From Acidovorax sp. RAC01 (GTDB taxonomy: Bacteria; Pseudomonadota; Gammaproteobacteria; Burkholderiales; Burkholderiaceae_C), in the NCBI RefSeq assembly GCF_001714725.1, contig NZ_CP016447.1:4273501-4337500 (forward strand): a DNA stretch of 64,000 nucleotides. The letters are read 5' to 3'. The notes beneath the pieces were generated by a model. The model saw only the letters and a list, made by a program, of their open reading frames with translations. It was not told the origin of the DNA and did no database searches. How positions within the stretch are numbered: position 1 is the stretch's first letter; each line of letters begins with the position of its first letter. Positions 1 to 64,000 of the stretch are shown piece by piece. A program made the position numbers and the translations under genes.

Positions 1-1489
<1,489 letters not shown>

Positions 1490-1537
1490 TTACGAACGCG
1501 ACCCACATTAGTAAACACAATCGATTTCATGCCAGAA

Positions 1538-1552
1538 ATAGGCAATGGTTAT
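1538..1552. promoter_or_regulatory. Possible partial OxyR-type half-site in katG/ahpD-like intergenic region
   Basis: ATAG-N7-TTAT lies in the 217-base divergent region between katG and the AhpD-like gene. It resembles one half of the OxyR pattern ATAG-N7-CTAT, with one mismatch. The second half-site at the expected spacing is not recognisable, so this is only suggestive. Confidence 0.25.
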
Positions 1553-1661
1553 CGGCGGAGTCTCGAGGGACGTGTCGTCATGCAAACCCGGCCGCAGGGC
1601 GCTGGCAAAATTGGGCAAAGACAGGTAAGCCCGCCCGAACCACCCCCCAGGAGCCGCACCC

Positions 1662-2243
1662 ATGTTCACCCCCCGCTACCCCTTTCCTGCGCTGGATTCC
1701 CTGCCTGACGACATCCGCCAGCGCATCCTGGAAGTGCAGGAAAAAGCCGGCTTCATCCCCAACGTGTTCCTGGCATTTGCGCGCCGCCCGGCCGAATGGC
1801 GCGCGTTCTTTGCGTACCACGACGCGCTCATGCTCAAGGAAGAAGGCAGCCTGACCAAGGGCGACCGCGAGATGATCGTGACCGCCACCAGCGCAGCCAA
1901 CCAGTGCCTGTACTGCGTGGTCGCGCACGGTGCCATCCTGCGCATCTACGAGAAGAAACCCCTGGTGGCCGATCAGGTGGCGGTGAACCACCGCAAGGCC
2001 GACATCTCGCCGCGCCAGCGCGCCATGCTCGACTTTGCGATGAAGGTGTGCCGGGCATCGCACGAGATCGAGGATGCGGACTTCGCCGCCCTGCACGCCC
2101 AGGGGTTCGATGACGAGGACATCTGGGACATTGCGGCGATCACCGCGTTTTTCGGGCTGTCCAACCGCATGGCCAGCTTTGCCGGCATGCAGCCCAACCC
2201 CGAGTTCTACCTGATGGGGCGGGTACCCAAGGCCAAGGCGTAA
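1662..2243 (+). CDS. AhpD-like alkylhydroperoxidase-family protein (peroxidase-related)
   Basis: 193 residues of the carboxymuconolactone decarboxylase/AhpD fold. The segment NQCLYCVVAHGA carries the CxxC-x3-H arrangement that forms the redox centre in AhpD relatives. The N-terminal FIPNVF and C-terminal NRMASFAGMQPNPEFY segments fit the peroxidase-related subfamily. The start is supported by AGGAG upstream of the ATG. Its position opposite katG suggests an oxidative-stress role, but the physiological substrate is unknown. The assignment to the family is firm; the reaction is inferred. Confidence 0.85.
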   Translation: MFTPRYPFPALDSLPDDIRQRILEVQEKAGFIPNVFLAFARRPAEWRAFFAYHDALMLKEEGSLTKGDREMIVTATSAANQCLYCVVAHGAILRIYEKKPLVADQVAVNHRKADISPRQRAMLDFAMKVCRASHEIEDADFAALHAQGFDDEDIWDIAAITAFFGLSNRMASFAGMQPNPEFYLMGRVPKAKA

Positions 2244-2298
2244 GGCGGGGCTGCGCTGCCAGCGCGCCAACCCCTTGGGCGAGCCCATGGTACTTTTG

Positions 2299-2370
2299 CT
2301 ACTATTAATATAGCAATGTAGTCATACAGGACAAGCGCCAGCAGCCATTTTTGCTCGATATTTTCGCGAT
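2299..2370. repeat. Dispersed Comamonadaceae-type intergenic repeat, copy 1
   Basis: Contains TATAGC followed by ACAAGCGC, AGCAGCC and ATTTTTGC, the same ordered blocks found in other copies of the family in this window. It lies between the AhpD-like gene and the convergent thioesterase gene. A near-palindrome TGCTAC/TATAGCA sits at its left end. Confidence 0.5.
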
Positions 2371-2375
2371 ATCGC

Positions 2376-2795
2376 TCAGGAAACCAGCGCGCGCATCCAG
2401 TCCGGCAGCGGCGCAGCCTTTTGCTGCGGAAAATCGACCCAGATGGTGGTGGCCCCGCCGGCTGCGCAGATCACGCCGGGCCGGTCCACCCGCTCCATGG
2501 TGCCCCAGGTCTCGAACGTGGTGCGGCCCGGGTCGCTCACGTAGAGCTTGAGCAGCACGTCGGCCGGGTACTCCAGCTGCTGGTAGAAATTGCAGAACGC
2601 GTTGACGATCACCGGGCCCTGGCCCTTCGGGTCGGGGTTGCAGCCCACGGACACCATCCAGTCGATGCGCGCCGTTTCCAGGTACCGGAAGTACACGGTG
2701 TTGTTGACGTGGCCCATGGCGTCCATGTCGCCCCAGCGCACGGGGAAGCGCATCTCATGGACGAGTTTCTTGGCGTCCGGAATCTCGATTTTCAT
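2376..2795 (-). CDS. Acyl-CoA thioesterase, 4HBT (hotdog) family
   Basis: 139-residue hotdog-fold protein starting MKIEIPDAKKLVHEM. The segment RWGDMDAMGHVNNTVYFRYLETARIDWM is the signature region of 4-hydroxybenzoyl-CoA-type thioesterases, with the Asp of the WGDMD motif as probable catalytic acid. It probably hydrolyses an acyl-CoA; the chain specificity cannot be read. The start ATG overlaps the stop of the upstream SDR gene (ATGA), so the two are translationally coupled and form an operon running leftward. A much longer reading frame continues upstream, but that extension is antisense or out-of-frame SDR sequence and was discarded. Confidence 0.88.
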   Translation of the reverse strand: MKIEIPDAKKLVHEMRFPVRWGDMDAMGHVNNTVYFRYLETARIDWMVSVGCNPDPKGQGPVIVNAFCNFYQQLEYPADVLLKLYVSDPGRTTFETWGTMERVDRPGVICAAGGATTIWVDFPQQKAAPLPDWMRALVS

Positions 2796-3574
2796 ACCGC
2801 AAAGCCGTCGTCCGCGGCAATGACGGCCCCGTTGACGAAATGGCTCTGGTCGCTGGCCAGCATCACCAGCAGGGCATCGAGGTCCTCGGGGCTGCCCACG
2901 CGCTTGCGGGGCAGCATGCTGATGAGTTTCTGGCCCTGCTCGGTCTGCCAGTGGTGGTGGTTGATCTCGGTGTCGATGTAGCCCGGGCAGATGGCATTGA
3001 CGTTGATGCCGAACTTGCCCCACTCCACCGCCATGGCGCGCGTCATGTGCACCACGGCCGCCTTGCTCATGCAGTACACGCCGATTTGCGGCAACACCTT
3101 GAGGCCCGCCATCGATGCGATGTTGATAATGCGCCCGCCGGTGAAGCTGCCGGGCGCCGAGCCTTTCGAGCGGGCCAGCATGCGCTTGCCGACCTCTTGC
3201 GCCACAAAGAATGCACCCTTGACGTTGGTGTCGAAGATGAAGTCGTAGTCCTCCGGCGCCACATCCTGGATGCGCTGCGTGGTGCTCACGCCCGAGTTGT
3301 TGACCAGGATGTCGATGGAACCCATTTCGGTCTCGGCATGGGCCACGGCAGACTTGATCGAGTCGTGGTCGGTTACATCCAGCTCGACCACATGGGCATC
3401 GCCGCCCTCGCCCTCGATGCGGGCGCGCAGCTCCTTGAGCTTGTCTACCCTGCGGCTGGCCAGCACCACGCCGGCTCCTGCGCGCGCCAGGGTGCGCGCA
3501 AACTGGGCGCCCAGACCGCTGGATGCGCCGGTCACAAAAGCCACCCGGCCGGACAAATCGATGCTGTATGCCAT
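2792..3574 (-). CDS. Short-chain dehydrogenase/reductase (SDR)
   Basis: 260 residues, classical SDR. The cofactor motif TGASSGLG lies near residues 15-22, NNSG near 92, and the catalytic Ser-Tyr-Lys set appears as NIASMAG followed by YCMSK. The C-terminal VNGAVIAADDGFAV is typical of FabG-like members. It probably oxidises or reduces a hydroxyacyl/ketoacyl or alcohol substrate with NAD(P). It is coupled by ATGA overlap to the thioesterase and lies divergently from ETF-QO, which points to acyl-CoA metabolism. A 12-bp palindrome sits just upstream of its start. Confidence 0.9.
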   Translation of the reverse strand: MAYSIDLSGRVAFVTGASSGLGAQFARTLARAGAGVVLASRRVDKLKELRARIEGEGGDAHVVELDVTDHDSIKSAVAHAETEMGSIDILVNNSGVSTTQRIQDVAPEDYDFIFDTNVKGAFFVAQEVGKRMLARSKGSAPGSFTGGRIINIASMAGLKVLPQIGVYCMSKAAVVHMTRAMAVEWGKFGINVNAICPGYIDTEINHHHWQTEQGQKLISMLPRKRVGSPEDLDALLVMLASDQSHFVNGAVIAADDGFAV

Positions 3575-3601
3575 TTAGAGTCCCTCTACTGATCAAAAAA
3601 A

Positions 3602-3613
3602 GAACGATCGTTC
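3602..3613. promoter_or_regulatory. Perfect 12-bp palindrome GAACGATCGTTC, candidate repressor operator
   Basis: GAACGATCGTTC is self-complementary and sits 28 bases before the SDR start and about 100 bases before ETF-QO, inside their divergent region. Palindromes of this shape are typical of TetR-type regulators of fatty-acid catabolism in betaproteobacteria. No regulator gene is adjacent. Confidence 0.45.
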
Positions 3614-3714
3614 GATTGTGCGGATTTGGCTGAATACAATCAGTCGCCTGTCCGACAAGGCGTGCCCCCTGCCTTCGAGACAATACCGATTATCAAACGC
3701 CCGACGAGAAGCCC

Positions 3715-5415
3715 ATGACAAACGAAGAAATCCTCAGCACCTATGGCCCGCGCGAATCGATGGAATACGACGTGGTGGTGGTTGGTGGCGGCCCGGGCGG
3801 GCTGGCCACGGCCATCCGCCTGAAGCAGCTGGCCGCCGAAAAGGGTCAGGACGTCTCGGTGGTGGTGCTTGAAAAAGGGTCTGAGCCCGGCGCGCACATC
3901 CTGTCGGGTGCCATCATGGACCCCAAGGCGCTGACCGAGCTGATCCCCGACTGGAAAAAGCGGGGCGCGCCGCTGAACCAGCCCGTCACCGACGACGCCT
4001 ACATCTTCCTGGGCGAAAAATCGGGCTTTCGCGTGCCCAACATGTTCCTGCCGCCGTTTGCACACAACCACGGCAACTACATCATCAGCCTGGGCAACCT
4101 GACCAAATGGCTGGGTGAGCAGGCCGAGGCCCTGGGCGTGGAAATCTTCCCGGGCTTTACGGCCGCCGAGGTGCTCTACAACGAAAACGGCTCCGTGCGC
4201 GGAGTTGCCACCGGCAACCTGGGCGTGGGCAAGGATGGCGAGCCCACCGAGAACTTCCAGCTGGGCATGGAGCTGCTGGGCAAGTACACCGTGTTTGCCG
4301 AAGGCGCGCGCGGCCACCTGGGCAAGCAGCTGATTGCCCGCTACAAGCTCGACGAAGGCCGTGACCCGCAGAGCTTTGGCATCGGCATCAAGGAACTGTG
4401 GGAAATCGACCCCAAGCGCCACCAGCCCGGCTTTGTGATGCACACCGCCGGCTGGCCCATGGAGAACGACACCTACGGCGGCGCCTTCCTGTACCACCTG
4501 GAGGGCAACAAGGTCGCCGTGGGCTTCGTCACGGGCCTGGGCTACGCCAACCCGTACCTCAGCCCGTTCGAGGAGTTCCAGCGCTGGAAGACGCACCCGA
4601 ACGTCCGCTACTACTTCGAAAACGAAAAGGGCGAAGTCACGGCCAAGCGCCTGTCTTACGGTGCGCGCGCCATCAACGCCAGCGGCATCAACGCCTTGCC
4701 CAAGACGATCTTCCCCGGTGGCGCGCTGGTGGGCTGCAATGCCGGCTACCTGAACGTGGGCCGCATCAAGGGCAGCCACGCCGCCATCAAGACCGGCATG
4801 CTGGCCGCTGAAGCCGCCTACGACGCCGTGGTGGCAGGCCGCCAGCACGACGAGCTGACCGCCTACCCCGAGGCCTTTGAGAACAGCTGGCTGCACACCG
4901 AGCTGAACAAGGACCGCAACTTCAAGAACTGGTTCAAGTACGGCCTGACCACGGCCACACTGATGAACGGCTTTGAGCAATTCGTGCTGCGCGGGCACAT
5001 CCCGTGGACGCTGCACCGCGACAAGCCCGACCACGCTTACCTGAAGCCTGCGGCCGAGTGCAAGCCCATCGTCTATCCCAAGCCTGATGGCAAGCTGACG
5101 TTTGACCGCCTCTCCAGCGTGTTCATCAGCAACACGAACCACGAGGAAAACCAGCCCGCCCACCTGACGCTGAAAGACGCGAGCGTGCCGGTCAACATCA
5201 ACCTGGCCAAGTACGCCGGCCCGGAGGCGCGCTACTGCCCTGCAGGCGTGTACGAATACGTACCCGACGAGGCCAAGGGTGGCGGCGCGCAGCGCCTGCA
5301 GATCAACGCGCAAAACTGCGTGCACTGCAAGACCTGTGACATCAAGGACCCCACCCAGAACATCGTGTGGGTGACGCCAGAAGGCGGCGGCGGCCCGAAC
5401 TACGCGGGCATGTAA
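3715..5415 (+). CDS. etfD: Electron transfer flavoprotein-ubiquinone oxidoreductase (ETF-QO)
   Basis: 566 residues. This inner-membrane flavo-iron-sulfur enzyme passes electrons from reduced ETF, generated by acyl-CoA dehydrogenases, to ubiquinone. The FAD Rossmann motif VVVGGGPGG is at residues 20-28. A C-terminal 4Fe-4S site is formed by Cys508 (YCPAG) and Cys535/538/541 (NCVHCKTC). The internal GGAFLYHLEG and GCNAGYLNVG segments match the family. Full length compared with known members. A hairpin terminator follows. Its divergent neighbours (SDR and thioesterase) also fit beta-oxidation-type metabolism. Confidence 0.97.
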   Translation: MTNEEILSTYGPRESMEYDVVVVGGGPGGLATAIRLKQLAAEKGQDVSVVVLEKGSEPGAHILSGAIMDPKALTELIPDWKKRGAPLNQPVTDDAYIFLGEKSGFRVPNMFLPPFAHNHGNYIISLGNLTKWLGEQAEALGVEIFPGFTAAEVLYNENGSVRGVATGNLGVGKDGEPTENFQLGMELLGKYTVFAEGARGHLGKQLIARYKLDEGRDPQSFGIGIKELWEIDPKRHQPGFVMHTAGWPMENDTYGGAFLYHLEGNKVAVGFVTGLGYANPYLSPFEEFQRWKTHPNVRYYFENEKGEVTAKRLSYGARAINASGINALPKTIFPGGALVGCNAGYLNVGRIKGSHAAIKTGMLAAEAAYDAVVAGRQHDELTAYPEAFENSWLHTELNKDRNFKNWFKYGLTTATLMNGFEQFVLRGHIPWTLHRDKPDHAYLKPAAECKPIVYPKPDGKLTFDRLSSVFISNTNHEENQPAHLTLKDASVPVNINLAKYAGPEARYCPAGVYEYVPDEAKGGGAQRLQINAQNCVHCKTCDIKDPTQNIVWVTPEGGGGPNYAGM

Positions 5416-5419
5416 TCAA

Positions 5420-5444
5420 GTTTGATAGCAATAAAACCATGATG
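5420..5444. repeat. Partial copy of dispersed TTTGATAGC repeat, copy 2
   Basis: TTTGATAGCAATAAAA lies directly after the ETF-QO stop and runs into the terminator hairpin. It matches the conserved head of the repeat family; the GCGCTAGC tail block is degenerate (GCGCTGCAGGCC). Confidence 0.45.
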
Positions 5445-5466
5445 GGCCTGCGCTGCAGGCCTTTTT
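5445..5466 (+). terminator. Rho-independent terminator after ETF-QO
   Basis: GGCCTGC stem, GCT loop, GCAGGCC stem, followed by TTTTT. It lies 30 bases after the ETF-QO stop. Confidence 0.8.
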
Positions 5467-5500
5467 CATTGGTTTTTTCGCTTTCAGGGTGCTTTGAGGC

Positions 5501-7174
5501 TCAGGCGGCGGCGCCCCGCACCAGTTGAAACTGCCCCATGGCCCCCGCCAGCCGGTGGGCCTGGTCCTGCAGGCTCTGGGCGGCAGCAGCGCCCTCTTCC
5601 ACCAAGGCGGCGTTCTGCTGGGTCATGTGGTCCAGCTGGTCCACCGCCTGGCTGACCTGGCCGATCTGGCTGCTTTGCTCGGCGCTGGCGTGGTTGATCT
5701 CCGACATCAGCGTGGTCACGCGCTGCACGCTCTCCACGATGTCGCCCATGGTGGAGCCCGCGGTGACCACCAGCCTGGCCCCATCGCTCACCTTGCCCAC
5801 GCTGGCCGAGATCAACGCCTTGATCTCCTTGGCAGCGTTGGCACTGCGGCCTGCCAGCGCGCGCACCTCGCTGGCCACCACGGCAAAGCCGCGGCCCTGT
5901 TCACCAGCGCGTGCCGCCTCCACCGCCGCGTTCAGGGCGAGGATGTTGGTCTGGAACGCAATGCCGTCGATGATGCCCACGATGTCGGCAATCTTCTTGC
6001 TGCTGGCGTTGATCTCGTCCATGGTCTTGACGACCTGGCTCACCACCTCACCCCCCTTGGTGGCCACTTGCGTCGCACTCAACGCGAGTTCATTGGCCTC
6101 GCGGGTGCTGTCGGCGTTGGCCGCCACCATCTGGGCCAGCTGGGCAATGCTGGCGGCGGTCTGTTGCAGGTTGCTGGCGGCGTGCTCGGTGCGGGCGCTC
6201 AGGTCGGCGTTGCCGGCTGCCACTTCCGAGCTCGCCACATGGATGGACTCGCCCGAGTCACGCACTTCATTGACCACGTAGTGCAGCGATTCCACCATCT
6301 TGTTGAGCGCCGTGAGCAGCTGACCGATCTCGTCGCTGCGCTGGTGGTCCAGCCGCACAGTCAGGTCGCCGCTGGCCACCACCGCCGCAGCTTCCGAAGC
6401 CTGCCGAAGCGGCATCACGATCGAGCGACGCAGCAGCCAGCCAAACAGGGCCGACAGGCCCACCACCACCGCCACGGCAATGGCGCTGATCCACTGCGCG
6501 CGCGATGCATCGCTGATCATGGCGTCCGCTGCAACACGCGAAGACTGCTCGGATGCTTCCAGCAAGTGGTCAATGGCTTCCAGGTACTTGGCCAGCGCCG
6601 CTGCATGCTCCTGCAGCTCTTTCTGGCTGATGATCTTGGACTCCAGCGCGCCCTGCATCAGGTTCTCGCGCAGCGCTGCATACCGCTGGCGCTGCTGCTT
6701 GGCCTGTTCCCACAGCGGTGCCGTGCTGGCCGAGGTGGATGCCGATGACAGCGCCGTTTCAATACGCTGATACAGCTCGCCTTCGGCTGCCAGCAGCTTG
6801 CGCATTTCGGAGACCAGCGGAAAGACATCGGTCGAAATCGTGGCGCGCAGGGCAATCTGCCCCATGTGGACCGACTGCGTTTTCCAGTCGTGCACGGCGC
6901 GCTCGATGGGAAGCTGCTCGCTGGCCAAAATGGCGGCCTGCCGGCTGGTGCTCCTGCCCGTGAGCCAGGTGGTGGTACCCAGCAGCGCGACAGCCACCCC
7001 CAGAATGGCAAAGCTCGCAGCCAGCTTTTGCCCCACGCTCATGCCGCGCCGGGCAGTCTGGCCCGGCGCGGCGGAAGCCGATGGAGAGGGCGTAGGCGCG
7101 CCTGTGCTGCGTTCGTTCGAAGCGTCGCTCCAGACCGGGGGAGCCCGGTGCACTGCGGCAGGAAGGTGGTTCAT
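5501..7174 (-). CDS. Methyl-accepting chemotaxis protein
   Basis: 557 residues from ATG ([13 protein letters not shown]). A TTG nine codons upstream is an alternative start. One membrane segment lies near residues 50-72 ([16 protein letters not shown]), followed by a periplasmic four-helix sensor region. A second membrane segment ([21 protein letters not shown]) precedes HAMP. The cytoplasmic signalling tip [25 protein letters not shown] is intact. The protein ends QLVRGAAA, with no NWETF-like pentapeptide, so it would rely on other receptors or no tether for CheR/CheB docking. The N-terminus is unusually long and proline/serine-rich before the first membrane helix. Ligand unknown. It stands alone without other che genes. 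Confidence 0.94.
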
Positions 7175-7288
7175 CGCAACTACTTTTGATCCATCGAACA
7201 AATGGGTAGGCCCGCATTCGCAGCCCCCTCAGACACACATTGCGCAGGCTGACGCCCGCATGACCTGCCTTCGCAGACCGGTCTCAGC

Positions 7289-7310
7289 GCACGCGGCCAG
7301 GGCCGCGTGC
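7289..7310. terminator. Ten-bp perfect hairpin downstream of the oxoprolinase operon
   Basis: GCACGCGGCC and GGCCGCGTGC form a ten-base-pair stem around an AG dinucleotide, ten bases past the end of the leftward oxoprolinase gene. There is no T-run, so it may be a weak terminator or an mRNA 3'-end stabiliser. Confidence 0.4.
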
Positions 7311-7319
7311 CCCGGGTCA

Positions 7320-10300
7320 TCAGTCCACGGCAGCCGCCAGCTCGGGCTGGCCGTAGCCCCCGCCGCCAGGTGTCACGATCTCGAACACATCTCCGGGCTC
7401 CATCAGCGCAGCGCCGATGTGGCCCAGCTCTTCCACGGCCCCGGTGGCGCGCACCACCCGGTTGGCACCGGGGTGGCCCGGCTGCCCGCCCGCCATGCCA
7501 AACGCAGGGTTCAGGCGCCCGTTCGACAGGATGCTGGCCGTCATGGCCTCCAGAAAGCGCACACGCCGCACGCCGCCGTTGCCGCCCGCCCAGCGCCCTG
7601 CACCGCCTGATCCGTTCTGGATCTCGTAGCTTTCCAGCACCACAGGGAAGCGGAACTCCAGCACCTCGGGGTCGGTCAGCCGCGAGTTGGTCATGTGCGT
7701 CTGGACCACGCTGGTGCCGCTAAAGCCGCGGCTGGCCTGCCCCGCAGAGTCCAGCACCACGCCAGCCCCACTGCCGCCGGCAATGGTTTCGTAGTACTGG
7801 TACTGCGCGTTGCCGAAGGTGAAGTTGTTCATGGTGGGCTGGCTGCCGGCCATGACGCCCAGCGCGCCAAACAGCGCGTTGGTGATGCAGGTGGAGGTCT
7901 CCACGTTGCCCGCCACCACCGAAGCTGGCGGGTTGGGGTTGAGCATGCTGCCCTGCGGAATGATGACCTGCAGGGGCTTGAGGCAACCCGCGTTCAGCGG
8001 GATGTCGTCGTCCACCAGCGTGCGGAACACGTACAGCACGGCCGCCATGCACACGGCGCGTGGTGCATTGAAGTTGTTGGTCTGCTGTGCGCTCGTTCCT
8101 GCAAAGTCAATCACGGCGCTGCGCTCTGCCGCGTTCACCTTGACCGACACACTGATCTGCGCGCCGTTGTCCAGCGGCAGCGTGAACTGGCCGTCCTTGA
8201 GCTGCGTGATCACGCGGCGTACGGACTCTTCGGCGTTGTCCTGCACATGGCGCATGTAGGCCTGCACGACATCCAGACCAAACTGTTCCACCATCTTCGA
8301 CAGCTCCTGCACGCCCTTCTCGTTGGCGGCAATCTGCGCCCGCAGGTCGGCCAGGTTTTGATGCGGGTTGCGGCTGGGGTACGGCGTGGTGCCGCCGCCG
8401 GTAGACAACAGGGCCAGCACCGACTCTTCCTGCAGGATGCCGCGGTCCACCAGCTTGACGTTGTTGATCTGCACGCCCTCTTCGTCAATGCGCTGCGAGA
8501 ACGGCGGCATGGAGCCCGGCGTGGTTCCGCCAATGTCTGCGTGGTGGCCACGGCTGCCCACATAGAACGTGGGCTCACGGCCGTCCTTCACATACACCGG
8601 CGTGATGACGGTCACGTCCGGCAGGTGGGTACCGCCGTGGTAGGGGTCGTTGAGCATGAACACGTCGCCGGGCTGCATGCGGCCTGCGTTTTCGGTGATC
8701 ACGGTCTTGATGCTCTCGCCCATGGAGCCCAGGTGCACCGGCATGTGCGGTGCATTGGCAATCAGGTTGCCCTCGGCGTCAAACAGCGCACAGCTGAAGT
8801 CCAGGCGCTCCTTGATGTTCACCGAGTACGCCGTGTTCTGCAGCTGCAGCCCCATCTGCTCGGCAATGTTCATGAACAGGTTGTTGAACACCTCCAGCAA
8901 CACCGGATCGACGCTGGTGCCTGCGGCGTACTGCACATTGCGGGCCGCCACGCGGTCCAGGATCAGGTGGTCCAGATCGGTAAGCCGCGCAGACCAGCCC
9001 GGTTCCACCACGGTGGTCGTGTTCTTTTCGGCAATGATGGCCGGGCCGGGGATCACATCGCCCGGGCGCAGGTCTTCGCGCACCACCAGGGCTGCTGGGT
9101 GCCACTTGCCGCCCGAATACATCTGCACGGTTTCGCGCTGCGGGCACTTGCGGTGCGGGTGCACGGCCAGCCGCGGCTCGGCCGGGGCGTCGCCTGCAAT
9201 TACAGCTTCTACGGACACGGCTTCCACCACCAGGCCCTTGCCCTGCATGAGGAACGCGAAGCGCTGGCGGTACGCCGCCTCGAACGCCGCAGTGATGTCG
9301 GCCATGTCGCCAAACGGCACCACCAGGGCCGAGTCTGTACCTTCGTAGCGCACATGCACGTTGTGGCGCACCTGCACCGGGCTGCTGCTGACCTGTGCGC
9401 CTTCCAGTTCGGCCTGGGCGCCCGAGCCCAGCGCATCCAGGCGCTCGGCAATCAGTGGCAGCACTTCAGGCGCCAGCGGCATCTCCAGCGCCTGCTCTCG
9501 GATCACGGTCTGGTCGGCCAGGCCCATGCCGTAGGCGCTGAGCACACCGGCCAGCGGGTGCACAAACACGCGCGTCATGCCCAGGGCGTCGGCCACCAGG
9601 CAAGCATGCTGGCCGCCGGCGCCGCCAAAGCATTGCAAGGTGTAGCGCGTCACGTCATAGCCGCGCGCCACACTGATCTTCTTGATGGCGTTGGCCATCT
9701 GCTGCACGGCGATCTGGATGAAGCCTTCGGCGACCTCTTCGGGCTGGCGCTTCGTCTGCTGCGCAATGGAATCAAAACGCGCGCGCACGGCATCGGCGTC
9801 CAGCGTTTCGTTGGCAGCCGGGCCAAACACGCTGGGGAAGTAGCGGGGCTGCACCTTGCCCACCATCACGTTCGCATCGGTCACGGCCAGCGGGCCGCCG
9901 CGCCGGTAGCTCACCGGGCCGGGGTTGGCACCTGCACTCTCGGGGCCCACGCGGAAACGCGCGCCGTCGTATGCCAGCACCGAGCCGCCCCCGGCCGCTA
10001 CGGTGTGGATGCTCATCATGGGCGCGCGCATGCGCACCCCTGCCACATGGGTTTCAAACTCGCGCTCGAACTCACCTGCGTAGTGGCTCACATCGGTGCT
10101 GGTGCCCCCCATGTCAAAGCCGATCACCCGCGCCTGCCCGGCCAGGCCCGCCGTGCGCGCCATGCCGACGATGCCGCCCGCGGGACCTGACAGGATGGCG
10201 TCCTTGCCCTGGAAGTTGCCGGCATCGGTCAGACCACCGGACGACTGCATGAAGAACAGCTTGACGCCCGGCATCTCACTGGCCACCTGCTCCACATAGC

Positions 10301-10994
10301 GCCGCAGGATGGGCGAGAGGTACGCATCCACCACGGTGGTATCGCCCCGGCTCACGAACTTCATCATGGGGCTGGTTTCGTGCGAGGTGCTGATCTGCGG
10401 AAAGCCGACCTCCTGTGCAATGCGCTTTGCCGCCTTTTCATGTGCGCTGTAGCGGTATCCGTGCATGAACACGATGGCCACGCTGCGCAGGCCACGCGCA
10501 TAGGCCGCCAGCAGATCGCCGCGCAGGCTGGGCTCATCCAGGGTCTGCAGCACGTCGCCATGCGCGCCCACCCGTTCACCGGCTTCAATCACCTCGGTGT
10601 ACAGCAGCTCGGGCAGCTGGATGTGGCGGTCAAACAGGCGCGGGCGATTCTGGTAGGCAATGCGCAGCGCATCGCGAAAACCGCGGGTGGTCACCAGCAG
10701 GGTGGGCTCGCCCTTGCGTTCAAGCAGCGCATTGGTGGCCACGGTGGTGCCCATCTTCACGCACTCCACCCGGTCTGGCGTGACGGGCTCACCTGGTTTG
10801 AGACCCAGCAGATGGCGAATACCGGCCACCGCGGCGTCCTTGTACTGCTCGGGGTTCTCGGACAGCAGCTTGTGCGTGACCAGGCTGCCATCGGGACGCT
10901 TGCCTACGATGTCGGTGAATGTGCCGCCCCGGTCGATCCAGAACTGCCAGCGGCTGGCCGCAGGCGCGGCATGGGATGTGGTCGTTGCTTGCAT
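7320..10994 (-). CDS. ATP-dependent 5-oxoprolinase, HyuA-HyuB fusion (copy 1)
   Basis: 1224 residues, the full fused length of the OPLAH-type enzyme that hydrolyses 5-oxo-L-proline to glutamate with ATP. Order: hydantoinase N domain ([10 protein letters not shown] near residue 20), hydantoinase A domain with [11 protein letters not shown] near 295, then hydantoinase B from about 690 ([21 protein letters not shown]). The glycine-rich C-terminus is TPGGGGYG. Last gene of a leftward operon, 21 bases after a TRAP binding protein. The family also contains hydantoinases and acetone-carboxylase-like enzymes, but the fused architecture and the cyclase-type neighbour favour 5-oxoproline. A very similar paralogue lies at 25997-29641. 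Confidence 0.88.
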
Positions 10995-11015
10995 GATGGA
11001 AAACTCGCTCAGGAA

Positions 11016-11981
11016 TTAACGTTGGAAGTAAAACGGGATAAAAACCTTGTTGGCCTCGTTGCCTACCGACTGCACCCACTCGCGCGAAAAACGCTCGCCC
11101 AGGCGCTTGAGTTCGGTATCGAGTTCGGCGGTGGCGCGGTCCACCTTGATGCCCTTGCGCTGCAGTTCGGCCACCGACTCTTCGGAAATCGCCTCGCTCA
11201 TGGCCCAGCCGCGGGCTTCGGCATCGGCGGCCGCCTTGACCACCGCCTGCCGCACGGGCGGTGCCAGCGCGTCAAAGGCCTGCTGGTTCACGAACACGAT
11301 GTTTTTGGGAAACCAGGCGTTGATGGGGTAGTAGTGTTTGATCTGGCCCCACACCTGGTTCTCCACACCTGTCAGGGCCGAAGTGATCATCGAATCGAGC
11401 TTGCCGCCCGAGAGCGCCTTGTTCACCTCGACCATGGGCACATCCACGGGAGCTGCATTCAAAAGCTCGGCAATGCGCACCGTGGCGGGGTTGTAGGTGC
11501 GCATGCGCGTACCCCTGAAGTCGGCAGCCGAGCGCACGGGCGCTATGGAAAAAAGACCCTGCGGCGGCCAAGGCACGGCATAGAGGGCCTTCATGCCTTT
11601 GCCCGCAAAGTGGGTATCGATCAGCGGGCGCTGCAGGTCCCACATGCGCCGGGCATCGGCAAACGTGCGCACGACAAACGGAACCGAATCCGCCCCGGCG
11701 ATGGGAAGATCACGCACCAGACTGCTCATGATGGTCTCGCCTGCCTGGGCCTTGCCGCCCTCGACTGCGGCCGCAATGTCGGAGAGCTTGAAGAGTGCAT
11801 TGTTGGGATGCACCTCAATGCGCAGCGCACCAGCCGACGCTTTCTCCACCTCCTGCGCAAACTGGACGATGTTGCGGGTGTGGAACGATTCCGCCCGATA
11901 GCCGGTGGCCAGCTTCCACTGTGTCTGGGCGTGCACCATCGGGGCCGCGGCGAGCGCGGCCAGCATGAGAGCTTTGATCAT
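11016..11981 (-). CDS. TRAP transporter substrate-binding protein, DctP family (second binding protein of operon 1)
   Basis: 321 residues with a cleavable signal peptide ending MVHAQ. The mature part starts TQWKLATGYRAESFHTRNIVQF, and the RMRTYNPATVRIAELLNAAPVDV segment is the DctP signature with the conserved Arg that binds a ligand carboxylate. It delivers a carboxylated solute to a DctQM permease. It sits between dctM and the oxoprolinase gene, 45 and 21 bases away respectively, in the same leftward operon as another DctP at 13969. Homologous but clearly divergent sequences suggest two ligands or two affinities. A pyroglutamate-binding DctP subgroup is known in Bordetella (recalled), which fits the context. 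Confidence 0.9.
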   Translation of the reverse strand: MIKALMLAALAAAPMVHAQTQWKLATGYRAESFHTRNIVQFAQEVEKASAGALRIEVHPNNALFKLSDIAAAVEGGKAQAGETIMSSLVRDLPIAGADSVPFVVRTFADARRMWDLQRPLIDTHFAGKGMKALYAVPWPPQGLFSIAPVRSAADFRGTRMRTYNPATVRIAELLNAAPVDVPMVEVNKALSGGKLDSMITSALTGVENQVWGQIKHYYPINAWFPKNIVFVNQQAFDALAPPVRQAVVKAAADAEARGWAMSEAISEESVAELQRKGIKVDRATAELDTELKRLGERFSREWVQSVGNEANKVFIPFYFQR

Positions 11982-12026
11982 GGTTGCTCCGGATACGGAA
12001 TACGTGGGGGCGGGAGACCGGTACCG

Positions 12027-13319
12027 CTACATGCGGTTGGGCAGCCAGAGAACGATGTCCGGCATGAAATAGGTGGCAATCACCGCAAAAATCATGAGCA
12101 CGAACAAGGGGAACGCCGTGCGCGCAATCCACATGATTTCCCTGCGGGTGAGCCCCTGAATCACGAACAGGTTGAACCCCACCGGCGGCGTGATCTGCGC
12201 CATCTCCACCACCAGCACGATGAAGATGCCAAACCACACCAGATCAAAGCCCGCGGCCTCTACGGTGGGCAGCAGCACAGCGATGGTGAGTACCACCATC
12301 GAGATGCCGTCTAGGAAGCAGCCCAGTGCAATGAAGAACACGATGAGCAGCAGCATGAGCGCGAAAGGCGAGAGCTGCAGCGAGCCGATGAATTCGGCCA
12401 GGTGGCGCGGCAGGCCGATGAAGCCCATCGCAAGCGTCAGAAAGGCTGCGCCAGCCAGGATCAAGCCGATCATGCAGTACACACGGCACGCGGCGACAAG
12501 CCCTTCCTTGAACTTGCTCCAGTTCAGCGAGCCTTCGATCTTGGCAAGGAGCAGCGCCCCACCGACCCCCAGCGCCGCGGCTTCTGTCGCCGTGGCGATG
12601 CCGCTGTAGATGCCGCCCAGGACCAGCACGATCAAAGCCACCACCGGAATCAGGTGGCGCGATGCATAGACCATCTGGCCAAAGCTCATCCGGGCATCGG
12701 GCGCGGGAATCTTGTCCTTGTTCAGCAGGGCCCACACAGCGATGTACCCCATGAAGAGCGCAGCAAGCAAGAGGCCCGGGATCACCCCGGCAAGGAACAG
12801 CTTGGAAATCGACACATTGGCCGCGACCCCGTACACGATCATGATGATCGACGGTGGGATCAGAAGGCCCAGCGTGCCGGCACCGGCCAGCGTGCCCACC
12901 GAAATGTTGTCGGGGTAGCCGCGCTTTTTCAGCTCGGGCAGGGTCATCTTTCCGATGGTGGCGCAGGTAGCGGCCGATGAGCCCGAGATGGCGGCAAAGA
13001 TCGTGCAACCGACCACGTTCACATGCAGCAGGCGGCCAGGCAGGCGCTCCAGCCACGGCGCCAGGCCCTTGAACATGTCGCTCGACAGTTTGCTGCGAAA
13101 CAGGATCTCGCCCATCCACAGAAACAGCGGCAATGCGGTCAGCGTCCAGCTGGAGGTATGGCTCCAGATGGTCAGCATCATGCTGTCCCCAACAGGGCGG
13201 CTGGTAAAGAATTCCATTCCGACCAGCGCCACTGCGAGCAGAGACAACCCGATCCAGAGGCCCGAACCCAGCACTGCGAACAGCGCCAGGATCAGACCCA
13301 AAGCAATGACAACTTCCAT
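12027..13319 (-). CDS. dctM: TRAP transporter large permease, DctM family
   Basis: 430 residues, about 12 hydrophobic segments. It forms the sodium-driven translocation channel of a TRAP uptake system. Conserved family blocks include SGSSAATCATIGKMTLPE, LIPPSIIMIVYGV, ATATEAAALGV and EMAQITPPVGFNLFVIQG. Start MEVVIALGLILALFAVLGSG lies 21 bases after the dctQ stop. Expected to pair with DctQ (13341-13850) and with one or both adjacent binding proteins. Confidence 0.94.
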   Translation of the reverse strand: MEVVIALGLILALFAVLGSGLWIGLSLLAVALVGMEFFTSRPVGDSMMLTIWSHTSSWTLTALPLFLWMGEILFRSKLSSDMFKGLAPWLERLPGRLLHVNVVGCTIFAAISGSSAATCATIGKMTLPELKKRGYPDNISVGTLAGAGTLGLLIPPSIIMIVYGVAANVSISKLFLAGVIPGLLLAALFMGYIAVWALLNKDKIPAPDARMSFGQMVYASRHLIPVVALIVLVLGGIYSGIATATEAAALGVGGALLLAKIEGSLNWSKFKEGLVAACRVYCMIGLILAGAAFLTLAMGFIGLPRHLAEFIGSLQLSPFALMLLLIVFFIALGCFLDGISMVVLTIAVLLPTVEAAGFDLVWFGIFIVLVVEMAQITPPVGFNLFVIQGLTRREIMWIARTAFPLFVLMIFAVIATYFMPDIVLWLPNRM

Positions 13320-13340
13320 GACTATCTCCCCGGATTCTGG

Positions 13341-13850
13341 TTATTCGAAACTGGCTGTCTCGGAGACGGCCATGAAAGACGAGCCCTGCCATCGCAGGAT
13401 CAATGCGTGGGCAAATGCGAGCGCAAAGCCGATACAGCCCATCGCCATGCTGATCTGCGGTATCCACAGCGGTGTGGCATCGGCAGCGGGCGAGATGTCG
13501 TGTGTGATGTAGGAGATCCACACTGCCCGCACGGCATAAAAAGCGATGTAGAGCGTCAATACCAGGGCAGCAGACAGGCAGAACCACTCCATGAAGTTGC
13601 GTGCGCGGGCGGGCAGCCTGTCCAGCACGAGCGTCACGCGGATGTGGTCGCCGTTTTGCAGCGTGGCAGGCAGCGCAAAGAACAATGCGGCGGCAATGGC
13701 GTAGCCTGCATAGGCATCGAGGCCATTGATGTTGATGTGGATGAATTCACGGGCCAGCACGCCGAGGGCGACCGCGCCAAACGCTGCCAGCATGGACAGG
13801 CAGGACAGCAGCATGAGCAGCCTGTAGAAATTGCGGACGAGTTTGTCCAT
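13341..13850 (-). CDS. dctQ: TRAP transporter small permease, DctQ family
   Basis: 169 residues with four hydrophobic segments, starting MDKLVRNFYRLLMLLSCLSML. GGAG lies eight bases before this ATG; a longer in-frame extension upstream is not supported. DctQ is the essential small membrane partner of DctM. The segment HININGLDAYAGYAIAAALFFALPATLQNGDHIRVTL is typical. It lies between dctP (gap of 118 bases containing a strong hairpin) and dctM (gap 21). Confidence 0.92.
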   Translation of the reverse strand: MDKLVRNFYRLLMLLSCLSMLAAFGAVALGVLAREFIHININGLDAYAGYAIAAALFFALPATLQNGDHIRVTLVLDRLPARARNFMEWFCLSAALVLTLYIAFYAVRAVWISYITHDISPAADATPLWIPQISMAMGCIGFALAFAHALILRWQGSSFMAVSETASFE

Positions 13851-13931
13851 GGCGTACTCCAGTAACGCTTGAAAGGTGGGGACGGGGGCGACGAAAGTGC
13901 GAAGGGGTAGCGCTGCGCCGTGCACTACCCC

Positions 13932-13957
13932 GGCCCCGCGCCAGGCGCGGCGGGGCC
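13932..13957. other. Strong GC hairpin between dctP and dctQ
   Basis: GGCCCC and GGGGCC pair, with a further imperfect inner stem, in the 118-base gap between the binding-protein gene and the small permease gene. There is no T-run. It could lower expression of the membrane genes relative to the binding protein, or protect the dctP message end. Confidence 0.4.
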
Positions 13958-13968
13958 AGAAGGGCTCA

Positions 13969-14934
13969 CTACTTCTTGCGGTAGGCGTCGATGATGGCCT
14001 GACCTTCAGCGCCGGCCGACTTGATCCAGTCAGCGGTCATCGTCTCGCCGATGCTTGCCAGTTCCTTCTTGATGCTGTCGCTGGGCTCGGCCACCGTCAT
14101 GCCCTTGGCGGCGAGTTCCTTGACGAACTCTTTGTCCAGGCGCTCGCTGGTGGCCCAGCCGCGCTCTTCGGCCGCCGCAGCAGCCTTGAGCACAGCGTCC
14201 TGCAAAGGTTTTTCCAGCGCATCAAATGCTTTCTGGTTCACCACGGTGGCATTGCGGGGCAGCCATGCGCTCACTGGGTAGAAATACTTGACCTGCTCGT
14301 ACAGCTTGGACTCCACACCGCTGGCACTGGATGTCAGGAAGTTTTGCACCGTGTTGGTCGCAAGCGCCTGGCCCAGTTCAGACAACTGGATCGTCACAGG
14401 CTGGGCTTTCAGAAGCTGCGCAATGCGTGTGGTGGCTGGGTTGTAGGCGCGCATCTTGGTGCCTGCAAAGTCTGCTGGCGTGCTGACTGGCTTGAGCGAG
14501 TACAGCGACTGGCCTGGCCAGGGCACGGAAAAGAGCACCTTCACGCCCTGCGACGCCAGCAGCTTCTCCTGTGCTGGTTTGGCCGCCTGGTACAGCTTTC
14601 TGGAATCTGCATACGTGGTGGCCAGGAACGGGATGGAATCCACCCCGAACAGTGCGTTCTCGTTGGTCGCACCGGAGACGATGAACTCTGCCGAAGGCAC
14701 CTGCCCCGTCTGCACTGCCCGCTTGATCTCATTGGCCTTGTACAGCGAGCCGGCAGGATGCAGCGTGATCTTGAGCTTGCCACCCGTGAGCTTGTCGACT
14801 TCGTCGGCAAACTGCTGGACGTTTTGTGTCTGGAAGCTGTTGGCGCTGTAACCCGTGGGCAGATCCCACTTGACCTGGGCCTGTGCCGCACACACGGCAA
14901 GCGCAGCCGTCAGGGAGAGGGCAAATTTCTTCAT
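13969..14934 (-). CDS. dctP: TRAP transporter substrate-binding protein, DctP family (first binding protein of operon 1)
   Basis: 321 residues. Signal peptide MKKFALSLTAALAVCAAQAQ, then VKWDLPTGYSANSFQTQNVQQF. The ligand-site block KMRAYNPATTRIAQLLKAQPV is intact, and the protein ends DAYRKK. Very similar in layout to the DctP proteins at 11016 and 30445. It captures a carboxylate solute in the periplasm for DctQM. Located 24 bases after the DUF1445 gene and before dctQ, so the gene order is cyclase, binding protein, permease, binding protein, oxoprolinase. Substrate inferred from context as 5-oxoproline or a related acid. Confidence 0.92.
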   Translation of the reverse strand: MKKFALSLTAALAVCAAQAQVKWDLPTGYSANSFQTQNVQQFADEVDKLTGGKLKITLHPAGSLYKANEIKRAVQTGQVPSAEFIVSGATNENALFGVDSIPFLATTYADSRKLYQAAKPAQEKLLASQGVKVLFSVPWPGQSLYSLKPVSTPADFAGTKMRAYNPATTRIAQLLKAQPVTIQLSELGQALATNTVQNFLTSSASGVESKLYEQVKYFYPVSAWLPRNATVVNQKAFDALEKPLQDAVLKAAAAAEERGWATSERLDKEFVKELAAKGMTVAEPSDSIKKELASIGETMTADWIKSAGAEGQAIIDAYRKK

Positions 14935-14958
14935 GGTGAACTCCTGGTGAAAAGCCGC

Positions 14959-15786
14959 TTAAAAGCTGGCGAGCTGGTGGTTGAAGAGATCGGTGATCAA
15001 CATGCAGCCCGGCGCGTGCGTGATGCAGAACGCGGGCTGTGCATTGAGGATGGCGGACTGCGGCGTGACGCCACATGCCCAGAAGACAGGGATTTCGTCG
15101 GGCAGCAGCTCGACGGCATCCCCATAGTCCGGCGCGGCAAGGTTGGCAATGCCGATGAGCGATGGGTTGCCGATGTGCACGGGCGCGCCATGCACATCCG
15201 GGAAACGCGACGTGACCTGCACCGCGCGGATCACGTCCGCGGCGAGCATGGGCCGCATCGACACGACCATGGCACCGCCGAAGGGACCGGCGGTTTCGGT
15301 CTGGATGCTGGTGCGGTACATCGCCACGTTCTTGCCCTCGTTGATGTGGCGCAGGCCGATGCCGGCCTCCTGCAGGGCTGCCTCAAAGGAGAAAGAGCAG
15401 CCCAGGACAAACGTCACCAGGTCGGGCCGCCACAGGTCGCTCACGTCCGCCACTTCCTGGGCCAGCTCGCCATGGCGCCATACGCGGTACATCGGCAGGT
15501 CGCTGCGGATGTCGATGCCCATGCCGAGCGACGGCAGCGTGGTCTGACCAGGTTCGCTGACTGCCAGTACCGGGCAGGGCTTCGGGTTGCGCTGGCAAAA
15601 CCGCAGGAAGTCACCGGCCAGCACTTCGGGCAGGATGACGACATTGCCCTGCACACGATTGCGGGCGAGGCCGCTGGTGTGGGCTGTCCAGTGGCCCTGG
15701 CGAATGACACTGCGCACATGCTGGGGGTCGTCCAGCGCTTGTGCTCCGAATACCGCGACTGCGTTCTGCTGATTTGCCTGCACCAT
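14959..15786 (-). CDS. DUF1445 (UPF0317) putative hydro-lyase / D-glutamate cyclase family
   Basis: 275 residues from [24 protein letters not shown] lies close upstream of this ATG; the frame extends 26 codons further, but that start has no such support and exceeds the usual family length. Family blocks: [67 protein letters not shown] and [13 protein letters not shown]. The same domain occurs in the mitochondrial D-glutamate cyclase, which forms 5-oxo-D-proline from D-glutamate. Bacterial members are mostly uncharacterised. Operon position with TRAP genes and a 5-oxoprolinase makes a cyclase role attractive, but this is inference. Confidence 0.88.
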
Positions 15787-16130
15787 GTTCTCCGCCGTGA
15801 TGGATGTCACTTGTGTGACGTTGGGCGGATTGTGTTGGCGGGTAACAGGTTGTGGCAAATTCAAAAAATTTCGCTCACGTCATCGATTTTTTCGATGCAC
15901 CACAGAGGGGAAAGCGAACATTACGGGCTCTACTTTGGTGCTAGTGGTTAACCCTTATTCGTCAGATTCGGGTTATCCCTGAGCCAAGACATCTGGGTTG
16001 CCTGGCGGAAATGGGCCGCCAGCCCACCTGTGCGCCTGTCGGTACCGTGAACACCACCGCGGCCCAGCCGGACGACACAGTGCGGCAGGCCATGCGCTGC
16101 GCGACAAGCGTGCTGTGGGCGTAACAGGTG
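15787..16130. promoter_or_regulatory. 344-base gene-free region: promoter/control region of oxoprolinase operon 1
   Basis: Between the LysR gene and the DUF1445 gene, both leftward. The part nearer DUF1445 is AT-richer than its surroundings and contains a LysR-type box (15881-15897). An inverted repeat TAACCC/GGGTTA lies at 15949-15975, and a seven-bp hairpin CTGGCGG/CCGCCAG at 16002-16022. No ORF here looks like a gene. A separate promoter for the operon downstream of lysR is likely. Confidence 0.55.
15881..15897. promoter_or_regulatory. LysR-type binding box CATCGA-N5-TCGATG
   Basis: A perfect six-bp inverted repeat with a TTTTT spacer, which contains T-N11-A, the classic LysR-regulator core. 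It lies about 95 bases upstream of the DUF1445 start and is the best candidate site for the LysR protein encoded next door. Confidence 0.5.
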
Positions 16131-17036
16131 CTATGCCGCGGTCGCGGCCTGCTTCACATCCTGCGCTTCCATGAACGCCATGGCGGAAGCCACGAGCCCT
16201 TCCATCGCAGGCGACGAGGGGTCTTCGCGGTAGCTCACATGGATCGGGAGCGGCCGCAGTGCGATCTCGCTGTCCAGGGCTCGCAGGTGCGGAAATGCCA
16301 GCATCCGCTGCACCGCCAGCCGCGGCAGCGTAGCAATGCCGAACCCGCCCTGCACCAGTTGCACCATGGCCGAGATTGAAGAGATGGTGTGCACGCAGCG
16401 CGGCTCGGCCTGGGCTTGCCGCAGTGCATCCAGCAGGTAAACATGCGGCTGCGATCCGCGCTGGAAGGTGAGGATGTCTTCGCCCGCGAAGTCGGACGCC
16501 AGGTAGTGGCGCTTGCGGTGGATCTTGCGGTTGCCCACGAACACCATCTCCATCGTCGTGAGGGCCTGGTTGCGAATCCCGTCGCCCGAAGCCGGCAACG
16601 CCGCAAACACGGCATCCAGCGTTCCGCGCCGGATCTGGTCGATCAGCACGGGCGTGGATTCCACCGTCAGCTCCAGCTCCAGCAGGGGGTTGTCCTTGCG
16701 CAGCTGCTCCACCCACGGAATCAGCCACGAGTGCAGCACCGACTCGATGGCCCCCAGGCGCATCGATACCTCTACCGGCCCGCCAGAGCCCATCTCGGAC
16801 TTGAGCTGGCGCTGCAGCTCCAGCATGCGCTTGGCGTAGGTGAGGAAACGCGTGCCGGCCACCGTGAGACGAAAGTTCTTGTCGCGACGATCCAGCAGCA
16901 GCACGCCGAGCTCGTCTTCCAGGGCCGCAATCCGGCTGGACATGGCCGACTGGGTAAGGAACAGTTTTTCCGCAGCGCGAGTGACACTCTTGAGGGACGC
17001 GACCCAGTAGAAGGCCTCGACAAAACGCAAGTTCAT
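16131..17036 (-). CDS. LysR-family transcriptional regulator
   Basis: 301 residues, starting MNLRFVEAFYWVASLKSVTRAAEKLFLTQ. The N-terminal winged helix-turn-helix has the SVTRAAEKLFLTQSAMSSRIAALEDELG pattern. It is followed by the linker and the effector-binding domain (IDQIRRGTLDAVFAALP). It lies immediately upstream of, and in the same direction as, the DUF1445/TRAP/oxoprolinase operon, and diverges from lapA. Probably the pathway-specific activator sensing a pathway metabolite; the effector is unknown. Confidence 0.93.
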   Translation of the reverse strand: MNLRFVEAFYWVASLKSVTRAAEKLFLTQSAMSSRIAALEDELGVLLLDRRDKNFRLTVAGTRFLTYAKRMLELQRQLKSEMGSGGPVEVSMRLGAIESVLHSWLIPWVEQLRKDNPLLELELTVESTPVLIDQIRRGTLDAVFAALPASGDGIRNQALTTMEMVFVGNRKIHRKRHYLASDFAGEDILTFQRGSQPHVYLLDALRQAQAEPRCVHTISSISAMVQLVQGGFGIATLPRLAVQRMLAFPHLRALDSEIALRPLPIHVSYREDPSSPAMEGLVASAMAFMEAQDVKQAATAA

Positions 17037-17213
17037 GGGGATTCCTGGACGCGGCGCGGGCAGCCATGCAGACTGGCTCCACCATCACCGCGCCCGCATT
17101 TTGCCGCCCGGCGCGCGCGTGGCCAACCAGGGCATGCACAGCCGGCGTGCGTGGCCCGGCGCCGACCACTGCGCTCCGGCTCTTAGAATCACGCCACCAC
17201 TGGAGCACCCCCG

Positions 17214-17543
17214 ATGAGATACATCCTGTGGCTGCTCAAGGCAGCCATTTTTTTTACCCTGTTCGCGTTTGCGCTGAACAACCAGCAAGACGCTACCGTG
17301 CACTTCTTTTTCGGCACGCAATGGCGCGCACCGCTGGTGCTGGTGGTGCTGACCGCCTTTGCGGCAGGGCTCATCGTGGGTGTGCTGGGCATGGTGCCCC
17401 GCTGGTGGCGCCACCGCACCGCCGCGCGGCGCGCCGAGGCCGCAAGCCCGGCCGCCGCCACCTCGGCCAGCCCGGCTTCGACCACGGCCGCAGGCACCGC
17501 CCCCCCTCCTCCCCCTGACCTGCCCTCGATCCATGGAATTTGA
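17214..17543 (+). CDS. lapA: LapA family protein (lipopolysaccharide assembly protein A, DUF1049)
   Basis: 109 residues, starting MRYILWLLKAAIFFTLFAFALNN. Two membrane helices (residues 7-22 and 41-62) flank the NNQQDATVHFFFG segment typical of DUF1049. A low-complexity Ala/Pro/Ser tail follows. LapA acts with LapB at the inner membrane in LPS assembly and in regulated turnover of LpxC (known from E. coli). Its end overlaps the lapB start by 11 bases, so the two are coupled. Confidence 0.9.
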   Translation: MRYILWLLKAAIFFTLFAFALNNQQDATVHFFFGTQWRAPLVLVVLTAFAAGLIVGVLGMVPRWWRHRTAARRAEAASPAAATSASPASTTAAGTAPPPPPDLPSIHGI

Positions 17544-18690
17544 CCTGACCTGGATCCTGCTGGGCCTGCCGCTGGCATTTGTGCTGGGCTGGGTCGCGTC
17601 GCGCTTTGACCTGCGGCAACTGCGTGCCGAGAACCGCCGTGCGCCCAAGGCGTATTTCAAGGGCCTGAATTTCCTGCTCAACGAACAGCAGGACCAGGCC
17701 ATTGATGCCTTCATCGAAGCGGTGCAAAACGACCCCGACACTTCGGAGCTGCACTTCGCGCTGGGCAACCTATTTCGGCGCCGGGGCGAATACGACCGCG
17801 CCGTGCGCGTGCACGAGCACCTGCTCTCGCGCGGTGACCTGAGCCGCGTGGACCGCGAGCGCGCCCAGCATGCGCTGGCGCTCGATTTCCTCAAGGCCGG
17901 CCTGCTGGACCGTGCCGAAGATGCGCTGCAACGGCTGGAGGGCACCCCATTCGAGGCGCAGGCGCGCATGGCACTGCTGGCCATCTACGAGCGTTCGCGC
18001 GACTGGCCCCACGCGGCCACCATTGCCCACAAGATGCACCAGGCCGACCAGGGTGACTTCAGCACACGGCAGGCGCACTACCTGTGCGAGCAGGCCCAGG
18101 CGCTGACCACGCAGGGCGACCTGCCCGCGGCGCAGGCCCTGCTGGAGCAGGCCATTGCCGCCGCACCCCAGGCAGCGCGAGCCCGCATCGAGCTGGCCCG
18201 CCTGCAGCACCTGATGGGCCGCCCCGCAGCAGTGCTCGACACCCTGCAGGTGCTGGCAGAACAAAACCCCGCTGCGCTGCCCCTGGCAGCTCCGCTGCTG
18301 GTGGAGGCCGCCACCGCCACGGGCCGCGTATCGCAGGCGCAGGCGCTGCTGTCGGCCCACTATGCGCAGGCGCCGTCGCTGGATGTGCTGGAAGCCCTGG
18401 TGTCCATCGACGCCAGCGATGCCGCCACCCGCCCAGCGGCCCGGCAGCGTTATGTGCAGCACCTGGACAAGGAACGGTCGCTCGTTGCAGCGTCGAAATG
18501 GCTGGCCGGCGAGAAGCTCGAGCACGAAGAATTCCACCCCCAGATCCAGCGGGCGCTGGAACATGCCGTCAAACCCCTGACGCGCTACCGCTGCGCGGCG
18601 TGCGGTTTCGAGGCGCGCCAGCACTTCTGGCAATGCCCCGGCTGCCAGACCTGGGACAGCTACCCAGCCCGCCGCGTCGAGGAACTCTGA
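17533..18690 (+). CDS. lapB: LapB, TPR-rubredoxin LPS assembly protein
   Basis: 385 residues, close to the E. coli length. One N-terminal membrane anchor (WILLGLPLAFVLGWVASRFD), then a series of tetratricopeptide repeats. The C-terminal rubredoxin-like metal site has two CxxC pairs (YRCAACGF and QCPGCQTWDSYP). In E. coli LapB presents LpxC to FtsH and so limits lipid A synthesis. The start chosen is the ATG at MEFDLTW, inside the end of lapA; a longer frame upstream is antisense-like low-complexity sequence. Followed at 80 bases by the ComEA-like gene. Confidence 0.94.
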   Translation: MEFDLTWILLGLPLAFVLGWVASRFDLRQLRAENRRAPKAYFKGLNFLLNEQQDQAIDAFIEAVQNDPDTSELHFALGNLFRRRGEYDRAVRVHEHLLSRGDLSRVDRERAQHALALDFLKAGLLDRAEDALQRLEGTPFEAQARMALLAIYERSRDWPHAATIAHKMHQADQGDFSTRQAHYLCEQAQALTTQGDLPAAQALLEQAIAAAPQAARARIELARLQHLMGRPAAVLDTLQVLAEQNPAALPLAAPLLVEAATATGRVSQAQALLSAHYAQAPSLDVLEALVSIDASDAATRPAARQRYVQHLDKERSLVAASKWLAGEKLEHEEFHPQIQRALEHAVKPLTRYRCAACGFEARQHFWQCPGCQTWDSYPARRVEEL

Positions 18691-18770
18691 CCCCGCGGCC
18701 CCGCAGGCCAGCAAACTGAAGGGCCGGCCGCGCACACCTTTCCCCACATCACCCACCGGAGTCCGCCACC

Positions 18771-19196
18771 ATGCTCAAGCGTTTCCTGTTCGCCGTTCTG
18801 TGTCTGCTGTCATTCGCGTCGTTCGCCGCCGTGGATGTGAACCAGGCAACCGCCGCCGATCTCGATGGCATCAAGGGCATCGGCCCTGGCTTGTCCGGCC
18901 GCATCCTCCAGGAGCGGGACGCGGCTCCTTTCAAGGACTGGGCCGATTTTGTGGGCCGCGTCAGCGGGGTGGGCGAAAAGACGGCAGCGCGGCTGTCCAG
19001 CGAAGGCCTGCGGGTGAACGGCAAGAAGTTCAGCGCGGCCGCGTACGCCAGGGCCGAAGCGCGCCAGAAGAAGGCTGATGCCAAGGCAGAGGGCAAGGAT
19101 GCCGGCAAACCCGCCGCCACGGCCGCCCCCTCCACCGCGAGCCCTGGCGCTGCACCCGCAGCACAGCCACAGCCCAGCGCCAGCCAGGCCAGGTAA
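18771..19196 (+). CDS. ComEA-like helix-hairpin-helix protein (secreted)
   Basis: 141 residues. Signal peptide MLKRFLFAVLCLLSFASFAA, then VDVNQATAADLDGIKGIGPGLSGRIL, the double helix-hairpin-helix DNA-binding domain of ComEA. The C-terminus after residue 90 is a lysine-rich then Ala/Pro/Ser low-complexity tail. Small ComEA relatives bind DNA in the periplasm during natural transformation, but many Burkholderiales carry several copies with no proven role. No other competence genes are in the window. Confidence 0.85.
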   Translation: MLKRFLFAVLCLLSFASFAAVDVNQATAADLDGIKGIGPGLSGRILQERDAAPFKDWADFVGRVSGVGEKTAARLSSEGLRVNGKKFSAAAYARAEARQKKADAKAEGKDAGKPAATAAPSTASPGAAPAAQPQPSASQAR

Positions 19197-19432
19197 CCCC
19201 GCCAGCCCGCGCCATCCGCCGGCGCGTTCCCGCACCCCGCCCTGTGCGTCGCCCAGGCCCGGGCCGAGTGCAGGCGGCCCGCTCGCACCCCTTGTCGGGT
19301 CCCTGCTGACGACGCGCCGAATCGCGCGCGTCCACCGCAGGGACACCGCCCGCCAGTCCCGTCGTCCGCACTGCCGTCCAACGGCCGCACGGATGCAAGG
19401 CCATTGGGAACGCCCCCTAGAATCGACCGGGC

Positions 19433-22381
19433 ATGTCCCTGGTCACCCTCATCCTCCTTCCCTTCATTGGCAGCCTGCTGGCAGCGGTGCTACCCGCCAA
19501 CGCGCGCAACACCGAGTCGACGCTGGCAGGGCTGATCGCGGTGTTCTGCACCATCCAGACGGCCCTGTACTTTCCGGACATCGTGGACGGCGGCGTGCTG
19601 CGGGCAGAGATCGCCTGGATACCCGCACTGGGCCTGAACTTTGTGCTGCGCATGGACGGCTTTGCCTGGATGTTCTGCATGCTGGTGCTGGGCGTGGGCA
19701 GCCTGGTGGTGCTGTATGCGCGCTACTACATGTCGGCGGCCGACCCGGTGCCGCGGTTTTTTGCGTTCTTCCTGGCGTTCATGGGCGCCATGGTGGGCGT
19801 GGTGCTCTCGGGCAACATCATCCAGATCGCGTTTTTCTGGGAGCTGACCAGCCTCTTTTCCTTCCTGTTGATCGGCTACTGGCACCACCGCAAGGACGCC
19901 CGGCGCGGCGCGCGCATGGCGCTTACCGTGACCGGCACGGGTGGCCTGTGCATGCTGGCGGGGATGCTGGTGCTGGGCCACATCGTGGGAAGCTACGACC
20001 TTGACCAGGTGCTGGCCGCAGGCGATCTGATCAAGGCGCACCCGCTGTACCTGACGACGCTGGTGCTGATCCTGCTGGGTGCGCTGACCAAGAGCGCGCA
20101 GTTCCCGTTCCACTTCTGGCTGCCGCACGCCATGGCCGCGCCCACGCCGGTGTCGGCGTACCTGCACTCGGCCACCATGGTCAAGGCGGGCGTCTTTTTG
20201 CTGGCACGCATGTGGCCTGCGCTGGCAGGCACCGAGCAATGGTTCTGGCTGGTGGGTGGTGCCGGGCTGTGCACGCTGCTGTTGGGCGGGTACGCGGCCA
20301 TGTTCCAGAACGACCTCAAGGGGCTGCTCGCGTACTCGACCATCTCGCACCTGGGGCTCATCACGCTGCTGCTGGGGCTTAACAGCCCGCTGGCCGCTGT
20401 GGCCGCTGTGTTTCACATCATGAACCACGCCACCTTCAAGGCGTCGCTGTTCATGGCGGTGGGCATCGTCGACCATGAAACCGGTACGCGCGACATCCGC
20501 CGCCTGTCGGGGCTGCGGCGCATGATGCCCATCACCTCCACGCTGGCCATGGTGGCCAGTGCGGCCATGGCGGGCGTACCGCTGCTCAACGGGTTTCTGT
20601 CCAAGGAAATGTTCTTTGCCGAAACCGTGTACGTGAACACCACGCCCATGCTCGAATGGCTGCTGCCCGTGGCAGCCACAGTGGCGGGCATGTTCAGCGT
20701 GGCGTATTCGCTGCGGTTCACCGTGGATGTGTTCTGGGGCCCGCGGGCCGACGACCTGCCCCGCACACCGCACGAACCGCCGCACTGGATGCGCGTGCCG
20801 GTCGAACTGCTGGTGCTGGCCTGCCTGGTGGTGGGCACGTTGCCGGCGTGGTCGGTGGGTGCGTACCTGGCTGCGGCCGCACGTCCGGTGGTGGGGGGCG
20901 CCCTGCCCGAGTACAGCCTGGCCGTGTGGCACGGGTTCAACACCCCGTTCGTGATGAGCCTGGTGGCGCTGGCGGGGGGCGTGCTGCTGTATACCGTGCT
21001 GCGCAGGCAGCGGGCCCGCGGCCACCTGTTGGTACCGCCCGCCATGCACCGTATCGACGGCCAGCGCCTGTTTGAAGGCGCGCTGGCGCTGGTGAGCCTG
21101 CTGGGGCGCAATGCCCGCCGCCTGATGGGCACCTGCCGGCTGCAATGGCAGATGCTGTGGCTGGTGGGCGCAGCCCTGCTGGCAGCCACGGTGCCGCTGT
21201 GGGTGCGGGGCTTGCAGATTGGCGAGCGCGCGCCCCTTCCCGTGGCACCGGCGTTTGCCGTCATGTGGGTCGTGGGCGCCATTTGCGCCGTGGCGGCGGC
21301 GTGGCAGGCCAAGTACCACCGGCTGGCCGCGCTCACACTGCTGGGTGGCACGGGCCTGTGCATGTGCCTGACTTTTCTGTGGTTTTCGGCACCCGATCTG
21401 GCGCTCACGCAGATCGTGGTCGAGGTGGTCACCACCATCCTCATCCTGCTGGGCTTGCGATGGCTCCCACGGCGAGACGAGAGCCTGAAGGTGCCCACGC
21501 TGGACGAAGCGCGCCGCACCCTGCTGCGCCGCTGGCGCGACCTGGCCCTGGCGCTGGCGGCTGGTGGCGGCATGGCCTGGCTGTCGTTTGCCATGATGAG
21601 CCGGCCGTTTCCGGACAGCACCTCCACGTTCTTCCTCGAACGCGCGCTGGTCGAGGGCGGCGGCACCAACGTGGTCAACGTCATGCTGGTGGATTTCCGC
21701 GGGTTCGACACCTTTGGCGAGATCGTGGTGCTGGGCATCGTGGCGCTCACCGTGTACGCACTGCTGCGGCGATTCAGGCCCGCGCGCGAGGTGATGGACC
21801 TGCCACCCCAGCAGCGCGCCGTGCCGGCGGATGTGGACACCGACCTGAGCAACCCGCGCCAGACCACCGACACCGCCATCGGCTACCTGATGGTGCCTGC
21901 CGTGCTGGTGCGGCTGATGCTGCCCTTTGCCACGCTGGTGGCCGTGTACCTGTTCATGCGCGGGCACAACGAGCCCGGTGGCGGCTTTGTGGCCGGGCTG
22001 GTGTTCTCGGTGGCGCTGCTGCTGCAGTACATCGTGTCGGGCACCTCGTGGGTCGAGGCGCACATGCCGCTGTACCCGCGCCGCTGGATCGGCCTGGGCC
22101 TGCTGATTGCGCTGGCCACCGGGTTGGGCGCCCTGTTCTGGGGCTACCCGTTTCTGACCAGCCACACGGCGCACCTGACACTGCCCGTGGTGGGCGAGAT
22201 CCATGTGGCCAGCGCCCTGTTCTTCGACATTGGCGTGTTCACCCTGGTGGTGGGCTCCACCATGCTCATCCTCACCGGCATTGCCCACCAGTCGGTGCGC
22301 AGCCACCGCTACAACAACGCGCGCGCGGCCGAAGAGGTGCAACCCGCCGTCGCCACCGAAGGAGAAGGCCCATGGAACTGA
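19433..22381 (+). CDS. mrpA: Mrp/Pha-type cation:proton antiporter subunit A-B fusion
   Basis: 982 residues, more than 20 membrane segments. The N-terminal two-thirds resembles NuoL, with conserved proton-channel blocks such as KSAQFPFHFWLPHAMAAPTP, SAYLHSATMVKAG and HIMNHATFKASLFM. A central MrpA-specific segment follows (LALTQIVVEVVTTILILLGLRW). The C-terminal ~150 residues are an MnhB domain (MRGHNEPGGGFVAGLVFSVA). A+B fusion is usual in Proteobacteria. It is the main translocating subunit of a multi-subunit Na+/K+:H+ antiporter. First gene of the operon; its end overlaps subunit C. Confidence 0.95.
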   Translation: MSLVTLILLPFIGSLLAAVLPANARNTESTLAGLIAVFCTIQTALYFPDIVDGGVLRAEIAWIPALGLNFVLRMDGFAWMFCMLVLGVGSLVVLYARYYMSAADPVPRFFAFFLAFMGAMVGVVLSGNIIQIAFFWELTSLFSFLLIGYWHHRKDARRGARMALTVTGTGGLCMLAGMLVLGHIVGSYDLDQVLAAGDLIKAHPLYLTTLVLILLGALTKSAQFPFHFWLPHAMAAPTPVSAYLHSATMVKAGVFLLARMWPALAGTEQWFWLVGGAGLCTLLLGGYAAMFQNDLKGLLAYSTISHLGLITLLLGLNSPLAAVAAVFHIMNHATFKASLFMAVGIVDHETGTRDIRRLSGLRRMMPITSTLAMVASAAMAGVPLLNGFLSKEMFFAETVYVNTTPMLEWLLPVAATVAGMFSVAYSLRFTVDVFWGPRADDLPRTPHEPPHWMRVPVELLVLACLVVGTLPAWSVGAYLAAAARPVVGGALPEYSLAVWHGFNTPFVMSLVALAGGVLLYTVLRRQRARGHLLVPPAMHRIDGQRLFEGALALVSLLGRNARRLMGTCRLQWQMLWLVGAALLAATVPLWVRGLQIGERAPLPVAPAFAVMWVVGAICAVAAAWQAKYHRLAALTLLGGTGLCMCLTFLWFSAPDLALTQIVVEVVTTILILLGLRWLPRRDESLKVPTLDEARRTLLRRWRDLALALAAGGGMAWLSFAMMSRPFPDSTSTFFLERALVEGGGTNVVNVMLVDFRGFDTFGEIVVLGIVALTVYALLRRFRPAREVMDLPPQQRAVPADVDTDLSNPRQTTDTAIGYLMVPAVLVRLMLPFATLVAVYLFMRGHNEPGGGFVAGLVFSVALLLQYIVSGTSWVEAHMPLYPRRWIGLGLLIALATGLGALFWGYPFLTSHTAHLTLPVVGEIHVASALFFDIGVFTLVVGSTMLILTGIAHQSVRSHRYNNARAAEEVQPAVATEGEGPWN

Positions 22382-22737
22382 TACTGGCCCTGGCCATCGG
22401 GGTGCTGACCGGCTCAGGCGTGTGGCTGCTGCTGCGCCCCCGCACCTTCCAGGTGATCATGGGGCTGTCGCTGCTGTCGTACGCGGTCAACCTTTTCATC
22501 TTCAGCATGGGACGGCTGGGCCTGGCGATCGACAAGGAGCCCGTACTGCAGCCGGGCATCCCGCAGGACCTGGCCCACTACGCCGACCCCATGCCCCAGG
22601 CGCTCACGCTCACGGCCATCGTGATCGGGTTTGCAATGACGGCTCTGTTCCTGGTGGTGCTGCTGGCTTCGCGTGGCATGTCGGGCACCGACCATGTGGA
22701 CGGAGCGCGGTCCAAAGACACGCAGGAGATGCCTTGA
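22372..22737 (+). CDS. mrpC: Mrp/Pha antiporter subunit C
   Basis: 121 residues, NuoK-like with three membrane helices. The start MELILALAIGVLTGSGVWLLLRP overlaps the end of subunit A by ten bases. The segment MPQALTLTAIVIGFAMTALFLVVLL is the conserved C-subunit block. Required for assembly of the antiporter membrane complex. A 157-base non-coding insertion then separates it from subunit D. Confidence 0.94.
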   Translation: MELILALAIGVLTGSGVWLLLRPRTFQVIMGLSLLSYAVNLFIFSMGRLGLAIDKEPVLQPGIPQDLAHYADPMPQALTLTAIVIGFAMTALFLVVLLASRGMSGTDHVDGARSKDTQEMP

Positions 22738-22894
22738 CGAGAGAACATCCCCCTGTGGCGCTTTGCGCCTTCCCCCCGCTCTCGCAGCGCTGCGCGCTTC
22801 TGGCGGCGGGAAGCAGCTCGCGTTGCGAGGCCGCCCTTGCCGGGCTGCGCTCGCCAGATCGTGCCCGTTGCATGGGCCGCGCGAGGCAATGGCC
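22738..22894. repeat. Intra-operon GC-rich palindromic repeat between mrpC and mrpD
   Basis: 157 bases without a gene, in an operon whose other junctions overlap or are a few bases apart. It contains GGCGCTTTGCGCC, CCGCTCTCGCAGCGCTGCGC and GGCGGCGGGAAGC blocks. These resemble a family of imperfect hairpin-rich intergenic repeats common in Burkholderiales genomes (recalled). It ends just before the GAGG ribosome site of mrpD. Confidence 0.5.
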
Positions 22895-24604
22895 ATGACA
22901 ACCACGGCATACCTTCTGGAGCGGCTGATGCCGCACCTCATCCTGGCGCCCATTGCGCTGCCGCTGGTCACGGCCGGGCTGATGCTGCTGCTGCGCGAGG
23001 AGCGCCAGCGCACCAAGGTGGCGATGAACATCGCCTCGACGCTGCTGGGGCTGGTGGTCGCGGTGCTGCTGCTGGTGCAGGCCAAGCAGCCGGGCGGGCA
23101 GGCCAGCATGGGCGTGTACCTGCCGGGCAACTGGCCCGCACCGTTTGGCATCGTGCTGGCCATCGACCGGCTTTCGGCCATGATGCTGGTGCTGACCAGC
23201 ACGGTGGCGCTGGCCAGCGTGCTGTTTGCCGTGGCGCGCTGGCACCGGGCGGGCGTGCATTTTCATCCGCTGTTCCAGTTCCAGCTGATGGGGCTGGCCG
23301 GGGCCTTCCTCACGGCCGACCTGTTCAACCTGTTCGTGTTTTTCGAGATCATGCTGGCCGCCTCTTACGGGCTGCTGCTGCATGGCTCGGGGCGGCCACG
23401 GGTGTCGGCCGGGCTGCACTACATTGCCATCAACCTGGCAGCGTCGTCGCTGTTCCTGATCGGCGTGTCGATGCTCTACGGCATCACCGGCACGCTGAAC
23501 ATGGCCGACCTGGCGCAGAGCATTGCCGGCGTGGCCCCGGCCGACCGGGGGCTGCTGCACACCGCGGCCGCCATCCTGGCGCTGGCGTTTCTCATCAAGG
23601 CGGCCGTGTGGCCGCTGAACTTCTGGCTGGTGCCTGCCTACAGCGCCGCCACGGCCCCGGTGGGCGCGCTGTTTGCGCTGATGACCAAGGTGGGCGTGTA
23701 CAGCGTGCTGCGCCTGTGGACGCTGCTGTTCGGTGCCGAGGCAGGCGAATCGGCGCTGTTCGGCAGCCACTGGCTGGTGGGCGGCGGCATGGTGACGCTG
23801 GTGTTTGGCGCCGTCGGCATGCTGGCATCGCAGCGGCTGGGCCACCTGGCAGGGTATGCCGCCATCCTGTCGTCGGGCACGCTGCTGGCGGCCCTGGGTT
23901 TTGGACACAGCGGGCTCACGGCCGGGCTGCTGTACTACCTGCTGGGCTCCACCATGGCCATCAGTGCGCTGTTCCTGCTCAGCGATTTGATTGACCGGTG
24001 GCGCAACGATGGCTCCAACCTGGCCCCCCACGAGCAGACGGACGATGCCCCGTTTCTTTCGGCCGACCTGCAGCCCACCCAGGCCATCAACCTGGACGAC
24101 AAGGAGCAGGCCCTGATCGGCAAGGTGATCCCGGCGGCCACGGCGTTTCTGGGCCTGGCCTTCATGGGCTGCACGCTGGTCATTGCCGGGCTGCCGCCCC
24201 TGCCGGGCTTTGTGGGCAAGTTCGCCATGGTGCACGCGCTGCTCAACCCGCTGGGCCTGGGGGCCGGGCAAGGCCTGCAGCCCGGCCCGGCCGGGTGGAC
24301 GCTGATTGCGCTGCTGGTGGGCTCGGGCCTGCTGGCGCTGCTGGCGCTCACGCGCGTGGGCATCCGCCACTTCTGGGCAGCGCAAGGCCGGTCGGCCCCG
24401 CAGCTGCTGGTGCTGGAGGGGTTGCCCATTGCGCTCTTGCTGACCGCCTGCGGCGTGCTCGTGTGGCAGGCCGGCGCCGTGATGCGCTACACCCAGGCTA
24501 CGGCCGATGCGCTGCACACACCCTCCATCTACGTGCAGTCGGTGATGACGGCGCGCCCCGTGCCCAACCCCAACGCGAAGCCTGACGCCGGAGGCACGCC
24601 ATGA
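22895..24604 (+). CDS. mrpD: Mrp/Pha antiporter subunit D
   Basis: 569 residues from MTTTAYLLERLMPHLILAPIAL. GAGG eight bases upstream favours this ATG over another two codons earlier. NuoN/NuoM-like, about 14 membrane segments. Conserved blocks include GLAGAFLTADLFNLFVFFEIMLAASYGLL and LIKAAVWPLNFWLVPAYSAA, with the channel lysine in LIKAAVWPLNFWL. Partner of subunit A in ion translocation. Its stop overlaps the subunit E start (ATGA). Confidence 0.94.
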   Translation: MTTTAYLLERLMPHLILAPIALPLVTAGLMLLLREERQRTKVAMNIASTLLGLVVAVLLLVQAKQPGGQASMGVYLPGNWPAPFGIVLAIDRLSAMMLVLTSTVALASVLFAVARWHRAGVHFHPLFQFQLMGLAGAFLTADLFNLFVFFEIMLAASYGLLLHGSGRPRVSAGLHYIAINLAASSLFLIGVSMLYGITGTLNMADLAQSIAGVAPADRGLLHTAAAILALAFLIKAAVWPLNFWLVPAYSAATAPVGALFALMTKVGVYSVLRLWTLLFGAEAGESALFGSHWLVGGGMVTLVFGAVGMLASQRLGHLAGYAAILSSGTLLAALGFGHSGLTAGLLYYLLGSTMAISALFLLSDLIDRWRNDGSNLAPHEQTDDAPFLSADLQPTQAINLDDKEQALIGKVIPAATAFLGLAFMGCTLVIAGLPPLPGFVGKFAMVHALLNPLGLGAGQGLQPGPAGWTLIALLVGSGLLALLALTRVGIRHFWAAQGRSAPQLLVLEGLPIALLLTACGVLVWQAGAVMRYTQATADALHTPSIYVQSVMTARPVPNPNAKPDAGGTP

Positions 24605-25170
24605 GCGCACCGCGCAAAGCCCCCGCCCCGCGCCGCAGCCTGCTGCGCCGGCTGGTGCCGGGCCCGCTCCTGTCGCTGGCCCTGCTGGGCCTGTGGCTGC
24701 TGCTCAACCGCAGCCTGAGCGCCGGGCACATCGTGCTGGGCAGCGTGCTGGCGCTGGCCGTGCCGCTGGTCACGGCCGGGCTGCGGCCGCTGCCGGTGCG
24801 CATCCGCAAGCCGGGGATCGCGCTGCGCCTGTGCCTCACGGTGATGGCGGACACGGTGCAGTCCAACCTGGCGGTAGCGCGCCTGCTGCTCATGCCCGGC
24901 CGCCGCCGGCATCCTCCGGGCTTCGTCCACATTCCGCTGGACATGCGCGACCCCAACGCCCTGGCCGTACTGGCCATGATCGTCTGCATCACCCCCGGCA
25001 CTGCCTGGGCAGAGCTGTCACTGGACCGCAGCATGCTCTTGCTGCATGCGCTGGAGGTGGACGACCCCGAAGCCATGGCGGCCGACATCAAGCGCCGCTA
25101 CGAGGCGCCGCTGATGGAAATCTTTGAATCGGCTGCGGCCCACGCCGTGATACCTGATCCGGAGGACTGA
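24601..25170 (+). CDS. mrpE: Mrp/Pha antiporter subunit E
   Basis: 189 residues. A short basic N-terminus, two or three membrane segments (LLSLALLGLWLLLNRSLS and HIVLGSVLALAVPLV), then a cytoplasmic domain with the family block MIVCITPGTAWAELSLDRSMLLLHALE. Start overlaps the stop of subunit D. Needed for stability of the complex; no direct transport role is known. Confidence 0.92.
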   Translation: MSAPRKAPAPRRSLLRRLVPGPLLSLALLGLWLLLNRSLSAGHIVLGSVLALAVPLVTAGLRPLPVRIRKPGIALRLCLTVMADTVQSNLAVARLLLMPGRRRHPPGFVHIPLDMRDPNALAVLAMIVCITPGTAWAELSLDRSMLLLHALEVDDPEAMAADIKRRYEAPLMEIFESAAAHAVIPDPED

Positions 25171-25173
25171 ACC

Positions 25174-25452
25174 ATGACCCCGATCCTCGACTGGGCCCTG
25201 CCCACTGCCCTCTTTCTGCTGGCCCTGGCCATGGCCTGTGCGCTGGTGCGGGTGCTGCGCGGCCCCACCGCGCAAGACCGGGTGCTGGCGCTCGACTGCA
25301 TGTACCTGTGCGGCATGCTCGTCATGCTGGTGCTGGGGCTGCTGTATGGCAGCAAAAACTACTTCGAGGCGGCGCTGCTGCTGGCCCTGTTCAGCTTTGT
25401 GGGCTCCATGGCCATGGCCAAGTTTTTGCTGCGTGGCGAGGTGATCGAATGA
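25174..25452 (+). CDS. mrpF: Mrp/Pha antiporter subunit F
   Basis: 92 residues with three membrane helices. The conserved block VRVLRGPTAQDRVLALDCMYL is diagnostic for MnhF/MrpF. Four bases after subunit E, and its stop overlaps the subunit G start. Confidence 0.93.
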   Translation: MTPILDWALPTALFLLALAMACALVRVLRGPTAQDRVLALDCMYLCGMLVMLVLGLLYGSKNYFEAALLLALFSFVGSMAMAKFLLRGEVIE

Positions 25453-25820
25453 CCCCCGTGCTGCCACTGTGGCTGGAGATCATCGTGGCCGCACTGGTGC
25501 TGGGTGGTGCGCTCCTGGCACTGCTGGGCGCTGTGGGGCTGTTGCGCCTGCGTACCTTTTTCGAGCGGGTGCACGCGCCCTCGGTCATTGCCACGCTGGG
25601 ATGCTGGCTGATCGTGCACGCCACGGTGCTGTACTTTTCGGTGGCAGACCAAAGCCTGGCGCTGCACGCCCTGCTGATCGCCGTGTTCGTGGCCATCACG
25701 GTGCCGGTGATGTCGATCTTTTTGATGCGGGCAGGGCTGTTTCGCGCCCGCCTGGCTGGCGAGGCGGTGCCGCCCAGCCTGAGCCAGCCACGCAGCGGCC
25801 CCACCGCCAAAGACTCCTGA
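25449..25820 (+). CDS. mrpG: Mrp/Pha antiporter subunit G
   Basis: 123 residues with three membrane helices. The segment LLGAVGLLRLRTFFERVHAPSVIATLG is the MnhG signature. Last gene of the complete A/B-C-D-E-F-G operon. The short Ser/Pro-rich tail is unremarkable. A dispersed repeat follows immediately. Confidence 0.93.
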   Translation: MTPVLPLWLEIIVAALVLGGALLALLGAVGLLRLRTFFERVHAPSVIATLGCWLIVHATVLYFSVADQSLALHALLIAVFVAITVPVMSIFLMRAGLFRARLAGEAVPPSLSQPRSGPTAKDS

Positions 25821-25880
25821 TTTGATAGCAACAGGTGCATATAAATCAAGCGCTAGCGGCCAATTTGGCATAGATTTCGC
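25818..25880. repeat. Dispersed TTTGATAGC...AAGCGCTAGCGGCC repeat, copy 3 (best preserved)
   Basis: Starts at the mrpG stop with TTTGATAGCAACAGGTGCAT and continues with TCAAGCGCTAGCGGCCAATT. All blocks of the family are present, so it is the best reference copy. It lies between mrpG and the convergent second oxoprolinase gene. Confidence 0.6.
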
Positions 25881-25942
25881 CTAAAATGACCCACAGGCGG
25901 CCTTGCGGGCTCTCGCCCACGGGCAGGTGCCGCAGCGGTAGC

Positions 25943-25966
25943 GGCCCGGGGAGCAGCACCCGGGCC
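25943..25966. terminator. Hairpin between convergent mrpG and oxoprolinase 2
   Basis: GGCCCGGG, loop GAGCAGCA, CCCGGGCC: an eight-bp all-GC stem with no T-run. Because the flanking genes converge it may act in both directions as a weak terminator. Confidence 0.45.
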
Positions 25967-25996
25967 TGACCGGCCCCCGCTCAGACGGCACCTTGA

Positions 25997-28900
25997 CTAC
26001 CGCGAAGGTGCTCCGAACCCTCCGCCTCCGGGCGTGTGGATTTCAAACACATCGCCCGGCTGCATCTCGGCCTGGCCGATGTGGTCCAGCAGCTCCACGC
26101 GGCCGTCGCTGCGCACCACCTTGTTGATGCCCACGGCACCCGGCTGGCCGCCCGCCATGCCGAATGCGCCATGGTGGCGGCCGTTCGACAGAATGCTGGC
26201 CGTCATCGGCTCCAGAAAGCGCACGCGCCGGATACCGCCGTCGCCGCCTTTGTACTGCCCCGCACCGCCCGAGCCCTTGCGGATCTCGTAGCCCTCCAGC
26301 CGCACCGGAAAGCGGAACTCCAGCACCTCGGGGTCCGTCAGGCGCGAGTTGGTCATGTGGCATTGCACGACGTTGGTGCCTGCAAAACCGCCAGTGAGCT
26401 GCCCGTTGGCATCCCACACGCCGCCCGCGCCGCTGCCGCCCGAGATGGTCTCGTAGTACTGGTAGCGCGTGCTGCCAAAGGTGAAGTTGTTCATGGTGCA
26501 CTGCCCCGCCGCCATCAGGCCCAAGGCGCCATACAGCGCGTTGGTGATGCAGGTGGACGTTTCCACATTACCCGCCACCACCGAGGCCGGTGGGTTGGGG
26601 TTGAGCATGCTGCCGGGCGGGATGATGACGTTGAGCGGCTTAAGGCACCCCGCATTCAGCGGAATGTCGTCATCCACCAGCGTGCGGAACACATACAGCA
26701 CCGCCGCCATGCACACCGCCGTGGGCGCGTTGAAGTTGTTCGTCTGCTGCGCGCTGGTGCCGGTGAAGTCGATGGTGGCGCTGCGGCTGGCGGCATCCAC
26801 CTTCACGGCCACGCTGATCTGCGCACCGTTGTCCAGAGGCAGCGTGAACGCACCTTCCTTGAGCCGTGTGATGACACGGCGCACGGACTCTTCTGCGTTG
26901 TCCTGCACGTGGCGCATGTAGGCTTGAACCACATCGAGACCGAACTCACCCACCATACGGCGCAGCTCCTGCTGGCCCTTCTCGTTGGCGGCGATCTGCG
27001 CGCGCAAGTCGGCCATGTTCTGCTGCGGGTTGCGGGATGGATATTCGCCACTTTCCAGCAGCGCAATCATCTCTGCCTCGCGCAGCACGCCGCGCTCCAC
27101 CAGCTTCACGTTGTTGATCTGCACGCCCTCTTCTTCGATGCGCGTGGAGAACGGCGGCATGGAGCCCGGCGTGGTACCGCCCACGTCGGCGTGGTGGCCC
27201 CGGCTGCCCACGTAGAACGTGGGCGTGGCTTCATCGGCGATGTAGACCGGCGTGATGACCGTGATGTCCGGCAAATGCGTGCCGCCATGGTACGGGTCGT
27301 TGAGCACGAACACATCGCCGGGCTGCATCTTGCCGGCGTTCTCGCGGATCACCGTCTTGATGCTCTCGCCCATCGAGCCCAGGTGCACCGGCATGTGCGG
27401 TGCGTTGGCGATGAGGTTGCCTGCGGTGTCAAACAGCGCACAGCTGAAGTCCAGCCGCTCCTTGATGTTGACCGAGTACGCCGTGTTCTGCAGCTGCAGC
27501 CCCATCTGCTCGGCAATGTTCATGAACAGGTTGTTGAACACTTCGAGCAGCACCGGGTCCACCGTGGTGCCCACGGCGTGTTGCACGGCACGGGCCACGC
27601 GGCGGTTGAGCAGCAGGTGGTCCAGGTCGGTCAGCTCGGCCTCCCAGCCGGGCTCCACGATGGTGGTGGCATTCTTCTCGGCAATGATGGCCGGGCCGGG
27701 GATCACATCGCCGGGGCGCAGGTCCTCGCGCACCACCAGCGCCGCGTCGTGCCACGTGGGCACACCGTCCACGCCCCCGGTGTACATGCGCACGGTGCTG
27801 CGGCGCGGCACCTCGCGCGCGGGCTGCAGCGTGTGGCGTGGCTCCACGGGCGCGTCGCCGGGCACCACGGCCTCGACGGATACGGCCTCCACCACCAGGC
27901 CCTTGCCCTGCATGAGGAACGCAAAACGCTGGCGGTAAGCGTTCTTGAACGCGGCGGTGATCCCGGCCAGCGACCCAAACGGAACAATGAGCGCCGAGTC
28001 GCTGCCCTCGTAGCGCACATGCACGCGGCGGTGCACCACGGCCGTGCCGCTGCCCGACTGCTGGCGCTCCAGCTCGGTGCGTGCGGTGGTGGCCAGCTGC
28101 TCCAGCGTGGCTTCGATACCCGCCAGCGCCTCGGGCACCAGCTTCGTTTCCACGGCCTGTTCGCGGATCACGTTCTGATCCGCCAGGCCCATGCCGTAGG
28201 CGCTGAGCACCCCCGCCAGCGGGTGCACAAACACGCGCGTCATGCCCAAAGCATCGGCCACCAAACACGCATGCTGGCCGCCCGCGCCGCCAAAACACTG
28301 CAGCGTGTAACGCGTCACGTCGTAGCCGCGCGCCACGCTGATCTTCTTGATCGCATTGGCCATCTGCTGCACGGCGATCTGGATAAAGCCGTGGGCCACG
28401 TCCTCGGCGCTGCGCCCGGTTTGGGTAGCGAGATCGCCAAACTTCTGCGCCACCGCGTCACCGTCCAACGCCTCGTTGGCCGCATGGCCAAACACCTGGG
28501 GGAAATGCGCGGGCTGGATCTTGCCCACCATCACGTTCGCATCCGTCACGGCCAGCGGGCCGCCGCGGCGGTAGCTGGCGGGGCCAGGGTTGGCGCCCGC
28601 GCTTTCGGGGCCTACGCGGAAGCGCGCGCCATCAAAGCCGAGGATGGAGCCACCACCCGCAGCCACGGTGTGAATGCTCATCATCGGCGCGCGCATGCGC
28701 ACGCCCGCCACCTGGGTCTCGAACTCGCGCTCGAACTCGCCTGCGTAGTGGCTCACATCGGTGCTGGTGCCGCCCATGTCAAAGCCGATGACCTTATCGT
28801 GCCCCGCCAGACCGGCAGTGCGCGCCATGCCGACGATGCCACCCGCGGGGCCGGACAAGATCGCGTCCTTTCCCTGGAACACCTGGGCATCGGTCAGGCC

Positions 28901-29641
28901 GCCCGACGACTGCATGAAGAACAGCTTCACGCCCGGCATCTCGCTCGCCACCTGGTCCACATAGCGGCGCAGGATGGGCGACAGGTACGCATCCACCACC
29001 GTGGTGTCGCCCCGGCTCACCAGCTTCATCATGGGGCTGGTGGCGTGCGATGCGCTCACCTGGGTAAAGCCAATCTGCCGCGCAATGCGGGCGGCGGCTT
29101 CTTCGTGTGCGGTGTAGCGGTAGCCGTGCATGAACACAATGGCCGCACTGCGCAGGCCCGCGTCGTAGGCGGCCCACAGGCGTTCCTTCAGGTGTTCTTC
29201 GTCCAGCGGCTCGATCACGTCGCCGTGGGCGCCCACCCGCTCCTGCGCCTCGACCACGCGCTCGTACAGCAGCTCGGGCAGCACGATGTGGCGGTCAAAC
29301 AGGCGCGGGCGGTTCTGGTACGCAATGCGCAGCGCATCCCTGAAGCCCTTGGTGGTGATGAGCAGCGTGGGCTCGCCCTTGCGCTCCAGCAGCGCATTGG
29401 TGGCCACGGTGGTGCCCATCTTCACGCACTCCACCAGCGCAGGCGTCACCGGCTCGCCGGGCTTGAGGCCCAGCAGGTGGCGGATGCCCGCCACAGCGGC
29501 GTCCTTGTACTGCTCGGGGTTCTCCGACAGCAGCTTGTGCGTGACCAGGCTGCCGTCCGTGCGTTTGCCCACCACGTCGGTGAAGGTGCCTCCACGGTCA
29601 ATCCAGAACTGCCAGCGCAGTGCATTGGGCTCAGTCATCAT
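25997..29641 (-). CDS. ATP-dependent 5-oxoprolinase, HyuA-HyuB fusion (copy 2)
   Basis: 1214 residues from [23 protein letters not shown] purine-rich AAAGAGC precedes it; the frame extends ten codons further into an intergenic repeat and that start is unlikely. Same domain order as copy 1: hydantoinase N, A ([11 protein letters not shown]) and B (from about residue 694). By eye most residues match copy 1, including long stretches such as [19 protein letters not shown]. Predicted reaction: 5-oxoproline + ATP + water to glutamate. Paired with a MarR-type regulator on the same strand and a divergent TRAP operon, repeating the oxoprolinase-plus-TRAP logic of operon 1 with different regulation. 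Confidence 0.88.
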
Positions 29642-29644
29642 TTG

Positions 29645-29702
29645 CTCTTTATTTGATAGCATCAGGTGCAATTGGAACGTGCGCTACAGGCTGTTTTGGC
29701 AT
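29645..29702. repeat. Dispersed TTTGATAGC repeat, copy 4
   Basis: TTTGATAGCATCAGGTGCAA followed by GTGCGCTACAGGCTGTTTTGG. The head matches copy 3 over TTTGATAGCA-CAGGTGCA. It lies between oxoprolinase 2 and the MarR gene, just upstream of the oxoprolinase ribosome-binding site. Confidence 0.55.
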
Positions 29703-29739
29703 CAACCTGTGCACAGGAAGGCATGGGGCAGTGCTGCAG

Positions 29740-30270
29740 CTACAGCGACGCCGCCGAGCGCGCTGCCTGGTCGTACATGCCCGACAGTACACGCAGCAAT
29801 CGCGCCAGCTCGCCGATGTCCTTGTTCAGCGCGTCGTCCGCCTTCAACGCGTCGATCAGGCAGCTCTCGCGGATCTCGCGGTAGCGCTGCACGTAGCTGC
29901 GGCCCAGGTCGGTGGCCGAATAGGTGACTTCCTTGCCATTCTTGCTGGAAGCCACCACGCCCAGGTTCTGCAGCTTCTTGAGCGAGTAGTTCACCAGGTG
30001 CGTGTCTTCCACGTTCATGATGAAGCAGATGTCGGCCAGGCGCTTGTCGCGCGCGCGGTGCGTCACATGGTGCAGCACCAGCACATCGAGCGGCATCAGG
30101 TCCTTGAGACCGGCGGCGGCCATGCAGTGCACCACCCAGCGGTGGAACGCGTTGCCCGCCACGATGAGGCCGAACTCGAACTCGCTCATCTCGGCACTGC
30201 GGGCCGAGACCAGGTGGGCGGAAGACACGATGGATACGGCGTCGGCAGATTTCTTGGCAGCAGGCTTCAT
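29740..30270 (-). CDS. MarR-like winged-helix transcriptional regulator
   Basis: 176 residues from MKPAAKKSADAVSIVSSAHL; AGGA lies seven bases upstream, while the longer frame has no such support. The central region (LMPLDVLVLHHVTHRARDKRLADICFIMN) and the wing (VNYSLKKLQNLGVVASSKNGKEVTYSATDLG) fit predicted MarR-type DNA-binding proteins. It lies between oxoprolinase 2 (same strand) and a divergent TRAP operon, so it probably controls both. Effector not known; a pathway acid is likely. Confidence 0.85.
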   Translation of the reverse strand: MKPAAKKSADAVSIVSSAHLVSARSAEMSEFEFGLIVAGNAFHRWVVHCMAAAGLKDLMPLDVLVLHHVTHRARDKRLADICFIMNVEDTHLVNYSLKKLQNLGVVASSKNGKEVTYSATDLGRSYVQRYREIRESCLIDALKADDALNKDIGELARLLRVLSGMYDQAARSAASL

Positions 30271-30444
30271 CGTGGTCCTGAAGGGGGCACCCTGGCACGG
30301 GATGTGCATGTTGGCGCGTTGTAGGCATGTTGATAATAAATCGTCGGTAATTTGTCGACGTTCAGGCAAACACCTATGCCGCCGCAGGTTGCCCTCCGAT
30401 ACATTGCATGCACACCTTTTTACTCAACCACCGTGGAGTTCCCC
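30271..30444. promoter_or_regulatory. Divergent promoter region between marR-like gene and TRAP operon 2
   Basis: 174 bases. An AT-rich island at about 30330-30356 (TTGATAATAAATCG, then GGTAATTTGTCGAC) stands out from the GC-rich surroundings and probably carries the promoters and the regulator's site. I could not define one clean palindrome. Confidence 0.5.
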
Positions 30445-31428
30445 ATGAAGCGTCGCATCTTCCCCCTTACTGCGCTGGGCGTGGTACTGACCCTGGGCCT
30501 TTCGGCCGGCACAGCTTTCGCCCAGACCAAGTGGGACCTGGCCGCGGCCTACCCCGCCACCAACTTCCACACGGAAAACATGGTGCAGCTGGCCAATGAT
30601 GTGGACAAGGCGACCGCCGGCAAGCTCAAGATCACGGTGCACGCCAACGCGGCCCTCTTCAAGGCCCCCGAAATCAAGCGCGCCGTGCAGGGCGGCCAGG
30701 CGCAGATGGGCGAGATTTTGCTGGCCAACTTCCAGAACGAGTGGCAGCTGTTCGGCGTGGATGGCCTGCCTTTCCTGGCCGACAGCTACGACGCATCCAG
30801 AAAGCTCTACGCCGCGCAAAAGCCCTTCCTGGAAAAGAAGCTGGCCGAGCAGGGCATGGTGCTGCTGTACTCGGTGGCATGGCCCCCACAGGGCATCTAC
30901 ACCAAGAAGCCACTGGCCTCTGCGGCAGACCTCAAGGGCATCAAGTGGCGCGCCTACAGCCCTGCCACCGCCCGCATTGCCGAGCTGGTGGGCGCGCAGC
31001 CCGTCACCGTGCAGGCGGCAGAGTTCTCGCAGGCACTGGCCACGGGCGTGGTCGAATCGACCATGACCTCGGGCGCCACGGGTGTGGACAGCAAGCTGTT
31101 CGAGCACCTCAAGTTCTACTACGACACCCAGGCCTGGCTGCCCAAGAATGCCGTGCTGGTGAACAAGAAGGCTTTCGATGCGCTGGACAAGGCCAGCCAG
31201 GACGCCCTGCTTAAGGCCGGTGCCGACGCCGAAGCCCGCGGCTGGGCCAACAGCGCCAAGGTCAACACCGACACCATCGCCAAGCTCAAGGCCAATGGCA
31301 TGGACGTGGTAGCCCCGCCCGCAGCGCTCAAGGCTGACATGGCCAAGGTGGGTGACACCATGCTCAAGGAATGGCTGGACAAGGCTGGCCCCGAGGGCAA
31401 GGCCCTGATCGACGCGTACCGCAAGTAA
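30445..31428 (+). CDS. dctP: TRAP transporter substrate-binding protein, DctP family (operon 2)
   Basis: 327 residues. Signal peptide MKRRIFPLTALGVVLTLGLSAGTAFAQ, mature TKWDLAAAYPATNFHTENMVQL. The ligand block KWRAYSPATARIAELVGAQPV is intact, and the protein ends DAYRK like the DctP at 13969. GGAG precedes the ATG. First gene of dctP-dctQ-dctM. Similarity to the two DctP proteins of operon 1 and the neighbouring oxoprolinase suggest uptake of 5-oxoproline or a close relative; this is inferred, not shown. Confidence 0.92.
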   Translation: MKRRIFPLTALGVVLTLGLSAGTAFAQTKWDLAAAYPATNFHTENMVQLANDVDKATAGKLKITVHANAALFKAPEIKRAVQGGQAQMGEILLANFQNEWQLFGVDGLPFLADSYDASRKLYAAQKPFLEKKLAEQGMVLLYSVAWPPQGIYTKKPLASAADLKGIKWRAYSPATARIAELVGAQPVTVQAAEFSQALATGVVESTMTSGATGVDSKLFEHLKFYYDTQAWLPKNAVLVNKKAFDALDKASQDALLKAGADAEARGWANSAKVNTDTIAKLKANGMDVVAPPAALKADMAKVGDTMLKEWLDKAGPEGKALIDAYRK

Positions 31429-31444
31429 ACCGGCAAAACAGCCC

Positions 31445-31954
31445 ATGCGTCGCCTGCTTGATTTTGTGTACGACAGCGCCGCCGCATTGGCGGCGCTTTT
31501 CATGGTCGGGCTGCTGGGCATGGTGCTGCTGTCCATCGCCAGCCGCCAGTTCCACTTTCATGTGCCCGGCACCGATGCCTATGCGGGCTACATGATGGCG
31601 GCGGCGGGTTTTCTGGCGCTGGCGCACACGCTGAAGCGCGGCGAACACATCCGGGTGACGCTGCTGCTGAGCGTGCTCAAAGGCGGGGCGCGCAAGGCGT
31701 TCGAACTGTGGTCCCTCGCCATTGCCACCTTGCTGGCAGTGCTGTTTGCCTTCTACAGCTGCAAGCTCGCATGGCAATCGCATGAATTTCACGATATTTC
31801 CACCAGCAGCGACGCCACACCGCTGTGGATCCCGCAGATTGCCATGGCACTGGGCACCGTGATCCTCGCCATCGCCTTTGTGGACGAGCTGGTGCTGGAG
31901 CTGCTGAACAAGCGCCAGAGCGCCCACCACAGCGAGGCACTTCGCAATGAATGA
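31445..31954 (+). CDS. dctQ: TRAP transporter small permease, DctQ family (operon 2)
   Basis: 169 residues and four membrane helices, the same length as the DctQ of operon 1. The block HVPGTDAYAGYMMAAAGFLALAHTLKRGEHIRVTL corresponds closely to that paralogue. Lies 16 bases after dctP and 23 before dctM. Forms the membrane complex with DctM. Confidence 0.93.
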   Translation: MRRLLDFVYDSAAALAALFMVGLLGMVLLSIASRQFHFHVPGTDAYAGYMMAAAGFLALAHTLKRGEHIRVTLLLSVLKGGARKAFELWSLAIATLLAVLFAFYSCKLAWQSHEFHDISTSSDATPLWIPQIAMALGTVILAIAFVDELVLELLNKRQSAHHSEALRNE

Positions 31955-31977
31955 CCTGACACAACCCGGGCTCTGCC

Positions 31978-33282
31978 ATGAGTGACTTAGCCATTACCGG
32001 CCTGCTGGTGCTCTCGCTGTTCCTGATTCTGGGCAGCGGCGTCTGGATCGGGCTCACGCTGTCGGGCGTGGCCTGGATCGGGATGCAGCTTTTTTCGGCG
32101 CGCCCCGCGGGCGACGCCATGGCGGTAACCATCTGGGGCTCGGCCTCCAGCTGGACGCTTACGGCCCTGCCGCTTTTCATCTGGATGGGCGAGATCCTGT
32201 TTCGCACCCGCCTTTCGCAGGACATGTTCAAGGGCCTGGCGCCGTGGGTGCAGGCCCTGCCCGGCCGGCTGCTGCACACCAACGTGATCGGCTGCACCAT
32301 CTTTGCCGCCGTATCGGGCTCGAGCGCAGCCACCTGCGCCACCATCGGCAAGATGACGTTGCCCGAGCTGACGCGGCGCGGCTACCCCGAGAGCATGGTG
32401 GTGGGCACACTGGCGGGGGCCAGTACGCTGGGGCTGCTGATCCCGCCGTCGATCATCATGATCGTCTACGGCGTCACGGCTGAAGTGTCGATCTCGCAAC
32501 TGTTCATTGCCGGCGTCCTGCCCGGCATCCTGCTTGGCGTGCTGTTTTCGGGCTACATCGTGCTGTGGGCGCTGCGCAACCCCTCACAGGTGCCGGCGGC
32601 CGATGAGCGCATGACGTTCATGCAAAAGCTGTCTGCATCGCGCAGCCTGATCCCCGTAGTGCTGCTCATCACGGCCGTGCTGGGCTCCATCTACACCGGC
32701 TTTGCCACGGCCACCGAGGCCGCAGCGGTCGGCGTGGTGGGCGCGCTGGTGCTGTCGGTCGTGCAAGGCTCGATGAGCTGGCAGACCTTCACCGCGTCTC
32801 TGATGGGGGCCACGCGCCTGTACTGCATGATCGCGCTGATCTTGGCGGGCGCGGCCTTTCTGACGCTGGCCATGGGCTACATCGGCCTGCCGCGCCATCT
32901 GGCTGAATGGATCGGCTCGCTGGGCCTGAACAAGGCGCAGCTGATTGCAGCGCTGGCCGTGTTCTTCATCATCCTGGGCTGCTTCCTGGATGGCATCTCG
33001 ATGGTGGTGCTGACCATGGGCGTGATCATGCCCACGGTGCAGGCTGCCGGGATCGACCCCATCTGGTTCGGCATCTTCATCGTACTGGTGGTCGAGATGG
33101 CGCAAATTACGCCACCCGTGGGCTTCAACCTGTTCGTGCTGCAGGGCATGACGGGCAAGCAACTGCCCTGGATCGCCAAGGTTTCCATGCCCATGTTCGT
33201 CCTGATGTGCGGCGCCGTGGCGCTCATCTACCTCTTTCCGGGCATCGTCACCTGGCTGCCGCAGCAGATGGCCGGGCGCTGA
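31978..33282 (+). CDS. dctM: TRAP transporter large permease, DctM family (operon 2)
   Basis: 434 residues, about 12 membrane helices. SGSSAATCATIGKMTLPE, LIPPSIIMIVYGV, ATATEAAAVGV and EMAQITPPVGFNLFVLQG are nearly identical to the operon 1 DctM. Sodium-coupled channel subunit. Last gene of the operon, followed by a strong terminator. Confidence 0.95.
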   Translation: MSDLAITGLLVLSLFLILGSGVWIGLTLSGVAWIGMQLFSARPAGDAMAVTIWGSASSWTLTALPLFIWMGEILFRTRLSQDMFKGLAPWVQALPGRLLHTNVIGCTIFAAVSGSSAATCATIGKMTLPELTRRGYPESMVVGTLAGASTLGLLIPPSIIMIVYGVTAEVSISQLFIAGVLPGILLGVLFSGYIVLWALRNPSQVPAADERMTFMQKLSASRSLIPVVLLITAVLGSIYTGFATATEAAAVGVVGALVLSVVQGSMSWQTFTASLMGATRLYCMIALILAGAAFLTLAMGYIGLPRHLAEWIGSLGLNKAQLIAALAVFFIILGCFLDGISMVVLTMGVIMPTVQAAGIDPIWFGIFIVLVVEMAQITPPVGFNLFVLQGMTGKQLPWIAKVSMPMFVLMCGAVALIYLFPGIVTWLPQQMAGR

Positions 33283-33289
33283 GCCCCAC

Positions 33290-33320
33290 ACCCGGGCGGT
33301 AACCCCGCACCGGGTTTTTT
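33290..33320 (+). terminator. Rho-independent terminator of TRAP operon 2
   Basis: ACCCGG/CCGGGT outer stem with a GCGG/CCGC inner stem, followed by TTTTTT. It closes the operon eight bases after the dctM stop. Confidence 0.85.
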
Positions 33321-33338
33321 CTCGGCGACAATCGCCCG

Positions 33339-33722
33339 ATGCTGAACGTGCTTGCCATCTGCATCGGGGCATCGGCCGGCGCGCTGATGCGCTGGCGCCT
33401 GGGCCTGTGGCTCAATACCGGCGGCATCCTGCCCTGGGGCACGCTGGCGGCCAACCTGATCGGCGGCTACCTGGTGGGTGTCTGCATTGCCGTGTTTGAG
33501 GCCCTGCCCCAGCTCGACCCCGTGTGGCGGCTGGCGCTGGTCACCGGGCTGCTTGGCGGGCTCACCACGTTCTCCAGTTTTTCGGCAGAGGTTTCGCAGA
33601 TGCTGCTGGCCCAGCGCTATGCCATGGCGCTGGGTACAGCCGCGCTGCACCTGGCCGGCTCACTGGCGCTCACCGTGCTGGGCATCCATTCGGCCTCGTG
33701 GCTGCTGTCGGTGCGTGCTTGA
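33339..33722 (+). CDS. crcB: Fluoride exporter CrcB/FluC
   Basis: 127 residues, four membrane helices. The N-terminal GASAGALMRWRLG and the central LVTGLLGGLTTFSSFSAEV contain the invariant residues of Fluc channels, including the TTFSSFS helix break. Exports fluoride from the cytoplasm as a dual-topology dimer. It lies just after the TRAP terminator. There is little room for a fluoride riboswitch between the two, and I saw none. Function is probably unrelated to the neighbours. Confidence 0.93.
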   Translation: MLNVLAICIGASAGALMRWRLGLWLNTGGILPWGTLAANLIGGYLVGVCIAVFEALPQLDPVWRLALVTGLLGGLTTFSSFSAEVSQMLLAQRYAMALGTAALHLAGSLALTVLGIHSASWLLSVRA

Positions 33723-33862
33723 TTTGCCCAGCCTCGCGCCCATCTTCTGCCTGCAGCGCTGCGCTTAAAACCCCGCCCTGGCGTAGGGGGGCAGCCCCAT
33801 CGGCCGCCACCCTGCCCTGGCCTGTTCATTCAACCTTTCACTTTCTCCGCGTACCGGCTCCC

Positions 33863-34726
33863 ATGGAATCCAACACCCAACTGAACGACAGCCGCCTGGC
33901 CGATGCCTGGGCCGAACTGCAAAACCATGCGGCCGAGGGCAACCCGCTGCACGAAGACGCCTACCGCCTGGCATTCGCCGACCCCGAATTTCTGTTGCGC
34001 CGTGAGACCCGCGGCATCCGCTTTCAGCTGGAGCTGCTCAAGCCCGACCTGGGCCAGGCCGCACAGGGCATTGAGAACACCGTTGTGGTGTACGGCAGCG
34101 CCCGCTTTGTGGCGCCCGACGAGGCCGCAGCCCAACTGGCCGACGCCGAGGCCAGTGGCGACGAAGTGCGTCTGCAACGCGCCCGCCTGGCCGTGCGCAA
34201 CGCACGCTACTACGACCTGGCCCGCCAGTTCGCCCGCCTGGTGGCCCAGCACAGCGAGCGCCAGCCCGCGGCCGACCGCATCTACATCTGCACCGGCGGG
34301 GGCCCCGGCATCATGGAAGCGGCCAACCGCGGCGCGCACGATGTGGGCGCACTCAACGTTGGCCTGAACATCGCCCTGCCCCACGAGCAAAGCGGCAACC
34401 GCTTCATCTCGCCCACGCTGAGCTACAAGTTCCACTACTTTGCGCTGCGCAAGATGCATTTCATGATGCGTGCCAAGGCCCTGGTGGCGTTCCCCGGCGG
34501 CTTCGGCACGCTGGACGAGCTGTTTGAAGTGCTGACGCTGGTGCAGACCAAAAAGGCCAAGCCGGTGCCGATCGTGCTGTTTGGCACCGATTACTGGAAG
34601 CGCCTGATCAACTTCGAGGTGCTGGTGGAAGAAGGCACGATTTCAGCGCAGGACCTCCAGCTCTTTCACTTCACCGACGACCCGCAGGAAGCCTGGGAGC
34701 TGATCCGCTCGTTCTACCAGCTGTAG
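33863..34726 (+). CDS. LOG-family protein (TIGR00730-type Rossmann fold)
   Basis: 287 residues. Motifs CTGGGPGIMEAANRGA and AFPGGFGTLDELFE are the LOG-family nucleotide-binding and PGGxGTxxE active-site signatures. LOG proteins hydrolyse nucleoside monophosphates to free base and ribose phosphate, originally described as cytokinin activation. This longer variant has an N-terminal extension of about 70 residues (RETRGIRFQLELLKPDL) and is common in Proteobacteria with an unclear role. The start MESNTQLNDSRL is chosen because the upstream part of the frame is antisense to or overlaps crcB. Confidence 0.87.
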   Translation: MESNTQLNDSRLADAWAELQNHAAEGNPLHEDAYRLAFADPEFLLRRETRGIRFQLELLKPDLGQAAQGIENTVVVYGSARFVAPDEAAAQLADAEASGDEVRLQRARLAVRNARYYDLARQFARLVAQHSERQPAADRIYICTGGGPGIMEAANRGAHDVGALNVGLNIALPHEQSGNRFISPTLSYKFHYFALRKMHFMMRAKALVAFPGGFGTLDELFEVLTLVQTKKAKPVPIVLFGTDYWKRLINFEVLVEEGTISAQDLQLFHFTDDPQEAWELIRSFYQL

Positions 34727-34783
34727 GCGCATTCGCATGCAGGCGCTGGCTCGGCGCCCGGCATGCCGTGGATGCTGGCCACT

Positions 34784-35944
34784 TCAGATGCGCCGGGCCA
34801 GCCGCGCACCCAGCACGCTGACGGCGCCCACCGCCCAGAACAGCCCGCCCACGCCGATGAGTGCGCCCGCGGAGCCGAACATCATGGGCATCATCACGCT
34901 GGATGCGTTGATTGCCATCAACCGCAGTCCCAGCGCTTCGCCCTGCCGGTGCGCGGGGGTCACCTGGTGGAGCAGGCTCATCACCATGGGCTGTCCAGTC
35001 CCCAGCGCCAGGCCCAGCAGCACCGAGCTCAATCCCATGGTCCATGCGCTGTGCAGCAGCGGATACACCGCAAAAATCACCGCCGTGATCAGCATGGCAA
35101 CCGCCATCACCACCCGTTCGCGCAGGTGGCGCGCCACAAAGGGCATGACGAGGCGGATCACCGTCGCTGCCACGGCAAATGCGCCAAAGATCGTGCCGAT
35201 GACCGACGCCGAAAGACCACGCTCATGGCCCAGCAGGGGAACGGCAAACGCATGCACATCCCAGCACGAGGAGATCAGCCAGTTCACAATGAGCAAGCGC
35301 CGAAACGGTGGGCTGGCTAACAGGTCCCAGGCACGCTGGGGCTTTCCGGCGTGGCTCGCGGCTGGGGCCACCCGTGGCAGCTCTTGCAGACCGCGCACGC
35401 ACCACAGGCTGACCAGCGGCAACAGCGCCAGCAAAGCGAAGGCGGCCTGGTAGCCTTCGATACTCCCTGGCGTGCTACCGGCGAGGTCGATGGCCAGCCC
35501 CGCTGCAAAAGGTCCGATGAAATTGGACACGGCAGGCCCGATGGAAAGCCAGCTGAACACCTGCTTGAGTTCGGTCGCATCGTGCACGGCACGGCCGGCA
35601 TGGCGCTGCACCGCAATGGTGGCCGCCCCGGCAGCGGCACCCGTGAGCAAGGCCGTGGCGCACAAGGCCAAAAAGGTCGGAAACGCCACCGCCAGGCCCG
35701 CCCCGGCACACGCGACTGCCACCGAGTAAGCCATGGGCCGCTTGAGCCCCTCGCGATCCGCATAGCGCCCGATGGGGAGCGCAAAGAAAACCTGCGTGAG
35801 CGCAAACAACGCCACCAGGAATCCCACGGCTGCCGCGCTGTAGCCCTCGCGCAACGCCAGCAACGGCGCTGCCAGGCGCATGCCCGCCATGCACGCGTGC
35901 ACACAGATCTGGGCCGCGATCAGGCGAGCCAGCGCGCCATTCAC
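34784..35944 (-). CDS. Major facilitator superfamily transporter
   Basis: 386 residues with about 12 membrane helices. The start is GTG, whose bases overlap the rmuC stop (GTGA), implying translational coupling. Family signs: IGRYADREGLKRPMAYSVA matches the loop 2-3 MFS motif, and the repeat structure of two six-helix halves is clear. Sugar or drug efflux type cannot be distinguished. Linkage to rmuC is probably a transcription-unit accident rather than a pathway. Confidence 0.85.
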   Translation of the reverse strand: MNGALARLIAAQICVHACMAGMRLAAPLLALREGYSAAAVGFLVALFALTQVFFALPIGRYADREGLKRPMAYSVAVACAGAGLAVAFPTFLALCATALLTGAAAGAATIAVQRHAGRAVHDATELKQVFSWLSIGPAVSNFIGPFAAGLAIDLAGSTPGSIEGYQAAFALLALLPLVSLWCVRGLQELPRVAPAASHAGKPQRAWDLLASPPFRRLLIVNWLISSCWDVHAFAVPLLGHERGLSASVIGTIFGAFAVAATVIRLVMPFVARHLRERVVMAVAMLITAVIFAVYPLLHSAWTMGLSSVLLGLALGTGQPMVMSLLHQVTPAHRQGEALGLRLMAINASSVMMPMMFGSAGALIGVGGLFWAVGAVSVLGARLARRI

Positions 35945-37488
35945 AGCGGCTCGTCCTCCGCATCCAGGCCCGGCAAGGTGGCAGAGCCCCCGCCAGGCAG
36001 CGGCAGCGTGGCGCCGGGCGCGGGCAGGTCCTGCACGTCGCGCAGCTTGCGCTGGATGGCGCGGGTGCGCACACCCACCTCGTCAAACTTCTTGGCGGCG
36101 GCGTCGATGGATTTTTTGGTGGCCTCCACCACATCGCCAAACTTGGCGAATTCGGTCTTGACCATGCCCAGCAGGCTCCACACCTCGGACGAGCGCTTTT
36201 CAATCGCCAGCGTCTTGAAGCCCATCTGCAGGCTATTGAGCATGGCCGCCAGGTTGGCGGGGCCGGTGATCATCACGCGGCAGTCGTTTTGCACCGCCTC
36301 CACCAGGCCGGGGCGGCGCATCACCTCGGCAAACAGACCCTCGGTGGGCAGGTACAGCACCGCAAAGTCGGTGGTGTGCGGCGGCGAGACGTACTTGGCA
36401 AAGATCTTCTTGGCCTCCAGCTTGATCGAAGTCTCGAATGCGTTGCCCGCTGACAGCATGGCCGCCTTGTCGGCCGCGTCCTGGGCGTCCATGAGGCGCT
36501 GGTATTGCTCCACGGGGTACTTGGAGTCGATGGGCAGCCACACGGGGTGCTCGTCGTTCCGGCCTGGCAGGCGAATGGCAAATTCCACCAGCTCGTCGCT
36601 GCCCGGCACGGTCTTCACATTGCGCGCGAACTGGTCGGGCGTGAGCACGTTGTCGATGATGGCGCCGAGCTGCATTTCGCCCCAGGTGCCGCGCGACTTC
36701 ACGTTGGTCATCACGCGCTTGAGGTCGCCCACGCTGCCGGCGAGCGTCTGCATTTCGCCCAGCCCCTTGTGCACCTGTTCAAGCCGGTCGCTGACCTGCT
36801 TGAAGGATTCGCCCAGGCGCTGCTCCAGCGTGGCGTGGAGCTTTTCGTCCACGGTGCGGCGCATTTCTTCGAGCTTGGTGGCGTTGTCGGCCTGGATGGC
36901 GGCCAGTCGCTCATTGAGCGCGGTGCGCAACTGCTCGGCGTTGTGCTGGCTGCCCTGCACCAGGCCCGCCAATTGCTGCGACACGGCATCCTGCAGCACG
37001 GCAAACTGGTTCCTGATCTGAAAGCTGTTGGCCTCCAGCTGGTCCTTGAGCGCTTGCGACATGACTCCGAGCTGCGCATGGGTGTCGCTCTTGAGCGAAT
37101 CGAGGGTGAGACGCGTGGCGGCGTCCAGTGCGGTCAGGCGCTGCTCCAGCCGCGCCTCGAACACGCCAAAGGCCGCCAGCAGCTCCGCACGGCCGTTGCG
37201 CGATTCGGCCACCGCCTGCGTCAAGCGTTCGTCGACCGCGTGGCGCAGCCCCTCCAGGGTCGTCTGCGTGGTTTGCGTGAAGCCGCGCAGCTGCTGGCCC
37301 ATTCCGTCCAGCGCACCATCGTTCTTGGCCACAGCCAGCTGGGTGGCCTGGGCGGTGCGCTCCAGCGCCTGAAGGCGGGCCAGCCACTCGGGCGGCAAGT
37401 CCACACGGGGGCGGCGCAGCGCCAGTACCGCGAGCGCGACAAACACCAGGGCCAGTGCGGCCAGCAGAACGAGGGTATCGGTGGTCAA
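35941..37488 (-). CDS. rmuC: DNA recombination protein RmuC
   Basis: 515 residues. An N-terminal membrane segment (LVLLAALALVFVALAVLAL) is followed by a long coiled-coil region up to about residue 220. The RmuC nuclease-like domain follows (RGTWGEMQLGAIIDNVLTPDQF, PIDSKYPVEQYQRLM). RmuC limits certain illegitimate recombination events between inverted repeats and has a restriction-endonuclease-like fold. Size is typical. Coupled to the MFS gene. Confidence 0.93.
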   Translation of the reverse strand: MTTDTLVLLAALALVFVALAVLALRRPRVDLPPEWLARLQALERTAQATQLAVAKNDGALDGMGQQLRGFTQTTQTTLEGLRHAVDERLTQAVAESRNGRAELLAAFGVFEARLEQRLTALDAATRLTLDSLKSDTHAQLGVMSQALKDQLEANSFQIRNQFAVLQDAVSQQLAGLVQGSQHNAEQLRTALNERLAAIQADNATKLEEMRRTVDEKLHATLEQRLGESFKQVSDRLEQVHKGLGEMQTLAGSVGDLKRVMTNVKSRGTWGEMQLGAIIDNVLTPDQFARNVKTVPGSDELVEFAIRLPGRNDEHPVWLPIDSKYPVEQYQRLMDAQDAADKAAMLSAGNAFETSIKLEAKKIFAKYVSPPHTTDFAVLYLPTEGLFAEVMRRPGLVEAVQNDCRVMITGPANLAAMLNSLQMGFKTLAIEKRSSEVWSLLGMVKTEFAKFGDVVEATKKSIDAAAKKFDEVGVRTRAIQRKLRDVQDLPAPGATLPLPGGGSATLPGLDAEDEPL

Positions 37489-37499
37489 TGTGTTTTACT

Positions 37500-37556
37500 A
37501 TTGTTTTGATAGCTGCTTGCGCTCATGGGTCGTGCGCGAGAAGCGCTTTTTATCAG
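37500..37556. repeat. Dispersed TTTGATAGC repeat, copy 5 (degenerate)
   Basis: TTTTGATAGCTGCTTGCGCTCATGG and later GAAGCGCTTTTTATC, between rmuC and a small hypothetical gene. Head block intact, tail block shortened. Confidence 0.45.
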
Positions 37557-37598
37557 AAAAAAACCACCTCCCCGAATCCCGCAGCAGGTTTCGAGAAG

Positions 37599-37835
37599 CT
37601 ACTTTTCCCAGAAAGCCTCGATCAGATCACCCTCCGGGCTCAGCAGCCACCACTCGATGACCCGCTCGCGCCGCCCCACCCCGGCCACGCCCAAAATGCC
37701 CCGGGGGGCTGACATCCGGGGACAACGCCACAACGTATCGCCTGGCTGCCAGATGGCGCGCACTGCGGCGCGCACGGCATGTGGCACGGCGCGGTCGTCC
37801 AGGTCCACCAGCCGATCTTCCAGGTCGTCTTGCAT
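37599..37835 (-). CDS. Small hypothetical protein (78 aa)
   Basis: 78 residues, MQDDLEDRLVDLDDRAVPHAVRAAVRA... ending EGDLIEAFWEK. No domain recognised; not membrane-spanning; Asp/Arg/Trp-rich. It lies 18 bases after the hydroxyacid dehydrogenase gene on the same strand, and GGGGC precedes its ATG. Plausible operon partner; the coding claim rests on position and on the absence of a better overlapping frame. Confidence 0.55.
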   Translation of the reverse strand: MQDDLEDRLVDLDDRAVPHAVRAAVRAIWQPGDTLWRCPRMSAPRGILGVAGVGRRERVIEWWLLSPEGDLIEAFWEK

Positions 37836-37853
37836 GCCAGCCCCATCGAAGGG

Positions 37854-38837
37854 TCAGGAGCGCACCGGCTGGTTCACCGGCGTGAGTGGCCCGCGCCCGT
37901 CAAAGAAGGCGATCAGGTTGTCCGCTGCCAGGTTGGCCATGGCGCGCCGGGTGGGCACGGTGGCGCTCGCAATGTGCGGCGTGAGCACCACGTTGGGTAC
38001 GGTAAGCAGATCAGGGTGCACGGAGGGCTCACCCTCGAAAACATCCAGGCCTGCCGCAGCAATGCGCCGCTCACGCAGGGCTACGGCCAGCGCGGCATCG
38101 TCCACGATGCCGCCGCGGGCAATGTTGACCAGCGTGGCGGTAGGCTTCATCAGCGCCAGCTCGGCCGCGCCGATGGTGTGGTGCGAGGCAGGGGTGTAGG
38201 GCAGCACCAGCACCACATGGTCTGCGGTGCCCAGCAGCTCTTCCTTGTCGACGTAGGAGGCCTTGCATTCCGCCTCCAGCGCGGGCGTCAGGCGCGAGCG
38301 GTTGTGGTAGACCACGTTCATGCCAAAGCCGTGCGCCCCGCGCCGGGCAATGCCCTGCCCGATGCGGCCCATGCCGATGATGCCCAGCGTACTGCCATGG
38401 ATGTCGCTGCCGGCAAACATGTCGTAGCTCCACTTCGTCCACAGGCCGGCGCGCAGGTAATGCTCGCTCTCGGCCATGCGGCGCGCCGTGGCCATCAGCA
38501 GCGCAAAGCCGAAGTCGGCGGTGGTCTCGGTCAGCACATCGGGGGTGTTGGTGCCCTGCACGCCTGCGGCCGACATGGCGTCCACGTCAAAGTTGTTGTA
38601 GCCCACGGCCATGTTCGCGACGATGCGAAGCCGTGGTGCTGCCGCCAGTACCGCAGCGTCGATCCGCTGGCTGCCGGTGGTGAAGGCGCCATCCTTGTCG
38701 GCCAGGCGTGCCGCCAGTTCGTCGGCGGTCCAGATCAGGTCCTCAGGGTTGTCTTCCACGTCGAAGTGCGCGCGCAAGCGTTCCACGATGTCGGGGAAGA
38801 TCGCGCGGGCGACCAGGATGCGGGGTTTGGTGCTCAT
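37854..38837 (-). CDS. D-2-hydroxyacid dehydrogenase (glyoxylate/hydroxypyruvate reductase type)
   Basis: 327 residues from MSTKPRILVARAIFPDIVERL. The NAD(P) fold shows GIIGMGRIGQGIARR, the substrate Arg region NIARGGIVDDAAL, the catalytic Glu in AGLDVFEGEP and the His in LTPHIASAT. Likely reduces glyoxylate or hydroxypyruvate, as GhrB/GyaR enzymes do; other 2-ketoacids are possible. The upstream frame extension of 13 codons was not used. Separated from the antiporter gene upstream by a 24-bp perfect palindrome. Confidence 0.9.
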   Translation of the reverse strand: MSTKPRILVARAIFPDIVERLRAHFDVEDNPEDLIWTADELAARLADKDGAFTTGSQRIDAAVLAAAPRLRIVANMAVGYNNFDVDAMSAAGVQGTNTPDVLTETTADFGFALLMATARRMAESEHYLRAGLWTKWSYDMFAGSDIHGSTLGIIGMGRIGQGIARRGAHGFGMNVVYHNRSRLTPALEAECKASYVDKEELLGTADHVVLVLPYTPASHHTIGAAELALMKPTATLVNIARGGIVDDAALAVALRERRIAAAGLDVFEGEPSVHPDLLTVPNVVLTPHIASATVPTRRAMANLAADNLIAFFDGRGPLTPVNQPVRS

Positions 38838-38867
38838 GATTTGTCGGCAGGATGGTATGTACGAAGA

Positions 38868-38891
38868 TCGCCGCACACGCGTGTGCGGCGA
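38868..38891. other. 24-bp perfect palindrome between antiporter and dehydrogenase genes
   Basis: The segment is exactly self-complementary over 24 bases, with core CCGCACACGCGTGTGCGG. It lies 30 bases upstream of the dehydrogenase start and 70 bases downstream of the antiporter stop, both leftward. There is no T-run, so a plain terminator is unlikely; it could be an operator or a processing hairpin. Confidence 0.5.
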
Positions 38892-38960
38892 CCGGGCAGT
38901 GGCGGCCCAAGTATGGCACTGCAGCGATGGCGCAGCTCCCCTCGCCGCCCAGCGCAGGGG

Positions 38961-40376
38961 TCACTGTTTGAACCAGATGAAGCTCATCACGATGAACAGC
39001 GGCACCAGGATCCCGCCCGACCACAGCATGTAGCCGAAAAAGCTGGGCATCTTCACACCGCGGTCTTCGGCGATGGCCTTCACCATCAGGTTGGGCGCGT
39101 TGCCAATATAGGTATTGGCGCCCATGAACACCGCGCCTGCCGAGATGGCGGCCAGCGTGGGTGCCAGCGTGGTCATCAGCACAGCCGGGTCGCCACCGGC
39201 GGTGTTGAAAAACACCAGGTACGTAGGCGCGTTGTCGAGGAACGAGCTGAGCGCGCCCGTGGCCCAGAAATACATGAGGGGGTCGGGCGTGCCATCGGCA
39301 CGCGTCACGGCCGACACCACGGCGCCGAAGGGGCCGTTGAGCCCTGCCTTGAGCATGGCGATGACAGGGATGATGGTCAGGAAAATACCTGCAAACAGCT
39401 TGGCCACTTCCTGCATGGGCGCCCAGCCGAACTGGTTGTCCTCGTGAACCTTTTTGGGCGTGAGCCACAGCGACACGAAGGTCACGATGATCAGGCCCAC
39501 ATCGCGCACGATGCCGGGCAGGCCGACTTCGGTGCCCGCAACGTCAAACACCACGCCCGGCTTCCACATGCCGCTGAGCAGCACCAGTGCGACCACCACG
39601 CCCAGCAGGGCGAAGTTGACCTTGCCATCAAACCCGATGGCGCGGCTGTCGGGGGTGGGGTCGGTGCGGAGCACCTCGCCGCTGCGGCGGTAGTACCAGG
39701 AGTCCAGCACGTAGAAAATGGCCAGCAGGGAGCCGATCAGGAACAGTGTCTCGGGGAAGATGTAGCGCACCGTCCAGAAGAAATCGACACCCTTGAGGAA
39801 GCCCAGGAACAGCGGCGGATCACCCAGCGGCGTGAGTGAGCCGCCGGCGTTGGACACAATGAAAATGAAAAACACCACCACATGCGCCACATGCGTGCGG
39901 TTGTCGTTGGCCCGGATCAGCGGGCGGATCAGCAGCATCGATGCCCCGGTGGTCCCCATGAAGCTGGCCAGCACCGCGCCAATGGCCAGGATGGACGTAT
40001 TGAGCCCCGGGCTTCCGTGCAGGTTGCCGCGAATGAAGATGCCGCCGGCCACGGTGAACAGCGCGGTGAGCAAAATCACAAACGGGATGTACTCGGCCAC
40101 CAGTGCATGCACCAGGCTCGCACCGGCCACGCCAGGCCCGAACGTGATGGCAAAGGGCACCAGAAATGCCAGCGCCCAGCCCGCCGCCACCTTGCCGAAG
40201 TGGTGGTGCCAGAAAATGGGCGTGAGCAGCGGCATGAGTGCGATGGACAGCAGGATGCCCGCGAAGGGAACACCCCACAGCACTGACAGCGCACTGCCGT
40301 CGATATCCGCGGCCGTGGCCAGGCCCGGCAGCACCCCCAACAGACCAGCCAGGGCCAGTCGTCGCACATTTTTCAT
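38961..40376 (-). CDS. Sodium:proton antiporter, NhaD-like
   Basis: 471 residues. A signal-like N-terminus (MKNVRRLALAGLLGVLPGLATAA) is followed by about 11-12 membrane helices. Conserved ion-transporter segments are IVSNAGGSLTPLGDPPLFLGFLKGV and LSSFLDNAPTYLVFFNTAGGDP, matching NhaD/ArsB-superfamily two-repeat architecture. GGAG lies eight bases before the ATG. Probably extrudes Na+ (or Li+) for pH and salt homeostasis, complementing the Mrp complex in this window. Substrate is inferred from similarity only. Confidence 0.8.
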   Translation of the reverse strand: MKNVRRLALAGLLGVLPGLATAADIDGSALSVLWGVPFAGILLSIALMPLLTPIFWHHHFGKVAAGWALAFLVPFAITFGPGVAGASLVHALVAEYIPFVILLTALFTVAGGIFIRGNLHGSPGLNTSILAIGAVLASFMGTTGASMLLIRPLIRANDNRTHVAHVVVFFIFIVSNAGGSLTPLGDPPLFLGFLKGVDFFWTVRYIFPETLFLIGSLLAIFYVLDSWYYRRSGEVLRTDPTPDSRAIGFDGKVNFALLGVVVALVLLSGMWKPGVVFDVAGTEVGLPGIVRDVGLIIVTFVSLWLTPKKVHEDNQFGWAPMQEVAKLFAGIFLTIIPVIAMLKAGLNGPFGAVVSAVTRADGTPDPLMYFWATGALSSFLDNAPTYLVFFNTAGGDPAVLMTTLAPTLAAISAGAVFMGANTYIGNAPNLMVKAIAEDRGVKMPSFFGYMLWSGGILVPLFIVMSFIWFKQ

Positions 40377-40438
40377 TCTTTCGTCTCCTTGGTTTTTGTC
40401 GATGCCTGGATCGCGTCGCCCGAGCGGCGTGCGGGTGC

Positions 40439-41659
40439 TCAGGGCGAAGCCGGTATGTCGAACACCTGCCGCAGGTAGGCCAGGTACTTTTCGTCATCGC
40501 ACATGCCTTTGCCCGGGGTGTCCGAGAGCTTGGCCACGGGCTGGCCGTTGCAGCGCGTCATCTTGATGACCACCTGCAAAGGCTCATGCGCGGGGGGGCT
40601 TCCCAGATCGTTGGTCAGGTTGGTGCCGATGCCGAAGGCCAGCTGGCAGCGCCCGCGGAACTGATGGTAGAGCTCGATGGTGCGGGGCACCGTGAGGGCG
40701 TCGCTGAAGATGAGGGTCTTGGTCAGCGGGTCGACGCGGTTCTTGCGGTAGTGGTCCAGCAGGCGCTCGCCCCAGGCAAACGGGTCGCCGCTGTCGTGCC
40801 GCGCACCGTCGAACAGCTTGCAAAAATACAGGTCAAAGTCGCGCAGAAAGGCGCTCATACCGTACACGTCGGAGAGCGCAATACCCAGGTCTCCCCGGTA
40901 TTCCTTGGCCCAGATCTCAAAGCCGAAGACCTGGCTGTCGCGCAGGCGCGGGCCGAGCGCCTGGCAGGCCTGCAGGTATTCGTGCGCCATGGTGCCCAGC
41001 GGCGTCACCCCCAGTTTCATGGCGTACAGCACATTGCTGGTGCCCGCAAACTGCCCCGGACCAGCCGGTGCACCCGGCCTGCGGTCGCCTGTGCCCAGGC
41101 GCGCCACCAGCACGCGCAGCACCTCTTCGTGCCAGGCGCGGCTGAAGCGCCTGCGCGTGCCGTAGTCGGCAATCTTGAGCTCGCCCAGCCCTTCGGCCTG
41201 CAGCTGCGCAATCTTGGTGTCGAGCCGGCGGCGGCCTTCGGGGAAGTCGGGCACCTTTTGCGTGTTGCGAAAGTACACCTCGTTCACGATGGCCAGCACC
41301 GGGATCTCAAACAGGATGGTGTGCAGCCACGGGCCCTGGATGGAGATATCAATCTCGCCGCTGGGCAGCGGGGTGACGGTGATGTACTTCTCGTTGAGCT
41401 TGAACAGCCCCAGGAAGTCCACGAAGTCGCTTTTGATGAAGCGCAGCGAACGCAGGTAGGCCAGCTCGGCATCCTGAAAGTGCAGGCTGCACAGCGATCG
41501 GATCTCATCGCGGATCTCCGACACGAACGGCGCCAGCTGCACACCAGGGTTGCGGCACTTGAAGCGGTACTCCACCTGCGCACCCGGAAACTGGTGCAGC
41601 ACAACCTGCATCATGGTGAACTTGTACAGGTCAGTGTCGAGCAGGCTGGTGATGATCAT
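40439..41659 (-). CDS. pncB: Nicotinate phosphoribosyltransferase
   Basis: 406 residues from [20 protein letters not shown]. Converts nicotinate and PRPP to nicotinate mononucleotide in NAD salvage, with ATP. Typical blocks: the N-terminal [51 protein letters not shown] and [14 protein letters not shown]. Length equals the E. coli type I enzyme. The long upstream extension of the frame was rejected because similarity begins exactly at this ATG. Stands alone. Confidence 0.95.
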
Positions 41660-41969
41660 GGACAGGGCGGGCTGGCGTTCCGCAGGCCGTGCGGCGAAGC
41701 GACAAAGTGTAGACGAGCCCTGTGCCCGGCACCTACCCCGGAGAACCCCCGGCTGGCCGCTGCAACAGGTGCCAAAAACAGCACGGACCGGTGGAAAACG
41801 CGTGCTGGTGCGGCCTTGGACAGACGTTGACGGATCACTGACAACTCGTGCGCCACGACTTCTGTACCTTGCACAAGCACGGCCTGACGAGGGGGCTTTG
41901 CACGGGCTGGCGAGCCGCAGTCCACCGGACTCCGCCCGCGACTGCCACGGCCAGGGGCCGCACAGGCGA
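41660..41969. other. 310-base region without a recognised gene upstream of pncB
   Basis: Lies between pncB and the end of the leftward thioesterase gene. Small frames here look like random high-GC ORFs. I see no clear hairpin, riboswitch or repeat. It presumably carries the pncB promoter. Confidence 0.5.
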
Positions 41970-42443
41970 TCAGGGCATGACCAGTGCCTGCAGCACCTCG
42001 CGCAGCGCTGTTGGCACGGGCACAGGGCGCCGCGTGGCACGGTCTACATACACATGAATGAAGTGGCCGGCCGCCGCAGAAAGCGGCTCGCCCTGCGCAA
42101 AAAGGCCCACTTCATAGCGAACGCTGGAACCACCCAGCCGCGCTACGCGAATCCCCGCCTCTACCGTTTGCGGGAATGCCAGCGGGGCAAAGTAGTTGCA
42201 CTGCGTTTCGATGACGAGACCGATGGTTTCGCCTGTGTGGATGTCGAGCACGCCCTGGTCAATCAGGTGCGCGTTGACCGCTGTATCGAACCAGCTGTAG
42301 TAGACGACGTTGTTGACGTGCCCATACACATCGTTGTCGGCCCAGCGCGTGGTGATGGGGCGGAACACCGCGTAGTCATCACGCGGCCGAGGGGCCGGGC
42401 GTTGGGCCGCGGGGGTTGGAGCGGGAGTGCTGGCAGAGGTCAT
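41970..42443 (-). CDS. Acyl-CoA thioesterase, 4HBT family (second copy)
   Basis: 157 residues. A proline/alanine-rich first 20 residues, then the hotdog signature [25 protein letters not shown] with its catalytic Asp in WADND. Hydrolyses an acyl-CoA; substrate unknown. Its ATG overlaps the stop of the deacetylase-like gene (ATGA), so the two are coupled. Distinct from the thioesterase at 2376. Confidence 0.87.
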
Positions 42444-43375
42444 GGCCGCACATTCTGCCAGCGCCGGTAGTACTGCATGGCCACGTGCCAGGTCGTCGTC
42501 TGCGCACGCAGCGTGTCTTCCAGGTCGCGGCCGTAGCCACCTGCCATGGTCAGCACCAGTGGCACGCGCCGATGCCAGGCCCAGTCGAAAACGCGGCGGT
42601 CCCGCGCCTCCAGGCCGTCGTGCGTCAGCGCCAGGCGGCCCAGCCGATCGCCCTCGTGCGGATCGGCGCCCGCCAGATAGAACACCAGCTGCGGGGCGAA
42701 CCGCTGCTCCAGCGCGCCCAGCGCCTGTTCCAGCGCAAGGAGGTATTCATCATCGCTGCAGCCGTCGGGCAGTTCCACATCCAGATCGCTGGGCTCCTTG
42801 CGGAACGGGAAGTTGCGAGCCCCGTGCAACGACAGCGTGAACACCGTGTCGTCTCCTTGGAAAATGTGGGCGGTACCGTTGCCCTGATGGACGTCGAGGT
42901 CGATCACGGCCACCTGCAGTGGGTGCGCGCCCGTGCCACGGCGGGGCTGCTCGGCCTGCATCAGCCGCGCGGCCACCGCCACATCATTGAACACACAAAA
43001 GCCGCCGCCCTTGTAGGCATACGAGTGGTGGGTCCCCCCGGCCAGGTTGCCCGCAATGCCGTCGCGCAAGGCAGCCCGACTGGCATGCACGGTGGCACCC
43101 ACCGACCGCCGCGCGCGCTCGGCCATGGCCGGAGACCACGGAAAGCCTATCTCGCGCTGGGCGGCAGCGGGCAAGGTGCCGTGCTCGATGTCGCCGATGT
43201 AACTCCGCTCATGTACCAGTGCCAGCTCGTCATCGGACGCGGGAGGCGCCACCTGCAGGGCTACGCCAGGCAGCTGTGCGGCCAGCCTGTCGCGCAACAT
43301 GCGGTACTTGGCCATGGGAAAGCGGTGGCCCTCGGGAAGTGGCAGGACAAACTGGTCAGCGTAGTAGGCATGCAT
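42440..43375 (-). CDS. Histone deacetylase-family (class II HDAC-like) amidohydrolase
   Basis: 311 residues from [21 protein letters not shown]. Zinc-site and catalytic features: [22 protein letters not shown] (His-His pair), [18 protein letters not shown] (Asp-x-His zinc ligands) and the [14 protein letters not shown] segment (Asp ligand). Bacterial members remove acetyl groups from small amines or proteins; AcuC and acetylpolyamine amidohydrolases are relatives. Coupled to a thioesterase, and divergent from the phasin gene. The in-frame extension of over 170 codons upstream covers the phasin promoter and was rejected. Confidence 0.9.
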
Positions 43376-43424
43376 CGGCGCTCGATTCTGCCGGGACCCC
43401 TTTAACTGAGGGGAGCGCTCTAAT

Positions 43425-43441
43425 TTGCTGCAGCGCAACAT
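43425..43441. promoter_or_regulatory. Upstream 17-bp TGC-rich operator half of phaP
   Basis: TTGCTGCAGCGCAACAT, repeated with three mismatches at 43484-43500. It lies just upstream of the predicted -35. TGC-rich sites of this sort are bound by PhaR, the PHA-responsive repressor of phasin genes (known in other bacteria). Confidence 0.55.
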
Positions 43442-43448
43442 AAAAGGG

Positions 43449-43476
43449 TTGCAATACGCCGCAAGCTCCGTAGAAT
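43449..43476 (+). promoter_or_regulatory. Predicted sigma70 promoter of phaP
   Basis: -35 TTGCAA, 16-base spacer, -10 TAGAAT. Expected transcription start near 43483, giving a leader of about 93 bases to phaP. Confidence 0.6.
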
Positions 43477-43483
43477 CGCACCC

Positions 43484-43500
43484 ATGCTGCACTGCAACAT
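43484..43500. promoter_or_regulatory. Downstream 17-bp TGC-rich operator half of phaP
   Basis: ATGCTGCACTGCAACAT matches the 43425 copy at 14 of 17 positions (TGCTGCA-N2-GCAACAT). It begins at the predicted transcription start, where a bound repressor would block initiation. A further ACTGCAAG follows directly. Confidence 0.55.
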
Positions 43501-43575
43501 GACTGCAAGGTCGAGGCAAGCGCAGTTGTCTGTAACCACCCCGGGCTCCGAGCCCTGAATTTCTGGAGATATCAC

Positions 43576-44124
43576 ATGACGCTGACCGCTGAACAGATCC
43601 TGGCCTCGCACAAAGCCAACATTGAAACCCTGTTTGGTCTGACCACCAAAGCCTTCGAAGGCGTGGAAAAGCTGGTTGAACTGAACGTGACCGCATCGCG
43701 CGCTGCCCTGTCGGAAGCCGCAACCCACACCCAGGCCGTCCTCGGCGTGAAGGACGCACAAGAACTCCTGGCACTGCAAGCCGGCCTGTTCCAGCCCCTG
43801 GCTGAAAAGACTGCCGCTTACAGCCGCCACCTGTATGACATCGCTTCGGGCACGGGCGCCGAGTTCGGCAAGGCATTCGAGTCGCAAGCGACCGATGCCC
43901 AGCGCGCATTCACCAACCTGGTGGACAGCGCCGCCAAGAACGCTCCCGCCGGTTCCGAAACTGCCGTGGCCGTGATGAAGAGCGCCGTGTCGGCTGCCAA
44001 CAACGCTTTCGAATCGGTCCAGAAGGCCGTCAAGCAAGCGTCTGACGTGGCTGAAGCCAACTTCAACGCAGTGGCCAACACCGCTGCCAACGCCGCCAAG
44101 ACGGCCGCTCCCCGCAAGCGCTGA
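43576..44124 (+). CDS. phaP: Phasin family protein
   Basis: 182 residues, Ala-rich amphipathic helix protein with no signal peptide or membrane span. The phasin_2 domain begins [32 protein letters not shown] and continues through [29 protein letters not shown]. Phasins coat polyhydroxyalkanoate granules and control their size and number. GGAG precedes the ATG at good spacing. The codon pattern is strongly biased, as in highly expressed genes. No phaC or phaR nearby, but the promoter carries paired TGC-rich sites. A terminator closes the unit. Confidence 0.94.
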
Positions 44125-44235
44125 TCGGCCGCGATGGGCCTGCGGTGTGGAGCGCAGACTCTAGACCGCGTTCAGGGGTTACCCTCATAATGGCCCCACC
44201 GCTGCAATGCTGTTGCAGCACCCAGTTGTCTCCTT

Positions 44236-44266
44236 GGATCCTCTCGAAACCTCGTTTCAGGGATCC
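44236..44266 (+). other. Imperfect hairpin preceding the phaP terminator
   Basis: GGATCC ends pair with each other and GAAAC pairs with GTTTC inside them, giving an extended stem-loop four bases before the terminator stem. Together they resemble the 3' end of a small RNA or a structured 3' UTR. Confidence 0.4.
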
Positions 44267-44270
44267 TTTC

Positions 44271-44299
44271 AAAGCCCGGCTCTCGCCGGGCTTTTTTTT
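44271..44299 (+). terminator. Rho-independent terminator after phaP
   Basis: AAAGCCCGGC, loop TCTC, GCCGGGCTTT, then a run of T. Strong, canonical. Confidence 0.9.
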
Positions 44300-44436
44300 G
44301 GCTGTCCAATTAAGGCCAAGGCATGGACGGGCCACTAGCTGGCCGCAGCACCCGGCGAGGTGGCGCCCCCCTCCCCTCGGGTTGCGCAATGTCAACAATC
44401 TCCCCGCACAGAGGGGTTGGTTCGAAAAATCGTATT

Positions 44437-44449
44437 ACGAATAATTCGT
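44437..44449. promoter_or_regulatory. Palindrome ACGAATAATTCGT, candidate operator of the iron-binding-protein gene
   Basis: Perfect 6-1-6 inverted repeat in an AT-rich patch 42 bases before the start codon. The arrangement recalls Fur-type 6-1-6 symmetry, although the sequence is not the classical GATAAT repeat. Confidence 0.4.
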
Positions 44450-44491
44450 GTTTGCTTTATTATTGGAGCATCCCAACCGAAAGTCGTATCC

Positions 44492-45544
44492 ATGTCGCAT
44501 ACCGTGAAAGCCTTGTTGACCGCCTGTGCCCTCACCGCTTCTGCTGGCGCCGTCTCTGCGCAAGAGCAGGTCGTCAACCTCTACTCGGCACGCCACTATT
44601 CCACCGATGAAGCCCTCTATACCGGCTTCACCAAAGCGACCGGCATCAAGATCAACCGTGTGGACGCAGATGACGCAGGCATCCTCGCCCGGCTCAAGGC
44701 AGAAGGCAGCGCCTCTCCGGCCGATGTGATCCTGCTGGTCGACGCTGCACGCCTGTACAAGGGCGAGGTAGACGGGCTGTTCCAGCCGGTTCAGTCGAAG
44801 GTGCTGAATGACGCCATCCCCGCACACCTACGCAGCACACCGGGGGCAGACGGCGGCGTCGCATGGTTCGGGCTGTCGACCCGCGCGCGCGTCATCGTCT
44901 ACGACAAGGTCAAGGTACAAAAAGCCGACGTTGACACCTACGAGGAACTGGGCGACCCCAAGAACAAGGGCAAGATCTGCATCCGCTCGGGTTCGCACCC
45001 TTACAACCTGAGCCTTTTCGGCGCTGTGACCGAGCACATGGGAGAGCAAAAGGCCGAGGCCTGGCTCAAGGGACTGGTGGCAAACCTGGCCCGCGCCCCC
45101 AAAGGCGGCGATACCGACCAGATCAAGGGCGTGGCCGCCGGCGAGTGCGGAATCGCTGTGACCAACACGTACTACCTGGCGCGGCTGATGCGCTCGACCA
45201 AGCCCGAGGACGTGGCCATCGTCAACAAGATCGGTGTTGTTTTCCCCAACCAGGATTCGTGGGGCACGCATGTGAACATCGCAGGCGGTGCCGTTGCACG
45301 CCATGCCAAGAATCCAGCCAACGCGATCAAATTCCTGGAGTACCTCGCCAGCCCGGAGGCACAGAATTACTTTGCCAACGGCAACAATGAGTGGCCCTCG
45401 GCCAAGGGCGTCAACATCGACAACCCGGCGCTCAAGGCCATGACAGGCGGTAAGCCGTTCAAGAGCGAGACCATCCCGATCAGTGCCGTGGGAGCCAACA
45501 CCACCAAAGTCCAGCAGATGCTGGATCGCGTCGGCTTCCAGTAA
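44492..45544 (+). CDS. Ferric-iron ABC transporter substrate-binding protein (orphan)
   Basis: 350 residues. Signal peptide MSHTVKALLTACALTASAGAVSAQ, then EQVVNLYSARHYSTDEALYTGF, the start typical of FbpA/FutA-type Fe3+-binding proteins. The paired tyrosines near TNTYYLARLM are the usual iron ligands. Periplasmic capture of Fe3+ for an FbpBC permease. No permease or ATPase gene is adjacent, so it must work with subunits encoded elsewhere. A palindrome upstream suggests iron control. A hairpin terminator follows. Confidence 0.9.
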   Translation: MSHTVKALLTACALTASAGAVSAQEQVVNLYSARHYSTDEALYTGFTKATGIKINRVDADDAGILARLKAEGSASPADVILLVDAARLYKGEVDGLFQPVQSKVLNDAIPAHLRSTPGADGGVAWFGLSTRARVIVYDKVKVQKADVDTYEELGDPKNKGKICIRSGSHPYNLSLFGAVTEHMGEQKAEAWLKGLVANLARAPKGGDTDQIKGVAAGECGIAVTNTYYLARLMRSTKPEDVAIVNKIGVVFPNQDSWGTHVNIAGGAVARHAKNPANAIKFLEYLASPEAQNYFANGNNEWPSAKGVNIDNPALKAMTGGKPFKSETIPISAVGANTTKVQQMLDRVGFQ

Positions 45545-45584
45545 GCGACGTTCTGACCGCCGCGCCATGTGCAGCGGCCAAGGC

Positions 45585-45609
45585 AAGCCCGGCCAGCCCG
45601 GGCTTTTTT
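45585..45609 (+). terminator. Rho-independent terminator after the iron-binding-protein gene
   Basis: AAGCCCGG, loop CCAGC, CCGGGCTT, followed by T-run. 40 bases after the stop. Confidence 0.88.
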
Positions 45610-45643
45610 GCGTCGATTGCGGCCATAGGCCGTGGGCCATAAT

Positions 45644-45663
45644 TGACGTTTACGTTAACGTCA
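45644..45663. promoter_or_regulatory. Inverted repeat TGACGTT-N6-AACGTCA, LiuR-like candidate operator
   Basis: Seven-bp arms are perfect. The inner ACGTTAACGT (45652-45661) is a perfect ten-bp palindrome, resembling the ACGT-centred site described for LiuR (MerR family) in branched-chain amino-acid degradation regulons (recalled, not checked). 16 bases before the SDR start. Confidence 0.5.
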
Positions 45664-45679
45664 TCCACAGGAGAAACTC

Positions 45680-46438
45680 ATGGACATCAAAGGCAAGGTA
45701 TTCATCGTTACCGGCGGCGCCTCGGGCCTCGGCGAAGGCACGGCGCGCATGCTTTCCGCGCAGGGAGGCACTGTCGTCATCGCTGACATGCAGGCGGAAA
45801 AGGGCGAGGCTGTGGCGCGCGAGATCGGTGGGGCCTTTGTCGCGTGCGATGTCAGCAATGAAGACGATGGCCGGGCAGCCGTGGACAAAGCCGTGTCCCT
45901 GGGCAAGCTGATGGGACTCGTGAACTGCGCAGGAATTGCTCCCGCCGAAAAAACAGTGGGCAAGAACGGTGCGCATGCCCTTGGCCTGTTCAGCAAAACC
46001 ATCACGGTGAACCTGATCGGCAGCTTCAACATGATCCGGCTGGCGGCAGAGGCAATGTCGAAAAACGAGCCCGAGGCGACAGGCGAGCGCGGCGTGCTGA
46101 TCTCGACCGCCAGCGTTGCAGCCTATGACGGACAGATCGGGCAGGCGGCGTATGCCGCCTCCAAGGGCGGCGTGGTGGGGATGACGCTTCCCATCGCACG
46201 CGACCTGGCGCGCAACGGTATTCGCAACATGACCATCGCCCCAGGTATTTTCGGTACGCCGATGCTGTTCGGCATGCCCCAGGAAGTACAAGACGCGCTG
46301 GCAGCAGGCGTACCGTTTCCCAGCCGGCTCGGTACGCCGCAGGACTACGCCAAGCTGGTGAAGCACATTTTCGAGAACGACATGCTCAACGGAGAAGTCA
46401 TTCGGCTCGATGGCGCAATCCGCCTCGCTCCCCGCTAA
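45680..46438 (+). CDS. SDR family 3-hydroxyacyl-CoA dehydrogenase (HSD10/type II-like)
   Basis: 252 residues. NAD motif TGGASGLG at residues 11-18, [10 protein letters not shown] near 77-86, and catalytic Ser/Tyr/Lys in [24 protein letters not shown]. The insert and the C-terminus [28 protein letters not shown] are typical of type II 3-hydroxyacyl-CoA dehydrogenases, including 3-hydroxy-2-methylbutyryl-CoA dehydrogenase of isoleucine breakdown. AGGAG precedes the ATG. The LiuR-like palindrome upstream supports a branched-chain acyl-CoA role. An IS5-family element lies 56 bases downstream. Confidence 0.87.
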
Positions 46439-46457
46439 GAGTAAGACACTACTCTTA

Positions 46458-46494
46458 AAAAGATAGCTGCTAGTGCTTATTCAACAAGCGCTAG
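46458..46494. repeat. Dispersed repeat copy 6, left part (interrupted by IS)
   Basis: AGATAGCTGCTAGTGCTTAT then TCAACAAGCGCTAG. The rest of this copy (CGGCCATTTTGAGC) resumes at 47667 on the other side of the insertion sequence. Joining the two restores AAGCGCTAGCGGCCATTTT, as in copy 3. Confidence 0.65.
46491..46494. repeat. Target-site duplication CTAG, left
   Basis: CTAG directly precedes the left terminal repeat and is repeated at 47663-47666. IS5-family members duplicate four-base sites of this type. Confidence 0.75.
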
Positions 46495-47662
46495 GGAACC
46501 TCTTCACCAATCGGTTCTGGCTGTGCCATAGCGAGGCCGCACTAAAACAGCACCTGCTTTCGAGAGTTGGGCACGCCCAGCAGGCGCTGCGCGAGGGCAA
46601 TTGCCCGGTTTCCAGGGGCACTAAGCCCCTTGCAGACGCACCTGTCCCCGACAGGCCAGCAGTTTGTGCCTTGCCATCCACAGGTTTGAAAGCGCAAACA
46701 GCGTGACGATCTGCGCCGTGTTCTTCTTGAGCCCACGGTAGCGCACCTTCACATATCCAAACTGCTGCTTGATCACTCGGAACGGGTGCTCCACCCTGGC
46801 CCGGATGCTGGCCTTGGTGCGTTCAAGTTGATCGATCAGCACCCCCCCCTTGTCCAGAGCCCGGCGCAACCCAGGGCGCATGGCCACATGCCATCGCACG
46901 TTCTTGTTGGCATCGGGCCGCCTGTCCACCCCTTGGTAGCCCGCGTCACCAAAGGCATCAGTTTCTTGCCCATGCAGCAGACTGTTTGCTTCAACCACGT
47001 CGTTCACATTGCCGCTGGTGCCTCGAACGCTGTGCACCAGGCCTGAGTCCGCATCTACGCCAATGTGGGCCTTCATGCCGAAGTACCACTGGTTGCCCTT
47101 CTTGCTTTGGTGCATCTCGGGGTCGCGCTCGCCCTTTTGATTCTTGGTGGAGCTGGGTGCGGCAATGAGCGTGGCATCCACCACCGTGCCCGCTTTGAGT
47201 TGCAGCCCTTTGGCCTGCAGCAGCGCATTGACGGTAGCGAGTATTTGTTCGGCCAGCTTGTGGCGCTCCAGCAGATGCCTGAAACGCAAGATGCTCGATT
47301 CACTGGGGATGTGTTCATCCCAGTGAGACAGGCCGGCAAAGTCCCGAAAGGCAGGCACGTCGTGCAGTGCTTCTTCCATGGCTGGGTCGCTGAGCTTGAA
47401 CCACTGCTGCATGAAATGGATGCGCAGCAGGATCTGCACCGAAAAAGGCTGCTGGCCCCGGCGTCCGCACTCGGGTGCGTAGGGCTCTATCAGCGAGACC
47501 AGTTCAGCCCAGGGCACCACCAGTTCCATGGAGTCAAGGAATTCACGCTTGCGCGTGCGCTTGGTGGTGTTGCTCAGTCCCAGGCTGCTTTGCTTCATGG
47601 CCTTATTGTCTGGGCTTCAGCCATGTCCAGGCACACAGCGCAGGGATTTGTGCAGAGGGACC
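46495..47662. mobile_element. IS5-family insertion sequence (1168 bp)
   Basis: One transposase gene on the minus strand and imperfect terminal inverted repeats: GGAACCTCTTCACCAATC at the left and GGTCCCTCTGCACAAATC (reading inward from the right) match at 14 of 18 positions. It is flanked by CTAG duplications. Size, ends and target are typical for the family. The element is inserted into a dispersed intergenic repeat and disrupts no gene. Confidence 0.88.
46621..47598 (-). CDS. IS5-family transposase
   Basis: 325 residues, apparently intact. The N-terminal IS5 domain (YAPECGRRGQQPFSVQILLRIHFMQQWF) is followed by the DDE catalytic region: VVDATLIAAPSSTKN (first Asp), DAFGDAGYQGVDRR (second Asp) and RARVEHPFRVIKQQFGYVKVRYRG (Glu). 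Cuts and joins the ends of the element. No frameshift or stop is seen, so the element may still be active. Confidence 0.95.
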   Translation of the reverse strand: MKQSSLGLSNTTKRTRKREFLDSMELVVPWAELVSLIEPYAPECGRRGQQPFSVQILLRIHFMQQWFKLSDPAMEEALHDVPAFRDFAGLSHWDEHIPSESSILRFRHLLERHKLAEQILATVNALLQAKGLQLKAGTVVDATLIAAPSSTKNQKGERDPEMHQSKKGNQWYFGMKAHIGVDADSGLVHSVRGTSGNVNDVVEANSLLHGQETDAFGDAGYQGVDRRPDANKNVRWHVAMRPGLRRALDKGGVLIDQLERTKASIRARVEHPFRVIKQQFGYVKVRYRGLKKNTAQIVTLFALSNLWMARHKLLACRGQVRLQGA

Positions 47663-47690
47663 CTAGCGGCCATTTTGAGCAAGAGATGGG
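47663..47690. repeat. Target duplication CTAG and right part of dispersed repeat copy 6
   Basis: CTAG at 47663-47666 followed by CGGCCATTTTGAGCAAGAG, the tail of the repeat whose head lies left of the insertion sequence. Confidence 0.65.
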
Positions 47691-47781
47691 GCGAATATGC
47701 CCGGTGTGCCCGCCAGGAAACGCGCAGGCGATGCTTCTTGCGGACGGGCCACCCCCTCAGGCGATTCGCCAGGATCGGCAA

Positions 47782-47818
47782 TAAAAAAACCGCTGCAGCC
47801 TTGCGACTGCAGCGGTTT
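47782..47818 (-). terminator. Strong terminator of the tRNA array (minus strand)
   Basis: A 12-bp perfect stem AAACCGCTGCAG/CTGCAGCGGTTT with an eight-base loop, followed on the minus strand by a T-run. It ends transcription from the duplicated tRNA cassettes. Confidence 0.92.
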
Positions 47819-47823
47819 ACATC

Positions 47824-47900
47824 TGGCGGAGTGGACGGGACTCGAACCCGCGACCCCCGGCGTGACAGGCCGGTATTCTAACCAACTGAACTACCACTCC
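47824..47900 (-). tRNA. tRNA-Asp (GTC), cassette 1
   Basis: 77 nt including encoded CCA. Acceptor stem GGAGTGG pairs with CCACTCC, anticodon loop CTGTCAC with GTC, and the T-loop GGTTCGAGTCC is intact. Identical to the copy at 48208. Confidence 0.97.
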
Positions 47901-47952
47901 TGGCAGGCAGCTTTCGCTTGCATTTCTTCAACACAAGCCAAGCGCTACAACT

Positions 47953-48028
47953 TGGCGACCCCACGGGGATTCGAACCCCGGTACTCACCGTGAAAGGGTG
48001 ATGTCCTAGGCCTCTAGACGATGGGGTC
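47953..48028 (-). tRNA. tRNA-Glu (TTC), cassette 1
   Basis: 76 nt including encoded CCA. Acceptor GACCCCA/TGGGGTC, anticodon loop CTTTCAC with TTC, T-loop GGTTCGAATCC. Identical to the copy at 48337. Encoded downstream of gltX. Confidence 0.97.
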
Positions 48029-48067
48029 AAAACCTTGGAACTAACCGAACTGACTTCTCAAACTCTG

Positions 48068-48143
<76 letters not shown>

Positions 48144-48149
48144 ACGGGC

Positions 48150-48167
48150 CTTTGGCATATGCCAAAG
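48150..48167. other. 18-bp perfect palindrome between tRNA cassettes
   Basis: CTTTGGCATATGCCAAAG, in the 64-base gap between the two tRNA cassettes, immediately next to a terminator. Possibly a second hairpin or an operator. Confidence 0.5.
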
Positions 48168-48199
48168 AAAAACCCTTGCACATCAAAGACCTGCAAGGG
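48168..48199 (-). terminator. Terminator between tRNA cassettes
   Basis: CCCTTGCA/TGCAAGGG stem with an 11-base loop, then TTTTT on the minus strand. The upstream cassette (48208-48527) could end here, leaving the downstream cassette dependent on read-through or its own promoter. Confidence 0.7.
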
Positions 48200-48207
48200 C
48201 TTTTGAC

Positions 48208-48284
48208 TGGCGGAGTGGACGGGACTCGAACCCGCGACCCCCGGCGTGACAGGCCGGTATTCTAACCAACTGAACTACCACTCC
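48208..48284 (-). tRNA. tRNA-Asp (GTC), cassette 2
   Basis: Same 77-nt sequence as 47824-47900. Confidence 0.97.
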
Positions 48285-48336
48285 TGGCAGGCAGCTTTCG
48301 CTTGCATTTCTTCAACACAAGCCAAGCGCTACAACT

Positions 48337-48412
48337 TGGCGACCCCACGGGGATTCGAACCCCGGTACTCACCGTGAAAGGGTGATGTCCTAGGCCTCTA
48401 GACGATGGGGTC
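48337..48412 (-). tRNA. tRNA-Glu (TTC), cassette 2
   Basis: Same 76-nt sequence as 47953-48028. Confidence 0.97.
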
Positions 48413-48451
48413 AAAACCTTGGAACTAACCGAACTGACTTCTCAAACTCTG

Positions 48452-48527
<76 letters not shown>

Positions 48528-48577
48528 ACTGAATGACGCCATTCACACTGTGTTTGGCGTCACTACCTGAGCCTTGA

Positions 48578-48607
48578 ATTATAGACAGATTTTCAGCGGT
48601 TTCGCAA
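48578..48607 (-). promoter_or_regulatory. Predicted tRNA-array promoter overlapping the gltX 3' end
   Basis: On the minus strand: -35 TTGCGA, 18-base spacer, perfect -10 TATAAT, about 50 bases before the first tRNA-Ala. The -35 and part of the spacer lie inside the last codons of gltX. Confidence 0.6.
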
Positions 48608-50014
48608 ACGCGCTACAACTTTTTCACGGCCCACAAGCTCCAGCACGGCATCCACCGAAGGTGTGTGCGCTGTGCCTGCTGTGAGAACCCGCGCAGGCAT
48701 GGCCAGCTGAGGCATCTTGAGGCCCTGCGCGGTCAGCACCTGCTTGAACGCGGCGCTGATCGACGCCTTGTCCCAGGCACACGCCGTCAGCGCATCTGCC
48801 AGCGCGTCCAGAGCCGGAGCGATGGCCGCAGTGACATGCTGGGCGCGTTCGGCGGGGTCCGCACTGACGTCGCCATAGAAAACATGGGCCCAGTCAGCCA
48901 AGGCCACCGTGGTGTCGCAGCGGTCCTTGAACAGCGCGCAAATGCGGGCCAGCCGGCCATCGTCGATATCGCTTTGCGCCACGCCGCGCTGCAGCAATCG
49001 AGGAGCCACCAGTGCCGCCAGGGCGTCGTCCGCCATCGCTTTCAGATGCTGCGCGTTGACCCAGCGCAGCTTTGCCTCATCAAACTGCGCTGCGCTGCGG
49101 CCCAGATGGTCCAGGTTGAACCACTGCAGGAATTGCTCGCGGCTGAAGATCTCGTCATCGCCGTGACTCCAGCCCAGGCGGGCCAGGTAATTGAGCATGG
49201 CGTCGGCCAGATACCCCTCGTCGCGGTATTGCGTGACAGGCTTGGCGCCATTGCGCTTACTCATCTTCTCGCCCTGCTCATTGAGCACCGTGGGCAGGTG
49301 GGCATACACCGGCGGCTCCTTGCCGAGAGCACGGAAGATGTTGATCTGGCGCGGCGTGTTGTTCACGTGGTCGTCGCCCCGGATCACATGGGTGATCGCC
49401 ATGTCAATATCGTCCACCACCACACAGAAGTTGTAGGTGGGCGTACCGTCGGGCCGCGCGATCACGAGGTCATCGAGCTCATCATTGCTGATCTCGATGC
49501 GTCCCTTGACCTTGTCGTCCCACGCCACCACGCCGCCCTGCGGGTTCTTGAATCGCAGGACCGGCTGCACCCCCTCTGGTACGGCAGGGAGCTGCTTGCC
49601 AGCCTCGGGACGCCAGGTTCCGTCATAGCGGGGTTTCTCCTTGGCCGCCATCTGCCGCTCGCGCAGCGCATCCAGCTCTGCCACGCTGGTGTAGCAGGGA
49701 TAAACGTGCCCGGCGGCCTGGAGTTGCGCCAATACCTCCTTGTAGCGGTCCATGCGCTGCATCTGGTAGAACGGGCCCTCGTCGGGATCCATACCGAGCC
49801 ACGACATGCCTTCCAGGATCACATCCACAGCAGCCTGGCTTGAGCGCTCCAGGTCGGTGTCTTCGATGCGAAGGATGAAGTCACCGCCGGTTGCCCTTGC
49901 AAAGGCCCAGGGGTAAAGCGCCGAACGGATGTTGCCCAAATGGATGAACCCGGTGGGCGACGGAGCAAAACGGGTGCGAACGCGACCCGTAGTGGATGAG
50001 GTTTGGTCAGTCAT
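48593..50014 (-). CDS. gltX: Glutamate--tRNA ligase
   Basis: 473 residues, full length. Class I motifs: [20 protein letters not shown] (HIGH-type) near residue 15-34 and EKMSKRNGA (KMSKS-type) near 252. Charges tRNA-Glu with glutamate. Leftward, directly upstream of the tRNA array that includes two tRNA-Glu genes. The tRNAs appear to have their own promoter at the gltX end. Confidence 0.97.
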
Positions 50015-50141
50015 AAAAAATTGCCATGCGCCTGTGCGCGAGCCCCAGATCGGGGCGATTGAAAACGGTGCTGCCGGGACACTCTCGGCACTGCCCGGAA
50101 TCTGACGCCGATCCTCGCTCTTCGCGGGCCGGCCCGCCAGC

Positions 50142-51647
50142 TCAGGCCGTCTGCGCGTTGGGCAGGGCCAGGCGCGAGGTGTCCTCCTCGCCTTCTTCCG
50201 CGCCGCCGCGCCCTTCGTTCAGGCTCGCAATGCCCTCAGCCGTAATGTCGCCTGTCACGTAGACACCGTCGAAACACGATGCATCAAAACCGGCAATCGC
50301 GGCATTGAGCGAGCCCACGGCCCTCTTCATGCCATCCACGTCCTGATAGATGAGTGCGTCGCAGCCAATGGCCTGCCGAATCTCTTCGACCGTACGGCCG
50401 TGGGCTACCAGTTCGCTGCTGGTGGGCATGTCGATGCCATAGACGTTCGGGTAGCGCACTGGAGGAGCCGCGCTGGCGAGGTACACCTTGCGGGCTCCAG
50501 CGTCGCGCGCCATCTGCACAATTTCGCGACTGGTCGTTCCGCGCACGATGGAGTCATCGACCAACAGGACGTTGCGGCCTTTGAACTCGCTGCCAATCAC
50601 ATTGAGTTTCTGGCGTACGGACTTCTTGCGAACGCCCTGCCCCGGCATGATGAACGTGCGGCCCACGTAGCGGTTTTTGACAAACCCTTCGCGGTACGGA
50701 ATGCCCAGAAGGTGGGCCAGCTGCGTTGCGCTGGGGCGGCTTGACTCCGGAATCGGAATGATGACGTCGATCTCGCTCGGCGGCACGGTGGACACCACGC
50801 GCTTGGCCAGGGCTTCGCCCAGATTGAGCCGAGCCTGGTACACCGAGATGCCATCCAGCACCGAGTCGGGACGCGCCAAATACACAAACTCGAAAATGCA
50901 CGGATTGAGTTGCGGGTTCGCAGCACATTGTCGCGCGTGCACCTTGCCATCCAGCGTGATGAAGATGGCCTCACCCGGGTCGATGTTGCGCTCGAAGACA
51001 TGGGATGTGCCCTCCAGTGCTACGGATTCGCTTCCCACCATCACCGTTCCGTCCTGGCTGCGGCCCATGGCCAGAGGCCGGATGCCGTGCGGATCACGGA
51101 AGGCCAGAAGACCGTGGCCTGCGATCAGCGCGATCACCGCGTAGGAACCCTTGATCCGTCGATGGACCGCCTCCACCGCCTTGAAGACATCCTCGGGCTG
51201 AAGCGCTACACCGCGTGTCGAACGCTCCAGTTCATGGGCAAACACATTGAGCAGAACTTCGGAGTCGCTGTCCGTGTTGGTGTGCCGATGGTCTGTCTGG
51301 AACAGTTCAGTGCGCAACTCCCGCGCGTTGGTCAGGTTTCCGTTGTGCACCAGGACAATGCCAAAGGGTGCGTTGACATAAAACGGCTGCGCTTCCTCCT
51401 CGCTGAACGCATTGCCAGCCGTGGGATACCGCACCTGCCCCAGGCCGACATTGCCCGGCAGCGCTCGCATGTTGCGCGTGCGGAACACATCGCGCACCAT
51501 GCCCTTGGCCTTGTGCATGAAGAACTTGCGGCCTTGCTGGGTCACGATACCGGCTGCATCCTGGCCGCGGTGCTGCAGCAGCAGCAATGCGTCATAAATC
51601 AGCTGATTGACAGGCGCTGGACTGACGACGCCGACGATTCCACACAT
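50142..51647 (-). CDS. purF: Amidophosphoribosyltransferase
   Basis: 501 residues from [30 protein letters not shown]. Cys2 becomes the N-terminal nucleophile of the glutaminase domain after Met removal, so this start is certain and the upstream extension was rejected. The PRPP-binding motif [15 protein letters not shown] lies in the C-terminal domain. First committed step of purine synthesis: PRPP + glutamine to phosphoribosylamine. Follows cvpA as in many Proteobacteria. A PurR-type operator was not seen. Confidence 0.97.
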
Positions 51648-51728
51648 AGTTCGATTCCATCCGTTTGCGGGAAAAGCCCCGCGGCAACCATGCAAAGGCG
51701 GCTTTTGGCCACGTGAGCACGGGATTCT

Positions 51729-52217
51729 TCAAGCAGGCAAATGCCTTGCAAATTCTTCAGGCAACAGGGGGCCCAGCCCCCGCAACGCGTCGGCCAAAAG
51801 CGGCGCGGCCTGGGACTGCTGCCAACCGATGGTTCCACCGATCGGCGTCAACCCTGCAACCACCGCGGCCACCAGCAGCAACACGAAGCCGCGTACCAGT
51901 CCAAACGCAGCGCCCAGCATCCGGTCGGCAGGCCTGAGGCCGATGGCCTCGATCAGCTTCTTTGCCAACCAGGCCAGCACTCCGCACGCAAAGACGGTTG
52001 CCACGAACACCAGTACAAAACCCGCCGCATACCGAAGCGTGTCACTGGCCTCTCCCATCGGGAGCATCGCTGCCATGTCGGCGGCAAACCACTGCGCCAC
52101 AAAGAAAGCCGTCACCCATCCCAGGACAGACAGCACCTCATAGACCAGCCCCCGCCACGCGCCGATGCACATGGATGCGATAAGCACACCAGCAAAGATC
52201 CAGTCCAGCGCGGCCAT
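51729..52217 (-). CDS. cvpA: CvpA family protein
   Basis: 162 residues, four membrane helices, starting MAALDWIFAGVLIASMCIGAWRGLVYE. Inner-membrane protein required for colicin V production in E. coli; also linked to envelope stress. The order SPOR protein-cvpA-purF is conserved. The in-frame TTG upstream is a poorer start. Confidence 0.92.
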   Translation of the reverse strand: MAALDWIFAGVLIASMCIGAWRGLVYEVLSVLGWVTAFFVAQWFAADMAAMLPMGEASDTLRYAAGFVLVFVATVFACGVLAWLAKKLIEAIGLRPADRMLGAAFGLVRGFVLLLVAAVVAGLTPIGGTIGWQQSQAAPLLADALRGLGPLLPEEFARHLPA

Positions 52218-52247
52218 GTCACTCGGCAATTGAAGGCCCCCGGCGCC

Positions 52248-53093
52248 TCAGAGCGTCAACACCGAGGCCGGGAGATCCAGCGCCTTCACACGGGCCGCAG
52301 CCTTGTCAGCCTCAGCGCGATTGCCAAAGGGCCCCACCCGCACGCGCGTCCGCTTGCCATCCTTGGTGTCCACCACCTGGGCATAGGTCTTGAGCCCGGC
52401 ACGCTCGACCTTGGCCCGCACCTCGCGGGCCTTGTCCGCGTCGGCAAAGGCGCCCACCTGAACAATGAAACGGGCTTCTTCGGCCACAGCCGGTGTGTCC
52501 ATCGTGCGCCCCTCCAGCAGGGCCCGCGCGCGGCTGGCGTCGTCGGGTCTTGCTGCAGGCTTTGGCTCTGCGGGCGCCGGCGGTTTGGGCTCAGGCTTTG
52601 GCTCAGGCTTGGGAGTGCCAGGCAGCGCAGCGCCCCTGGATGCCGGCACACGCGCAGCGGGCGGGACCAGTTCTTCGCCATCCGAAAGTCCTGCCCCTAC
52701 CGCCCCCTTGGGCGGCGCAGCGGCAGGACGGGCCGACGTCGTCGCGGAAGCTGGGCCAGATTCCGCCACCGCCGACACTGCCGGTTTTGCAGCCGTCGCC
52801 GAGGGCGCTGACGATACGGCAGGACCAGGCACGACCAGCGGCGCGACCTTGTTTCGGTCGGGAATCTCGATGGGGATGTCCACCGGGATCGGGCGCGGCT
52901 GGGTATCGAACAAAAGAGGGAACCCCACCACACCGATCAGCACCAGCACGGCTGCACCGATCAGCCGGTGCCGCGCGCGACGACGCATGGCTTCAACGGT
53001 CTCTGCCTGGGGGGTTGTACGTGGGCGCTTCACCGGCTTGTCGGTCTGCTTTTGCTCACCTTGACCGGGCCACCGAAACTTGAAAAATGCCAT
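52248..53093 (-). CDS. SPOR-domain cell-division protein (DedD-like)
   Basis: 281 residues. Cytoplasmic N-terminus, one membrane helix near residues 44-62 (LIGAAVLVLIGVVGFPLLF), a Pro/Ala-rich linker with KPEPKPEPKP, and a C-terminal SPOR domain (ARFIVQVGAFADADKAREVRAKVERAGL). SPOR domains bind denuded septal peptidoglycan, so a division-site role like DedD is expected. Between folC and cvpA, as dedD is in E. coli. Confidence 0.9.
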   Translation of the reverse strand: MAFFKFRWPGQGEQKQTDKPVKRPRTTPQAETVEAMRRRARHRLIGAAVLVLIGVVGFPLLFDTQPRPIPVDIPIEIPDRNKVAPLVVPGPAVSSAPSATAAKPAVSAVAESGPASATTSARPAAAPPKGAVGAGLSDGEELVPPAARVPASRGAALPGTPKPEPKPEPKPPAPAEPKPAARPDDASRARALLEGRTMDTPAVAEEARFIVQVGAFADADKAREVRAKVERAGLKTYAQVVDTKDGKRTRVRVGPFGNRAEADKAAARVKALDLPASVLTL

Positions 53094-53115
53094 GGAGTGA
53101 TAACTCGTGCGGACC

Positions 53116-54441
53116 TTAAGCGCCCAGATGTTTGGCCTGCAGGCGTGGGGTTCCATTCACCAGAACGCCGCCTACCGTGTAGAACGAGCCAAAGACCACA
53201 ATTCTATCAGCGGGGTCCGCCGCGGCGACCGCAGCCTGCAGCGCCGCCATGGGGTCTGCGTGCAACGAAGATGTCACCTCGCGGCGGCCGCCTGCCACCA
53301 TCTGCACCGCATTCCACTTTTGCTGCAGCCCTGCGGCAGACTCCGCGCGCGGGGTCGGCAGATTCGTGAAGTACCAGCGATCGATCAGCGGGCCCACCTT
53401 GGCGAGCATAGGTGCCAGATCCTTGTCGGCCATTGCACCAAACACGGCATGCGTAGTCGGGAAAAACCCCATGGCGTCCAGATTGGCGGTCAGTGCCGCC
53501 ACGGAATGGGGGTTGTGCGCCACGTCCAGCACCAGTGTGGGCTGGCCCGGAACAATCTGGAACCTGCCGGGCAGCTCGACCATGGCCATGCCGTTGCGCA
53601 CGGCCTGTGCCGTCACCGGAAGGCGCTCGCGAATGGCCTCGAAGGCCGCAAGCACGCCGGAAGCATTGATCAGCTGGTTGGCTCCGCGCAACGACGGGTA
53701 CGCCAGACCGGCATACCGTCTGCCGCGCCTGGCCCAGCTCCACTGCTGCTTGTCGCCCGAAAAATTGAAGTCATGGCCAAAGCGCCAGAGCTCCGCGCCG
53801 ATTTCCAGGGCGTGATCGATCACACTTTGTGGCGCCATGGGGTCGCCGACGATGACTGGCCGGCCGGTGCGCATGATGCCGGCCTTCTCCCGGCCGATGC
53901 TTTCGCGGTCAGGCCCCAGGAACTCGGCATGGTCGATGTCAATGCTCGTGATGATGGCGCAGTCGGTATCGATGATGTTCGTTGCATCCAGGCGCCCGCC
54001 CAGGCCGACCTCCAGGATGGCGACATCAAGCTTCGCGTGGCTCATGAGCCGAAGGATGGCCAGCGTGCTGAACTCGAAGTACGTCAAGGAGACTTCGTTG
54101 CCATTTTGCAATCTGGCGCTTTCCACCGCTTGAAAGTGCGCTATCAAATCCGTAGCGTTGACGATTTCACCGTGCACACGGCAGCGCTCCTCGAAATGCA
54201 CCAGATGGGGGGACGTGTACACGCCCGTGCGGTAGCCAGCCTGCAGGGCCACAGCCTCCAGCATGGCGCACGTCGAGCCCTTTCCATTGGTGCCTGCCAC
54301 GGTGATCACGGGGCACTCAAAGCGCAGATTGAGTCTGCGCGCAACTTCGCGCACACGGTCGAGGCCCATGTCGATGCCGACAGGGTGCAGTTCTTCGCAG
54401 TGGCGGAGCCAGCCTTCAAGGGTAGTCGGTTTGATTTGCAT
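53116..54441 (-). CDS. folC: Bifunctional folylpolyglutamate synthase / dihydrofolate synthase
   Basis: 441 residues from MQIKPTTLEGWLRHCEELHPVGIDMGL. Mur-ligase-like fold: P-loop TVAGTNGKGSTCAMLEAVA near residue 50, YTSPHLVHFEERCRV, EVGLGGRLDATNII and DVAHNPHS in the C-terminal domain. Adds glutamate to dihydropteroate and folates. The frame extends 55 codons upstream across the divergent ArsC-like gene; that is not used. Leads the group folC-SPOR-cvpA-purF. Confidence 0.96.
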   Translation of the reverse strand: MQIKPTTLEGWLRHCEELHPVGIDMGLDRVREVARRLNLRFECPVITVAGTNGKGSTCAMLEAVALQAGYRTGVYTSPHLVHFEERCRVHGEIVNATDLIAHFQAVESARLQNGNEVSLTYFEFSTLAILRLMSHAKLDVAILEVGLGGRLDATNIIDTDCAIITSIDIDHAEFLGPDRESIGREKAGIMRTGRPVIVGDPMAPQSVIDHALEIGAELWRFGHDFNFSGDKQQWSWARRGRRYAGLAYPSLRGANQLINASGVLAAFEAIRERLPVTAQAVRNGMAMVELPGRFQIVPGQPTLVLDVAHNPHSVAALTANLDAMGFFPTTHAVFGAMADKDLAPMLAKVGPLIDRWYFTNLPTPRAESAAGLQQKWNAVQMVAGGRREVTSSLHADPMAALQAAVAAADPADRIVVFGSFYTVGGVLVNGTPRLQAKHLGA

Positions 54442-54489
54442 ACAGCCCCTGATTGTCGCCCAGCGCGCAGTTCGAGCATGATGGAAGCC

Positions 54490-54876
54490 ATGACATCCAC
54501 CCAGATCACCCTCTACGGAATTTCCAACTGCGACACCGTGAAAAAAGCCCGGGCATGGTTCACCGCCCAGGCACTTTCCCACGATTTCCATGATTTCAAG
54601 AAACAAGGCGTGCCGACCGATGCACTAGACCGCTGGACCGCAGCGGTCAGCTGGCAAAAACTGGTGAACCGCAGCGGCACCACCTGGCGCAAGCTCGATG
54701 CACCAACCCAGAGCGCAGTCGTGGATGCATTGACCGCCAGCGCATTGATGACCGCACAGCCCAGCGTGATCAAGCGGCCTGTGGTCGAACTGCGGCGGGG
54801 GAGCGACCATTTGATTACGGTGGGCTACGTGCCTGAGCAGTGGGAAGCCTGGACGCAGCACCACATCACCCCGTGA
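54490..54876 (+). CDS. ArsC/Spx-family reductase-like protein (YffB type)
   Basis: 128 residues from MTSTQITLYGISNCDTVKKARAWF. In-frame ATGs 3 and 4 codons earlier are possible starts. Thioredoxin-like ArsC fold with a single Cys in GISNCDTVKKA and the IKRPVVE segment that normally precedes the binding loop. Such proteins are glutathione-dependent thiol reductases or regulators; arsenate reduction is not implied. The same frame extends far upstream, antisense to folC, but similarity begins here. Divergent from folC. Confidence 0.85.
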   Translation: MTSTQITLYGISNCDTVKKARAWFTAQALSHDFHDFKKQGVPTDALDRWTAAVSWQKLVNRSGTTWRKLDAPTQSAVVDALTASALMTAQPSVIKRPVVELRRGSDHLITVGYVPEQWEAWTQHHITP

Positions 54877-55007
54877 AAGCCCTCGCACTCGGAAGCCTGC
54901 ACGAATCTTTACGCAGATTTACGGACAAACTGCACCCGCTTGAGGCCCTGGGCCTAAACTTTTCCCCGGTCGGATGCGTTATGTACCGACCCAAAGGAGT
55001 TTCTTTC

Positions 55008-55655
55008 ATGAAAACAATCATCGCTTTCGCTTCCATGGTGGCCGTCGCCGGAATGGCCAACGCCCAGGAACAGGGCCGCGTGCTGTCTGCCACGCCCATC
55101 GTTCAGCAAGTGGCTACCCCGCAGCAGGTGTGCGGTAACGAAACGGTTTACAACGGCCACCGAACTACGGGGGCCGGCGCTGTGGTAGGCGCGATTGCAG
55201 GGGGCGCAGCCGGCAACGCCATCGGCAAAGGGAGCGGACGAGCCGCGGCTACGGCGATCGGGCTGATCGGCGGTGCGGTGCTTGGCAACCAGATCGAAGG
55301 CGGCCAGCCGCAGTACCAGAACGTGCAGCGCTGTACGACCGAAACTTACTATGAAAACCGCACCGTGGGTTACGACGTGGTGTACGAATACGCGGGGCGG
55401 CAGTACAGCACGCGCACCCAGAACGATCCTGGTGGCTGGATCCCGCTGACCGTTCAGCCTGCGGGCCAGACTTACTCAACACGCCCAGACCCTTATGCCC
55501 CCAACGGGGTGTACAGCCAACCGGGGGTGGTCACCTCCACATACCCCCGCGGCCCGGTCTATCAGCAACCGACCTACATCACGCCACCAGTCACCGTAAT
55601 CGAGTACGGGTACGACGGTGGCTACCCGCACCATCGAAACCCCTACTGGCGATAG
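55008..55655 (+). CDS. Glycine-zipper 2TM-domain outer-membrane/periplasmic protein
   Basis: 215 residues. Signal peptide MKTIIAFASMVAVAGMANAQ, AAAGGAG-type ribosome site (AAAGGAG) seven bases before the ATG. The segment GAGAVVGAIAGGAAGNAIGKGSGRAAATAIGLIGGAVLGNQIEG has the alternating Gly pattern of the glycine-zipper 2TM/Rick_17kDa domain. The C-terminal half is Tyr/Pro-rich (YAPNGVYSQPGVVTSTYPRG), suggesting a flexible extracytoplasmic tail. No lipobox Cys. Role unknown; relatives sit in the envelope. Terminator follows. Confidence 0.85.
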   Translation: MKTIIAFASMVAVAGMANAQEQGRVLSATPIVQQVATPQQVCGNETVYNGHRTTGAGAVVGAIAGGAAGNAIGKGSGRAAATAIGLIGGAVLGNQIEGGQPQYQNVQRCTTETYYENRTVGYDVVYEYAGRQYSTRTQNDPGGWIPLTVQPAGQTYSTRPDPYAPNGVYSQPGVVTSTYPRGPVYQQPTYITPPVTVIEYGYDGGYPHHRNPYWR

Positions 55656-55708
55656 CGGGGTGTGCCACGGCGACGCCTCACACATCGCCGGAATGTGCCA
55701 ACCGAGTG

Positions 55709-55735
55709 AAAGGAGCCACGCTGGCTCCTTTTTTT
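55709..55735 (+). terminator. Rho-independent terminator after the glycine-zipper gene
   Basis: AAAGGAGCCA, loop CGC, TGGCTCCTTT, then T-run. Confidence 0.88.
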
Positions 55736-55832
55736 CGCAAGAGTTACGACAAACAACTTCGGGACCACGCCGGGAGCGCCTTCGCGCCCTACCCTAAAAT
55801 CGGTGGTTTCTCCCATATCAGGCACCGCATTC

Positions 55833-57519
<1,687 letters not shown>

Positions 57520-57538
57520 GGTCTGTTGCCAAACAGAG

Positions 57539-57568
57539 AAAAGGCCGTACGATGTAACAGCCTTTTTT
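57539..57568 (+). terminator. Probable terminator after argG
   Basis: AAAAGGC and GCCTTTT pair around a 14-base loop, followed by further T. Short stem, so moderate strength. Confidence 0.55.
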
Positions 57569-57631
57569 CACATCACTTAAATCATTTTTAGCATAAAATA
57601 TGACACTTCAACCCATTCACGGAGAAGCGTC

Positions 57632-58147
57632 ATGTCCAGTCTCGTCCAGTTGATCACGCGCCGCGGCGCGCAGATTGTCGGTGGTTTCCTGCTGTCCGCA
57701 GCAGCCTTTGCCTTGCCCATGCCGACCGGTCCGGTCGTTCTGACCATCAGTGGAAACGTGGGAGAAGCCAACCAGGGCAACACCGCTATATTCGACATGG
57801 CGATGATCGAGGCACTGCCACAGCGCACGTTTGTCACAACAACACCCTGGGACAAGCAACCCACGAAATTCACCGGTCCCTTGCTGCGCGATGTGCTGGC
57901 TGCCGCCAAGGCCAAGGGAAAGACCCTGACTGCCCTGGCATTGAACGACTACAAGACCACGATTCCGTTGGATGATGCACAAGCTTTTGACGTAATCGTT
58001 GCCCACCGCATCAATGACCAGCCCATCTCTGTCCGTACCAAGGGTCCGCTTTTCATCATCTATCCCTTTGACACCAAGTCCGAGCTCAAGACCGCCACCT
58101 ACTTCGGTCGGTCGGCCTGGCAACTGAAGTCCCTGAACGTGGACTGA
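57632..58147 (+). CDS. Molybdopterin-fold periplasmic protein without cysteine (probable sensory partner)
   Basis: 171 residues. N-terminal signal/anchor (IVGGFLLSAAAFALPMP), then a shortened sulfite-oxidase-type fold: VLTISGNVGEANQG, FTGPLLRDVLAAAKAKGKTLTALALNDYKTTIPL and RTKGPLFIIYPFD. The molybdenum-ligand Cys of true enzymes is absent; indeed there is no Cys at all. It therefore cannot be a standard molybdoenzyme. Eight bases separate it from a hybrid histidine kinase, so a periplasmic sensing or ligand-binding role for the kinase is likely. This pairing is inference. Confidence 0.75.
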   Translation: MSSLVQLITRRGAQIVGGFLLSAAAFALPMPTGPVVLTISGNVGEANQGNTAIFDMAMIEALPQRTFVTTTPWDKQPTKFTGPLLRDVLAAAKAKGKTLTALALNDYKTTIPLDDAQAFDVIVAHRINDQPISVRTKGPLFIIYPFDTKSELKTATYFGRSAWQLKSLNVD

Positions 58148-58155
58148 ATCTTCGG

Positions 58156-60519
58156 ATGCCCGAGCGCCTCGTCAGTCAGCGCCACCTCCTGTGGCTGGCG
58201 CTTGGGACAGCCCTGATGGCGGCCGCCATGGCCGTTCTTTTGCTGCTGCAGTTCACACAGCAGCAGGCCATTCGCAAGAGTGCGGACCTCCGCAGCGACT
58301 CGATCACGGCGCTGGCGTACCAGCTGGAGCGCGAGTTCCTGCGCTTGCGGCATGTGCTGGAGGTCAATGCACAGAACACCGGGCCTATCGACGAGCAGGC
58401 GCTGCTGTTGCGCAGCGACATTTTTGCGAGCCGGTTTCAACTGATGCATGACACGCCCAGCGCGTCTGCCGTGCAGGCACAGGTCGAATACACGCGCACT
58501 ATGCCGCGGCTGCAAGCATTCATCGCCCGCGCCGACACGATTTTGCAGCCGCCTGCAAAGCCTACACGCGACGCGCTGGCGCAACTGGTGGCCGAGCTCA
58601 ACAGCATCGGGCCCGAAGTTCAGGAACTGACCATGGTCGCCACCCGCCACACGGCGCGGTTGCTGGAGGAGCAGGAATCAACCATGCTGGAGCAGAGCAG
58701 CCAGATCATGGCTCTGATCCTCGGTCAACTGGTCTTCCTGTTGATCGCTGCTGTGGCGCTGGCTGTGCGACAGCGCCGCCAGGAAATCGAGCGTGCAGCA
58801 CTGGAGTTGCTGACCCAGAACCTCCGGGCGGCCAATCTGGCCGCAGAAGCCGCTAACCGCGGAAAAAGCCAGTTCCTGGCCAACATGAGCCACGAACTGC
58901 GCACGCCCTTCAACGGCGTGCTGGGCATGCTGACGATGCTCGAGCGAAGCCCGCTGTCATCCAGCCAGCAGGAGTTCGTGCTCACCGCCCGCAACTCCGC
59001 GGACCACCTCCTCACGCTGCTCAATGACATCCTGGATGTCTCTGCCATGGAGACGGGCAAGATGAGCATCCATCCCGTGCTCGTCGAGCTGGACCCGCTC
59101 CTCACAGATATCGAGCGCCTGATGCGCCCCCTGGCCGAGCAAAAAGGGTTGCTGTTCGAAGTCGCCCGTGCTTCGGACCTCCCGCCGTGGGTGTCCGCAG
59201 ACGGTACCCGTCTCAAGCAGATCGTCCTGAACCTGGTCACCAACGCGATCAAGTTCAGCGACTCTGGTCGTGTGAGTCTTACCATCGAACGCTATGCAGC
59301 CGCACAACCGATCCAGCCCAGCGGCATCTATCCACTGCAGATCACAGTGACAGACCAAGGCATTGGCATGGATGCGTCCACGCTGGCCCGACTGTTCGAG
59401 CGATTCACGCAGGGCGACGCGAGCACATCGCGCAAATTTGGCGGCACTGGGCTCGGGCTCGAGATCTCCAGAAACCTGGCGCGGCGCATGGGGGGCGACA
59501 TCTCCGTGACGAGCCAGCCTGGCTTCGGCAGCACGTTCACCGTGCAGTTGCCACTGGTAACGGCTGATGCCCCGGAACCGCGTATGCAAGTGGCACACGA
59601 GGTGGCGGCAATCACCCGCCCTGCCGACGTGCAAGGTCTTCGCATCCTCGTCGCCGATGACCAGGCCGTGAACCGCAAGTACATGGGTGCCTTGCTGCAG
59701 GACATGGGCCACACCACCGCCTTTGCAGAAAACGGCGAACAGGCTTTCGCTGCCGCGACCGCCGAAACCTACGACTTGGTACTGATGGACCTGCACATGC
59801 CGGTGATGGACGGGTTTGAGGCCACACGCCGCATCCGCTCGCACCCTGGCAGCGCCTTGCTGCCGGTCATTGCACTCACCGCAGATGTGTTTGCAGAAAC
59901 ACGCCACAAGGCGGCCGAAGCAGGCATGACCGCCTTCATCAGCAAGCCCGTCAACGCGGGCGTGCTTCAGGCGACCATGACAGACCTGTTTGGCGTGCGT
60001 GGTGCGCCGGCCCAGCCCGGCACGCGCCTTGAATCCGCACCACCTTCAGCCATGAATGTGCAGGCGCAGACGACAACATCAGTGACCGCGCCACGCAAGC
60101 CACGCAGGCGCTTCAGGCCTGGAGACCTGGAGACCCACATGGACATGAAGATGGTGGGCGAGGTCTGTATCGGCGTATCGGCGCAAGGGTACCGGTCCCT
60201 GCTGGGCAGCTTTTTCCAGGATGAATCGGGGGCCATGGACGCCTTGCTCCTGGCGATGCGAAGCCAGGGGTCGCGTGAACTGTCCACCACTGCGCACGCC
60301 TTCAAAGGCGCGGCGGCCAACCTGGGCTTTCACAGGCTTGCCGCCATGGCGCTGTCGCTGGAGAAAGCCCAACCCGGATCTGAATCAGGCCTGCCCTCGC
60401 CCAACGACCTCCTGGACGCCTGGGCGATGGCGCATGCGCTGTGCCTGCGAATGGGACTCACGGACATCGAAGCGCTGCATGAACGTCACATTGCCGCGCC
60501 CAACGAAACGGATAGCTGA
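58156..60519 (+). CDS. Hybrid sensor histidine kinase with receiver and HPt domains
   Basis: 787 residues. Membrane helices near residues 9-31 and 183-205 enclose a periplasmic sensor of about 150 residues. HisKA has phosphoacceptor His246 (FLANMSHELRTPFNG), and the ATPase domain has NLVTNAIKF and GGTGLGLEISRNLARRMGG. A receiver follows with phosphoacceptor Asp545 (LVLMDLHMPVMDGFEATRRIR) and a C-terminal HPt with His714 (HAFKGAAANLGFHRLAAM). An internal His-Asp-His relay is complete, but no output regulator is encoded nearby. Translationally close to the cysteine-free molybdopterin-fold gene. Confidence 0.94.
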   Translation: MPERLVSQRHLLWLALGTALMAAAMAVLLLLQFTQQQAIRKSADLRSDSITALAYQLEREFLRLRHVLEVNAQNTGPIDEQALLLRSDIFASRFQLMHDTPSASAVQAQVEYTRTMPRLQAFIARADTILQPPAKPTRDALAQLVAELNSIGPEVQELTMVATRHTARLLEEQESTMLEQSSQIMALILGQLVFLLIAAVALAVRQRRQEIERAALELLTQNLRAANLAAEAANRGKSQFLANMSHELRTPFNGVLGMLTMLERSPLSSSQQEFVLTARNSADHLLTLLNDILDVSAMETGKMSIHPVLVELDPLLTDIERLMRPLAEQKGLLFEVARASDLPPWVSADGTRLKQIVLNLVTNAIKFSDSGRVSLTIERYAAAQPIQPSGIYPLQITVTDQGIGMDASTLARLFERFTQGDASTSRKFGGTGLGLEISRNLARRMGGDISVTSQPGFGSTFTVQLPLVTADAPEPRMQVAHEVAAITRPADVQGLRILVADDQAVNRKYMGALLQDMGHTTAFAENGEQAFAAATAETYDLVLMDLHMPVMDGFEATRRIRSHPGSALLPVIALTADVFAETRHKAAEAGMTAFISKPVNAGVLQATMTDLFGVRGAPAQPGTRLESAPPSAMNVQAQTTTSVTAPRKPRRRFRPGDLETHMDMKMVGEVCIGVSAQGYRSLLGSFFQDESGAMDALLLAMRSQGSRELSTTAHAFKGAAANLGFHRLAAMALSLEKAQPGSESGLPSPNDLLDAWAMAHALCLRMGLTDIEALHERHIAAPNETDS

Positions 60520-60624
60520 CATCCCTGCGTGGTACGCCTCAGCGCATGAGACGCCCCAATCCTGGCGCCACCGTCCATGTAACTTTGCCCGGCGAGGACC
60601 ACGCAGCGGTGCACACGCCCTGCA

Positions 60625-61701
60625 TCAAACCACCACAGGCTCGGGCTCCAGCCGGATACCAAAGCGTTCATACACACTGGTCTGAATGGCCTTGGCCAGC
60701 GTCATCACCTCGCCTCCGGTCACACTTTCGGCCCCCTGGCCACGGTTGACGAGGACGAGCGCCTGCCTTTCGTACACCCCCGCCTTGCCAATCGTTTTAC
60801 CCTTCCACCCACACGCGTCAATCAGCCAGCCGGCTGCCAGCTTGATCGAACCGTCAGGCATGGGGTAGTGCACGATCCGCGGTTCGCGCGCAATGATGTC
60901 AGCGCACTGATCGGGCGTAACGGTAGGATTCTTGAAGAAGCTTCCAGCATTGCCCACCACCGCAGGGTCCGGCAGCTTGGACCGGCGGATCTCGCAAACC
61001 CAATCGCAGATCTGCCGGGCATCGGGCTGCTCGATTCCGGCTTCGAGGCGGCGCCGTTCAAGGTCCAGGTAACCCAGTACCGGCTTCCACGGCTTTGGCA
61101 ATCTGAAGCGGACATGCGTGATCACAGCGCGCCCGGCCAGCCCCATGCTGCGCGGCAAGCCCTCTCCGTCGTCAGGTGGCGTGGCAGGCGCATGCTTGAA
61201 CACGGAATCGCGGTAGCCAAAGCCGCACTGGGCCGCATCAAGGGTGAAGCTCTGGCCGGTCCACAGGTCGACCGCGTCCAGCGATTCAAAGCGGTCTTGC
61301 AGTTCGACCCCGTATGCGCCGATGTTCTGCACCGGCGACGCGCCCGCCGTCCCCGGAATGAGCGCAAGGTTTTCCAGCCCGGGGAACCCGTGCGCCAGCG
61401 TCCAGAGAACGCAGTCGTGCCAGGCTTCACCCGCACCGGCCTCCACAATGCAGGCCCTGGCCGTCTCTTCGACCAGACGCAGGCCTTTGATCTCGATCTT
61501 GAGCACCACGGGCTTCACGTCGCCCGTCAGGACAATGTTGCTGCCGCCACCAAGCACAAACTTGGGAAGCGGTGCCAACGCAGAATCATTGACCACTGCG
61601 AGCAAATCCGACACTGAACGGATTCGCACGAGCTGCTGAGCGCGGGCTGCTATGCCGAAGGTGTTCCACGGCTGCAGGGGGACGTTTTTCTCGACTACCA
61701 T
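60625..61701 (-). CDS. murB: UDP-N-acetylmuramate dehydrogenase (UDP-N-acetylenolpyruvoylglucosamine reductase)
   Basis: 358 residues from [27 protein letters not shown]-binding blocks [14 protein letters not shown] and [22 protein letters not shown]. The catalytic region contains [11 protein letters not shown] and the serine-containing [10 protein letters not shown]. Reduces the enolpyruvyl group to lactyl in peptidoglycan precursor synthesis. Divergent from yajQ with a 76-base gap; the ORF extends through that gap but the true start is at the MVVEKN homology. Confidence 0.96.
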
Positions 61702-61777
61702 TGGCGCGATTGTCGCACCCGCCCCCAGCCGGCGACACGCGACGCCCTCCCCCACCGAGTCAACCATACCGCCCACC

Positions 61778-62263
61778 ATGCCATCTTTTGACACCGTCTG
61801 CGAAGCCAACCTCGTTGAAGTGAAGAACGCCGTCGAAAACACCGCCAAGGAAATCGGCACGCGGTTCGACTTCAAGGGCACCGCTGCAAGCATCGAGATC
61901 AAGGACAAGGACATCACCCTGATCGGTGACGCCGAATTTCAGCTCACACAGATCGAGGATGTCCTGCGCAACAAACTCACCAAACGCAACGTCGATGTGC
62001 GGTTCCTCGACATGGGCGACGTGCAAAAGATGGGTGGCGACAAGGTCAAGCAGGTCATCAAGGTGCGAAACGGCATCGAGAGCGAACTTGCCAAGAAGAT
62101 TCAAAAGCTGCTCAAGGAAAGCAAGCTCAAGGTTCAGGCCGCCATACAGGAGGACAAGGTACGGGTGACCGGCGCCAAGCGCGACGACCTGCAGGCCGCC
62201 ATGGCGCTGATTCGCAAGGACGTCACCGATGTACCGCTGTCGTTCGACAACTTCCGCGACTGA
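61778..62263 (+). CDS. yajQ: YajQ-family cyclic di-GMP-binding protein
   Basis: 161 residues, typical length. [34 protein letters not shown] opens the family; the end [14 protein letters not shown] is equally diagnostic. YajQ proteins bind c-di-GMP and cooperate with transcription factors in Xanthomonas and Pseudomonas. A degenerate HD-GYP gene lies two genes downstream, which may or may not be relevant. Confidence 0.95.
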
Positions 62264-62321
62264 CCGACCAGGGGCTGCGCTTGCCGGCGTTCCTGGACCC
62301 TCCGAAAACCAGCCTGTGCCC

Positions 62322-62987
62322 ATGATCTTCCAGGTGGTACGCAGGGCCTGCGTGCCGGTCGCGCTGGCAGGTGCGCTATGGCTGACTGGCGCCAGCAGTG
62401 CAGCGGCCCAATCCGTTGCTCTGGCCGGGATGCTTGGGGGCAAGGCGCTGCTGGTGGTGGATGCAGGCGCCCCGCGCGCATTGGGCGTGGGTGACGAACT
62501 ACAGGGCGTGAAGGTCATCGGCGTGACCCGGGACGAAGCCACCGTGGACATCAAGGGCCTGCGCCGCACCCTGCGTCTGGGCGAAGCACCCGTCAGCGTA
62601 GGGCACCGGGGCGGTGGCGGACGCCGCATTGTCCTCACGGCCGACAGCCGTGGACATTTCGTCAACACCGGAATGATCAACGGACGGGGCATGCAGTACA
62701 TGGTGGACACCGGGGCTTCCACCATCGCGATCGGACGCCCTGACGCGGAACGCCTGGGCCTGGCTTACCTGACCGGAGAGCCTGTGCGCATGAATACCGC
62801 CAACGGGACCGCGCAAGGCTGGCGGCTCAGGCTTGAGTCCGTCCGGATCGGCGACGTGGAGGTGTTCGGAGTGGAGGCCATCGTCACGCCCCAGGCCATG
62901 CCATACGTTCTGCTGGGCAACAGTTTTCTGGCCAGCTTTCACATGACGCGCACCAGCGACCAGATGGTGCTTGAAAAGCGCAACTGA
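62322..62987 (+). CDS. Retropepsin-like aspartic protease (TIGR02281 type), secreted
   Basis: 221 residues. Signal peptide up to about TGASSAAAQ, then a retropepsin-like domain with active-site MVDTGASTIAIGR near residue 127 and the second half YVLLGNSFLASF. Single catalytic Asp, so it must dimerise as retroviral proteases do. Periplasmic or membrane-attached. Substrate unknown. Confidence 0.87.
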   Translation: MIFQVVRRACVPVALAGALWLTGASSAAAQSVALAGMLGGKALLVVDAGAPRALGVGDELQGVKVIGVTRDEATVDIKGLRRTLRLGEAPVSVGHRGGGGRRIVLTADSRGHFVNTGMINGRGMQYMVDTGASTIAIGRPDAERLGLAYLTGEPVRMNTANGTAQGWRLRLESVRIGDVEVFGVEAIVTPQAMPYVLLGNSFLASFHMTRTSDQMVLEKRN

Positions 62988-63004
62988 TCCGTTCCAAAGC
63001 CGCG

Positions 63005-64000
63005 ATGTCTGCACACCCCAGCCTCAACCACACCCGCCTGGAGGGGGAATACGAAGACTTGCTCGGGCTGTGGTCCGATCTGGAGTCCGGCCTGTCGGTT
63101 TTGCTGTCACGACCGCTCCAGGTTCAGGACTTTGCGGCGAAGGTCAGGCAATTTGATAGCTGGCTTCAGGATCTCGTTGCCCACGACATTGATGCCGCGT
63201 TGTACCTGATGTTTCAGCTGGCCGGAACATCCACGGTGGGCTACAGCACTTCGCACGCGCTGGTTTGCGGCACGCTCTGCCACATCATGGCGCAGGAGTT
63301 GAAGCTGTCACGCCAGGAACGGGACAGCCTGGTGCGTGCCGCGCTCACCATGAACATTGGCATGACTGCGTTACAGGATGTGCTGGCAGCCCAGCGCGAG
63401 CGTCCCACGCCCGCCCAGCAAGAGGCCATCCGCAGCCACCCGGAAGAAAGTCAGGCCATATTGGAGCGGCTTTTTGTCGCCGACGCTCTCTGGCTTGAAG
63501 TGGTGGGACAGCACCACGCCAATGTGGCGGACCGCGTTCCGCTGGCCGATCAGGAGCCGGTCGACCGCCTGAGCCGCATCCTGAGCACGATTGACCGCTA
63601 TGCTGCCATGATCAGCCCGCGCAAATCACGCGCAGGGCGCAGCGCAACCGATTCTGTGCGGGCCATTGTCGGACAGGAGATTGATCAGCGTGATGAAGTC
63701 AGCTACACGCTTGTCCGCTCCGTGGGCCTGTGTCCACCCGGCACATTCGTAAAGCTTGACAACGGCGATACGGCCATCGTCCTGCGGCGCAGTGACAAGG
63801 CCAATCACCCCTTGGTTGCCAGCCTTCTGGACCAGGACGGCCAGCACCATGCCGAGCCCAGCCTGTACCAGACCTCCAGCGGCAAGCCGCGCATACAGTC
63901 TGCACTGGCACGCTCCGCCGTGAGCGTGGAGCTCAACCACCGCACCATGGTGCGTCTGGGTCTGTATGCAGCCCAGCACAGCACTCGCTTGCGTGACCTT
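63005..64000 (+). CDS. Degenerate HD-GYP-domain protein (truncated by window end)
   Basis: 332 residues visible, starting MSAHPSLNHTRLEGEYEDLL; continues off the right edge. An HD-GYP-like core is seen around residues 75-190: GYSTSHALVCGTLCHIMAQELKLS (first His kept), then MNIGMTALQD where HDIGK should be, IRSHPEES, and GQHHANVADRVPL where HHER-GYP is expected. The HD pair and the GYP motif are both lost, so c-di-GMP hydrolysis is unlikely; a binding or scaffold role is possible. The C-terminal part resembles the extra domain of betaproteobacterial HD-GYP proteins (TFVKLDNGDTAIVLRR). Confidence 0.8.
   Translation, partial: MSAHPSLNHTRLEGEYEDLLGLWSDLESGLSVLLSRPLQVQDFAAKVRQFDSWLQDLVAHDIDAALYLMFQLAGTSTVGYSTSHALVCGTLCHIMAQELKLSRQERDSLVRAALTMNIGMTALQDVLAAQRERPTPAQQEAIRSHPEESQAILERLFVADALWLEVVGQHHANVADRVPLADQEPVDRLSRILSTIDRYAAMISPRKSRAGRSATDSVRAIVGQEIDQRDEVSYTLVRSVGLCPPGTFVKLDNGDTAIVLRRSDKANHPLVASLLDQDGQHHAEPSLYQTSSGKPRIQSALARSAVSVELNHRTMVRLGLYAAQHSTRLRDL

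Follow-up and report, generated by a model that had tools for sequence, protein, structure and literature searches.

The window, by which we mean the whole 64,000-nucleotide stretch analysed (Acidovorax sp. RAC01, contig NZ_CP016447.1, positions 4,273,501 to 4,337,500), carries two gene modules, each with a fused oxoprolinase, a TRAP transporter and a regulator of its own (Table 1). An earlier note on this DNA had proposed this pairing of transporter and regulator and had placed a DUF1445 gene in module 1; both proposals are borne out, the regulators being of the LysR family in module 1 and MarR-like (HTH_27) in module 2. In module 1, the LysR gene stands in front of the order DUF1445, dctP, dctQ, dctM, second dctP and fused oxoprolinase. 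The intergenic gaps, taken from the coordinates, are 21-45 bp from DUF1445 through the oxoprolinase, as in one operon. The second dctP, encoding DctP-b, lies directly upstream of oxoprolinase 1 and has no QM genes of its own. The gene for a methyl-accepting chemotaxis protein (MCP) follows on the same strand, 118 bp downstream of oxoprolinase 1. A promoter and terminator scan of 5300-17100 gave a signal not above that of shuffled sequences. The DUF1445 gene probably begins at GTG 15783 and not at TTG 15864, since many homologues have 274 aa. In module 2, the fused oxoprolinase and the MarR-like gene diverge from dctPQM. Both modules have P, Q and M components; with the additional DctP of module 1, the total is three binding proteins for two QM pairs. 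The modules are separated by an operon for an Mrp-type Na+/H+ antiporter and by a LapB-like TPR gene.

Table 1. Features of the two modules in the window (window coordinates).
Feature	Coordinates	Strand	Support
Module 1
LysR-family regulator (frame)	16131..17036	-	HTH_1 E 4.4e-18, LysR_substrate E 5.8e-35
DUF1445 / PF07286 protein	14959..15783 from GTG 15783; longer frame to TTG 15864	-	PF07286 E 6e-67
DctP-a, TRAP solute-binding protein, pyroglutamate subfamily	13969..14934	-	PF03480; best PDB chain 2pfz E 8e-95
DctQ, small TRAP membrane subunit	13341..13925	-	PF04290 E 3e-19
DctM, large TRAP membrane subunit	12027..13319	-	PF06808 E 8e-82; TIGR00786 above cut-off
DctP-b, second divergent solute-binding protein	11016..11981	-	PF03480; best PDB chain 2pfz E 1e-68
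Fused OPLAH-type oxoprolinase 1, 1224 aa	7320..10994	-	four Pfam domains, single frame
Methyl-accepting chemotaxis protein, possible companion	5501..7201	-	HAMP + MCPsignal
Module 2
Fused OPLAH-type oxoprolinase 2, 1224 aa	25997..29671	-	four Pfam domains, single frame
MarR-like winged-helix regulator (frame; true start further in)	29740..30369	-	HTH_27 E 2e-18
DctP-c, solute-binding protein (frame; mature from ~residue 59)	30352..31428	+	2pfz E 5e-128
DctQ	31445..31954	+	PF04290 E 8e-21
DctM	31978..33282	+	PF06808 E 2e-78

Each oxoprolinase is a single open frame with the Pfam domains Hydant_A_N, Hydantoinase_A, Hydant_A_C and Hydantoinase_B, and by the fusion of the A and B halves and by its length both are of the OPLAH type (~1200-1300 aa). 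The earlier note had recognized both genes; the boundary of 29641 that it gave for the second is a later start codon within a frame that reaches 29671. These two are the only PF02538 matches in the 4.57-Mb genome, and PxpA was not found there. The two enzymes are close paralogues, 81% identical, and fall within one starred set of eight rows in a quick tree without bootstrap. Four very long rows of that tree, all from background loci (L137, L139, L140, L142), are spurious overlapping frames, which in L139 and L142 replaced the real frame because the row names were identical. Their identity and shared set leave a division of labor between L and D substrates unsupported. Separate MarR-linked and DUF1445-linked lineages were likewise not seen, as the MarR-linked copy of the window sits among DUF1445-linked ones. 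Among solved structures, 7hk5, titled N-methylhydantoinase, is the closest to oxoprolinase 1, and neither enzyme comes near the NCBIfam cut-offs for caprolactamase. Because OPLAH, N-methylhydantoinase and caprolactamase constitute one superfamily, family membership leaves the substrate of the oxoprolinases unfixed.

The modules differ in their distribution within the genus. Oxoprolinase 2 has a nearly full-length match of 92-97% in 19 of 23 congeners, and the DctP-b orthologue and oxoprolinase 1 occur in the same 14 of 23. Module 2 is thus near-universal, and module 1 is an accessory cassette. Among the stretches fetched for module 1, LysR orthologues (86-87%) adjoin DUF1445 in two congener loci (L166, L167), an MCP orthologue (78-80%) lies directly beside oxoprolinase 1 in all three, and ETF-QO is found beside the module in two, the third stretch ending before its position. 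Around module 2, in stretches of limited length, an Mrp gene is near oxoprolinase 2 in 5/5 fetched loci, with CrcB at the TRAP end in 4/5 and LOG in 3/5. Fourteen congeners have both oxoprolinases; in 12 of them the two genes are on different contigs, and in the other two the modules lie ~0.11 Mb (G153) and ~0.69 Mb (G167) apart. These neighborhoods and distances lend no support to a coordinated doubling of neighboring modules, and the earlier description of one route run twice does not describe a near-universal module and an accessory one so placed. In G153, DctM, DctP-b and oxoprolinase 1 are present; LysR, DUF1445, DctP-a and DctQ were not found at that site, and an HrpA-like helicase gene adjoins. 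We rejected this locus as a natural control for a module free of DUF1445, since the missing genes and the adjoining helicase gene give it the appearance of a truncated remnant.

For each of the three DctPs the top three PDB matches are 2pfz, 2pfy and 6wgm, with the fourth far below, which places all of them, by sequence, in the subfamily of the Bordetella pertussis pyroglutamate receptors and supports the earlier note on this point. DctP-c shares a starred set with 2pfz in the tree, and DctP-b belongs to a starred set of its own. Of ten DctP-b relatives found, nine are followed by an OPLAH gene after 10-66 bp, the exception being L060, which has no OPLAH in the stretch examined. We infer pyroglutamate as the substrate through this kinship with solved receptors, and import plus hydrolysis of pyroglutamate is the best reading for the same reason. 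The pairing of TRAP uptake with OPLAH is already known from Bordetella: DctP6 and DctP7 of B. pertussis (2pfy, 2pfz) are described near a eukaryotic-type 5-oxoprolinase gene (PMC13274462), and resemble the present system in DctP subfamily, in transporter type and in the nearby OPLAH-type gene. In B. pertussis, however, the membrane subunits are described as apparently mutated (PMC5812351). Two Achromobacter loci (L068, L084) also have the module 2 arrangement, with DctPQM divergent from the MarR and oxoprolinase genes. The window differs from B. pertussis in having a second module, to which DUF1445, LysR and the additional DctP-b belong.

Neighborhoods of DUF1445 in other genomes bear on its role. 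The full module 1 order recurs in 7 of 97 DUF1445 loci, so the arrangement is not a chance one, and the co-occurrence of DUF1445 with oxoprolinase and TRAP genes, whose absence elsewhere the earlier note would have counted against its proposal, was found. Apart from the genome of the window, 16 of the sampled Pseudomonadota genomes have DUF1445, and all 16 have a 5-oxoprolinase of the OPLAH or the PxpABC type (65/149 overall). At least 49 of the 97 loci have a 5-oxoprolinase in the examined flanks, none with both families, and in two loci the order LysR-DUF1445-TRAP is kept with PxpABC in place of OPLAH. DUF1445 therefore follows the 5-oxoprolinase reaction and not a single enzyme family, a finding that is new here. 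PxpABC operons (B. subtilis pxp with ycsG and ycsI; C. glutamicum pxpTABC) likewise convert 5-oxoproline to glutamate, and the DUF1445 gene ycsI is reported within the B. subtilis pxp operon (PMC10448178); we equated YcsI with UPF0317 from the names, and B. subtilis is positive for PF07286. The window differs from these operons in an enzyme of an unrelated family, a different transporter and a genome with no PxpA. Judged by context, namely the kinship of the DctPs and the exchange of OPLAH for Pxp genes, the predicted OPLAH enzymes probably hydrolyse 5-oxo-L-proline. The OPLAH label changes 13 times on the DUF1445 tree (shuffled mean 23.8), indicating that partners were exchanged repeatedly. 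By our counting rule, 48 of the 97 loci have no 5-oxoprolinase (25 of 62 among full-flank loci), some of the contigs being short and L055 being counted as lacking one despite its OPLAH fragment. Fourteen of these 48 contain a DUF2848 gene, and several of the 14 also have an amidase gene and TRAP genes of another clade; DUF1445 may thus have a further substrate. MCP-like genes occur in 8/97 loci, which we read as nothing beyond the general commonness of such genes; it is the conservation in congeners that makes the chemoreceptor a possible part of the system.

The DUF1445 protein scores 413.7 bits against PRK05463 "putative hydro-lyase" (cut-off 324). Its solved relatives are the UPF0317 proteins PSPTO_5379 (2pif) and Atu3911 (3db9), structural-genomics entries whose titles name no function, and the literature titles and abstract openings searched gave no bacterial function for DUF1445, PF07286 or YcsI. 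The earlier note called its gene D-glutamate-cyclase-type, a name that the bacterial protein inherits from a two-domain mammalian one. Mouse 9030617O03Rik is described as turning D-glutamate into 5-oxo-D-proline, and it consists of DUF1445 plus DUF4392, the latter being singled out by the authors as the racemase-like part (PMC5339696). With this vertebrate enzyme (9030617O03Rik/C14orf159) the window has the DUF1445 domain in common; DUF4392, fused or separate, is absent from its genome (present in 5/150 sampled genomes) and from every OPLAH locus of the DUF1445 set. The cyclase name is thus not supported here, and the hint of D-side chemistry stems from other operons. In the DUF1445 tree, the five loci that have DUF4392 but lack a 5-oxoprolinase make up one starred side of a branch. 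A class-IV aminotransferase gene is present in nine DUF1445-DUF4392 loci, and the one tested is closest to D-amino-acid transaminase. Cys128 and Cys236 are invariant in 98/98 sequences, as are Cys69 and two histidines. In the AF2 model (pLDDT 89.5), Cys128 and Cys236 would each lie at a strand end (121-127, 229-235) before a helix (130-138, 239-247). A strand-end cysteine preceding a helix is the arrangement in proline racemase and DapF. Among the best 50 matches in each of two structure-search lists, nothing notable stood beside UPF0317 and 3nek, and no racemase was present, an absence that does not speak against one.

Collectively, we consider it likely that both modules import pyroglutamate (5-oxoproline) through their TRAP transporters and open it with an OPLAH-type enzyme, and that DUF1445 is probably a D-side partner in module 1. 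The ATP-dependent OPLAH-type 5-oxoprolinase would convert the imported pyroglutamate to glutamate. Module 2, under the MarR-like regulator, would be the copy that the genus normally carries, and module 1, under LysR, an accessory cassette with extra reach through DctP-b and DUF1445. DUF1445 would partner the 5-oxoprolinase reaction as such, whichever family catalyses it, and would most likely turn a D compound into a form usable by the shared pathway. The handling of a D enantiomer is the role that we favor as a guess, and the reaction itself is likewise guessed: it may be inversion of 5-oxoproline, or conversion of 5-oxo-D-proline to D-glutamate as a separate branch. The former would make DUF1445 a two-thiol racemase that supplies imported 5-oxo-D-proline to an L-specific oxoprolinase as 5-oxo-L-proline, a tentative proposal that accounts for pairing with either oxoprolinase family and accords with the invariance and modeled placement of Cys128 and Cys236, against which must be set the equal invariance of Cys69 and the two histidines. 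The latter, which we also regard as possible and hold tentatively, would have DUF1445 interconvert 5-oxo-D-proline and D-glutamate, with a racemase or transaminase draining the D-glutamate and the L form left to the oxoprolinase. It is the chemistry of the mouse enzyme in reverse, and the aminotransferase genes of the DUF4392 loci are in keeping with it. Lactam formation is favored at equilibrium, so an opening that does not spend ATP needs a strong drain, and the operon in the window encodes no draining enzyme. Were it correct, DUF1445 and the oxoprolinase together would use racemic pyroglutamate.

Two further explanations depart from this scheme. Another small lactam or a cyclic ureide of the hydantoin type could be the substrate, the DctPs and the oxoprolinase having diverged from pyroglutamate. 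The superfamily does include hydantoinases and caprolactamase, and some DUF1445 loci contain DUF2848 and amidase genes; we nevertheless consider it unlikely, given three DctPs of the pyroglutamate subfamily and the exchange of OPLAH and Pxp within the same operon type. The sequence proposed in the earlier note, in which D-glutamate, taken up or made, is cyclized by DUF1445 to 5-oxo-D-proline and then hydrolysed by the oxoprolinase as one route, draws on the PF07286 name and on the mouse activity, and strikes us as quite improbable. Cyclization followed by hydrolysis returns D-glutamate at the expense of ATP; for the two enzymes to act in succession in one scavenging route, an inversion would have to lie between them. 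In the text available from PMC5339696 the mouse activity is not assigned to DUF1445, whose companion DUF4392 is lacking here, and the DctP subfamily also argues against this route.

Across two unrelated oxoprolinase families and several transporter types, the association of DUF1445 with the 5-oxoprolinase reaction was not met in the literature searched, and the window offers a compact operon for testing the DUF1445 reaction with its natural partners. One specific proposal, doubtful as it stands, is that DUF1445 is a cofactor-free two-thiol 5-oxoproline racemase serving either class of L-specific 5-oxoprolinase, with DctP-b as a receptor that extends uptake to the D form. If this is true, the name "D-glutamate cyclase" would be misplaced for the stand-alone bacterial DUF1445, and the vertebrate cyclase activity would sit in, or need, DUF4392. 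The reaction of DUF1445 thus bears on which half of the vertebrate enzyme cyclizes.

The window's genome is a single contig of 4.57 Mb, in which Hydantoinase_B matches twice, both times within the window, DUF1445 once and DctP 13 times; searches of this genome for PxpA and DUF4392 found neither. The intergenic gaps of module 1, from DUF1445 through oxoprolinase 1, are 21-45 bp. The chemoreceptor gene directly following oxoprolinase 1 might sense the substrate of module 1, and a 78-80% counterpart holds the same place in all three module-1 congener loci compared. The modules are separated by an Mrp-type Na+/H+ antiporter operon (19433-25820), and an Mrp gene lies near oxoprolinase 2 in five of five congener loci compared.

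Genes of the two modules and the adjoining chemoreceptor, in window coordinates
Feature	Module	Position	Strand	Remark
LysR	1	16131-17036	minus	
DUF1445	1	14959-15783	minus	
DctP-a	1	13969-14934	minus	
DctQ	1	13341-13925	minus	
DctM	1	12027-13319	minus	
DctP-b	1	11016-11981	minus	
Fused oxoprolinase 1	1	7320-10994	minus	
Chemoreceptor		5501-7201		118 bp past oxoprolinase 1
Fused oxoprolinase 2	2	25997-29671	minus	
MarR-like	2	29740-30369	minus	
DctP-c, DctQ, DctM	2	30352-33282	plus	divergent from oxoprolinase 2/MarR-like pair

Both oxoprolinases clearly belong to the fused family (OPLAH), which leaves their substrate unfixed because hydantoinases and caprolactamase are kin. They share 81% identity over 1212 residues, and a quick tree without bootstrap puts both into a single starred set of eight rows; four very long rows of that tree are spurious overlapping frames from background loci (L137, L139, L140, L142), which for L139 and L142 took the place of the real frame. 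Identity between the modules is 69% for DctM, 45% for DctQ and 52% for DctP-a and DctP-c. Given these differing values, the modules are related, but they do not resemble a plain duplicate of an entire module.

In 19 of 23 further genomes of the genus, oxoprolinase 2 has a nearly full-length counterpart (92-97%), with internal stops flagged in two; the remaining four hold fragments alone (three genomes, 87-89%) or a 67% relative (one). Orthologues of oxoprolinase 1, taken as rows 81-82% identical to oxoprolinase 2 (and 92-93% to oxoprolinase 1 in three loci checked), are present in 14 congeners, DctP-b (79-86%) in the identical 14 and DUF1445 (79-86%) in 13 of these; G151 and G168 carry divergent DUF1445 genes. 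Two of the 14, G153 and G167, have both oxoprolinases on one contig, separated by about 0.11 Mb and 0.69 Mb respectively. Judged from this distribution and these distances, module 1 is an accessory cassette, and its proximity to module 2 in the window looks like a local trait. In G153, module 1 is shortened to DctM, DctP-b and oxoprolinase 1, beside an HrpA-like helicase gene (L165). The divergent DUF1445 of G168 stands with PxpA, PxpC-like, biotin carboxylase and Nramp-family genes (L173), a set that recalls the ycsG-ycsI-pxp operon of B. subtilis. A peptide-type ABC importer and a 593-aa protein interrupt the core module 2 of G160 (L168, 4794-11951), and G172 has a similar insert with equal gene sizes (L171, 7038-14224). 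The L168 importer ATPase is closest to GsiA, under the cut-off; the 593-aa protein has no Pfam match at 1e-5 and no PDB match, and contains a HANETSG stretch that resembles M14 carboxypeptidases. The insert suggests a peptide source of pyroglutamate.

The three receptors have the same top solved relatives, 2pfz, 2pfy and 6wgm, the fourth scoring far lower; 2pfz and 2pfy are DctP7 and DctP6 of B. pertussis. In a quick 42-row tree, whose alignment has 27 positions agreeing in at least 41 rows, DctP-c falls into a starred set of 11 that includes 2pfz, DctP-a groups with other DUF1445-operon receptors (13 rows, support 93, unstarred), and DctP-b lies in a long, starred set of 10. DctP-b has a signal-peptide-like N-terminal stretch (judged by eye) and is without its own QM genes. 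Relatives of at least 45% identity number 10 among 97 DUF1445 loci, nine of them 10-66 bp upstream of an OPLAH gene, including one (L054) where an ABC importer replaces the TRAP genes; the tenth (L060) is without OPLAH in the stretch examined. A 59% relative lies upstream of the core oxoprolinase of congener G171 (L169). According to an excerpt of PMC13274462, DctP6 and DctP7 were both solved with 5-oxoproline, DctP7 has a KD of 0.3 uM, a eukaryotic-type 5-oxoprolinase gene lies near them, and B. pertussis could not be shown to use 5-oxoproline.

Of 150 evenly drawn Pseudomonadota genomes, the window's own among them, 17 have DUF1445, 38 PxpA and 65 Hydantoinase_B (33 counted as fused OPLAH). 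Each of the 16 DUF1445 genomes besides the window's carries PxpA or fused OPLAH, versus 65 of 149 overall (p 5e-7, uncorrected for kinship). Either gene lies at most 10 kb from DUF1445 in 7 of 17 other loci, versus 0.09 expected, or 8 of 17 counting any Pxp gene. The 97 loci comprise 17 survey loci and the 80 nearest named ones; the nearest named relatives of DUF1445 are from Acidovorax and other Comamonadaceae. Of the 97, 28 contain OPLAH, 24 of them on the same strand, and 21 contain Pxp genes, while no locus has both; among loci with full flanks, 37 of 62 have one or the other. The full order LysR-DUF1445-DctP-Q-M-DctP-OPL recurs in seven: a same-family relative (L035), Rhodoferax, Polaromonas (two), Hydrogenophaga, Aquabacterium and a betaproteobacterial MAG. 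L044 and L117 read LysR-DUF1445-DctP-Q-M-PxpABC, their LysR being a 31-33% relative at most, and elsewhere the transporters near DUF1445 are of MFS type, of Liv-type ABC or of a different TRAP clade. With OPLAH and Pxp exchanged and transporters varied, the recurrent pair is therefore DUF1445 and a 5-oxoprolinase, the importer and enzyme family being variable. Against this pairing stand loci without a 5-oxoprolinase: 48 of the 97 have neither by our counting rule (one, L055, with an OPLAH fragment at the contig end), and 14 of these hold DUF2848. A second setting of DUF1445, in L045, L046, L102, L127, L128 and others, combines it with another TRAP clade and DUF2848, frequently also with an amidase; Pxp genes are present in some of these loci and absent from others.

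DUF1445 and DUF4392 form one protein in higher animals, and a metal site and weak Mn2+-dependent phosphatase activity are described for an archaeal DUF4392 protein (excerpt of PMC5132392); the mouse two-domain protein converts D-glutamate to 5-oxo-D-proline (excerpt of PMC5339696). DUF4392 occurs in 5 of the 150 genomes, three also with DUF1445 (p 0.01). It lies on DUF1445's strand in 14 of the 97 loci and together with OPLAH in none; nine of the 14 also have Pxp genes and a class-IV aminotransferase, the latter on the opposite strand in two. One representative aminotransferase scored highest as D-amino-acid transaminase, under the cut-off.

The two-module arrangement, read in the earlier note as a D-glutamate and pyroglutamate scavenging route run twice, is real and well conserved, and mostly of a known kind, a pyroglutamate TRAP transporter with a 5-oxoprolinase. 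DUF1445 is tied to the 5-oxoprolinase reaction; its name comes from an activity for which we met no demonstration with DUF1445 alone. The interest of the locus rests on DUF1445, and the module 1 operon lets its activity be tested.
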